A stretch of DNA of 64,000 bases. Source: Tetrahymena elliotti 4EA. Lineage: Eukaryota > Ciliophora > Oligohymenophorea > Hymenostomatida > Tetrahymenidae. The notes beneath the pieces were generated by a model. The model was not told the DNA's origin and searched no databases. It saw nothing but the letters and a program-made list of their open reading frames with translations. Shown here in pieces: positions 1-64,000 of the stretch (the first letter of the stretch is position 1; every line of letters begins with the position of its first letter). The DNA lies in the NCBI GenBank assembly GCA_000231825.2, contig JH720366.1, positions 309,484 through 373,483 of the forward strand, in the 5' to 3' direction. The translations under genes were made by a program, and so were the position numbers.

Positions 1-1370
<1,370 letters not shown>

Positions 1371-2073
1371 TTTTGCTATTCCTTATTTAAACTATTATTT
1401 AACTTTGAAAATATATAATCCTTTTTCTCAGTAAACAAGCAAGTAGTTTCTGACTTATTTATTAATCAATCAAATTTCTTAAATTTAATAATCTCAATCA
1501 ATCAAGTTTTCAAATTAACTCTCAAAAAAGATAATAAAGTAAATAAATAATTAATTTAATTAGATAGAAAGATAGATTCTTTTAAATAAAAAGTGATTGA
1601 TTCATTAGTATATCTATCTAACAATCTATCTATCTATCTAACATTATATTCTTTGTCATTATTGTTTGTTTGTTTGTTTAGATTTTTAAATTTTCAAAAT
1701 ATCAATGAAGAGTTTTTCTTTAAATTAACCTAGGAAGAGAAAAATGCATTTTCATTTAAAAGATGAATTGGTTTGAAAGAGAATGAAAAGAGATAAAATG
1801 GTGGATTTTGTCGAAAAAAAGAAGAAGATGGAGAAATTAGATTTATTTGAATTCAAAAAGATAGATAAATGGTGTATTAATTGTTTACTTAATTTCATTT
1901 ATGAGCCTCAAATATATAAATATTTTTATAAATAAGTAAAATTAGAAGCAGTTTTTACTTAGAAAATGTTAAAAAATTTAATAAAAAATATATTTATAAG
2001 TGGAAAAAGGAGCTTCCAATAAATATATAAAAATAATAGAATACAATATAATTTCTGTCAAGCAACAACGACA
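1371..2073. other. Divergent intergenic region between the Fused kinase and CK2 alpha genes
   Basis: This stretch separates two divergently transcribed genes, so it should carry both promoters. It is AT-rich and holds a TATC microsatellite near 1611-1641 and a TTTG run near 1663-1679. A 23-codon ORF begins near 1705 and ends in TGA before the CK2 start; it could be an upstream ORF or chance. No conserved gene was seen. Confidence 0.5.
1611..1679. repeat. TATC and TTTG microsatellites
   Basis: Interrupted tandem copies of TATC (about 1611-1641) are followed closely by tandem TTTG (about 1663-1679) in the shared upstream region of two divergent genes. Simple repeats of this sort are common in AT-rich ciliate spacers. 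Confidence 0.7.
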
Positions 2074-4234
2074 ATGAACATGTAATAAAAAATCGCACTC
2101 CCAAAGTATTACGCTAATGTGAATGAATTCATGCCAAAGGATTATTCAAATTATGAAGATTATGAAAACGAATGGGGGTAAATATATTATTTTTCTTACC
2201 ATTCTTTTCTGAATTTTTTCCTGCAAAATCCATCCATCTATCTATTTATTCAAAATTATCCTCAATAATCCCTAAATCAAAAAAGCCCAAAAGTTGTCTA
2301 CTAAAAACCAAATTTAGAAAAGGAACAAAACAAGTTATTTAGAAGCAAAATTAAATGATAAAACAGTAATAAGATAAGTCCCATAGGCTGCTTTTCTTAA
2401 TTTAGCAATCATATTTTCTGCATTGCAAACACCTGACGACAGTTTAATAAATTAAGAAATTTAAAACATTTGTTTAATTTGTTTTTTATGGAAACTTGAA
2501 AAGCAAGCAAAAAAATGTTTTTATTTAGCAAATAAGAATAAACCCATTCGCTAAGCGAAAATAAAGCAAGCCATTAAGGAATTAGAACATGAAATATGCA
2601 TTAATAACATTTAAAGCCTAATCTAATAAACATTTTAAATAAAATTAAAAGAAATCAAGACGATTATGAAGTAATCCGCAAATTAGGAAGAGGTAAATAC
2701 TCTGAAGTCTTTGATGGAATTAGTGTTATATCAAAGAAAAGAGTAGTTATTAAGGTCCTCAAGCCAGTCAAAAAGCGCAAAATTAAAAGAGAAATCAAGA
2801 TATTATAGATTTTGAAGGGAGGTCCTAACATTGTTGAATTGTTGGACGTAGTTCGCGACCCTGCATCCAAAACTCCTTCACTTGTAAAGATTGACTATAT
2901 ATTTATTAATTAAAACTCATTATCTTATTTCCTATCTATTTATTTTGGCTCAATAAGCCCATTTTTCAAAAAAACTAATTAAATAAAGTAACTAACAAAC
3001 TAACTCACTAACAATAGGTCTTTGAATAAATTGAAAATGTCGATTTTAGAAGTTAATTCCCTACCTTGACAGACTTAGAAATCAAATTCTACATGTTTGA
3101 AATTTTGAAAGTAATCTATTTTATTTCTCTTTTTCTTTCCAAATGCTATCAATTAAGAACATCTAAGCTTCAATAAGAACTTTATTTTCTTTCAATTAAT
3201 ATACTTGCTATATATTAATTTGAAAGCATATGTTATTTCATATGTTTTAATTCAAGCAAAATTATTTTTATTCACTTTCAACTCACTAACTAATTTATTT
3301 ATTTTTAAATTATTAACTAGGCTTTAGATTATTGTCACAGCAAAGGTATTATGCATAGAGATGTTAAGCCATAGAATATAATTGTTGATCCTAAAAATAA
3401 AATACTCAAATTGATTGATTGGGGTCTTGCTGAATTCTATCATCCTGGAACCGATTATAATGTTAGAGTAATTATTTTAATCTTGCAAAATATCTTTCAA
3501 ACAATATGATAAATTCTCTCAAAAATGTTTGATGATCTCTAAAATTCTAATTTCAACAAAATTTTATGATAATTAAAACAGGTTGCTTCTCGTTACTTCA
3601 AAGGTCCTGAATTGCTTGTTGACCAAAATTACTATGATTATTCTCTTGATATTTGGAGCACAGGAACTATGTTTGCATCAATGGTAAATTCAATAAAAAT
3701 ATGAATATTAGTGCTATAAAACTCTTTAAAATAATCCAAAAAGATTTTTAAGAAAGAACCTTTCTTCTAAGGTGCAGATAATCAAGACTAATTAGTAAAA
3801 ATTGCTAAAGTTTTAGGTACAGAAGACTTACATAAATATATTAAGAAATATGATTTAGTATTAGATGCTAGTTACCACAAGATTCTCGGAAAGTAAAAAT
3901 TATTTTTAATCAATCTAGTTTATCATAAAAAAAATGTAAAAATTAATTAATAAATTAGTTATCCTAAGAAACCTTGGGCTAAGTTCATTACAGAGGATAA
4001 TAAACATCTTTGCCATGATTAAGCTATTGACCTCCTTTCTAAGATGTTAATCTATGATAATGTAAAATAGATTATTTAAAAGTTATTTCAGTTTGAATAG
4101 TTAAATAAAAATAATTAAAGGCTTTAAGAATTACTCCTAAGGATGCTATGGAACACCCTTATTTTGAATAAGTTCGTAATCTCACTCCCTCTGGTCTTAT
4201 TAATCTTTTAAAACAACAATAAAATCAATAGTGA
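2074..4234 (+). CDS. CSNK2A: Casein kinase 2 catalytic subunit alpha
   Basis: Eight exons (about 2074-2177, 2652-2883, 3018-3110, 3321-3467, 3582-3683, 3744-3892, 3959-4061, 4121-4234) join in frame to a 347-residue protein, close to the usual length without the vertebrate tail. CK2 is a constitutively active acidophilic Ser/Thr kinase acting in nucleus and cytoplasm. Hallmarks seen: [10 protein letters not shown] glycine loop, [20 protein letters not shown] with the CK2 basic cluster, [11 protein letters not shown] catalytic loop, DWG in place of DFG (the CK2 signature), [17 protein letters not shown] and AMEHPYF near the end. The start at 2074 gives an N-terminus ending in YEDYENEWG, as in other CK2 alpha proteins. 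TAA/TAG codons fall at conserved Gln positions. The 3' end faces the PP2A gene. Confidence 0.96.
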
Positions 4235-5218
4235 AAATCCCATCTAAAACTCATATTTTTTTACCTTACTATAATAATATTATGATATATCTAAATCGTT
4301 CATTGCTCTTTTGTATATGTTTTCTACAAGTATTTCAAAGAGAATATAATAGTTTCATTTTCATTAAATTCAAGCTATTTCTAAATGCTAAATAACAAAC
4401 ACATCAGCATTCTATTTTATTTGAATTAATAATAATGTTTTCTCACCAATAAATTCTATTTTCAAATAAATTGTTTATGTTTTTCCAAACCAAACAAAAA
4501 AAAACAGTGAAAAATAAAAATAAATAAATAAAGAAATAAATTAATTAATTTAAAAATTACAAATAAAAATTTATTAAAAGCTGAATTTAATCGAATTGAA
4601 TTCGAATGAGTTTTTGAAATGGAAATTTTAATTGCTTATTTGATTTAAATAATTTCACTTCAAATTATTTTTTTTAATTATTTATTTGTCTAAAATAAAA
4701 AAGCTAGAAATTTATTTAGATTTTTGGTTATTTTTTATGGAAAAATATTGATGAAAATAAAAAAGGAAAGAAAGGAATAAAATATTATGATAATGAATGA
4801 TTGTCTTAATTGTGCAAACAAAAATCAATATAAAGAACAAAAGGTTTTGTTGATTTATTTATTTAACTACTAAGGAGTATTAAGTAGAGTAAAAAACAGC
4901 AATTTATATATATAGAGAATAAGTAGTTAGCTATGCTATGCATGTATTGATTGATTGATATGTTGGTTTGTTGGTTGAATTTATTTGGGAGAATTGTTTT
5001 TGTTTGTTGCTAAGTCTTAAAATGAATAATTTATAATTGATTATTTTATTTGTTGGTTGATTGGTTAGTTGTTATACCTTGATGAAATAGAAAATTTATT
5101 ATTATTTTATTGGTAGTTTTTGATTGTCTACTATTTTATTATTCTAAAAGGTTTTTATTTTATGTTTTAGCATCTTTCCTTCTGTCCACATTACATCTTT
5201 TTTTGCATAATTATGCTC
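4235..5218. other. Convergent intergenic region between CK2 alpha and PP2A catalytic subunit
   Basis: About 1 kb of AT-rich sequence lies between two convergent 3' ends. It contains repeated TTGATTGATTGG-like stretches near 4940-5070 but no recognisable gene. Both 3' UTRs and polyadenylation sites should lie here. Confidence 0.5.
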
Positions 5219-7121
5219 TCAAAGGAAATAGTCAGGAACTCTACGAGAGGCATGAGGTTCGTTTGTTCTAGGAGCAGGTTCGAATTACATACTATATTTT
5301 TACATTAAAATATTTTAATTATTTTATTTTTTCATAAAATCATCTATTTTAAATATGCTTTCAATCGTATTCATATTTTAAATAAATTTAATGCAATAAA
5401 TATGAAAAATGAATTTACTAGTTGAGCTTAAGACCATCATCAACTTCCATAATTGAAGCTTAATTACCACATCTATAACAATAATTTGGTGCTGAGAAAA
5501 TAGTTACACACTTTTTATTATGAACGTGTTGATATCCCTATTTATAAAATATATTTTGGTTTTTATCTGTTTTCTTTCATTTTCCTATAAATTTTAATGT
5601 TTGAATGAGTTATTACATCCATAACAAGCTAGTGAGCTCTGGCAATGAGCTTTAATTTGTTTTAGTGAATGAATTTTTCTGTGATATCGTGACCCCAAGT
5701 CCAACCAGCACCTCTGGGAGAAAGACCCCAACCTTTATTTAAATACAATTAATTTATATAAATGTTTAAAGTTTGTATATTTATTTACCTGTTCTTTAAT
5801 CATCAGGATCTGACCATAAAAGATCACACATAGGACCTTCGTGAGGGAGTTCTTAGAAACGATTAAGAGAACGAATCTAATCAAGATTTTCAATAGCTGG
5901 GGATAAACCACCATGTAAGCAGAAAAGCTAAATTTTAATAAAAATGGGAACGTTAATTAATTGTTTGCAATTATGGGCTACTATAATTCAGCTTGCTATG
6001 TTATTTCACTTTTTAAACATCCAAGTAAATAATATTTGTTGACATTTTGCATGTCTATCTGTCTGTCTTAAAAAGTGTAATCAATGATCTAAAAAATTAA
6101 TTTTTTACTTGAGATTCAATTAATGCAGTAAGAGGGAGATAGAGGAAAACATCAGTAAAGTATTTCCAAACATTTTCATTGCCATACTTTTTGTAGCATT
6201 CATCGTAAAAACCATAAATCTTATTGATTTCTCTGTTTTCATGATTACCTCTCAAAATAGTAACACGATCTTTAAAGCGAACCTTTAATGAGAATATCAA
6301 AGAAACAGTTTCTACTGAGTTAGAACCTCTATCAACATAATCACCCATGAAAAGATAGTTAGTATCCTATCATAAATTATAAATAAGAATGAGATAAGAA
6401 ATTAATAAATGCAAATAAGAGCCATTTTATTTAAGGAGTTGACCAACAAATAAATAAATAAATGAGTTTGTTTGAAGTGTATTAAACAAAAAAAAAATAA
6501 TCAAAAAAGCAAGCAAGCAAGCAAACAAACAAAGTAGGAAAGAATTATTAGTTTGTTAATAATTATTTGTTTGTTTGCGAAGAAGCAAGTAATATAATTT
6601 ATTAATTTATTATTGGACTTTCTAAAATTTTTATTTCACTCCTAAATATATTTAAAAAAGCAACTAATCTTTAATTTCTTTCTTCTTTCTCTTTAATATA
6701 TATAATAAAGAAAGCGAAGACTATCAAAAAAAACGTACTTTATAGTATGCCTTATTTAAATAAAATTTTATAGGCTTTATTTTTTGCTGCTCGGCAACAT
6801 TAAATCAAACCAAAACAAAAATCTTACAGGAGGTTTGCCACCGATTCTGAAAAGTTCAATCAAATCATGGAATTAGCCATGGATATCACCGCAAACTGTC
6901 ACTGGGGCTTTTACTGTTGTTACATTATTCTCTTCAGCTAAAATTTCTTTAACCTACATTCAAAATAAATCAAATTAACTTTGAAATCAACAACTTCTTT
7001 CAATAATTACCTTGTCACACAATATTTTGACATCATTTTCAGCTAATGGCTTGCATTGCCATAGCTACTCTATGTACTTATCAAAATTACCAAGGTCGCT
7101 ACTTGTTAGTTTAGGAGGCAT
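5219..7121 (-). CDS. PPP2C: Protein phosphatase 2A catalytic subunit
   Basis: Seven exons (7121-7011, 6953-6828, 6366-6109, 5927-5789, 5732-5617, 5537-5419, 5291-5219) join in frame to 313 residues, against 309 in animals. It is the catalytic subunit of the PP2A Ser/Thr phosphatase holoenzyme. All metal-binding motifs of the PPP family are present: GDIHGQFHDL, GDYVDRG, RGNHE, and the histidines in CLHGGLSP and [21 protein letters not shown] follows. The C-terminus ends RRVPDYFL, the tail whose last leucine is carboxymethylated in PP2A. Residues [19 protein letters not shown] and the tail fit PP2A better than PP4 or PP6. Odd: [13 protein letters not shown] has Ser-Asn where most PP2A proteins have Tyr-Tyr. 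The start is the only ATG giving the conserved length. Confidence 0.95.
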
Positions 7122-10100
7122 ATTAAATAAACTCTTTTTACTGCTGCTTTTTTAATTATATTTCTTTTCTTTCTTCCTTTCTTTTTAATTTATTTATTTA
7201 ATTTATTAATAATATTGTATTTAACTATATTCTTAACTCTTTTCATACAATTATTCCTTCAAATACACAAGCAAAAAAATAAACAAGCATATAGCAAAAA
7301 ACAAACAATCTAGCAGAGAAATAATAATTTATTAGTTAATTAATAAATAAAGAAGACTCAATTTTATATATGCTCCTACATACATACATGTATGCATACG
7401 AACATATATTTTCAAGACAAACATATGATTGCAATTAATTAGAAGTATAACATAAAACCTTAATTTCTTGGTTTGTCATTCATTTTTTATTAATAAACCA
7501 AAACTTCCTCTGAATCAATAAGTAATGATCCTTTATTTCTTATTCATTTACTCAATAAATAAATTTTGGGATATAATTTTTTATTTTGTTCTTTTAAATA
7601 TATGATTTTTGATGCTAATTGTTTTTCTATTTAATTTTATTTACAACCAATCAATCACCTTTTCTGTCCTGATTTCGTCTACCAACAACTCATTTAAAAC
7701 CTCAAATAACTCCTTTCTCTCCCATGAATTAAAACATGGAACCCTAAATACAAAACTCAGATTAAAGTTGCTGTTTGTAAATGATCTAATACTTCAGTAA
7801 TTTAGAGAGAAAAAAATCAGTAAGATGATTTAACTTTAGACTGTTTAATAAACATTCTTTCTTATCTTTAAATTTTTATTTCCAGAAAATACAAATTTGC
7901 TTGGAATTAGTAGAAAATTTAAAACTCTAAACAAAAATTGATAATAAATTCTGTTATTTTGTTAAATTCAAGTAAATAAAAATCATCAAAAACAAAACCA
8001 TTGTAAGGATCATTTAAATTAGTAATTATATTTCTTTTTCAGCTTTTTATTTCCTAATCTTCTACTAAATTAAACAAAATGAAATTAGAATTTTATTTTT
8101 CACTCAAATTTAAAACAAAAACTCTCAACAAAGGACTAATTTTAGAGCTAAGATGAACCATTTCAATAAAATGCTTTATTAAAAGCATCAGAAGTTAGGC
8201 TTTGTTTTAAAGAATCGATTTTTTGAATGGCATCAGTAATACTAAATAAAAAATTAATAAAAAACCTGCATTTTATTTTGGAAGTTAAAAAATAAAAAAA
8301 CTTAAACAAATAAAATTAAAAAATACTCAATAATTCTTAAATTAAGAATAATTATTTTTTATTTTAAATGAAAAACCTGTTCAAAAAATATTATTCTCTT
8401 CATTCCTTAAAAGGCATTGATTTAGCAATTTACATTTTGTTAATAGTATTATCTTTCCTATTTTTAGTTTTCACTTTAGACAATTATTTAATTAAAAAAA
8501 TATACAGTAACTTTTAGAAAAATATTTACAAATTAACATAACTTTTTTATTATTTATCAAAAATTACCAATGAAAAATAATAAAATTATAAAAAATAATA
8601 TGTTTTAATAATTATAAGTTTTATCTTGATAGATTCATAGGATTGAGTTTTAATTAAAACACAAGATTCAATTTGTGATTAATTTTTTAGAAAAAATTAT
8701 TTATTTTAGAATAATTGTTCTCGAAATTAACAAATAAACAAATTAATTTGAAATTTTCAAGAACAATATTTCTATTTTAAATTGCTTTCAAGAATTTCTT
8801 TTGACAATTTTTGGGTGTTTGTGGACTTAATTTTTTTGATCTTTGAAAAAATTTAAATTTTAAAACAATAATTTATTGAAATTTATTATATCAATCTTCA
8901 ACTTTAAAGATTATAATTTTTTTTTTTTCCTCATAATAATTTATAAAAAGTTTTATGCTATTTATTATCAAAATGTTGAATTAGATGTAAAGAATATTCT
9001 TGAGATAACTAATTTTTCATTAAATGTTAATTCATTTAAAAATATTTTTTGAAATAATTTATTTCTCTCTTACAATTAAAAAATTATTGAAGCATGCTTT
9101 TAATAGACAGTCTAAAATATTGCTTTTTTTAGGTGAAAAAATAAAAAATTTACTTTCTAATTATTTCTTAGATGCTTTGTTTGTTTCTTTTTAAAATTGA
9201 TAAAAAGATTTTAGCTCGTAAATTGGTTTCTCTTAAAATTAAATTTAAGTTTATTTAGAATTAAAAAATCAAATTTTATTAGATAATTTACAAAAAAAAT
9301 GAATTTGAATGAATGTACATTAAATAAATTCAACTAAAAAATTAATTTTTCTCCTAAACATTAAAACATCATTAAAAGCAAACTATTTTATTTACATTTA
9401 AAATTTAAAAAAAAAAAACCAAAAAGAGATATTAAACTAAAATATTGTACATAGAAAGCTCTATTTGTTAGAAAATATAAAGTTTAAGATGAAAATAAAG
9501 CACCATTTTTAATGAAATAAATTCTTTTTATTATTGGTAAAATCAATGTTTCTAAAAAATTTTAAATATCTTATTTAAAAGTATTTTGTTTTGGTTTGAA
9601 TCCATAGATTATTGATGAATTTCTGATCAATATTTTGAATAATATATCCTTAAAAATAAAAGAATGAATGAAATATGTGCTTTTAATATATTTAATATTA
9701 TAATAAAAGATAATGGATTCCCACGTATAAAAAATTGTAAAAGTTAAAAAAATTGGTTTGAAGAAATAATTAAATTTGCAAAAAGCTTTTGATAAAGAGA
9801 GAGGCAGATCAAAAAGGGCACGCATATATGAATATTGATAAATGAACTTAAAAATATATGTCAATATGTGTTAATTTATTAGAGTTTGATATGGAAACTG
9901 TATGATAAAGATTGTTTTGAACAAAATTTAGATAAATTATTATTGGGATTGCTTAATAACTTAATTATTGAAAGAAAATAAATTGAATAAAAATATAGCA
10001 AAGTATTAAGGAATCTATCTTAATTGAATAAAATAAAATAAAAGAAAAAAGAAAGGACTGCAAGCAAATAAATAAATATTGATTGATAAATAATTTAAAA

Positions 10101-10229
10101 GAGTCATAAAATAAAAATAAACAGAAGATATCTTAAAAAAATATACAATATTAGTATTCATAATAATAGATAGGTAGAAAAAAATAGAGCGTAAATACAT
10201 AAAAACATTATAATTTAGTTAGCTAGCAA
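7122..10229. other. Gene-poor intergenic region of 3.1 kb
   Basis: This is the divergent upstream region of the PP2A and coatomer alpha genes and is unusually long for this window. It is mostly low-complexity A/T. Two islands of somewhat more balanced composition (about 7660-7790 and 8110-8250) can be read as short minus-strand open stretches with TAA/TAG as Gln, for example SITDAIQKIDSLKQSL, but TGA codons interrupt them. I could not join them to a gene. An ORF at 9571-9864 is low-complexity and probably chance. Confidence 0.45.
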
Positions 10230-13200
10230 ATGATTGTAAAATTTGAGACAAAAAGTAAAAGAGTAAAGGGTTTAGCATTTCATCCCATCAGACCTTGGTT
10301 GCTATCTGCTTTGCACACTGGTTAAATATAACTTTGGGATTACAGACTCAAAACATTATTAGATGAATTCGTTGATCACGATGGTCCAGTTAGAGGTATT
10401 GATTTCCACCCTAACTAACCTCTTTTCGTTTCTGGTGGTGATGACTTCAAGATTAGAGTTTGGAATTATAAGCTTAGAAAATGTTTGTTTATTATGAAGG
10501 GTCATTTAGATTATATCCGTACAGTCTAGTTCCATAAAGAACTTCCTTGGATTGTTAGTTCTTCAGATGATTAAACAATTCGTATTTGGAATTGGTAAAG
10601 TCGTTCAATGATTGCAATTTTAACTGGTCATTCTCACTATGTTATGTGTGCCAAATTCCATCCTACATAAGATCTTATTGTTTCTTGTTCTCTTGATTAG
10701 ACTTTACGTATTTGGGATTTCAGTGCTACTCGTAAAAAATCCATGCAATCAAACTCAAAAGTAAAAAAATAATTCACAATATATTTAACTTATTTTAAAA
10801 AGCTATTTGTTGATGTAACCTCCCAAATAAATAAGTAGCATTTAAAATAGATTTCACTGAGGCAAATTATATTCAATTAAGATTATAAAATTAAATTAAT
10901 TCAAATATATCTGGGCTATTACTCATTTTAATCCTTATTTTTTCTTAGACATAAAATCAAAATTTTGGAGCAAATGATGTTGAAGTTCATTCAGTTCTTG
11001 AAACTCACGAAAGAGGTGTTAATTGGTGCGACTTCCATCCAGATATGAATTTGATTGTCTCTGGTGCTGATGATAGAAAAATTAAGCTTTGGAAATTCAA
11101 TGAAACCAGAGCTTGGGATCATGATTCTTTGTATGGCCACAAAAATAACGTTTCATCTGTTGTTTTCCATCCAAAGTTAAGTAATAAACAAAAAAACAAA
11201 TAAATAAATTAAATTTAGAGAGAGTTTTTCTAATCAAAGAATGAAAATGCAAAAAAATATTAATGAAACAAATATTTTAAAAATATAATAGATCTTGTTA
11301 TTTCCAATAGTGAGGATAAGACAACTAAAGTTTGGGATTTGAACAGAAGAGTTGCTATTTCAACATTTACTAGAGATAATGATAGATTCTGGGTTGTTGC
11401 TGTTCATCCTTAGAATTTAACTTTTGCTTCGGGTTGTGATAATGGTTTCTATGTATTCAGTTTATTCTCTGATAAAATGCCTTAGTCCCTTCCTGATCCT
11501 AATTGTCTTTTGTTTGGTTATAGAAAATAGATCAAAGCTTACAACTTTGTTAAAAAAAGCATTACAGTTTCAAAGGAATTTGAAAGTCAAGCAAGTGTCA
11601 TTTAGGAAAACATCAATTTCTTCTAATAAAATCCTTTTGAAACTTCATAAGCTTAATTCTTAGTTGGAGTTGATAGCAAAGATAAAGCAATCTATAAATT
11701 CCATTTATTAATTTATAACACTAACAACTATGATGATTTGCAAAAAGAAAGAGAAGACTGCAAGTCCTTTATGGGAAGAGGTGCTGTTTTTGTTTCCAAG
11801 AATAAAATTGTCAGAATCAAGGAAAACAGAGAAGTTGAAATCTTTAATTTCGATTTAAACACGTAAAAATATTTCAAAATAAATATTTGTTTAAATAAAT
11901 TCTAAAAAAATAGTTAAAGCAATCTTATTTCTGATATTGCTGATGTTAACAGAGTTTTTTCAGGTCCTATTGGAAATGTAATTATAAAGATTTAAAGTTA
12001 AAAAATCTCAAATAAATTAATAAATAATTTTAGGTTATTTTTAGCACTGATGATAGCTTAATCCTTTACAATATCACTTCTAAGAAAGAAATAGGCAAAA
12101 TTCCTATGAAAGCTGAATATAAAGTTAAAAATGCTTACTGGAATAAAAATAACAGCATGGTTGCTCTTGTAGCAAAGAAATCCATTCATATTATGAATAA
12201 AAACTTTGGAAAGATTTGTTCTATCAATGAAAAATTTAATGTTAAATCATTAATCTGGCATGGAAATGTTTTAATTTATACTACCATCAATCACTTAAAG
12301 TTTGGACTTCTTAATGGTGACAGTGGAATTATTAAATGCATTGAGGAAAATCTTAAAGCAGTTAAAGTTGAAGGTAATTATTATTTTATTGAATGACTGT
12401 TTTGTATCTTAATAAATCAATTTAAATTAGGTAACACCTTCTTCGGTATTAACCCTTCAGCTGAAATAGTTACTATTAATATCAACACTGAAGAATTGCA
12501 ATTAAAGAAATCTTTGTTTGATAAGAATTGGGAAAAGATTAAATATTACATGGATGCTAATAATAAATTAGGAAACTCTGTTATTTCTTATTTGTACAAA
12601 AAGAACTATTCTGGTATTGCACTCAATTTAGTTACTGATCCTAAAACCAGATTCTCTTTAGCCATTAATTCTGGTAATCTTGAATAAGCTTTCAAGTGTG
12701 CTAAAGATCTTAAGGACAAAGAAACTTGGGCTGTAAATAAATAATTTCTTTATTTTTCTTATATTTTAAATAACTTTTTATTAAAAAATAGAAATTAGCT
12801 CAAGAAGCAATCAGATAGGGAGACCACCAAATAGTTGAAATCGCCTATTAGAATATAAAAGAATATGAAAAGTTGTCTTTCTTATACACAGTTTGTGGTA
12901 AAACTGAATATTTAAAGAAGATGCTTGAAATTTCTCAAAAAAGAGGAGATATCATGAGCAGATTTAATAATTCTCTTTATCTTGGTAATGTTGAAGAAAG
13001 AATTAAAATTTTAGCTGATTCTAACTAACTTGCTCTTGCTTACTTGATGGCAGTTGCCCATAATAAGACTGAATATGCTGAAACTTTAAAGAAGGGAATG
13101 GAGACAGTTCCAGGTATTTCTTTATTTATTTATTCATTCATTCATTTTTATTCTAAATTCTAAAATATAAAAAAGATATTCAATAACTCAAACAATTCAA

Positions 13201-14555
13201 AATGAGTGCTCTTGTTCCTCCTAAGCCTTTGGTTAAAGTTATTGAAAGCAGTCCTTAAGCTTAAAGAAAGTGGCCTTAAAATCATATCCCTGAAGAATAT
13301 ATGGTTGTGCTTGCTGATCAAGATAACTAAGAATAACAAACAAATCTTCCTGATACTGCAGTCCAACAAAATATTGTAGATGAAGAACCAACTAATATTG
13401 ATGAAGACACCAAAAAATAAGAAGGTGCTAAACCTAACTTTGCTAACCAAGTTGATGATGAAGAAATTGAAGATGCTGGTGATGTTTGGCCTGATGTTGA
13501 ATTACCAGATGATTTAGATCTTCCTGATGAAGGTCCTTCAGTTTCAGAATAAGCCCCTGTTGCTTCAAGCTTCATTTAACCTGAAAGCAAATTGCTTAAA
13601 ACTGTTAAACAATCTCTCATCCCTTCCAATCACATTATTTTTGGATTCTATGAAAATGCTTTCTCTTTCTGGAAAAAGCAGCTTGGTATTTATAACTTTG
13701 ATCCTTTATTATCTGAAGCTATCAAAGTAGCTACCTCTTCATTAACTGTAATATCTTCTATTCCTTATGTCCAACCTACTATTTCTCCAATTCATCAAGA
13801 CAACAAGTAAATAGCTTCTTATTTTTTAATTTTAAAAAACAATATTTTAATAATTTAATAATAGACCATTTATTTGCAGAAACCTTGGTTCCCTTGAAGC
13901 TTTATTGAAAAAAGCTCAAAAGTTTACTACTGAAGGTAAATTCTAAGATTCTGAAAATGCTTTCTATGATATTTTACACTCAATCCCATTTGTCAAATTA
14001 CAAAAAGAATAAGAAATTAATGATATTAAATCTTTAATTTAAATTTGTTTCAACTATATTATGGCAATGAAATGTGAACTTAGAAAAAATTAAGAACCTG
14101 ATAGAACTTTTGAATTACAATGCTATATGGCTATATGTAATCTCAAGCCCAGTCATCGTGTTCTCACATTAAAATAAGCTATGAGTGCTGCTTACAAAAA
14201 TAAAAATTTCATATATTGCAGCTATTTCGCTAAAAAATTAATTAGAGTTCTTGAAGCTAATCCTAATGCTGCCAAACCTGAAGTTTTGTAAAGTGCTTAA
14301 AAATTCCTTAGAGCTTGCGAAACTCAAGGTACTAATGCTTAACAAATAGTATTCGATGATGCATGGTTATACGATGATGATGCAACATATAACATTGATC
14401 CTGCAACTATGAAAATAAATAAAAATATTAAAGAAGCTGCTAAATGTCCTTATTGCACAGCTAAAGTTGACCAATCTCTTAATGAAACTATTTGTCCTCT
14501 TTGTAATTTAGGAAAAATAGGAGCATAAGTTATAGGGATTAAGTTAGATTAATGA
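10230..14555 (+). CDS. COPA: Coatomer subunit alpha (COPI coat)
   Basis: Nine exons (about 10230-10760, 10949-11180, 11292-11862, 11914-11977, 12034-12373, 12431-12732, 12792-13113, 13176-13806, 13880-14555) join in frame to about 1222 residues, matching the family. Alpha-COP is the WD40 scaffold of the COPI coat on Golgi-derived vesicles and recognises KKXX cargo tails. Seen: N-terminal WD40 propeller starting [15 protein letters not shown], with [31 protein letters not shown] and CSLDQTLRIWD; a second beta-propeller and solenoid with [15 protein letters not shown] and [14 protein letters not shown]; an acidic linker near residues 855-910; and a COPI C-terminal domain. The end has two CxxC pairs (CPYC, CPLC) before a final IGIKLDQ. 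It is convergent with giant gene copy A. Confidence 0.96.
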
Positions 14556-15530
14556 TCTTTATAAGTTCATTTTGCTCTAATTCTAATATTTGTATCCATA
14601 CAATTTATTATATTTGTTTAAAATCTCTCAATCAATTAAAAAAATAAATTAGTTAAATATTTTTAATTAAAATATGATAATTTTTTTGATATTTCGTTTT
14701 ATTAACAATCTTTTCATATTTGTCAATTTTTTAAAGTAAAATTTTGAATCTAAAAAAATAATTAGTTAATGATTTTAATAATTACTTATCAAAAATATAA
14801 TTAGCAATGAAAATATTTTTAAAAAAGAAGATTAAAACTATATTTTTCTTTTATGAAAGATATTTAAATTTTTAGATACTTAACTTATTTAAATTATAAT
14901 CAAGAGCAACAATTCTAGGTATTATTATCATTTATAGGCCGAAGGTAGAAGGGATAAATATTATGTATGATAAGGACTATTTAATATATTTTTTGTGAAT
15001 ACACATTTCTCATTAATAAAATGTAAACATGATTATTATTTTATTATTTAACTTTCCTAAATAAATTTAAAATTAAAAAGTTTTTTTCTTCTTTATTAAC
15101 AGATAAAACTTTTATAATTGAAATGATAAATTAATGGATTTTTGAACCTTACAAAAATGTATATTTCAAAATGAAATGCTTTTAATTTTTCATTTCTATT
15201 TCAATCAATAAAATTAGTATTTAAATAATTAAGATCAATTCCAGAATCATCATGAAATTATAATATTAATACGAAAAGATATTGCAGTTTATGTTTTAAA
15301 TTCCTTATTCGGCTAAATTTCCTTATTTAAAAAATTAAAATTAAAAACTAAAAAAATTATTTTTTCAAAACTTCTATTTTTTCATTGATAGAAAATTAGT
15401 CTAAATTTACAAAAAACAAAATATTTAAATTTTTTCTCATTTCATAACAACTTTTAAAAATATTTTAACAAAATTAAATTAAAAAATAAATAGTTTTTTT
15501 AACCTGTTTTTGTTAATTATATTTTATTTT
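14556..15530. other. Convergent intergenic region between coatomer alpha and giant gene copy A
   Basis: About 1 kb of AT-rich DNA separates two 3' ends. No gene, RNA or clear repeat was seen. Confidence 0.5.
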
Positions 15531-18500
15531 TCAACTATAACTTTTTGAACCAAAGAGTTTTTTATAAGATTCAACTAATACTTCACCTCCAATATTATTA
15601 AGAATAGATTTTACAATTACAGCAGTCAATTCTTCAGATCCATTAGTAGAGTCTATATCTAACTTAGAACATTGACCTCCTGTAATTCTAGAAATTTCTT
15701 CAAAATTGTCTTTAGGTATCTAGTCTAAATAAAAACAGTGAACTGGAATTTCTTACTCTTTAAGTTTTTCTAATTCTATTTTATAGTGAGTCATTTTAGA
15801 AAATTTACTCTTTGCCCAATATTCCTCTTTTCCATATTTCATTCTATCTCTTTTAATAGCCTCTAAATCTTTAGCAGGAGCATCTCCTATTAAAATAACT
15901 TATGAAATTTTATTTAAGCTATTCTCTTAATTAGCATGCCACAAACCAATTTCAATAGCTTCTTCATAATCACCACCTCCTTATGCTTTAACGTTTTTGA
16001 TAAATTCACGCAAGTTATCTGGTTTTGATTCCCAAGGAGAACACTGTAATATACCTTCTACTTTACTATCATAATCTCTATATACTGCAAATTACATTTA
16101 GAAGCAATCACCTTCTATATTATTTTCAGCAAGAACTTTAGAAGCTCTTATGAACATTTGTTAGACAGTATCTTTTACCTTGTTTAGAAGAATTCCCATA
16201 GAACCAGTAGCATCCATTAGGCAAATAGTGCGAGAATTAGAATTTTTAAAAATAGCAGTACCTTTATTTTGTTAAATCAAGAGCTATAATGCCTTAGTTT
16301 TGCCTTCAGAACCTGTATTAAGACATTTAACTAAATTTTCTGCATTTTCGTGCTCTTTTTTTGCTTCTATTACAAAATTATCTATGTCTTAATATCTCAT
16401 ATCTGCTATTTTTATACGAGATTCATTTAATTTATTGTAAAAATTACTTTAATTTCTCATTTATTGGATTTCTTAATTGTAATTAGAACCTAAGAATTTT
16501 TCCAAATCACTGTCTAATAAAACAAGGCTTACAGAACCATCCTAACCTTAACGTGCTGTTCTTCCAAAAATCTAAATTTCTTCTGAAACTTCATCAGAAA
16601 AAAATGTAGAAATCACATGAGTACCTCCATTATTTACTACTGTTTAATCTCGGCATATAAAATCTGTTCCACGACCAAATACTTTACTTATAAAAGAAAT
16701 TGAGCCACAAGTTGTAGATTGTTTAACAAGCATATTTTTTTCTTACAATGAACTTGAAACCTGTTCAGTTATTAATTTAACTTAATGTCTAAGAGGTTAT
16801 AGTTCAGAAGATTCATAGAAAGATTAGAGCTTTTCTTAATTTTCAAAGAATACTAAAATAGCTCTATTACCTACTTTTTTATTAATTTATTCCATTAAAG
16901 TTTTATTAAAGTTATCCAAATTTTCAACATAAATATCCTCCTTTGATGCAAATTTACGTTTATTCTCTCCAAAAACACTAGGGATAAATGTTTTATGTTT
17001 GATTTTATAAATTTCTTCAACAATCTTATTTTCATATTTTGTAAGATTTTTTAATGTTCCTGTAACACCCATAATATTCTAAAATTTGTAAGGGATTTCA
17101 GCGTAGGAAAAACTACCACATCGAATACCAATAAAAGTATTTTCTTTTAATGTTGTTTCTGTAATCTTACCTTTTTCATGCTCTTTGTAGTGTGCAAACA
17201 ATGTTTTGTATCCAAATGAAATATTAAAAGAGATTCCATCTTATTCTTTATATCCAATTCTTCCATCAGCAACTTCATACTTGTGCTCATAATTTTGTAA
17301 ATCTGCCATCAAATCTTTAAGCGCTTCTTCAAGTAATTTTTACCATCCTTCAAATTATTTACAGCAATTTTAGAATGCTTATGATTACTTAGCTTAGTTG
17401 TAAGTTAGTTTATTGTCCTTCTCTTTCCAAAGGAAAGTAATCAACTCTTGAATAGTTTCATGCTTTAGACAAGCTAAAGGAGTGTAAACATTACCAAAAA
17501 ATTATGAACTAAAAAATACATCAACTTCATCTATCAATAGTATTTTTGGTCTATTATTTTTCTTTGTGGGATCTCTTTGTATAATTGGTTTATTTTCAAT
17601 CATCTCAATTACTCTATTGCGAATATCACCTTCTTCGTTAATAATTTCTTCACAAATTTTTGTAAAAGAACCATAGCTTATATGTTTTGTTAAATCCAAT
17701 ATTTCGAAAATAGGTAAAAATGATTCATAATCTCTTTAACTTAGATACTAACTATAGCAAGCACAAAGGACATCTGCTCCTAATATTACTAATATGGAAG
17801 TTGCTATTGCTAAAGTAATTGATTTTCCTTCACCTGTTCCAATTTCAATAAGATTATTCTTCAAATCTTATTTACCTTTTGTAATAAAATCTACAGCCCT
17901 ATCAAAAAATCCTTTATCAGCAGTTTTATATCCTCGTCCAAGCATTCTTAAGATAGAAATTATTTGTCCTGGATGAGGTTGTAGAATAAAATTATCTCTT
18001 GAATCTTATGAGCTATTATCATAGTAATATGATATGTTTTAAAATGACCATAAGCAGAATATTAAAGATATTAACTCAGGAATTTCTTCTTTAATATGAC
18101 CATTCCAAGTTATAACTTCATTTTTTAGCTTAGCATCTTTCTTATAAGTTTTAATTTTAGACGCTAAATTATTTAAAATAGTTTCTTCAGATTTATCTTT
18201 TCTTTCGAGTTAGACTAAACAATCTTTAATATTTTTTTAAAAATCTTAGATAATCTTTTCACACAAAGATTTTAATTTTTCTGTACACAAGTCAGTTCCA
18301 TTTATTTTTTCAATAACATAATCAACCCCATGCTTTTAGGTTTTTTAATTAAAAATAGATACTGATTATCCTTTAAAAACATTATGCTCTTATAAAATAA
18401 TCTATCCTATTCCATACATTTCAGTTTCAAGTATGGCTGCAACCAAACCGATTGTTTTTCCTCCATCTCTTTTTTCTTATCTGAGCTTTATGAGCTTATC

Positions 18501-21500
18501 ATCAATTTTTGTATCAACTTCATTTTTAATAGAACAAATATTTTCTGCAATTCTTTTCATTTAGATTAGACTGTCTGCAATTTCTTTTGGCTCACTACTT
18601 TCTTTAATATTTTTTGAATATGTTTCTACTTTATCAAAAATGGCGATTTTTATTTTTTAAAAATTTGAATCAACAATATCTTTAACTTTACGAACTTAAG
18701 TCTATTTGTTAAAATTGATCATATTTTCATATTTACAATTTAAATCTTCTAATTCTTCTTTTGTTAAATCCTTATTGTTTTATTCCATAATTTTGATACT
18801 ATCCATAGCTGACACTACTTTTTTTTTTATATTTTCAAAACAGTCATTAAAAAATTTGTCAAAATTTTCTGGTAAATGCTTTTTAAGTTATTTAGCATCT
18901 TCAAGAGCTTTGAGTTTAATATCAAGAGATTTGTAATATTCAACTTTTTGATTTTCATAACCTATTTAAAAATCAAAGCTCAAAACTTCTTCATAAACTT
19001 CCTTTAATTTTTATGAGCAAATATCTTTTGACTATTCATAGTTCCTACAACTAACTATTTGCTGAAAGTCTTCATTCTAAAAATTTTCAGTATCCTTTTC
19101 TTTAAATTAAATTTCACTATTTTAAATTTCTTTGAATAATTCATTTGTTTTTTTTAAAGAATCTAAGGCTTCTCTTAATTCTTGGATGCTTAGCTTTTAA
19201 AGTGACTATTCTAATTTTTCTTAAATTTATTTGAAATATTTATAAAATTCAGAGAATAATTCTTTAATTTCAGTTTTCAAATCTATATCCTTAGTAATAT
19301 TAGAATCTTATTTTAAGGAATAGAATGTTGCAACCATCTAAAATCTATTTTTAATTTCATCTATTTTGTCTAACTTTGGAATTTATTTTATGAAATCTAT
19401 TTATCTATTAATTTTAAATTATATTTTATTTTTTATTTAAACAGACATACCTTGAATTTCTTAAATATCTTTGAAATTCTCTTCGTAATCATTTAAATTT
19501 TTTGATAGTTCTATAATTTTTTTTGCATCGAAATTCAGAGAATTCAAATTCTCTTCAATATCTTTTTCGTAGTTTTTACATTTTTCAACAACATTTTTAT
19601 TGATTTTAGTTTTGAAATTATCCATATTATTTTTTTCACATTTTTCTCTGAACTTAAATAATCCTTTTACATCTTCTTAAATATCTGCAAGTTCTTATTG
19701 ATATCTATCATCAGTATGTTTTGCAGCCTCCTTTTACTATTCTAATTCACCTTCTAAATATTTTTTCATATCATCTGGTAGAAAATATAGAGTTTATTTG
19801 ATCTATAGAAAAAGTTCTTCTCTATCATTAGATGAAGCTTCTTTCAATCCTCTTATCTTCTAAATAATTTTTGTATGAATATTTTTTTTAATTTCTTTTA
19901 AAGATTATTGATATCTCGAACTACGATTTGCAACTTTTTCGAGCTTTTCTAAAATCTGTTTTGGTTATTTGAGTAAGTATTGATCTTAGTCAATATTAAT
20001 GTATTCTTAGGCATTTTTTTCAACAATGTCTTCAATTTATTACTATAATTCTTCAACTTTTTTAGTTAAACTTTCATCTAAGCATATGTTTCCTAAAATT
20101 TAACATATTTACAAAATCTTTTCTCTTTTATTTTCTGCTTCCTCAAAATCATCAGCTTTAATCAAAGACATAATACTTTCAATATACTTTGTAATTTTGT
20201 CTTAGATGATTCCTTTTATTTCTTCTAAATCATTATCAATCCAAAATTTTGTTTAGGGAGAAGTAACTTTAATACCTTATTATCTGCTAAGAGAACACTA
20301 TTATTCTAGATCTTCTTTGTTTTCCAAGCCATTCTCCTCCTTTAAAAATTAAGGGACATATTTCTGAGCATTATTGACTTTACTTAAATTTTTAACAATA
20401 TTATTCAATTCATTCTATATTTAAAGATCATTATTTAGCATTAGAGAAATAGATGTTCTTTTTGTATTTTCTAAAATTTCTTTAACTGTAATGTTAATGT
20501 TATGCCTAATTTATTCCATAGCTTTATTATTCATATTATCATCTATACCTAACAACTCAGCAGCTACTTTTTAAAATTCGCAATCATTAATCAAGTTAAA
20601 AATTTTTTTATAAATATCTCTTATACCCTCAGTAAATTTAGATTAGTATGACTTGTATAATTAGTAGTAATTATTCTCTTCGTTTATGAAAAAATCTAAT
20701 TAAGTCAAAGCTTTAGCAATATCTAAATGAACCCTTACACTTTAGCCATTTAATGTAGATTAATTCATTTATTCACGAAGATCAATCAAATTTTATGAAA
20801 TATTTTTTTTCCATTAATTGAGAAGCTCTCTTCCTTTAACAATTTCAAATACTTTTGGATAAGATGATATATCCATTATTTCCTGTAAACTAGAAGCTAG
20901 TTACTGTGAATATTAAAATGCTTCAATTATTTTTTGATCTGAAACTATACTTTTTATTTTTACAAAATTATTATTTAACTTTTTGCTCATATTCTCTTCA
21001 TAATTTTTCAGGAATTTATTTACATGATGCTATTATAAATTCCTTGCATCATCTCTAAGTGTTCTTATTTTTTAACATTATTCAAGATAATTTAATGCAT
21101 CTTCAGCTAATTGGCCATCTAATTTTCCAAAAATATATTCCTAGTCTATTTTTTCTGTATTCATTATTTCTTATTATAATTTTTCTATTATTTTCTCCAA
21201 AGATCTGATACTTTCAATTTCATGTTTCTTAAGCAGCTCTTCTTTTTCCGCTTTCAGTTCCTCTGATTAGAGTAAATTTTAATACCCTTCTATGATAGAT
21301 CTTTATTTTTGTAATATTTCTTAATTAGCAATCAATAATTTTTATTTTTCTTGTATTTCAATCATACTTTCAAATTTTTCAATATCTTACTATACATCCT
21401 CAGTGTTTTGGTATTTTTATTAACTCAACTAATTTTTCTATTTTAATTAAGATTTTTAATTAATTTTCTCCTTGTTATGATTGTTTTTATTTCTTTCAAT

Positions 21501-24500
21501 CTCATCAATCAAATTGATTTTAATCAATTTTAATTCATTTATTTGCTTTTCATAATCAGTATCTATATCTATTTTGTTTTCTGGAATATCTTTTTAAATT
21601 TAATTCACTTTATCCTCTAATTCCTGGAATTATTTACTAAATTCATTTAAATCTTCAATTTTATTTTCTTTTAAATATTTAACAAGAGATGGTACATTAT
21701 GATACTAGTTTTAAATATCTTATAATTTTTTTAGCTATTACTTTTGATTATGGACTGCTTTGCTATCTAAATTAAATGTTTTTTGAATTAATGAAAATAC
21801 ATCTGAAGTTGATTTTTAAAACTTTTATTCAGCAATTTCACGATATTTTTACAACTATGGAATTTTTTCTTCAAAAGAGCGCATAGCCTAAATTTATGAT
21901 AGATAACCCCATGCTTTTTCTATATTTTTATAGTTATGTATGTCTAAATCCGTATCTAAAAGCTATTCAGATATTATGCAATCATGATTTATTAAATCGT
22001 CAATTATATTTTTCATTATATCATTAAATGAATCCTCTCTAATACCATCCATCCATTGTGCATCCACTAGTCTTTTTACGCAACGAAAAACTTTCTCATA
22101 GTTGACATTTTAAGGCGAATGATGGAATACTGATAAAAGCATTTCTGCATCTCTTCTTATCTCTTGCATTTTACCAAAAACACTTTAAGTAGTTTGATGA
22201 AACTATTCTTATATTTTTTCTGAATGAATTTAAGTATCCTTTATCAATTTCATTTGATTGATACGACATTCAATATCTTTAAAAGATTTTTAGGATTCAC
22301 TATTAAGGATTTCATTAATTTCTTTACAAAGATTTTCAAATTTTTTGAAAATTCTTTCATTTAAATTATTTATTACATTTTAAATTTTATCTACTGAAAT
22401 ATGTTCTCTCAATTCATATGTTTCTTTAACTTCAACAAGCTCTTAAACAATTTATTTTATTTTATCTTAGCTTTCTTTGTTAAATTCATTTTTTAAAATA
22501 GGATCAGCTTCCTTTGTGATTTAAAATAATTAGTTAATTAGCAATTATATCAAATTATTATATTAAATTCTTAGTTAATCATTATTACAATGATCAGCAT
22601 ATTAAGCTATTTATTAGTTAATTTATGATAAATTTTCAGAAAATACTTAATAATTCTTACTCTTTAAAGCATTTTCTGCTTAATTTAATATTTATTATTA
22701 AATTTATTATATTTTCTAATTTAATTTATTATATTATTCTTCTAGTTCAGGAAATTCACTTGCCAATAGCCTTTAATTGTCAAATTTATTTTTTTGTTAA
22801 TTATATTCTTTAATAGTATTTTCATCCAGCTCTGAGTTGATTTCTTAAATTATAGCCTTCAAATTTTAAATTAATGATTCAGACTAGAACAAATCATTTC
22901 CCAAATGACTTACTCTTAATTGATCTATTTCCTTAAATTCGTAAATACACTTTTTGTATTCTTTAATATCCTCTATGCTTAAGCTGTTATTTTTTTTAAG
23001 GTTTCTGTTGAATGACTCAGTAATCTTTTTATAGTTTTGGTTTAGATTATTTTTTATGTATGAGACACTTTCTTCATAAATATTTTTTAATTAATTTTGA
23101 TTGAGGGTCTTTATCAAATAATACATATCATCAAGTTTATGTTTTATTAAAAGAAAATCGTTTCTTTTTATAGCTGATATAATACTTGATTTGTGTAAAT
23201 TAAGTTGATCACGTAAAACTTCCTTTGATTTTTCAGTTATTGATACAGTAAATACTTCGTCTGGATTTTATATTGGTTTTTATTTTAAAATATAGTTGAT
23301 ACAATCTGAAGGCTTTCCTTTCAATGCGTCAACTTTTTAACCTGGTTTTTCAGCCATATTTTCAAAAAGTGACACAAATTATTCATCATGATTTTCATTT
23401 GGATCATTTTGAATAGCCATATATATAGATCTTAAGAGAGCAGTAATTCCTTCAATACTTTTATCATTGAATTTTGTATATAAATATGAGAAAGAATATT
23501 AATATTCTTCTACATTCTTAATAAGTCCTACAAGAGTACGGGCTAGTGTTTTAATACCTTCTCCTCTATCCCCAATGCTCTGATTACTGGCCAGGATAAT
23601 TGGTCTAACACTCTTACAACCTTGTATAGCTTGCACAACACCTATTCCATTAGCTATATCTACTTCTGCACCAGCTGTATCACCAAAACCAGGAGTATCA
23701 CAAATTGTTATAGTTTAATTTTTTAACATTCCTAAATTTTTTGTATTTAAATTTATAGCTGTTAAGAATCTAGTTTCAGATTTACTAAATGGACTTACTA
23801 TTATTTTCTATAAGTTAGAATCTTATATTTTTTCAACAACAGGACCAATATATTGTAAGATATCTCCTTAAGGAAGCGTTACTTATTGCATTTTCATTTC
23901 AGAGCCTGCTAGAAAATGTATGGTTGTAGATTTACCAGCGCCTGTACCTCCAAGTAACAATAAAATGTCTTTGTTTTCAATCTGTTTTGCAGAATCTTCT
24001 GTTTTTTTGATTAAGCGCTTTAATTCAAAAATGTTAAGTGGTCTCAAAAACTTCAAAAGCTATAAAGCATAACTTTAAATTTCCGATAAATTAAAATTAT
24101 TAATTGAATATTTTATAGAACTAACAAACGATTTAGCATTTTCAGTCATCAGATCTTCAGCCAAAAGTAATCTTTGTATTACTTCCATCTACTAGGATAA
24201 TTTTGTTTAGCTGATTTTATTATTATCATCATTATTGTTTGGAGTGTTTCCTAACAAATTAATTATTTAATTAAGAAGAATAAGTATTTACTTTTCTGCG
24301 CATTATGGATATTATAATATATCTTCTTCAAGTGAAATTTATTCCTCAAGAAGCTTTTTCAAGCTTATTTGATTTTATATTTATTAACTTTAATTTGTTT
24401 CATATTAACCTATTTAAGAATAAGTTGATTGAGCTAATTCACTTTATTTACATTCTATCTTTTATTCTTCTTCTTCTTCTTCCTCCTCCTCTTCTTTATT

Positions 24501-25601
24501 TTGATTTTGTAATTTCTAAATTTCTTGGTAAATATTTTACAATTTTAAAACTTATTCTAAGAACTCTTTTCTTTCTTTAACTAGCCTAGTCCTTTTATTT
24601 TTCTCAAACTCTAAGATATCTTCTTTAATTTTACTAATTTCATTTTCTAGCTAATCGCTACTTTCAAGTTCGATATCTTTTAATCCTTATTCCAGTTATT
24701 ATTTTAATTCATTTAGCTTACTTTATTTTTGATCTCCATAATCAGTTTACAACTTTTAGTAAATTTCAAACAATTTTTCAAGTTTTTCAAGTTACTTTTA
24801 ATTTTGCTATGCAAAATTATTTCTCTTTGATGCGAGAAGTGTTTAGATCTCCTCTTTTTATCTCTTAATTTCACTTTCTAATTAATCACCACTTTAAAGA
24901 TCGAAATCATTCAATCCTTACTAAAGCTATTATTTTAAAATATCTAGTCTTCTCTATTCATTATCATCCATCAAACTTTACAACTTTTAGGCAATTTTTT
25001 ATAAGTTTTCAAGCTTCTCAAGAGATTTTTTTCTTTTCTAAACTGTTTCAGTCTTCTTTAATTCTTCTAATTTTTAGATTTCATTTTTTTTTGCTGTAAT
25101 TTCACTTTCTAACTGATCTCCGCTTTCAAGGTCTATATCTTTTAATCCATTCTCTAGTTATTATTGAAGATCAGAAATGTATTAACATTTATCATCTTGT
25201 TTAAAATCGCTAAGCTTTAAGTGAATATTTTTCAAATGTTGAAGCTTCTCGAGTGATTTTTTTCTCTATAAGGCTGTATTTACTTTATTATCTCTTTCCA
25301 GTTTTTATATCTCATTAATTTTTTTTTTTATTTCATTTTCTAGCTCATTTCCACTTTCAAGATCAAATTCTTTTAAGCCTTAGTTTAAAGATTTCTTCAG
25401 CTCTTCAAGGTCTATTTCAGTAGATGAAATCGATTCAACTTATAAATTTTAATTAGAGTATTATGGTATTCTTAGCAATTGTTTTCTCTCTATAGTAAAG
25501 CTCTACAAATTAGAAGTCTCTTTCATAGTCTGATCAGGTTATTACAGAGATGAGTTCTCTTGTGTTTAGTCTTTCTCGCTATCACTGTCAAATAAATCCA
25601 T
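15531..25601 (-). CDS. Giant GTPase / coiled-coil / SecA-like motor / vWA protein, copy A
   Basis: With code 6 this is one apparently intronless frame of 3357 codons; start, P-loop, SecA motifs, vWA motif and TGA stop share the same phase. It begins MDLFDSDSEKDQ. Residues about 60-430 are coiled-coil repeats of about 77 residues. A P-loop GTPase follows: G1 GGTGAGKST near 551, G3 DTPGFGD near 635, possible G4 YTKFND. About 1850 helical residues come next. The SecA-type motor has QPHPGQII (2541), GTGEGKS (2588), LLIDEVD (about 2691), GVTGT (2845), GRGTDF (2976) and GRTARQGQDGS (3013). The vWA domain has MDATGSM (3130), QFAVYRDYD and GGGD, and resembles vWA of alpha-kinase proteins. It ends KSYS. 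No signal peptide or membrane span was noticed. Function is unknown; the SecA similarity concerns the motor only, so calling it a translocase would be wrong. Confidence 0.85.
24480..25440 (-). repeat. N-terminal coiled-coil repeat array of copy A
   Basis: Protein-level repeats with a 231-base (77-residue) period; equivalent points lie at about 24779, 25010 and 25241. Each unit carries a version of KKSLEKLENL, a short variable linker, then QLENGLKDIDLESGD and QLENEI. At least three to four units are visible. Confidence 0.85.
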
Positions 25602-28600
25602 TTTTTTTTCTTCTGAGATTTGATAAATTATATTTTTTTAGTATTTTATTTATTTTATTTGTCATCCATCATCTAGCTGTCTTGAGAATTTATTATGATT
25701 TTTTTTACTTTAGAATTATTTATTAAAATTTATTAGCCCTACCCTATCAATATTTTTGTATTCGAAATTAAAAAAACTTGGTTTTTAAATTTTTTAAGGG
25801 TGGGTATTTCTATTGATATACCATAATTAAAAACCTTCGATCTCAATATTATCAAGGCGAAGTAGCTAAAATTAAAAATATCTATTTTGGGTATGCATTT
25901 TCTCAATTTAGAAGATGAAAAAATAAAATACTTTTATCAAATACTTTTATTTTTCCTTTTCTCATGAAAAAATTGTTTAATTAAAAGGGATATTTCAATG
26001 ATAAGTCAAATTCCTCTATTTTCATTAATAAAATTCTTTTAATTTTATCAAAATTTAACTTGCAGATATGTTTTAAGCAATCACAATCTTAGGATTTATT
26101 TATGACTTAGATAGCAAACATTTTTTATTAAAAATTGTTACAAATCATATTCCTCATTCCTCTACATCCTATGGAATGACTTCAAGTTACTCATGATTTT
26201 AAAAATATTAATACTGATAAAATAATTATTTCTATTGGTTTTCTAAAGTCTATTAAATTGATTAACATAATTTATTAATCTAATCACTTTAGTTTGATAT
26301 TTGAAAAAAACGATGCAATTCCTGATAGTCTTATTAAGCATATATTCTTTTTATATCTTTTAATAGTCTGCAGAAAAAAAATTCTATGTTTCATTCTAGG
26401 ACTTACAATAAATATTAAGAACTATTTTTAAATGCTTTATATTTTAATCCATTTTGAATTATTTTTTGTTTCAGGATTAAAAGCTTAATTATCCTTTTTG
26501 ATACCGACATAAAACAATAAAACCTGAAGATTAATTTCACAAATTTATACTGCAAATCACATCCTCTTCTTTTAATAAAATAATTTTCAATTAGCTCTTT
26601 ACTTCTAAGAATAATGAATGATTTAAATTTGGCTTTTAAATGATTAATTAAAATATATGAATAATTAAATATTTTAAATATTTTTTAGAATAATGACAAA
26701 AAATAAAAATAAATTAATTATTAGCTTAGCACTTCAAGTACACAATTTAAAAACAATCAAAAATATGATAAAATCTAAATTTAAAGTTTATTCATATATA
26801 TGTTTAAGGGTTATAGTTATTCAAATATTGTTATCCACAAAAGAAGAAGTTGTTTTTACTGAAATTATTTCAAATTTAAGTTTGAAATGTTATATAAAGG
26901 GAAAAGTGTGATCTGAAATATGACATAAAACAATAGGCTATTACTCATTTTAATAATATAACACTTATATACATTGTAAATATATTTATTAAATATCAAA
27001 GGAATAAAAATACAGCTTTATTAATATATAATTAAAATAAATTTATAATATTTATTTCAATAGTTTTTTGCTTAGCCTTATTTCTTAAAGACTACTTACC
27101 ATCCTTCTAAACATCATTATAGCATTTTGAAATAAAATTTGTAAATTCATCAATAAAAACCAACTCACTTACAAAATCCCAAAGTTAGTTCTCTGTTTTA
27201 ATTGTTGAAATTGCTCTTTTAGACTATCTTTACATTTTACAAAAGCTATCTTTAATCAGACTCAAACCTGCTCCCTTGGAAGTCATTTGATTACATAAAC
27301 ATTACTTTTCTCAAGAAAATCAATTATTTCTTTGGACATTAACCACATACTTAATCATGCTAAAATGTGTTTCCAAATTTAGAGCCAATTCTTAATAATC
27401 TATTATTTAAAATATACCTCTATAAAAATTATTTCTATAATATTCTCCATCAATCCTCTAAGATTTGGATATGAAATAATCATCTAAATATTAATATAGT
27501 CGTTTAACCTTGGTAGCCTTTCGAAATCTCACATTACTCTTTCATTGTGAAATTTTATTACATATTACATTCCATTTTATTCTAATATATTACTCTAATC
27601 TAAATAACAAATTAATTAAAATTAATCTTTTTTTCCATTTCTATAATCTTTTGATAGGCTAAATCTTTTTTCTTTATTTTTTATCATATGTTGTATTTTA
27701 AGCTTCTTTCTAGCCTTAAATCCTAATTCATTAAGCATTCTTTCTATTGTTTTTACGCTAATACCTTTCTTGTTAATTTATGGATTCCTTTATATATCAG
27801 CAGCTGTAAGACCTTTATTATTTTTTGATGACTTAATGATGTTTTTTTTTAATTACCTTTTAAAATAGTCTTTCTTTTCTTTTTTAGTTATTTAAAAAAC
27901 TCATTTTTTCCTATTTACAGACAAAAATCTAGAAATGTTAAGCTTAGTAATGATATCATCAAATTTATAACCATAATTATATAATTTGTGTAGCTTTCAT
28001 ATAACCCTTTGCAAAATGAGATATTTATATTCTTGATTGACAGGTGTATTGAAATGTCTTATTTTTCTTCTAAATTCTATTTTTTTAGTTTCTCTTTTTA
28101 AAATTTTTTAATGAAATATGAAAGCTATTTAGGCTAATTTTAACCTGTATACTCATAATTTTAAGCAATTTATATATATTATTTTTGATAATTTAGATGA
28201 TATATAGTTTATTGTTTTCCAAGGTTTGCTGGCAGACTTAGTACTTATGCTTAAAATTTCTTATTTCTGTTGAGCATAAAATTTTTTAGTAAGAAACAAA
28301 TTTTTAAGTTATTAAATTTTTATTATTAAAACATCATAATTCTAAAATGTATTTAAAAAAATTTATTGGTATTGTTAGTTACTTATTCAAATAATTCATT
28401 TAATTTTTGAATGATAGAATCAAATTTAAAAATAAAAGGTTTTAATTTTAATCTTCAATTAATATACAAAATAACAAAATTTTTATTGAAATAATTACAC
28501 TAAAAAATTTTAAGTCTTCAAAACTTTAAGAAAAAGTAATGAAAATATAATTTATAAATTCAAAATATAAAATTTATTTCTTCAGCAGTAACATAATTTA

Positions 28601-28671
28601 TAAAAGGTATTAAATTTCAAAAAAAATATCATAATTTTTTAAATTAAGTTTTTTTTTATAATTATATATTT
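25602..28671. other. Spacer between giant copies A and B, carrying transposon debris
   Basis: This 3.07 kb spacer lies upstream of A and downstream of B and is longer than the other two spacers (1.7 kb each). About 1 kb of it is a decayed Tc1/mariner transposase. The rest is AT-rich without a recognised gene. Its extra length relative to the other spacers may reflect the insertion. Confidence 0.6.
27050..28095 (-). pseudogene. Degenerate Tc1/mariner-type transposase
   Basis: Reading the minus strand with code 6 gives transposase-like segments in order. Near 28090-27930 is a helix-turn-helix-like segment with YKFDDIITKLNIS. Near 27840-27690 is GLTAADIQRNPQINKKGIS, then VKTIERMLNELGFKARKK, the second HTH of Tc1/Tc3 transposases. 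Near 27340-27260 is SKEIIDFLEKSNVYVIK, matching the segment before the last catalytic region. Near 27190-27090 is QLWDFVSELVFIDEFTNF, then ISKCYNDVQKDGK, the usual C-terminal W..I....N.I..m..R pattern. In-frame TGA codons and frame changes separate the blocks and the catalytic acidic residues are not clear, so it is a dead relic. Terminal inverted repeats were not identified. Confidence 0.75.
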
Positions 28672-31600
28672 TCAACTATAACTCTTTCCACAAAAGAGTT
28701 TTTTGTAAGATTAGACTAATTTTTCGCCACCTATATTATTAAGAATAGATTCTGTAATTATACCAGTTAATTATTCAGATCCATTATCAGAGTTTATATC
28801 CAACTTTGAGCATTTACCTCCAGTAAATGTAGAAATTTCTTAGAAATTTTCTTATGTCCCTTCATCTAAGTAAAAACTATGGACAGGAATTCCTTACTCT
28901 TTAAGTTTTTTTAATTCTTTTTTATAGTGAGTCATTTTAGAAAATTTACTCTCTAACCAATATTTATCCCCTCCATAATAGTTTCTATCTTTTTCTATAG
29001 CCTTTTTATCTTTAGCTGGAGCATCTCCTATTAAAATTACTTATGAGATTTTATTTAATTTATGCTCTTAATTAGCATGCCACAAACCGATTTCAATAGC
29101 TTCTTCATAATCACCACCACCTTAAGCTTTAACATTTTTGATAAATTCACGTAAATTATCTGGTTTTGATTCCCAAGTAGAGCTATTTAATATTCCTTCT
29201 ATTTTATTATCGTAATCTCTGTATACTGCAAATTACATCTGGAAGCAATCATCTTCAATTTTATTTTCATTAAGAACAGCAGAAGCTCTAAAGAACATTT
29301 ATTAGACAGTATCCTTTACCTTACTTAGAAGACCTCCCATAGAACCAGTAGCATCCATTAAACAAATTGTACGAGAATTAGAACTACTAAGAAGAGTAGC
29401 ACCTTTATTTTGTAAAATCAAAAGCTCTAATAACTCATCTTTACCTTCAGTACCTGAATTAAGACACTTAACTAACTTTTCTGCATTTTCATGCTCTTTT
29501 TTTGCTTTAGTTACACAAATATCTGTGTCTTTATATCTCATATCTGCTATTTTTTATCGAGATTCAGTCAGTTTATCATAAAAATTATTTTTTTCTCTCA
29601 TGTTAGTGATTTGTTAATTGTAATTAGAACCTAAGAATTTTTCCAAATCATTCTCTAATAAGACAAGGCTGACAGAGCCATCTTAACCTTAACGCGCTGT
29701 TCTACCAAGAATCTAGATTTCTTCTGAAGCTTCATCAGAAAAAAATGTAGAAATCACATGAGTACCTCCATTATTTACTACTGTTTAATCTCGGCATATA
29801 AAATCTGTTCCACGACCAAATACTTTACTTATAAAAGAAATTGAGCCACATGTTGTAGATTGTTTAATAAGCATATTTTTTTCTTACAACGAGCTTGAAA
29901 CCTATTCAGTTATTAATTTTACATTATTTTTAAGAGGTTCGATTTCAGAAGATTCATAGAAAGATTATAGCTTTTCTTTATTTTCAAAGAATACTAAAAT
30001 AGCTCTTTTATCTAATTTTTTATTAATTTAATCTATTAAAGTTTTATTATAATTATCCAAATTTTCTACATAAATATCCTCCTTTGTTGCAAATTTACGT
30101 TTATTTTCTCCAAAAACACTAGGGATAAATGTTTTATGTTAGATTTAATAAATTTCTTCAACAATTTTAGTTTCATATTTTGTAAGATTTTGTAATGTTC
30201 CTGTTACACCCATAATATACTTAAACTTGTGAGGGATTTCAGCATACGAAAAGCTACCACAACGTATACCAATGAAAGTATTTTCTTTTAATGTTGTTTA
30301 TGTAATCTTACCCTTTTCATATTCTTCATAGTGGGCAAATAATGTCTTGTAGCCATATGAGATATTAAAAGAAATTCCATCCTATTCTTTATATCCAATT
30401 CTTCCATCAGTTGTAACTTCATACTCATGCTCGTAATTTTGTAAATCTGCTATCAAATCTTTCAGTGCTTCATCAAGCAATTTTTACCATCCTTCAAATT
30501 TTTTACAGCAATTCTAGAATGCTTATGATTGCTTAGCTTTCTGATAAGTTAATTTATTATTCTTCTCTTTCCAAAGGAAAGTAATTAACTCTTCAATAGT
30601 TTCGTGCTTAAGACGAGCTAAAGGAGTATATACATTACCATAGAATTGTGTACTAAAAAATACATCAACTTCATCTATCAACAAAATTTTTGGTCTTTTA
30701 TTTTTGTTGGAGGCCTCTGTTTTTATAATAGGCTAATTTTCAATCAATTTAATTACTCTGTTACGAACATCACCTTCTTCGTTGATAATTTCTTCACAAA
30801 TTTTTGTAAAAGGTCCATAGTTTATATGTTGAATTAAATCTAGTTTTTCAAATATGGGTAAAAATGAATCATAATCTCTTTAGCTTAGATACTAACTATA
30901 GCAAGCACAACTAACATCTGCTCCTAATATAGCTAATATGGAAGTTGTAACAGCTAAAGTAACTGATTTTCCTTCGCCTGTACCAATTTCAATAAGATTA
31001 TTCCTTAATTTATCATCATTTATTATTTCGTTTTTAACAAAAACGCCTTTCACCCTCTCCACAAATTTTTTATTTTCTTTTATAGAATCATATCCTAGTC
31101 CAAGCATTCTTAGGATAGATATAATTTGCCCTGGATGAGGCTGTAACATAAATTCGTTTTATGAGTCTTATGATTTAGAGGATACATTTTCATTGTAGTA
31201 TTCAATGTTTTAAAATGACCACAAACTGAATATTAAGGATATTAATTTAGGAATACCCTTTTTAACGTTAGCATCCCAAATTAAATCTCCATTTTTGGCT
31301 TCTTACTTAAATTCTTTAATTTAACTCACTAAATTATTCAAAATATTTTCTTGAGATATTTTTTTTGACTCGAGTTATAATAAACAGTATTTCATAAGTT
31401 CTTAAAAACGCTATTTTATCTTATTATGTAAAGTTTCTAATCTTTCTTAACTCAAATCATTTCCCTTTATTTTATCAATAACATATTTAACCCCATGCTT
31501 TTATGTTTTTAAATTAAAAATAGCAATAGATTATCCTTTAAAAATAGTATGTTCAGATAAAAGAATCTTTCCTATTCCTTTAGGTTCTTTTTCAAGTATT

Positions 31601-34600
31601 GTTGCAATAATACCAACTGTAACACCTCCATCATTTTTTTATTTTAAAATTTAAAGCACATCACTAATTTTTTTATCAACTTCATTTTTAACTGAATAAA
31701 TATAATCTGCAATTCTCTTCATTTAGACAATGCTATCTGCAAATTATTAAGCGCCACTGTTTAAGTTAATTTACTTCGAATATGATTTTACTTTATCATC
31801 AATGTAGGTTTTCATTTTATCAGAACTTTATTAAACAACTTCTTAAACTTAAACTTTATGAATTTTAACTTCATTCAAATGTATCATATTTTAATATTTA
31901 AAATTTAAATCTTCTAATTCTTCTTTTGCTAAGTTTTCATTTTTTTCAATTATCTTGTTTACTTATTCCATAACTTCCTCTACTTTTTTCTTTATATTTT
32001 CATTGCAATCTTGATCATATTTTTCTAGATCCAAATTTTCTTTTTAGAAATGCTTTTTAACCTTCTTAGCATCTTCAAGAGCTTAGAGTTTAGCATTAAA
32101 AGATTTGTAATATTTGATTATTTAAGATACATTATCTTTTTTAAATTTAAATCCCTAAACATCTTCAAAAACATTCTTTAATTTTTATTGAGAATAATCT
32201 ATTGATTGTTCATAGGTTCTGCATTTAAGTATTTGCTTAAAGTTTTCATTCTTAAAATTTTCTGTACCCTTTTCTTTAAATAAAGCTTCATTCTTTACAA
32301 TTTCTTTAAATAGTTCATTTCTTTTTTCTAATAACTCTAAAGCTTCTGCTAATTTACTCATGCTTAAATTTTAAAGTGAATCTTCTTATTGCTCTTAAAT
32401 TGATTAGAAGTATTTAGAAAGTTCAGAGAATAATTCGTTAATTTCTTTTTTCAAATCTATATCCTTAGTCATGTTAGAATCTAATTTTAAGGAACAAAAA
32501 GTTGCAACTATCTCAAAATTGCTCTTAATTTCTTCTATCATATCTGATTTTGAATTTTATTTAATAAAATCAATTGATTTCAAAATTTTTTAAGTTATTT
32601 CTTTTTTTACTTCATCAGAAATTCCTTCAATTCCTACAATATCTTTGAAACTTTCTAATAAATTATTTAAAATTTTTGAGGAATCTATTATTTTTTTTAT
32701 ATCACCTTACACCAGATTTTCTTTAATTTCCAATTTGCATTTTTAGCATTGGTCAAAAATTTTTTTATCTACTTTTCTTTTAAAGTTATCCATTTTATTT
32801 TTTTCACATCTTTCACGGAATTTTTATAATTAATTAATGTCTTAACAAACTTTAATTTCTTCCAATTCTTTTTCATAAATATCTTCAGTTTTTTTAACAG
32901 CTTCTTTTTACTATTTTAATTCACCTTCTAAATAGAGTTTCATATCATCTGGTAGAAAATGTAAAGTTTGCTCAATCTATTAAATTTGTTCGTCTCTCTC
33001 ATGGGACCAAGCATCTTTCAATCCTTTGATCTATTCTCTAATTTTGGTATGAATATTTTCTTTAATTTTATTATAGGATTATGTATATTTTATGCTACGA
33101 TTTGCAACTTTTTTGAGTTTTTCTAAAATTTGTTTGGGCGGGGTAATTAAATATTTATCTTAAGGCATTAAAATATATTCATCTGCAATTTTATCAACAA
33201 TTTCTTCAATAGATTTTTATAATTGATCAACCTTTCTTGTTAATTTTACATCAACACATAAGTCTCCTAAAATTTGGCATATTTGTAAGACATTTTCTCT
33301 TTTATTTTCTGCTTCTTCAAAATCATTAGCTTCAATCAGAGCCTCAATACTATCAATATATTTTGAAATTTTCTCTTAAATAATTTTTTTTATTAATTCT
33401 AAATCTTTATCTATCTAAAATCTTGGTTATTTCGTACTAGATAATTGAATTTTTTCAGTTTATTCTTCTACATCTTCTTTTTTTTCCTAATCAGAATTAT
33501 TTTTAGGTGTAACTTCATTAAAAAATTAAGGAACATATTTCTTAGCATTATTGACTTTCCTTAAATTTTCAACAATAATATTCATATTTTCCATCTATTT
33601 TGCAAGATCACTGTTTAAAATGAGAGAAATAGATTTTCTTTTTGTGTTTTCTAAAATTTCTGTAACAGTAATGTTAACATTATGTCTAATTTATTCCATA
33701 GCTTTATTAGTCATATTATCATCTATATCTAACAACTCTCCTGCTACTTGCTAAAATTCGCATTTATCAATCAAGTTAAGAATAGTTTTATAAATATCTC
33801 TTATACCCTCAGTAAGTTTAGATTAATATTACTTGAATAGTTAATAGTAATTATTCTCTTCATTTATCAAAAAATCTAATTAAGTCAAAGCTTTAGCAAT
33901 GTCTAAATGAATCCTTACGCTTTAACCATTTATTGTACATTGATGCATTTATTCACGAAGCTCAATAAAATTTTATTAAATATTTTTTCTCCATTAATTG
34001 AGAAGCTCTCTTCCTTTAATAATTTCATATACTTTTGGATAAGGTTAAATGTCTATTATTTCCTATAAACTTGAAGCAAGCTATTATGAATATTAAAATG
34101 CTGCACTTGTTTCACCTGAAGAAATACTTTTGATTTTTACAAAATTACTATTTAGATCTTAACTAATATTCTCTACATACTTTTTCAAGAATTTATTAAC
34201 ATGATGCTATTATAATTTACTTGCATCTTCTCTAAGCATTCTTATTTTTTTACATTATTCAAGATAATTCAATGCATCTTCAACTAATTGACCATCTAAC
34301 TTTCCAAAAATATAATCCTACTCTATTTTTTCAGTCTCCTCTATTTTCTGTTCTAAATCATTTATTCTATCTATTAAAGATTTTATATTTTTAAATTCAT
34401 TTTTCTCAAGCAGGTCTTCTTTTTCAGCTTTTAGTTCCTCTGAATTAAGTAAAATTTAATATTTTTCTTTTACAGACTTCTCTCTCTACAATGCTTCTTA
34501 TTTAGAAATTAATTATCTTTATTAATCTTTTAATAATGCCCTCTCATTTAAATGTTAAACTTCTTACTCTACCTCCTCAAGATTTTAATCATTTTATTTA

Positions 34601-37600
34601 TAACTAGGCTAGTCCATATCTACATTCATTTATGGTATATTTTTTTCAATTAAACAAATTTCATCCTCTAATTTCTGTATTTTTTAGCAAAATTCATTAT
34701 AATCTTCAATTTTATTCTCTTTTAAATATTTAACAAGAGATAATGGGTTATTGTACTCCTCTTAAATTCCTTTTAATTTCTTTAACTATTACTTATGACT
34801 ACGAACTGCTTAGCTATCTAAGTTAAATGTTTTATTAATAAATTCGAAAACATCTGATGTCGATTTTTAAAACCTTTATTCAGCATTTTCACGATACTTT
34901 TACAACTATATAATTTTTTCTTCAAATGGACTCATAGCCTAAATTTGTGATACATAGTCCCATGATTTTTCTAAATTTTTATAGTTAATTAAATCCAAAT
35001 CCGTATCTTAAAGTTATTCAAATATAATTAGAGCATGCTTTATCAGATCATCATTGATGTTTTTCATTATTTCATTAAATGAATCTTCCCTAATACCATC
35101 CATCCATTATGCATCCACTAACTACTTTACACAACGATAGACTTTTTAGTAGTTAACACTTTAAGGAGAATGGTGGAATGTTGATAAAATCATTTCAGCA
35201 TCTCTTCTTACCTCTTACATTTTACCAAAAACTCTTTAAGTAGTTTGATGGAACAATTCTTATATTTTTTCAGAATGGTTTTATGAATCTTTTATCAATT
35301 TCATTTGATTGACTAGACCTTCAATATCTTTGAATGATTTTTCAGATTCACTATTAAGAATTTCATTAATTTCTTTACAAAGCTTTTCAAATTTTTTGAA
35401 AATTTTTTCATTTAAATCATTGATTATATTTTAAATCTTATCTACTGTAATATGCTCTCTTAATTCATATGTTTCTTTAACCTCAAGGAGCTATTAAATA
35501 ATTTCTTTTATTTTGTCTGAGCTTTCTTAGTTAAATTCATTTTTTAAAATAGGATCCGCTTGTGTTGTGATTTAAATTAATTGACTAATTAACTATTAAA
35601 TCAAACTGTTATATTACATTTATAGTTAATCATTATTGCAATGATCAGCATATTAAGTTATTTGTTAGTTTATATATGATAAATTTTCAGAAAATTCTTT
35701 ATAATTCTTACTCTTTAAAGCTCTTTCTGCTTTACTTATAATTTACTATTGTATTTATTGTATTTTATACTACAAATTATCATATTATTCTTATAGCTCA
35801 GGAAATTCACTTGCTAAGAGCTTTTAATTATCAAATTTATTTTTTTGTTAATTATATTCTTTAATAGTATTTTCATTCAATCCTGTATTTATTTCGTATA
35901 TAAAAGACTTTAAATTTTAGATTAATGACTCAGAGGAGAACAAATCATTTCCCATATGACTTACTCTTAATTGATCTATTTCCTTAAATTCGTAAATGCA
36001 CTTTTTGTATTCTTTTATATCCTCTATACTTAAACTATTATTTTTTTTAAGATTTCTGTTAAATTACTCAGTAATTTTTTAATAGTTTTGGTTTAAATTG
36101 CTTTTTATGTATGAGATACTTTCTTCATAAATATTTTTTAATTATTTTTAATTCAGTGTTTAAATCAAATATAGCATATCGTCTAGTTTATGTTTTATTA
36201 AAAGAAAATCATTTCTTTTTGTAGCTGATATAATGCTTGATTTGTGTAAATTAAGTTGATCACGTATAACTTCCTTTGATTTGTCAGTAATTGATACAAT
36301 AAAGACTTCATTTGGATTTTTTATTGGTTTTTATTATAAAATATATCTGATACAATCTGATGGTTTTCCTCTCAAAGCATCAACTTTTTAACCTGGATTT
36401 TCAGCCATATTTTCAAAAAGAGATACAAATTATTGGTCATGATTTTCATTTGGATCTTTTTAAATAGCTGTAAATATAGATTTTAACAAAGCAGAAATTC
36501 CTTCAATACTTTTATCATTAAATTTTGTATAAAGATATGAGAAAGATCTTAAATGTTCTTCTACTTTATTAATAAGCCCTACAAGAGTACGGGCTAATGT
36601 TCTAATACCTTCTCCTCTATCTCCAATACTTTGGTTGCTAGCAAGGATAATTGGCCTTACACTCTTACAACCTTGTATAGCTTATACAATACCTATTCCA
36701 TTAGCTATATCTACTTCTGCACCGGCCGTATCACCAAAACCAGGAGTATCACAAATAATTAAAGATTACTCTTTTAACATTCCTAAATTTTTAGTATTTA
36801 CATTTACAGCTGTTAAGAATCTAGTTTCAGATACAGCAAATGGACTTACTATTATTTTTTTTAAGTTAATATCCTTTATTCTTTCAACAACAGGACCAAT
36901 ATATTATAAGATATCACCTCCAGGAAGCGATACCTATTACATCTTCATTTCAGAACCTGCTAAGAAATGTATAGTTGTGGATTTACCAGCACCAGTACCT
37001 CCAAGTAGCAATAAAATGTCTTTGTTTTCAATCTGTTTTGCAGAATCCTCTGTTTTTTTGATTAAGCGCTTTAGTTCAAAAATGTTAAGTGGCCTCAAAA
37101 ACTTCAAAAGCTATTAAGCATAACTATAAATTTCTTATAAATTTAAATTGTTAATTGAATATTTAATAGAACTAATTATAGATTTAGAATTCTCAGTCAT
37201 TAAATCTTCAACCAAAAGTAACCTTTGTATTATTTCAATCTGTTATGACAATTATACTAAGTTAGTTTTAGTATCTTCATTACCGCTCGGCGTGTTTCCT
37301 TACAAATCAATTATTTAGTTAATAAGGATAAGTATTTACTTCTCTACACATTCTGGATATTACAGTATATCTTCTTAAAGTGAAATTTATTCCTCAAGAA
37401 GCTGTTTCAAGCTATCTTGTTGATTTGGTATTTCTTAGTTTTAATCAGATTTGTAAAGACCTCTTTAAGAGTAAGTTGTTTCAACTTATTCACTTTATTT
37501 AAATTCTATCTTTTATTCTTCTTCTTAACTTTGATTTTGATAATTCTAAATTTATTGGTAAATATTTTACAATTTTTGAACTTATTCTAAGAACTCTTTT

Positions 37601-39984
37601 CTCTCTTTAACTAGCTTAGCTCTTTTATTTTTCTCAAAATCTAAGATATCTTGTTTTATAAAATTAATTTCATTTTCTAGCAAATCACCACTTTCAAGTT
37701 CAATATCTTTCAATCCTTATTCAAGTTATTATTTTAGCTCATTTAATTTGGTTTTTTCTTGATTATCCTTATCAACTTCTAACTTTTAATAAATTTCATA
37801 TAAATTTTCTAGCTTTTTAAGAGATTTTTGTCTTAATAATGCTTAATTATTTTTTTTTTATACTAAAAGTGTTTAGATCTCCTCTTTTTTTCTCTTTATT
37901 TCACTTTCTAATTAATCACCATTTTCAAGGTCCACCTCTTTTAATCCATTTTCTAATTATGATTAAAGACCAAAGTTTTTATCTTTACTCTCATTTTAAC
38001 TCGAATTGTTGATTTATTAATAAATTTTATACAAATTTTCTAGCTTTTCAAGAGATTGTTATCTTTATAAAACTTATTTATCTCTCTTTTATTATTTAAG
38101 TGTTTAAATTATCTCTTTTTTTGTTATAATTTCACCTTCTAATAAATCACCACTTTCAAGCTCAATATCATTTAGTCCTTATTTTAGCTACTGCTTTAAT
38201 TCATTTAATTTTCTTTATTCATCATCATCCTTAAAATTTTACAACTCTTCAAAAATTTTATATAAATTTTCAAGCTTTTCAAGAGATTTTTTTCTTTACA
38301 AAGCTAAAGTGGCCCTATTTTATTTTTCTAATTTTTAGATTTAATCTCTTTTTAAAGTAATTTCACTTTCTAACTAATCACCACTTTCAAGGTCTATGTC
38401 TTTTAATCCATTTTCTAGTTATTTCTGAAGGTTGGAAATTTTTCTACTTTCTTCACCATCATCTTGATAAATGTGGTTAATTTGTTAATAAATTTGATAC
38501 AAATTTTGAAGGTTCTCTAGTGATTTTTTTCTCTCAGAGGCTTTTTTCATTTTATTTGACTTTTCAAGTAGTTAAATATCATTAATTTTTTCTTTGATTT
38601 CATTTTCTAGCTAATCTCCAGTTTCAAGTTCAAGATCTTTTAAGCCTTAGTTTAAAGATTTCTGTAGTTCATCAAGTCCTTTCTATTTTTAATCCGCTAG
38701 AGATGAGCTGGTAACACCAGTTTTGTTACTATTTTTATTTTTTTCATCATCATCATCATGTTAAAATTGGATAAGTTGTTAATAAATTTGATACAAATTT
38801 TGAAGGTCCTCTAGCGATTTTTTTCTCTATTAGGCTTTGTTCATTTTATTTGATTTTTCTAGTAACTACACCTCGTTAATTTTTTCTTTGATTTCATTTT
38901 CTAGCTAATCTCCACTTTGAAGTTCATGATCTTTTAAGCCTTAGTTTAAAGATTTCTCTAATTTGTCCAGTTCTTTCTGTTTTTAATCAGCCAGAGATGA
39001 ATTGGTAACATCAGTTTTGTCATTCTCTTTACTTTTTCCATTATTTTCATTAGCATTTTCTTGTTAGATGCGATTAATTTGTTAGTAAATTTGATACAAA
39101 TTTTGAAGATTCTCTAGTGATTTTTTTCTCTCTGATGCTTTGTTCATTTTATTTGACTTTTCTAGTAGCTAAACTTCGTTAATTTTTTCCTTGATTTTGT
39201 TTTCTAGCTAATCTCCACTTTCAAGTTCATGATTTTTTAAGCCTTAGTTTAAAGATTTCTGTAATTAGTCTAGTTCTTTCTGTTTTTAATTAGCCAGAGA
39301 TGAATTGGTAACACCAGTTTTGTCACTATTTTTACTTATTTTATCATCATCTTGTTAAAATTGGATAAGTTGTGAGTAAATTTGATACAAATTTTGAAGG
39401 TCCTCTAGAGATTTTTTTCTCTATTAGGCTTTGTTCATTTTATTTGACTTTTCTAGTAGCTAAACTTCGTTAATTTTTTCCTTGATTTCGTTTTCTAGCT
39501 TTTCTAGCTAATCTCCACTTTCAAGTTCATGATGTTTTAAGCCTTAGTTTAAAGATTTCTGTAGGTTATCAAATTCTTTCTATTTTTAATTAGCCAAAGA
39601 TGAATTATTAACATCAGTTTTGCCACTATTTTTACTTTTTTCATCATCGCCATCATCATCTTGTTAGAATTGAATAAGTTGTTAGTAAATTTGATACAAA
39701 TCTTGAAGGTTCTTTAGAGATTTTTTTCTCTATTAGGCTTTGTTCATTTTATTTGACTTCTCTAGTAGCTAAACTTCGTTAATTTTTTCCTTGATTTCAT
39801 TTTCTAGCTAATCTCCACTTTCAAGTTCATGATCTTTTAAGCCTTAGTTTAATGATTTCTCTAATTTGTCCAGTTCTTTCTGTTTTTAATCGGTTGAAGA
39901 TGAATTCCTAATGTCTGCCTTATCACATTCATGTTGAGATGTGATCTTTTAGATTTAATGACTATCAGTTTATCTGAAATCCAT
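28672..39984 (-). CDS. Giant GTPase / coiled-coil / SecA-like motor / vWA protein, copy B (longest)
   Basis: One apparently intronless code-6 frame of 3771 codons; start, P-loop, SecA and vWA landmarks and TGA stop are in the same phase. It begins MDFRQTDSHQ. Order as in copy A: N-terminal repeats (residues about 40-810), GTPase with GGTGAGKST near 995 and DTPGFGD, about 1900 helical residues, SecA-type motor with GTGEGKS near 3001, LLIDEVD near 3104, GVTGT near 3259 and GRTARQGQDGS, then vWA with MDATGSM near 3544. It ends CGKSYS. It is about 414 residues longer than A, almost all from extra N-terminal repeats. The motor and vWA parts are nearly identical to A and D, which points to recent duplication or gene conversion. 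Function is unknown. Confidence 0.85.
37590..39960 (-). repeat. Expanded N-terminal repeat array of copy B
   Basis: Equivalent points lie at about 37809, 38040, 38271, 38508, 38802, 39105, 39396 and 39705. The first steps are 231 bases (77 residues) as in the other copies. The last four are 294, 303, 291 and 309 bases (97-103 residues), owing to a longer Asp/Asn/Ser/Lys-rich linker. The long units are very alike at DNA level, for example the recurrent 'tttgatacaaattttgaagg' and 'ttagtttaaagatttct', so this block spread recently. Confidence 0.9.
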
Positions 39985-40382
39985 ATTTTTCTTATTAGTT
40001 TTTTTTTAGTCTTAGAAATTTTTTTTACTATTTTATTTTATTTAAGAATTAACAAAATAATCTTATTCTTTTTAAATTATTTATAAATACTAAACCTACC
40101 TCTTCATCATTTTTTGTATTTTTAATATAAATAGATATTTTGAAAGAAACTTAAGGGGGTATCTAGATAAATTAGAATATATTGTTTAAATATTCTAAAT
40201 ATTTGTTAAAAAAAATCTATTTAAATTAAATTGTTATCAGAATTAATTATAAAGTATTAAAAGTCAAATATTCTAAAAATTTATAGAGAAAATTTATTTT
40301 TAAATAGTTAAAACCGATATTATAAAAATAAAATAATATTAGTTTAGTTATTCAAGAACAAAATTTAAAAATAACTATTAAA

Positions 40383-40527
40383 ATTCTAGACTTTTCATAG
40401 AATTATTACACTTACCTTTTCAAAAATAAAATAATAAGTGAATAAAATATTTTCATAAATATCTTTCTTAAAACTTAAAACTCTACTTTTCTTTTTAGCA
40501 CAATTCATAGATGGATGACATTTTTCA
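40383..40527. repeat. Spacer direct repeat, copy 1
   Basis: Diverged partner of 41304-41450, about 921 bases away. Shared landmarks in order are 'attctagactt', 'aaaaataaaataat', 'agtgaataaaa' and 'catagatg...gacattttt'. Confidence 0.65.
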
Positions 40528-40560
40528 ATTAATTATTACAATATTATGAAAAAGAAAGTA

Positions 40561-40610
40561 TGACATAGTCAAAATTTCTAAATAATGACATAGTCAAAAT
40601 CTCTAAATAA
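40561..40610. repeat. Two tandem 25-base units
   Basis: Two adjacent 25-base copies, each beginning 'tgacatagtcaaaat', differing at one position (40561-40585 and 40586-40610). Confidence 0.9.
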
Positions 40611-41303
40611 CATTAGCAAAAAAAATATGAAAGATACTTCATATATTAGATATTTAGTAATAGAAGTAGTAATCAAAAAGTAGCAATTTTAGTTCTTAAA
40701 TATCAGTGATTTTAAGTTTTTATTTTTCCGAAATCATTAAATAAGTATAGAACTTTGGTTTTTTATTTTACATTGGAACTCAAAAGAAAGGTAACGAGAA
40801 ATTATGGTAATTACCATACATTTTTAGAATAAGTTCTTAAAGTAAGTTATTATCAGGTGAATTAGAAATTAGAAGATATTAAAATTTAAATATTCTAAAT
40901 ATATTTTAGAATAAAGACTATTTAAATTCAATTGTTATCAGGATTCAAAAGAACCTTACATATTCTAAATTTTTTTAGAATAAAATCTTAATAAATTATT
41001 AACAAACTAATTAGATATTTTAAATGTTTTAGTATACGAAAAATTAAAAAGGGAATATTTGAAAAAATCATAAAAACAAATATTTTATAAAAATAAAAGT
41101 ATTTAGATTACTCTTTTCAGTTTTAAAACAATTTTAAATAAAAAATTAAATTATAAAATGTAAATTCAAACTTTATTAATTTTGTCTTTGAAGATTTATA
41201 AGCACTTTTGTAAAGCAATATTGATATAAAATTTTGATTTAGGCTTGAAATGTTTTGGATATGGTTTATCTTTAAACTAAATAAATAAATATTTTTAGAA
41301 AGG

Positions 41304-41450
41304 ATTCTAGACTTGAGATAGAATATTTCCACTTATCTTTTCATCAAAAATAAAATAATTAGTGAATAAAAATATTTTAATAAATATGATTCATAAGAAA
41401 CTTTAAACTAAGATCTGTTTTTGAACAAAAATCATAGATGACATTTTTTT
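41304..41450. repeat. Spacer direct repeat, copy 2
   Basis: Diverged partner of 40383-40527. The pair suggests a segment of roughly 0.9 kb in the B-C spacer was tandemly duplicated and then drifted. Confidence 0.65.
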
Positions 41451-41703
41451 AAAACTTTAAAAATAAAGTGATGATATCTTAATAAATTAAAAATTATATC
41501 TATCAATTATTTAACTGAATTTATAAAAGAAAACAATTTAAAATGTCAAAAATAATATCCTTTTAATTAATTAAGAACAAGCTTATCTTAAAAATTATTT
41601 TAGTAAATATATTTATTGAAATGATTATTATTCAAAAGCGTACACCAGATGTAAAAATACAAAATAAAATTTAAAAAACGATGATGGAGTTTTTTTACTT
41701 TTT

Positions 41704-44700
41704 TCAACTATAATTCTTATCACCAAATATTTTTTTGTAAGACTTAACATATTCATCACCGCCTATATTAAAAAGTATAGATTATGTTATAATATCTGTT
41801 AATTATTAAGAACCATTTGCAGAATTTATATCTAGTTTAGAGCATTAACCACCAGTATTTTAAGAAATTTCTTCAAAATTTTATTTAGCTCCATCATGTA
41901 AATAAAAACAGTGTACAGGGATTTTTTAAAATTTGAGTTTTTCTAATTCCTATTAGTAGTAGGTGATCTCTGAAAATTTACTACCTGACCAATAAGTCTC
42001 ACCTCCATATTTTTCCCTATCTCTTTTAATCGCTTCTTCACTTTTAGAAGGAGCGTCACCTATTAAAATAACTTATGAAATATTTTTTAAGCTGTGCTCT
42101 TAATTAGCATGCCACAAACCAATTTCAATTGCCTCCTCATAATCGTCACCACCTACTGCCTTCACATTTTTAATGAATTCAATTAAATTATCTGGTTTTG
42201 ATTCCCATGTAGAAGATTGCAATATACCTTCTCCTTATTAATCATAATCTCTATAAACAGCAAATTACATTTAGAAACAATCTTCTTCAACACCACTTTC
42301 TTAAAGAACTCTTACCGTTCTAGAGAACATTTATTCTACTGTAATCTTTGCTTTATTTAGGAGATTTTACATTGAACCAGTAGCATCCATCAAACAGACT
42401 GTACGAGAAATACAAGCTACAAAATTAGGACCTTTATTTTGTTTTATTAAATGCTATATAATATCATTTTTACTTTCTAAACCCCTCTTTAAAGATTAAG
42501 CAAATTTTTTTGCATTTTCATGTTCATTTTGTATCTGTAAAATGTAATTATCATTGTCTTAGTATTTTAAATCAGCTTAGTTTTCACGTATCTCATTTAG
42601 TTTTTGGTAAAAACTATTATTTTATCTCATCTAATTTATTTATTGTTTATAATTAGCACCTAAGAATTTTTCTAAATCGTTCTCTAGTAAAACAAAACTA
42701 ACAGAGCCATCTTAGCCTTGACGTGCAGTTCTACCTAAGATTTAAATTTCTTCAGATCTTTCCTCTGAAAAAAAGGTAGAAATAACGTGTGTTCCTCCAT
42801 TGTTAATTACTTCTTAATCACGACAAAAGAAATCTGTTCCACGACCAAATATTTTACTAATTAAAGAAATCGAACCAGAAGTTGTTGAACTCTTGATGAC
42901 CATATTTTTTTCTGAATTTGAAATTTATTCAGTTATTAACTTTACACAGTGCTTTAAAGGAGCTAATTCTGATGATTCATAAAAAGATAACAACTTTTCC
43001 TATGTTTCAAAGAATATTAAAACAGCTCTCTTATCTATTTTTTTGTAAATTTAATCAACAATAATTTTGAAATAGTTATCTTAATTTTCAACATAAACAT
43101 CATCCTTTTTGGCGAATTTAAGCTTATTTTCTCCAAAAACACTAGGAATAAAAGTTTATTGTTTGATTTTATAAGTTTCTTCAATAATTTTCTTTTCATA
43201 ATTAGAAAGATGCCTTAATGTTCCTGTTGCACCAAGGATGTATTAAAATTAATGTGGAATTTGAGCAAATGAAAAGCTACCACATCTAATACCAATAAAT
43301 GTATTTTCTTTTAAAGTTGCTTCTGCGATTTTATTTCTTTCAAACTCTTTGTAGTGGATAAATAAGGTTTTATAACCAAACGAAATGTTAAAAGAGATTC
43401 CATCTTACTCTTTATATCCAATTTTTCCATCAATAGTCACTACATACTCATGTTCAAAATTTTATAAATCCTCTATCATTTCTTTTAGAGCTTCCTCAAG
43501 CAATTACTACCATCCTTTAAAATATTAGCAACATTTTTAGAATTCATTTGAATTCTTTGCTTTAAAATAAGTTAATTTGTTTAATCTTTCTTTCCAAAGA
43601 TAAGAAACTAAGTCTAAAATGGTTTAGTGTTTCAAACGAGCTAAAGGCGTATATACACTTCCATAAAATTATGAACTGAAAAATACATCAACTTCATCTA
43701 TTAATAGAATTTAAGGTCTTTTGTTCTTTCTATAAAAATTTTTATCTACATTATTATTTTATATCATGTTAATTAATCTATTACGGATATCACCATCTTC
43801 ATTAATGATGTTTTCACAAATTTTGGTAAATGGACCATATTATATATTTTTTGTTATACCGAGCTTCTCAAAAATTGGCAAAAATGATTCGTAATCTCTT
43901 GAACTAAGATATTCACTATAGCAAGCACAGCTTACATCAGCTCCAAATATGACCAATATACAAGTTACAACTGCTAAAGTTATAGATTTACCTTCTCCTG
44001 TACCAATTTCAATAAGATTATTCTTAAACTTATCATCATCTACTTCTTTATTATTTTATTAAATAGCATATCCCAATCCAAGCATTCTTAAAATGGAAAC
44101 AATTTACCCTGGATGAGGTTATAAAATAAAATTATCTTTTTGAACAGAGTCTGAATTTTCGTTATAATACTAGATGTTCTAAATAGACCATAAAGAAAAT
44201 ATTAAATATAATAGTTCTGGAATATTCTGCTTGATTTCATAGTCCCAATTAAATTATCCATTTTATTAGTTGATTATCTACAATTTTTTTATTTTTTTTA
44301 CGATATCCAAAATTATCTCTTCTTATGTTTTTTTTTTATTTTCAAGTGAATAAACACATTTTTTTATTTTTTTTTAAAATTCATTTTAAACTTTTTAACA
44401 CAAATCTTTTAATCTAATTTTGCTTAAATCACTACCTTAAATTTTATCAAGCACATAATCAATATTATGCTTTTAAGTTTTTTAGTTGAAAATAGCAATT
44501 GATTACCCTTTAAAAATGCCGTGTTCTGACAATATAATCTAACCTATCCCTTCTTATTCTCTTTCAAGTATTGTTGCCAATATTCCAATAAGTTTACCAC
44601 CTTTATTTTTATCTTATCTTAAATTAGTTAATAAATTGTCTATTTGTTTATGTATTTAACTTTTTAGAAGGTAAATATTATCAGCAATTTTCTTTATTTA

Positions 44701-47700
44701 TACAAGATTTTAAACTATTGTATTAGATTCAGATTATATATTAACAAAATCAGCATAATATTATACCTTTTTCATGATTGAATATTTATATTAGTCAAAG
44801 TTATATTACACGATTCTTTGAATTAATTAAAATTTAATTTATGAAGAAAGATTAAACATATTTTCATATGTAAAATTTAAATTCTGTAATTCCTCTTTAG
44901 ACAATAAACTACTTATCCTCATAATTTGATTTGCAATTTCTATTTCAGATTTTACTTTTTCTTCTATTATTTTAATACAATAACTAAAGCTATGATCGAC
45001 ATCAAATTTTAAAGATTTCAGATGCCTTTAAATTTTTTTACCTTGCTCTAAAACGAAGAGTTTTTCATCAATTAATTAAAAATATTCAATTTTTTAGTTA
45101 TCATAACCCTTTTAAAATTCAAATCTCGATATAACTTCAAAAGTATCTTCTAATTTTTATTCAATATATTTTTGTAAATCTTCATAGGTTCTATACTTTT
45201 GAATTTCCTCAAAATATTATTATTGTTTACCATCATGGTTAAAAGATGAGTAACTATTTTTAATGTCTTTCAAAAACTCATCTTGCTTTTTTAAATCATC
45301 TAAAGTATCTCCCAAAATATTAAAATCAAATTTTTTCAGTGAATTTTCTTATTTCTCTTACTATTATTTAAAATATTAAGAGAGAACAAAAAATAAATTC
45401 TCAATTTTATCTTTTAAATTAATTTCACTAATTAAATTAGATTACTATTTCATGGAAACAAAATTTGCAATCATCTCAAATCTCTTTCTTATCTCTTCAC
45501 TTTTTTCAACTGAAGAAATTGATTTAACAAATTCAATAGAATTATTTATTTTTTTTAAAAAAAAATCTTTTATTTCTAAAAAAATTCCTTTTAATTCTTA
45601 ATAATCTGAAAAATTGTCATAGTATTCATTAAATTTTTTTGAAATATCTATAGATAGCTTTATATTATCTAAATTCAGATAATTTTCTATAATATTTTTT
45701 AAGCTATCACATTTATCGACAATCAATTAATGGAATTTTCTTTCTAGATTCTAAAGTTTATTCACTTTAATGCCTTTCAAAAAACTTTTTAATTGCGTTA
45801 CATCTTTGATATTAGAAAGGTTTTCTAATTCTTTTTCATAATCATCTTCAATTCTTTTAATATCATTTCTCTATTGTTTTAACTGACCCTCTAAGTTTGA
45901 TTTAATTTAATCTGGTAGAAAATACAATGACTATTCAATCTTTTGTATAAGCTCTAGTCTTTCAGCATGTGTTTTTTATTTAGCTTCTGAAATTTCCTCG
46001 AATATTTTTTTTTAAATTCCATTTTATATTTAATTTATAGATTAAATATATTTCACACTACGAGCTTAAACCTTTGAAAGCTTTTCAAAAATGTATTTTG
46101 GAGGGGTGATTGAGTATTACTCTAAATCAATATCAATGTATTTTTTTACTACTTCTTCAATATGTTTATCAAGAAATTCTTATAATTAATCAACCATTTC
46201 CAATAGTGTTTCATAATTAATAAAAATACAACTTAAAATTTGTTTAATGCTTTCAATTTTCTCTTTATTATTTTCTGCTTCATTAAAATCATTTGCTATT
46301 ATCAAATCCTCTATATTTTTAATATATTTTTTTAATTTGTTTTAAATGATATCATAAATCTATTCTATTTTTAGATCAATCTAAAATTATTTCCTTGTTG
46401 AAGAAATATCCTAAGTATTTAATGAATTTAATGATTTGCAAGTTTCTGATTAAAAACTTACAAAATGTTCTTGTTATTTTATATCTTATGATATTTTTTC
46501 TGTAAGATTTATTTTTTCTAAAAAAGTAGGAAGGAGCCTTTTAGCATTTTATACTTTGTATAAATTTTCAGAAATAATTTTAATATTTTATTCAAAATCA
46601 TTATTGTTTAATGATAGAGAATTAGATTTTATTTTTGTGTGTCCTATAATATCATTGACAACGAAGCTAATGTTATCCTTTATGTATTCGAATGCTCTCT
46701 AACTTATCAATTTACCATCTAATTATTATAAATGAGCAGCCGCTTGTTAAAATTCTTGCTTTTAAATTAAATTAATAATTGTCAAATTAATATCTTTTAT
46801 ACCTACTGTTACTTTTGATTAAAACTAATTGTATAAAGACTAGTAATTATTTTGTGAATCTATAAAAAAATCTAGATAAGTCATAGCCTTAGCAATATCT
46901 AAATGAGATTTTATACTTTAATTGTTTTATGTACTAAGATACATTTCTTCATTAAGCTCATTTAAATAATAGGATATATTTTTTTTCCAATAATTTAGAA
47001 CCTCTCTTCCTTGTGTTATTTCAAATATTTTTTAATATTACCCTAAATCTATTATTTATTATAAATAGCTAGCCATTTACTGTGTGCATTAAAATGCTTC
47101 TTTCATAGGTATCTATGATATACTTTTGATTTTTTTAAAATTATCAAATAACTATTTAGAAATATTCTCTAAGTAATTTTTCAAGAAATTTTAAAGATTC
47201 AAATAAGCTTTGTTTGCTTCATCTTTAAGTATTTTTATCTTTTTACTTTCTTCAATGTAATTTAATGATTACTAGACCTAAAGACAATCTAGTTTTTCAA
47301 AAGAAATATTCTCGCCTTAATTAAGTTCTTATTTTAATTTATCTATTTCTTTTTACAGGGTTTAAATATTTTTAATACCATTTTTTTAAAGAATTTCTTC
47401 TCTTTCTTTTTTTAATTTCTTTGTTTAAAGCAAATTAATGTATCCATCTGAGATAATTTTTATTTTTTTATTTTTATCTTCTATCAAACTTTTTAATTCA
47501 TCAATTGTTTTACAATTCACAGTTTTTAGTATATTTTATTACGTTTCTTAAATTTTCTATTTTTTTTGTCTTTCTGTAAATTTACGATCTAATTCTTGCA
47601 TATTCTATTTAAATTACGAGTAAGCGTTTTCATATTTTACTTATTAACTTTCTTTTAAATTAGCTTCCAATTATAGTATATTTTAATTTAAAATCTCATC

Positions 47701-50700
47701 TTGTTTTAAGTTTTCTTAATTCTCAAAAAATTGATTGTAGTTTAAGATATTATTTTGCTTAAAATAGTTTTAAATAGATAACGGATGATAATATTACTTC
47801 TAGATATCCTGTAGCAATTCTAATTTTTTTTATAAAATAACAGGTTTGTCTTCAATGTTAAAAGTTAAATTTATTCTTTCAAAAGCATCAGAAGTAGATT
47901 TATTAAATTTACTCTCAGCTTTATCTTTAATGCTTTAAATTTATTAAAATTTTACTTCTAAACTCATCTGCTAAATTTAATTAAGATAATTCCATGCTTT
48001 TTCTAAATTTTAATAATTCGATAAATCAAAATCGATATCTAACAGTTATTCATACTTTTAGAAAGCATAATTAATGAATTCATCTTCAATAATTTTCATT
48101 TCATTTTAAAAAGAACCTTAACAAATATTGTCCATCCATTGTGCTTCCATAAGGTAATTTATGCAACTAGAAATTTTTTTATAGTTGACATTTTAAGGAG
48201 AACTTCTGAATGCTGAAATGAGATTCTCAGCATCTCTTCTTATTTCCTACATTTAATTAAAAACACTTTAAGTGGTTTAATGGAATAACTCTAAAATTCT
48301 ATCTGAATTATTTTAAATAGATTTAATTAATTTTATTTAATTTATTTTGCCTTCTATCTCTCTGAAAGATTTTTATGAATTGTTGCTTAGTATTTCGTTG
48401 ATTTCTTTACAAATTTTTTCAAATTTTTTAAATATCATTTCATTCAAATTACTTATTATATTTTAAATCTCATCTACAGAAATATGTTCTCTGAATTCAT
48501 ATATTTCCTTAATTTACTAAACTTCAGTAATTATTTATACCTTTAATTTTATTTGAACTATCTTACGTAATTTCATTTTTTAAAAAAGGTTCAGCATCAT
48601 TTATAATTTGATTTAATTGATTTACTAGAGATTAAATTACTTCATTATACTGTATTTTTAACTTTTTATTATCGAAATAATTATCATAGTAAGAGATTTA
48701 TTATTTAACTAAAGACAAACTAGATGAAAATAATTTGTAATTTTTGTTTTTTAAATCTTGGTATGCTTTATTTATTAATTTTCCCTATATCTCTAATATT
48801 TTTTACTATAAGTTGAAGTACTATTCATTTAATTAAGGAAATTACTCAGCCAATAGCTTTAAATTCTCAAATTTATTTCTGTATTCTTTGATACTATTTT
48901 AATTTAATCCTTTTTTAGTCTCCTCAAAAATTCTATTTAGATTTTGAATAAATGAATCAGACGAAAGTGTTTCTATTCCTTTATGATCTTCTCTTATTTT
49001 ATCTATTTATGAACATTCATCAAAACACCTTTAGTAATCTCTTATATCTTCAAGACTTAATCTGTTATTTTTTTCTAGATTTTGATTTATCTATTTTATA
49101 GTATTTTCATAGTTGCGATTTAATTTTGTTTTTATACAATCCATACTTTCTTCATAAATTCTATTTAACTTAGTGAGATTAAGGGTATTTATCAAATACA
49201 GCATTTCATCAAGTTTATATTTTATTAAAATAAAATCATTTCTTTTTAAAGCTGAGATGATACTTTACTTATGAAAATTAAGTTATTCACGTATGATTTC
49301 CTATGATTATTCTGTTATTGATACTTCAAAAACTTCCTCAGGATGTATAATTGGTTTTTTTTTTAAAATCTTATTGATGTATACAGAAGGATTTCCATTC
49401 AAAGCATTAACTATTTAGCCTTAGTTATCAACCATATTTTACAAAAAATCTGCTAATTATGTGTCTTTACTTTCCATAGAATTTAATTCAATACTTTAAT
49501 AGACATTTTATATGATTGTCGTAATATCTTCAATACTTTTATTATCAAATTTTGTATATAAATAAGAAAAAGCATTTAGATATTATTCCACTTTCTTAAT
49601 AAGACCTACAAGTATGTGAACTAACTTTTTTATCCCCTCTCCTCTATCTCCTATACTCAAACTACTTATAAGAATAATAGGTCTTACACTTCTACTACCT
49701 TAGATAGCTTTTACCATACCTATTCCATTTGCAATATCTACTTCAGCACCTGCTGTATCACAAAAACCTGGAGTATCACAAATAATTAATTATTCATCTT
49801 TTAACATTCCTAAATCTTTTAAATTTATTTTAACTGCAGTTGTGAATCTAGTTTCAGATATACAAAGTGGGCTAACAATTACTTGCTTTAAATTAGTATC
49901 TTTAATTTTTTCTACAACAGGACCAATATATTTTAAAGTTTTGCCATTTTAAAGTTTTAATTCTAATATTTTCATTTAAGATCCTGCTAAAAAATGAATG
50001 GTTGTAGATTTACCTGTACCAGTAGTTCCAAGCAATAAAAGAATATCTTTATCTTGAATGTATTAAGCAGTTTCTTCTGTTTTTTTTATTAAGCGCTTTA
50101 GTTCAGGGATATTGAGTGGTCTTAAATATTTTAAAAGTTTTTCAGTTAAATAAAAGACTTGCTCCCAGTTATAATTATTTATTTCATATTTAATTTCACT
50201 TATTAAAGATCTGAAATTTTAAATCTTCTGTTTAAAGTTATTTTTGTAAAATTTCTATTTATTCTGAAAGTTTTTATATATTTATTTAATTATTCATGCT
50301 TATGGATGCATTTCCAAGTAAAGTAATCATTTAATCAAGAAGGAGAAGAATTTACTTTTCTGAACTGTCTGGATATTATTAAATGTCTTCTTAAAGTGAA
50401 ATTTAATTTTTAATCAGCTATTTCATTTGAATTCTTTAATTTAGTAAGATACAATCTTCTTATTTTTCATTAGGCATTTACTATTCTAGATGTTCATTAG
50501 GTTCTTCTATTTTATTGTATTATTCATTTATTGTAACCAAATTTGTGTTCTCAGTTTGATTAGATAAAAAACTAACGTTTTATAGTTCAACATATTTTAT
50601 TACTTTATTTTATTATTTTTAGATATCAAACATTTTTTTTTCTTTCTCACCACAAGAAACATTTAGTTTTAGATAAATTGAATTCAAATCCTCAAGCTTT

Positions 50701-52148
50701 GAAAGTTCAGCTTATATTTTTGAAGCTTACATTGTTCTATTTTAACTCTCAAAATTTGAAATTTACTATTTTTTTTAAGTAATTTCATTCTCTAACTAAT
50801 CTCCACTTTAGAGTTCAAATTCTTCTAATCCTTAATTTAATTATTTCTGGAGATCAATTATTTTTTCTTCTTATTAATCAGATTAATTTCTGTTCAAATC
50901 TATGTGTATCTTCAACAAACTTTCAAGCTTTTCAAGTGATTTTTTTCTTTAAAAAGCTTATTTTATCTTTTTTTGCTTCTCCAAGGTTAATATTTCTTCT
51001 TTTTTTTTAGTAACTTCATTCTCCAACTCATTTCCGCTTTCCAGCTCTAATTCTTCTAATCCTTTATTCAGTTATTTATAGAGATTAGCAATACTTCTTG
51101 TCTCTTCATCACCCTAAATACTCTTCAACTCTAAGTAAATCTTAAACAAATTTTCAAGCTTTTCAAGTTATTTTTTTGCTTGAGAAGCTAATCGAGTCCT
51201 ATTTTATTTCTGAAAACTTAAGGCTTCCTCTTTTTTTTGAAAAATTTCACCCATAATCAGATTCCCACTTTACAATTCAAATTCTTCTAATCCTTCATTA
51301 AGTTGCTTCTACAAATTATCATGATTTTTTCCTTCCTCATTATCTTAATGATTGTTTAAATCTAAGTAAATTTTAAACAAATTTTCCAGTTTTTCTAGTG
51401 ATTTTTTTCTTTCAAGAGTTAATTTAATTCTATTTTATTTTTCAAGAGTTTAAATTTGCTAATTTTTTTAAATTATTTCGTTCTCTAGTGATTCACCACT
51501 TGGCAATTCTAATTCTTCTAATCCTTGATTTAGTTATTTTTATAGATTCTCAAGTTTTAAAACTTTTTCATTGCTAAAACTATTATCAAATACTTTGTTA
51601 ATCTGGGAAACATTTTCTAACTTTTCAAGTTATTTTTTTCCTTCTAAGGGTTAGACAGGCTTATTTTAACTTTGAATGATTTAAATTTCCATTTTTTATT
51701 CAACATCTTTTCCTTATTATTAATCTCCACTTTATAATTCAGTCTCTTAAAAACTGTATTCTGGTTTAGTGTAAATAGTATCTATAGTTCCATGCTTTTC
51801 ATCACTTATTGAATTGTTTCCTTATTCATCAATGTCATAGCATTTTTATCTTTAAATTCCTTAATCAATTTCAGTGACTATTTATTAGTTTAAACTATGA
51901 TTTGAAATATTATTTTACTAATTATTGCTCTTTAACCCTTAGTCTACTTCTTCTGCTTCTTTAAGTAATATCTCTTTTTCATTATTGATTATCTATTATG
52001 GTGAATTACATTTAGAGGTTTCATCATTTTACAAGCTTACATTTTCTTTATCATCCTATTCTTAGCCTATGCTTTTAAGCTTGTTTTATGTAAAATAATA
52101 ATTTTACTCTTCATCTCTTTGAGATTCTTCATCACATGATGGATTCAT
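41704..52148 (-). pseudogene. Giant GTPase / SecA-like motor / vWA gene, copy C, with two frameshifts
   Basis: The most diverged copy. It begins MNPSCDEESQ and ends KNYS. It has the same domain order, but the frame changes twice by one extra base: near 50211-50230 (between the N-terminal repeats and the GTPase) and near 48540 (in the helical region). Beyond each point the old frame soon meets TGA while the shifted frame continues the family sequence. G1 is GTTGTGKS near 50029 and G3 is DTPGFCD instead of DTPGFGD. The motor is intact in sequence: GTGEGKS near 44004, LLIDEVD, GRGTDF, GRTARQGQDGS. The vWA has MDATGSM near 42387, but GGDD replaces GGGD near 42155. It is either a decaying gene or an intact gene with two sequence errors in short A or G runs; unrecognised short introns are less likely. 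Confidence 0.7.
50660..51720 (-). repeat. N-terminal coiled-coil repeat array of copy C
   Basis: Equivalent points at about 50924, 51155, 51386 and 51617 give an exact 231-base (77-residue) period. Units carry KKSLEKLENLFKIYLDL then LQKQLNQGLEEFELQSGD. The constant spacing contrasts with copy B. Confidence 0.88.
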
Positions 52149-52482
52149 TTTGGTATTTTTTTCTCTTCTCTTTATAATTTTGTATGTTTTTTAATTCTTT
52201 ACTGCTATTTTCGTTATCAAATATTTTGATTAGTATTTAAGCAGGAATCATTCACATTTTTTTTAAATTATGTTGATATTCAGCCTATTTACTTACCCTA
52301 TCTATCTTTAGAATTTTTTTAAAGAAAAGGAAAATATGAATCTCAATTTAATGGGTATATTATAATAATATTCTATATCTACCATACATTTTAAAAAAAA
52401 AGTTTCTATAAACCAACATTTTTAATTAAATATCAATACATCAATTTATGAAATCCGATGGTTAATCCTCTCAGTTATTTTA

Positions 52483-52700
52483 TATTTAAATTAATAACAC
52501 TTTTTTCTTTACAATTTAATCAATTCATCATTTTTCACATAATTGAATATCAAATTGCATGATAGTTAAATAATATTCTAAAAATATTTAAATTTATTAT
52601 TTTCTCATATAAATATCAACCTAATCTTATTTCGTCTTTCATCTCTGAAAAAGTTCTGAAAATAAGGTATAGAAATATCATATTTTAGTACATCCCAAAA
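52483..52700. repeat. C-D spacer direct repeat, copy 1
   Basis: About 220 bases matching 52761-52980 with scattered differences. Shared landmarks include 'aatcaattcatcatttt', 'ataattgaat', 'attctaaaaatatttaaatt' and 'ataaatatcaacctaatct'. Offset is 280 bases. Confidence 0.88.
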
Positions 52701-52760
52701 TTCCCTATATTATTAAAAATTGAGATTAATTCTTTTTGGAAAATGTAAACATCTTTCATT

Positions 52761-52980
52761 TAACATTTAAATTAGTAATACTTTTTTCTTTAAATTTAAT
52801 CAATTCATCATTTCTCTCATAATTGAATAATCAAATTGCGTGATATTTCAATATTCTAAAAATATTTAAATTTCCTAACTTCTCCTATAAATATCAACCT
52901 AATCTCATTTCATCTTTAATCTTTCAAAAAGTTCTCAAAATAAGGAATTGGAATATCATATTTAGTATATCCTAAAATGT
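52761..52980. repeat. C-D spacer direct repeat, copy 2
   Basis: Second unit of the 280-base-offset direct repeat, about 0.6-0.8 kb upstream of the start of copy C. Confidence 0.88.
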
Positions 52981-53881
52981 CTTAGGTAATATTAATATTT
53001 TTTGACAAACTGATAAATATGTAATGATCTCAAATTTTTTGATAGATTTTAAAAAAACATGAGTTATAAAAATGTTCATTACTTTACTTTACTTTAATAA
53101 GTAAATATGAAGATCTACAAAAAATATATGAAGAAAAATAGTTGAAGTTGATATAGAATTTATGAAATCAGTCAATTAGTTAATTGTATTTCCCATTGAT
53201 CAAAATACTTTCTATACTTTTAAAAATGAAACACAATATAATTTAAGTCATGATTCAAACTGATTTTGATGCAAATCAATAGATTAATCTTTCTAATTTT
53301 ATTTGAAGTAAAAAAATATTTTATTTTCTAATAATACTCAATTTTATGTGTTTAATCAAAAAATATCTATTTATTTATTTTCAAAAAAACAATTAATAAT
53401 TATGGTACAAAACATAAATTACAACAAAAGGAAAACCCATAAATAATTTATCAATAAATATTTATAAAAATAAAGAAAATGAAAATAGCAATTATTTTTA
53501 AAATTACTAAATACTAAAATAATTGGTAGCATAAAAATATTAAAACTTTTTTTAATGGAATTGATTTGGAATTTTTAAAATATGATTAGAACTCCTCAAA
53601 ATAATAAAAGAGATTTTCAAACTTGAAAATAAGGAAAGCAATAAATTAAAATGTAATTATATTAATATGGTGATGTAAGATAACTTTTTTAAATGATAAA
53701 TAATTTAATTTTTGAATGATAGAATAAAATTTAAAAATAAAATCATATTAATCTAATCAATACAAAAACTAACAAACAAAATTTACTAATTCAAAAGGAT
53801 AAATTTATTTTCTTCTACTGCTTAACTATTTTTAAAAAAATCTAAAATTAATAAAAATCAAGTTTTTCTAATGATATATTT

Positions 53882-56800
53882 TCAACTATAACTCTTACTT
53901 CCAAAGAGTTTTTTGTAAGATTAAACTAATTCTTCACCACCTATGTTATTAAGAATAGATTCTGTTATGATACCAGTTAATTATTCGGATCCATTAGCTG
54001 AGTTTATATCCAACTTAGAGCATTTACCCCCTGTAAATTTAGAAATTTCTTCAAAATTTTCTTTTGCTCCTGAATGTAAATAAAAACTATGGACAGGAAT
54101 TTCTTACGCTTTAAGTTTTTCTAATTCTATTTTATAGTGAGTCATGGTAGAAAATTTACTACTTGCCCAATATTCCTCTTTTCCATATTCCATTCTATCT
54201 CTTTTAATAGCCTCTAAATCTTTAGCAGGAGCATCTCCTATTAAAATGATTTATGAAATTTTATGTAAGCTATGCTCTTAATTAGCATGCCACAAACCAA
54301 TTTCAATAGCTTCTTCATAGTCACCACCTCCTTATGCTTTAACATTTTTGATAAATTCACGTAAGTTATCTGGTTTCGATTCCCAAGGAGANNNNNNNNN
54401 NNNNNNNNNNNNNNNNNNNNNNNNNNNNNNNNNNNNNNNNNNNNNNNNNNNNNNNNNNNNNNNNNNNNNNNNNNNNNNNNNNNNNNNNNNNNNNNNNNNN
54501 NNNNNNNNNNNNNNNNNNNNNNNNNNNNNNNNNNNNNNNNNNNNNNNNNNNNNNNNNNNNNNNNNNNNNNNNNNNNNNNNNNNNNNNNNNNNNNNNNNNN
54601 NNNNNNNNNNNNNNNNNNNNNNNNNNNNNNNNNNNNNNNNNNNNNNNNNNNNNNNNNNNNNNNNNNNNNNNNNNNNNNNNNNNNNNNNNNNNNNNNNNNN
54701 NNNNNNNNNNNNNNNNNNNNNNNNNNNNNNNNNNNNNNNNNNNNNNNNNNNNNNNNNNNNNNNNNNNNNNNNNNNNNNNNNNNNNNNNNNNNNNNNNNNN
54801 NNNNNNNNNNNNNNNNNNNNNNNNNNNNNNNNNNNNNNNNNNNNNNNNNNNNNNNNNNNNNNNNNNNNNNNNNNNNNNNNNNNNNNNNNNNNNNNNNNNN
54901 NNNNNNNNNNNNNNNNNNNNNNNNNNNNNNNNNNNNNNNNNNNNNNNNNNNNNNNNNNNNNNNNNNNNNNNNNNNNNNNNNNNNNNNNNNNNNNNNNNNN
55001 NNNNNNNNNNNNNNNNNNNNNNNNNNNNNNNNNNNNNNNNNNNNNNNNNNNNNNNNNNNNNNNNNNNNNNNNNNNNNNNNNNNNNNNNNNNNNNNNNNNN
55101 NNNNNNNNNNNNNNNNNNNNNNNNNNNNNNNNNNNNNNNNNNNNNNNNNNNNNNNNNNNNNNNNNNNNNNNNNNNNNNNNNNNNNNNNNNNNNNNNNNNN
55201 NNNNNNNNNNNNNNNNNNNNNNNNNNNNNNNNNNNNNNNNNNNNNNNNNNNNNNNNNNNTTCTTAATTTTCAAAGAATACTAAAATAGCTCTTTTATCTA
55301 ATTTTTTATTAATTTAATCTATTAAAGTTTTATAATAATTATCTGAATTTTCAACATAAACATCATCTTTTTTGGCAAATTTACGTTTATTATCTCCAAA
55401 AACACTAGGGAGAAATGTTTTATGTTTGATTTTATAAATTTCTTCAACAATCTTAGTTTCATATTCTGTAAGATTTTTTAATGTTCCTGTTACACCCATA
55501 ATATTCTAAAATTTGTGAGGGATTTCATCATACGAAAAGCTACCACATCTAATACCAATGAAAGTATTTTCTTTTAATGTTGTTTTTGTAATCTTACCCC
55601 TTGCATATTCTTTGTAATAGGCAAATAATGTTTTGTAACCAAATGAAATGTTAAAAGAAATTCCATCTTATTCTTTATACCCAATTCTTCCATCAGTTGT
55701 AACTTCATACTCATGCTCGTAATTTTGTAAATCTGCCATCAAATCTTTAAGGGCCTCTTCAAGTAATTTTTACCATCCTTCAAATTATTTACAGCAATTC
55801 AAAAATTCTTATGAGTTCTTAGCTTAGCTATAAGTTAATTTATTATTTCTCTCATTCCAAAGGAAAGTAATCAAATCTTCTATTGTTTCATGCTTTAGAC
55901 GGGCTAAAGGAGTATAAACATTACCATAGAATTATGTACTAAAAAATACATCAACTTCATCTATCAACAATATTTTTGGTCTTTTATTTTTCTTTGTGGC
56001 ATCCTTTTCTAAAATTGACTTATTTTCTATCATCTTAATTACTCTGTTACGAACATCACCTTCTTCATTGATAATTTCTTCACAAATTTTTGTAAAAGGA
56101 CCATAGCTTATATGTTTTGTTAGATCCAACATTTCAAATATAGGTAAAAATGATTCATAATCTCTTTAACTTAGATACTAACTATAGCAAGCACAACTAA
56201 CATCTGCTCCTAATATTACTAATATGGAAGCTGTTACTGCTAAAGTAACTGATTTTCCTTCACCTGTTCCTATTTCAATAAGATTATTCTTTAATTTATC
56301 ATCATTAAGTAATTCTTTTCCATCAATTTCCATAAAAGTTTCTGCCAATTTATCTAAAATTCCTTTTTCCTTCATAATATCATATCCTATTCCAAGCATT
56401 CTTAAGATAGAAATAATTTGACCTGGATGGGGTTGTAAAATAAAGCTTTCTCTTGATTTAGAGGAGCTATTGTCATAGTAGTATTATATGTTTTAAAATG
56501 ACCACAAACAGAATATTAAAGATATTAATTTAGGGATATTATTTTTAGTTTTAGCATTCCATTCCAAAACTCCTTTTTTGGGTTCTTTCTTAAATTTTTT
56601 AATTTCAAGTACTAAATCACTCAAAATATTTTTTTGAGGTATTTTTTTTGACTCTAGATCAACTAAACAATCTTTTATTTTTGCTTAAAAACTATCTTAA
56701 ATCAATTCATACAAAGATTTTAATCTTGTTTTACTTAAATCATCTCCATTTATTCTTTGAATAACATAATCAACTCCATGCTTTTATATTTTTTGATTAA

Positions 56801-59800
56801 AAATAGCAATAGATGATCCTTTAAAAATATTATGTTCTGATAAAATAATCTATCCAATTCCATCAAGTTCTTTTTCAAGTATTGTTGCAATCAAACCTAT
56901 TGTTTTCCCTCCATCGTTTTTTGCTTATCTTAACTTTTAAAGCTTATCATCAATTTTTTAATCAACTTCATTTTTAACAGAATAAATATAATCTGCAATT
57001 CTCTTCATTTAAACTATGCTATTTACCACTTATTAAACATCACTGCTTTCAATAACATTCTTGGAATATGATTCAACTTTATTTTAAATGGCTATTTTTA
57101 TTTTTTAATAATTTGGCTCAACAACTTATTTAACTTTATTAACTGTAACTTATAAGTTAAAATTGATCATATTTTCATATTTAATATTTAAATCTTCTAA
57201 TTCTTGTTTTGTTAAATACTCATTTTTTTCAATTATTTGTTTTGCATTTTCCAATTCTGACTCTAATTTTTTGTTTATTTTTTCAATGCAATCTTGGTCA
57301 TATTTTTCTATATCAAAATTTTCTTTTTAGAAATGCTTTTAAAGCTTCTTAGCATCTTCAAGAACTTAGAGTTTTTAATCAAGAGATTTGTAATATTTAA
57401 CCTTTTCACTTTCACAACCTTTTTAAAAATCAAATTTTAAAACTTCTTCACAAACATTCTTTAATTTTTAATAAGAATAATCTAGAGATTGTTCATAGGT
57501 TCTGCATTAAACTATTTGTTAAAATTGTTAATTCTCAAAGCTTTCTTTAGCTTTTTCTTTAAATAAGATTTCACTCTTTTTAATTTCTTTCAATATTTCA
57601 TTTCTTTTTTCTATTGACTCTAAAGCTTCTCCTAATTCATTCATATTTAACTTTTCAAGGGACTATTCTAACTTTTCTTAAATTGATTTGAAGTATTTAG
57701 AAAGTTCAATGAATAATTCACTAATATCTTTTTTCAAATCTATATCCTTTGTTAAATTAGAATCTTATTTTAAGGAACAAAAAGTGGCAACCATCTCAAA
57801 CTTACTCTTAATTTCTTCTACTTTGTCTAATTTTGAAATTTATTTCACAAAGTCAATTGATCTAGAAATTTTTTAAGTTATTTCCTTTTTTATTTCATCA
57901 GACATTCCTTCTATTCCTATTCCTCCAATATCTTTAAAATTTTCTAATAAATTATTTAGATTTTTTGAGACATCTATTATTTTTTTTATATCACCTTACT
58001 CAAGATTTTTATCAATTTCTGTTTTGCTTTCTTTGCATTATTCAGCAATATTTTTATCGATTTTGTTTTTGAAGTTGTCCATCTTATTTTTTTCACATCT
58101 TTCACGGAATTTTTATAATTAATTAACATCTTAACAACTTTTAATATCTTCAAATTCTTTTTCATATCTCTCTTCAGTTCTTTTAACAGCTTCTTTTTAT
58201 TATTTTAATTCAGCTTCTAAATAGAGTTTCATATCATCTTGTAGAAAATGTAATGTTTGTTCGATCAATTGAATTTATTCTTCTCTATCATGTGACGAAG
58301 CATCTTTCAATCCTTTGAGCTATTCTCTAATTTTGGTATGGATATTTTCTTTAATTTTATTATAGGATTATGTATATTTTATGCTACGATTTGCAACTTT
58401 TTTGAGTTTTTCTAAAATTTGTTTGGGTGGGGTAATTAAATATTTATCTTAAGGCATTTCAATGTATTCATCTGCAATTTTATCAACAATTTTTTCAATA
58501 GATGTCTATAATAGATCAACCTTTTTTGTTAATTTTTCTTCAACACATAAGTCTCCTAAAATTTAACATATTTATAAGACATTTTCTCTTTTGTTTTCTG
58601 CTTCCTCAAAATCATTAGCTTAAATCAAAGCCTCTATACTATCAATATATTTTGAAATTTTCTCTTAAATGATTGATTTTATTAAATCTAAATCTACATC
58701 AATCTAAAATTTTGTTTATTTAATGCTAGTTTATCTCTTCAAAGTTTTTTCAGGTTATTCTTCTGTATCTTCTTTTTTTTATGAATCAGAATTGTTTTTA
58801 GAAGGTGCTTAATTCAAAAATTAAGGAACATATTTCTTAGCGTTATTAACTTTACTTAAATTTTCAACAATAAGATTCATATTTTCAAACTATTTTGCAA
58901 GTTCACTGTTTAAAATTAGAGAAATAGATTTTCTTTTTGTGTTTTCTATGATTTCTGTTACAGTAATGTTAATGTTATGTCTAATTTATTCCATAGCTTT
59001 ATTGGTCATATTATCATCTATATCTAACAACTCGCCAGCTACTTATTAAAATTCGCAATCTTCAATCAATTTAAGAATAGTTTTATAAATGTCTCTTATG
59101 CCCTCAGTAAGTTTAGATTAGTATTACTTGAATAGTTAATAATAATTATTCTCTTCATTTATGAAAAAATCCAATTAAGTCAAAGCTTTAGCAATATCTA
59201 AATGAATTCTTACGCTTTGACCATTTAATGTACATTAATGCATTTATTCACGTAGCTCGATCAAATTTTATTAAATATTTTTTCTCCACAAACTGAGAAG
59301 CTCTCTTCCTTTAATAATTTCATAAACTTTTGCATAGGATTAAATATCTATTATTTCCTATAAACTTGAAGCAAGCTGTTGTGAATATTTAAATGCTGCA
59401 CTTGTTTCACCTGAAACAATACTTTTAATTTATACAAAATTATTATTTAGCTCTTTACTAATATTCTCTACATACTTTTTCAAGAATTTATTAACATGAT
59501 GCTATTGTAATTTATTGGCATCTTCTCTAAGTTATTTTATTTTTTTACATTATTCAAGATAATTTAATGCATCTTCAACTAATTGACTATCTAATTTTCC
59601 AAAAATATAATCCTACTCTATTTTTTCTGTCTCCTCTATTTTCTATTCTAAATCTTTTATTTTATCATCTAAAGATTTTATATTCTTAAATTCATTTTTC
59701 TAAAGCAACTCTTCTTTTTCAGTTTTGAGTTACTCTGAATTTTGTAAAATTTAATAATTTTCTTAGATAGATGTTTGTCTCAACAGTGCTTCTTATTTAC

Positions 59801-62800
59801 GAATTAATTATTTTTATGATAATTGTGCTTAAGCTATTTAACTCAATTGTTAAATTTCTTCCTCTACTTCTTCAATATTTGAATATTTAAATTTATGAGT
59901 TTAATTTTTTTAATTTTATTATTTATTTTTATCCTTTTTTTAGTTTGTTTTTTCCTCAAGCTCTTCAATTAATTTCAATTTCTCAAATCTTGCTTCATCT
60001 ATTTTTTTTTAATAATCTGTATCCATATCCACCTGAATTTATGGGATATTATTTTTTAGTGAAATAACTTCCTTCTCTAATTCTTCTAATTTTTAACAAA
60101 ATTAAGGATAATCTTCCATTTTATTTTCTTTTAAATATTTAGCAAGAGATGATGGATTATTGTATTCATCTTAAATTCCTTTTAATTTCTTTAGTTATTA
60201 TTTATGACTATGGACTGCTTAGCTATCTAAGTTAAATGTTTTATTAATAAATTCAAAGACATCCGAAGATGATTTTTAAAACTTTTATTCAGCGCTTACA
60301 CGATACTTTGACAACTATGGAATTTTTTCTTCAAAAGGACTCATAGCCTAAATTTGTGATACATAACCCCATGCTTTTTCTAAATTTTTATAGCTAGATA
60401 TATCCAAATCTGTATCTGAAAGTTAATCAAATATAATTCGACTATGTTTTATTAAATCATCAGTAATGTTTTTCATGACATTATTAAATGAATCTTCTCT
60501 AATACCATCCATCCATTATGCATCCACTAACTACTTCACACAACGATAAACTTTATCATAATCAACACTTTAAGGAGAATGATGGAATGTTGATAAAATC
60601 ATTTCTGCATCTCTTCTGATCTCTTACATTTTACCAAAAACGCTTTAAGTTGTTTGATGGAACTATTCTTATATTCTTTCAGAATTACTTTAAGTCTCCT
60701 TTATCAATTTCATTTGATTGATCAAACATTCAATATCTTTGAAAGATTTTTAAGACTCACTATTAAGAATTTCATTAATTTCATTACAAAGCTTTTAAAA
60801 TTTTTTGAAAATTTTTTCATTGAAATCATTGATTACGTTTTAAATCTTTTCCACTGCAATATGTTCTCTTAATTCGTATGTATCTTTAACTTCAAGAAGC
60901 TCTTAAACAATTTATTTTATTTTATCTGAACTTTCTTAATTAAATTCATTCTTTAAAATAGGATCTGCTTACAGTGTGATTTAAACCAATTAATTAATTA
61001 ACAATTATACCAAGTTATTATATTAGATTTATAGTTAATCATTATTACAATGATCAGCATATTAAGTTATTTGTTAGTTTATATATGATAGGTTTTCAGA
61101 AAATTCTTTATAATTCTTACTCTTTAAAGCGCTTTCTGCATTACTTATGATATGGTATTGTATCTATTGTATTTTCTACTACAAATTATAATATTATTCT
61201 TGTAGCTAAGGAAATTCGTTTGCCAATAGTTTTTGATTGTCAAATTTATTTTTTTGTTAATTATATTCTTTAATAGTATTTTCATCCAATCCTGCATTGA
61301 TCTCTAAAATAAAAGACTTCAAATTTTAGATTAATGACTCAGACTAGAACAAATCATTTCCTAAATGAGTTACTCTTAATTGATCAATTTACTTAAATTC
61401 ATAAATACACTTCTTGTATTCTCTAATATCCTCTATGCTTAAGCTATTATTTTTTTTAAGGTTTCTGTTAAATTACTCTGTTATTTTTTAATAGTTTTGG
61501 TTTAAATTATTTTTTATGAATGAAACACTTTCTTCATAAATATTTTTTAACTATTTTTAATTGAGGGTTTCAATCAAATAAATCATATCGTCTAGCTTAT
61601 GTTTTATTAATATAAAATCATTCCTTTTTGTAGCTGATATAATGCTTGATTTGTGTAAATTAAGCTGATCACGTATAACTTCCCTTGATTTATCTGTAAT
61701 TGATACAATAAAGACTTCATTTGGATTTTAGATTGGGCATTACTTTAAAATGTACTTAATACAATCTGAAGGTTTTCCTTTCAATACATCAACTTTTTAA
61801 CCTGTATTTTCAGCCATATTTTCAAAAAGAGATACAAATTACAGGTCATGATTTTCATTTGGATCATTTTAAATAGCTGTAAATATAGATTTTAACAAAG
61901 CAGAAATTCCTTCAATACTTTTATCATTAAATTTAGTATAAAGATATGAGAAAGAATCTAAATGATCTTCTACTTTTTTGATAAGTCCTACAAGTATACG
62001 GGCTAATGTTCTAATACCTTCTCCTCTATCTCCAATACTTTGGTTACTAGCAAGGATAATTGGTCTTACACTCTTACAGCCTTGTATAGCTTATACAATA
62101 CCTATTCCATTTGCAATATCTACTTCAGCACCAGCTGTATCTCCAAAACCAGGAGTATCACAAATAATTAAAGATTACTCTTTTAACATTCCTAAATTTT
62201 TAGTATTTATATTTATAGCAGTTAAGAATCTAGTTTCAGATACAGCGAATGGACTTACTATTATTTTCTTTAAGTTGACATCCTTAATTTTGTCAACAAC
62301 AGGACCAATGTATTATAAGACATCACCTCCAGGAAGCGATACCGATTGCATTTTCATTTCAGAACCCGCTAAGAAATGGATAGTTGTAGATTTACCTGCA
62401 CCAGTACCTCCAAGTAGCAATAAAATGTCTTTGTTTTCAATCTGTTTTGCAGAATCTTCTGTTTTTTTGATTAAGCGCTTTAACTCAAATATGTTAAGTG
62501 GCCTCAAAAACTTCAAAAGCTATTAAGCATAACTATAAATTTCTTATAAATTTAAATTGCTAGTTGAATATTTCATAGAACTAACTATAGATTTAGCATT
62601 CTCAGTCATTAAATCTTCTACTAAAAGTAGCTTTTGTATTATTTCGATCTGTTGAGATAGCTTTGTTTAGTTATTTTTACTATCATCATTTTAACAAGGT
62701 GTGTTTCCTTATAAACCAATTACTTAATTAAGAAGGATAAGTATTTCCTTTTCTGCGCATTCTGGATATGATAATATATCTTCTTAAAGTGAAATTTATT

Positions 62801-64000
62801 CTTCAAGAAGCTACTTCAAGCTATTTTGAATTGTTTGAATTGCTATTTCTTAACTTTAATTATTTTCATAAAGGCCTCTTTAAGAGTAGGTTAATTCAAC
62901 TTATTCACTTTATTTAAACTCTATCTTTGATTCTTCTTCTTCTTTATCTTTATTTTGATTTTGATTTTGATATTTCTAAATTTCTTGGTAAATACTTTAC
63001 AATTTTAAAATTTATTCTAAGAACTCTTTTCTTTGTTTAACTAGCCTAGTTCTATTATTTTTTTCAAACTCTAAGATATCTTATTTTATTTTACTAATTT
63101 CATTTTCTAGCAAATCACCACTTTCAAGTTCAATATCTTTTAATCCTTATTCTAATTATTACTTTAGCTCATTTAGCTTGTTTTATTCTTGATTACCCTT
63201 ATCAGCTTCTAACTTTTAATAAATTTAATATAAATTTTCAAGCTTTTGAAGAGATAATTATCTTTATAAAGCTTATTTCTCTCTCTTTTATTACTTAAGT
63301 GTTGAGATATCCTCTATTTTTTTCTTGATTTCATTTTCTAGCTAATCACCACTTTCAAGATCCACCTCTTTTAACCCATTTTCTAGTTAAAACAGAAGGT
63401 CAGAGTTTTTATTAGCTTTACTATCGTTTTGACCGAAATTGTTGATTTACTAATAAATTTTAAACAAATTTTCAAGTTTTTCAAGAGATTGCTATCTTTA
63501 TAAAGCTTATTTCTCTCTCTTTTATAGCTTAAGTGTTGAGATATCCTCTATTTTTTTCTTGATTTCTTTTTCTAGTTAATCACCACTTTCAAGATCTACC
63601 TCTTTTAACCCATCTTCTAGTTATTATAGAAGGTCAGAGTTATTATTAGCTTTATTCTCACTTTGACTAGAATTGTTGATTTATTAATAAATTTTAAACA
63701 AATTTTCAAGCTTTTCAAGAGATTGTTATCTCTATAAGGCTTATTTATCTCTTTTTTACTATTTCAGTATTTAAATTAACTCTTTTTTTGCTGCAATTTC
63801 ACTTTCCAAATAGTCACCACTTTCAAGGTCCACCTCTTTTAATCCATTCTCAAGTTATATTTAAAGGCCAGCTGCATTATCATTTTAGCTAGAACTGTTG
63901 ATTTTTTAATAAATCTTAAACAAATTTTCAAGCTTTTCGAGAGACTTTTATCTTTATAAAACTTATTTATCTCTCTTTTATAATTTAAGCCTTTCAATTA
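53882..64000 (-). CDS. Giant GTPase / coiled-coil / SecA-like motor / vWA protein, copy D, N-terminus beyond the window and an internal gap
   Basis: The C-terminus (ending KSYS, TGA at 53882-53884) and vWA half lie left of the N run; the motor and everything upstream lie to the right. Visible: N-terminal repeats from 64000 to about 63000, G1 GGTGAGKST near 62411, G3 DTPGFGD near 62160, a long helical region, QPHPGQII near 56440, GTGEGKS near 56270, LLIDEVD near 55960 and GVTGT near 55496. The gap removes the second half of the motor and the MIDAS strand of the vWA domain. G1, GTGEGKS and GVTGT share one frame; the stop is in another, which the gap length explains. The sequence is very close to copies A and B. 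No break was noticed outside the gap. Confidence 0.8.
54392..55259. other. Assembly gap (run of N)
   Basis: 868 undetermined bases inside copy D. The matching interval in copy A, from the end of 'cccaaggaga' to the start of 'ttcttaattttc', is 792 bases (16041-16832). The filled length is not a multiple of three and breaks the frame, so it is probably an estimate and not the real length. Confidence 0.97.
63000..64000 (-). repeat. N-terminal coiled-coil repeat array of copy D (continues past the window)
   Basis: Equivalent points at about 63239, 63473, 63707 and 63929 give steps of 78, 78 and 74 residues. Units read like QSLEKLENLFKIYQQI, a short Ser/Asn linker, then QLEDGLKEVDLESGD. Neighbouring units share long identical DNA blocks, a sign of recent local duplication. 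Confidence 0.88.

What the first reader, a model, noticed from the sequence alone, without database searches (positions are those of the whole stretch)
15531..64000. Tandem array of giant eukaryotic proteins joining a GTPase, a SecA-type motor and a vWA domain
Four head-to-tail paralogues fill three quarters of the window. Each places a P-loop GTPase upstream, about 1900 helical residues in the middle, a full SecA-type DEAD motor, and a C-terminal vWA domain of the alpha-kinase-associated type. All motor motifs needed for ATP hydrolysis are present (GEGKS, DEVD, GVTGT, GRGTD, GRTARQG). Known SecA is a bacterial and plastid translocase, and no signal, membrane or transit segment was noticed here, so the motor has probably been reused in the cytosol. 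Two different NTPases in one chain, a metal-dependent adhesion domain, and copy and repeat-number variation resemble self versus non-self or large remodelling machines; that role is inference.
Basis: partly seen in the sequence, partly recalled or inferred. Interest (0 to 1): 0.93.

Follow-up and report, generated by a model that had tools for sequence, protein, structure and literature searches.

The report
Giant GTPase, SecA-motor, vWA protein array
A row of giant ciliate genes encodes proteins of about 3,400 residues that join a GTPase switch, a SecA-like motor (in bacteria SecA pushes proteins through membranes) and a metal-binding docking domain; relatives with the same layout occur in rotifers, Hydra, other protists and a few bacteria, and their job is unknown.

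The parts
15531..25601 (-). Copy 1, single open frame, 3356 aa (code 6)
24519..25406 (-). Copy 1 N-terminal helical repeats, 4 units of ~65 aa (res 66-361)
22857..24089 (-). Copy 1 G domain with start of helical region (res 505-915), GIMAP/Toc/Era-like fold, GGTGAGKST ... DTPGFGDT ... TKF
18015..22856 (-). Copy 1 long, mostly helical region (res 916-2529; 916-1300 and 2260-2529 modelled, 1301-2259 not modelled)
16272..18014 (-). Copy 1 SecA-type DEAD motor (res 2530-3110), all named motifs present
15534..16259 (-). Copy 1 C-terminal vWA with MIDAS (res 3115-3356)
28672..40110 (-). Copy 2, single open frame, 3812 aa, 9 N-terminal repeat units
35908..37140 (-). Copy 2 G domain (res 991-1401)
29416..31158 (-). 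Copy 2 SecA-type motor (limits by offset from copy 1)
28675..29403 (-). Copy 2 vWA (limits by offset from copy 1)
41704..52220 (-). Copy 3, frame-broken (breaks at about 50220 and 48536): repeats, G domain and motor-vWA in three frames
42436..44178 (-). Copy 3 SecA-type motor (limits by offset from copy 1)
41707..42423 (-). Copy 3 vWA (limits by offset from copy 1)
53885..64000 (-). Copy 4, N-terminus beyond the window edge; 868-base N gap at 54392-55259
61317..62549 (-). Copy 4 G domain
55260..56444 (-). Copy 4 SecA-type motor, first part up to the gap (start by offset from copy 1)
53885..54391 (-). Copy 4 vWA, part after the gap

Best explanation
Each gene makes one giant soluble machine. 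The C-terminal SecA-type ATPase is expected, from what SecA does, to grip and pull a polypeptide. The GIMAP/Toc-like G domain 1,600 residues upstream acts as a switch or self-assembly module that licenses the motor. The vWA domain at the C-terminus holds a partner or peptide through its metal site, and the N-terminal helical repeats (other modules such as U-box or lectin in some relatives) bring the machine to its target. The most likely job is ATP-driven extraction or unfolding of protein assemblies in the cytosol, in protein quality control or in defence against intracellular invaders. Shown: domain order, motifs, predicted folds, purifying selection, wide conservation. Inferred: polypeptide substrate, GTP gating, cytosolic place, and the role.
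Confidence: 0.45

Rival explanations
1. Cell-autonomous immune machine: like GBPs, GIMAPs or the bacterial MoxR-vWA-GTPase conflict systems, it senses invaders through variable N-termini, assembles by the GTPase, and motor and vWA deploy the response.
For: GIMAP-like G domain; lectin + GBP swap in P0041; amplified and decaying tandem copies; regions 1301-1464 and 2260-2529 evolve faster than the catalytic parts (dN/dS 0.49-0.86 and 0.56-0.86). Published bacterial conflict systems pair MoxR motors with vWA, some with AIG/GIMAP-type GTPases (PMC7159879, passages seen).
Against: No induction data; no dN/dS above 1; no Pfam effector domain in the three window proteins scanned.
Confidence: 0.3
2. 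Housekeeping unfoldase or quality-control factor, linked to ubiquitin and Hsp70 by U-box, RING and DnaJ modules in some relatives, with no role in immunity.
For: U-box, DnaJ and RING in relatives; strong constraint on G domain and motor.
Against: Patchy presence and copy turnover are unusual for housekeeping genes; in prokaryotes it is rare (1 of 36 genomes in the order of one carrier, 3 of 151 in Chlamydiota, each count including the carrier that defined the group).
Confidence: 0.3
3. A true translocase: a membrane-docked motor pushing proteins into a vacuole, phagosome or organelle.
For: SecA fold and a 42-residue helix behind the motor; Toc34, high in the G-domain list, is a chloroplast import GTPase.
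Against: No N-terminal targeting or membrane segment seen; no Pfam match to SecA wing or tail; no partner channel known.
Confidence: 0.12
4. Nucleic-acid helicase or translocase that merely resembles SecA.
For: Generic Helicase_C matches below cut-off; structural matches to DDX21 (5.4e-6) and HamB of Hachiman (2.0e-5).
Against: In Foldseek ranks 1-35 are all SecA, from 2.2e-15 to 9.6e-10; the best other row is a spliceosome chain at 3.2e-6. No helicase family in the profile search of solved structures.
Confidence: 0.08
5. SecA-like segment of a bacterial-type toxin or effector, spread between intracellular bacteria and protists.
For: Bacterial carriers include Legionellales and Chlamydiae MAGs, the first near a protein with weak, below-cut-off matches to Dot/Icm effector models; bacteria are not one clade in the tree (AU p 1e-7); SecA-like ATPases occur with toxin domains in some bacterial proteins (PMC8195603, passage seen).
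Against: No toxin domain found in the window-type proteins scanned; most relatives that bear a source name are eukaryotic; ciliate copies are under purifying selection.
Confidence: 0.1

Closest known systems
SecA / SecA2 preprotein translocase motor
   Same: DEAD motor motifs, two-lobed fold, profile match of the second lobe, insert at the clamp position and a long helix behind the second lobe in the model
   Different: About 16-18% identity over the best structural alignments; no Pfam match to preprotein domain, wing or tail; fused to G domain and vWA; no known channel
GIMAP/AIG1 and Toc34/33 GTPases
   Different: Era (12.5) and HflX (12.3) are close behind; no AIG1 Pfam hit; atypical G4; inside a 3,400-residue chain
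MIDAS vWA domains (PF25106 VWA_4; TFIIH p44, integrin beta, CMG2 folds)
   Different: At the C-terminus of a SecA-type motor; ligand unknown; the link to alpha-kinase vWA is recalled, not tested
MoxR-vWA ternary and GTPase-centred conflict systems (Kaur et al. 2020, PMC7159879)
   Same: Motor ATPase, peptide-binding vWA, septin/GIMAP-clade GTPase and swapped accessory domains (passages seen)
   Different: Motor is SecA-type, not MoxR AAA+; one chain, not an operon; mainly eukaryotic among named hits; 'SecA' does not occur in that paper's main text
Guanylate-binding proteins (GBP)
   Same: Large immune GTPases (recalled); one relative (P0041) has a GBP G domain where others have this family's G domain
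   Different: GBPs carry no ATP motor or vWA (recalled)

Membership tests
SecA translocase | DEAD motor motifs (GEGKS/T, DEVD, GxTGT, GRGTD, GRxxRQG) | tested here: met
   (copies 1 and 2; copy 4 is cut by the gap)
SecA translocase | NBD1/NBD2 SecA fold | tested here: met
SecA translocase | Preprotein cross-linking (clamp) domain between motifs II and III | tested here: inconclusive
   about 150-residue insert in the model; no PF01043 hit in copies 1-3; profile alignment does not cover it
SecA translocase | Helical wing and scaffold (PF07516) | tested here: inconclusive
   no Pfam hit up to E 0.1, but a 42-residue helix follows the motor in the model
SecA translocase | SEC-C zinc tail (PF02810) | tested here: not met
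   no hit up to E 0.1; vWA occupies the C-terminus. Some SecA2 lack this tail too (recalled), so it is a weak criterion
SecA translocase | SecYEG partner and export function | not testable with these tools
   -
GIMAP/AIG1-Toc GTPases | Septin-like TRAFAC G-domain fold | tested here: met
GIMAP/AIG1-Toc GTPases | AIG1 family profile (PF04548, accession recalled) | tested here: not met
   no hit up to E 0.1 in copies 1 and 2
MIDAS vWA domains | Rossmann-like vWA fold with MIDAS | tested here: met
MoxR-vWA conflict systems | MoxR-clade AAA+ ATPase | tested here: not met
   motor is SecA-type; no MoxR hit up to E 0.1
MoxR-vWA conflict systems | vWA plus swapped effector or accessory domains | tested here: inconclusive
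   vWA present; accessory domains only in a minority of relatives

The most novel reading that the evidence does not exclude
Eukaryotes, including animals, possess an undescribed class of cytosolic protein-pulling machine built on a SecA-type motor, gated by a GIMAP-like GTPase and guided by a MIDAS vWA, which works as a cell-autonomous defence or extraction engine and has been exchanged several times between eukaryotes and their intracellular bacteria.
Probability: 0.3. Interest if true: 0.95.

Novelty: new variant of a known kind. Interest (0 to 1): 0.78.

Why it matters
SecA is the textbook bacterial export motor. A conserved family of roughly 3,000-residue proteins that places a SecA-type engine beside a GTPase and a docking domain in ciliates, rotifers, Hydra and other eukaryotes would mean that this engine class is not confined to export. 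If the polypeptide-pulling reading holds, it would be a cytosolic unfoldase class outside AAA+, present in animals that can be cultured and in a genetically tractable genus (Tetrahymena), and a concrete candidate for defence or proteostasis in unicellular eukaryotes.

Tried and rejected
Considered and dropped. (a) Transfer between Hydra and Tetrahymena: Hydra with three unnamed proteins is sister to Tetrahymena in the 51-row tree, but holding Hydra with bdelloid clade 2 and Brachionus is not rejected (AU p 0.42), nor is Tetrahymena + Blepharisma (p 0.19), so I do not claim it. Hydra, bdelloids and Brachionus (12 rows; mosquitoes not included) as one clade is rejected (p 6e-54), and so are the bdelloids alone (7 rows, p 7e-57), but ancient duplication explains both as well as transfer does. 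Eight bacterial rows as one clade are rejected (p 1e-7); P0088 was counted as bacterial only because it is 75% identical to P0077, and L036-L038 are fragments or short forms. (b) Death domain in P0096: on the N-terminal repeat, no stretch passing alone. (c) Viral origin: of 136 pattern stretches in IMG/VR none is a relative (two short patterns only). (d) Papain after vWA in P0071 may be a gene-model fusion; not used. (e) Literature: ten searches of an open-access library; I saw listings and starts of abstracts, and passages of two papers. The other listed papers were not opened; subscription papers and preprints are not covered. (f) The number of window-type motors elsewhere in this genome is unsettled, because that search did not complete; others (25 SecA_DEAD matches; 18 G-domain matches) are lower bounds.

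Rows dropped or counted with care: the 224 rows are 213 P proteins (four of them the window's own copies), six bacterial loci and five own paralogues; P0125 and L035 are the same protein, counted twice. Of 222 rows hit by the motor-vWA profile, 24 were left out of the first tree for coverage; 51 of the remaining 198 were picked by hand for the second. In one search vWA could be compared only for copies 1 and 2, because copies 4 and 5 are cut at their gaps; copy 3 was left out. Only the best 120 of 410 hits were listed, and one search scored only the candidates sharing most words.

Full report
What is there. The window is G000:C76:309484-373483 of a 90-Mb genome read with the ciliate code; the closest named relatives are Tetrahymena malaccensis and T. 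utriculariae proteins at 64-68% identity over residues 2520-3356. On the minus strand lie four copies of one gene, and two more follow towards the contig end. Copies 1 and 2 are single frames of 3356 and 3812 codons; 20 random windows of the same first-order make-up gave at most 737. Copy 3 is broken in two places. Copy 4 has an 868-base run of N. Copy 6 has repeats and G domain, a second copy of part of the middle region, and no motor in its frame. The array therefore shows gain and decay of copies.

Is it SecA? As a motor, yes: motifs, fold, profile match of the second lobe, an insert where SecA has its clamp and a long helix behind the second lobe. As a translocase family member I do not file it: no Pfam match to preprotein domain, wing/scaffold or zinc tail was found, and vWA takes the C-terminus. 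These absences are weak tests at this divergence. A second, more SecA-like set of giant proteins exists elsewhere in the genome: SecA_DEAD 5e-38 (C30) and 4e-31 (C10), with preprotein-domain matches of 22.2 and 24.8 bits around the 23.5-bit cut-off. It should not be confused with this family.

One chain. Of 224 rows collected (six bacterial loci and own paralogues; one protein twice), 208 match the motor-vWA profile above 150 bits, 162 reach into vWA, 139 also carry the G domain above 40 bits, 122 have all three; the G domain is before the motor in all 139. From G-domain end to motor-profile start the median is 1,438 residues, the central 90% 1,324-1,598, the extremes 572 and 1,930, in 111 rows with complete ends. 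Many of the rest lack the G-domain end because they are shorter records, partly by the length limits of the search. In the window's genome a G-domain match lies 4.3-4.8 kb upstream of a SecA_DEAD match on the same strand at seven further places (C7 two, C14 two, C87 two, C15 one; positions); an eighth is the C7:1236316 frame. Of the 18 G-domain matches, five have no same-strand SecA_DEAD match listed nearby. Twelve of 139 rows end within 60 residues after the motor without vWA, among them three own C7 genes and two bacterial rows; some of these are probably truncated records.

Who has it. Named carriers of all three parts: Tetrahymena, Blepharisma, Hydra vulgaris (on contigs of 52 Mb, so not stray contamination), Rotaria, Adineta, Brachionus and a Gammaproteobacteria MAG. 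The foraminiferan Reticulomyxa has two partial records, one with G domain and motor, one with motor and vWA. The diatom Epithemia protein P0141 has G domain (125 bits), motor and a vWA of another Pfam family. Shorter or more distant forms occur in Hexamita, Cylindrotheca, Polarella, Aedes and Culex. A scan of one genome for each of 84,980 prokaryote species gave 92 pattern stretches and 7 relatives, a lower bound because it rests on two short patterns; one of the seven (L040) looks like the second family. Around L034, L035 and L039, eight of ten neighbours scanned matched NCBI families, among them DnaE, RecJ, aconitase, SpoVR and PrkA. In the order of the Legionellales carrier 1 of 36 genomes has it (itself), and in Chlamydiota 3 of 151 (one being the starting carrier; for the other two only the motor match was seen). 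Sporadic presence and rejection of one bacterial clade fit several transfers between bacteria and eukaryotes; direction was not determined.

Accessory modules. Of the 120 rows listed, 10 have another precomputed Pfam domain, four of them only other P-loop models. Confirmed by my own scans: U-box at the N-terminus of the gammaproteobacterial P0077 (4.8e-10) and Jacalin lectin plus a GBP G domain in P0041; DnaJ before the motor in P0146, RING after the motor in P0185 and P0195, protein kinase after the motor in P0167. The last three are short records without a G domain. These are ubiquitin, chaperone, lectin and signalling parts. The Death label of P0096 was rejected.

Selection. Between copies 1, 2, 4 and 5 dN/dS (my division of the values) is 0.14-0.24 (G domain), 0.19-0.21 (916-1300), 0.33-0.48 (1465-2259), 0.22-0.33 (motor), 0.33-0.41 (N-terminal 480 residues), and 0.33 for vWA in the one pair that could be compared. 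The loosest parts are 1301-1464 (0.49-0.86) and 2260-2529, just before the motor (0.56-0.86). Nothing exceeds 1. The catalytic engines are held; the connecting parts drift or diversify.

How it most likely works. Shown: order, predicted folds, motifs, constraint. From established knowledge (recalled): SecA motors pull polypeptide; GIMAP/Toc/GBP G domains switch and self-associate; MIDAS vWA domains bind a ligand through a metal. Published bacterial conflict systems combine a MoxR motor, vWA and in some cases a septin/GIMAP-clade GTPase (PMC7159879, passages). Inferred: the GTPase assembles or licenses the motor, vWA holds client or partner, repeats or swapped N-termini target it, and ATP hydrolysis extracts or unfolds protein assemblies in the cytosol. 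I put 0.45 on this mechanism; defence and quality control are about equally likely uses.

Novelty. In ten searches of an open-access library I found no paper on these proteins (listed in Tried and rejected); databases name them by labels such as 'SecA family profile domain-containing' or 'helicase carboxy-terminal domain'. Each part is known; the chain and its context are, as far as seen, undescribed.

Noticed in passing
window 13206-14555 (+): ORF with the C-terminus of COPI coatomer alpha (PF06957, 3.7e-48), next to the array.
   Followed up: partly
G000:C30, C10, C32, C8 (L016, L019) and L040: A second family of giant SecA-like proteins with much stronger SecA_DEAD matches (up to 5e-38 in L016); preprotein-domain matches in L016 and L019. 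L040 is a 4438-aa protein of a Legionella MAG with SecA_DEAD 6.9e-24.
   Followed up: partly
G000:C7:1187398-1192656 and 1230302-1235296 (+): Large ORFs with the G domain and no same-strand SecA_DEAD match listed nearby, lying among the GTPase-SecA genes without vWA.
   Followed up: partly
C76:393672-404399 (L011, L012): Copy 6: repeats, G domain, a second set of repeats and a second copy of part of the middle region, no motor or vWA in its frame.
   Followed up: partly
P0203, P0204, P0206, P0207: Aedes and Culex proteins of 1,415-1,508 residues distantly related to this motor.
   Followed up: no
P0041: Unnamed-source protein joining Jacalin lectin, GBP G domain, SecA-type motor and a match to the vWA part of the profile.
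   Followed up: partly
L034:15846-18179 (-): Protein with weak, below-cut-off matches to Dot/Icm effector models (AnkY, AnkH, AnkG) near the Legionellales gene.
   Followed up: no
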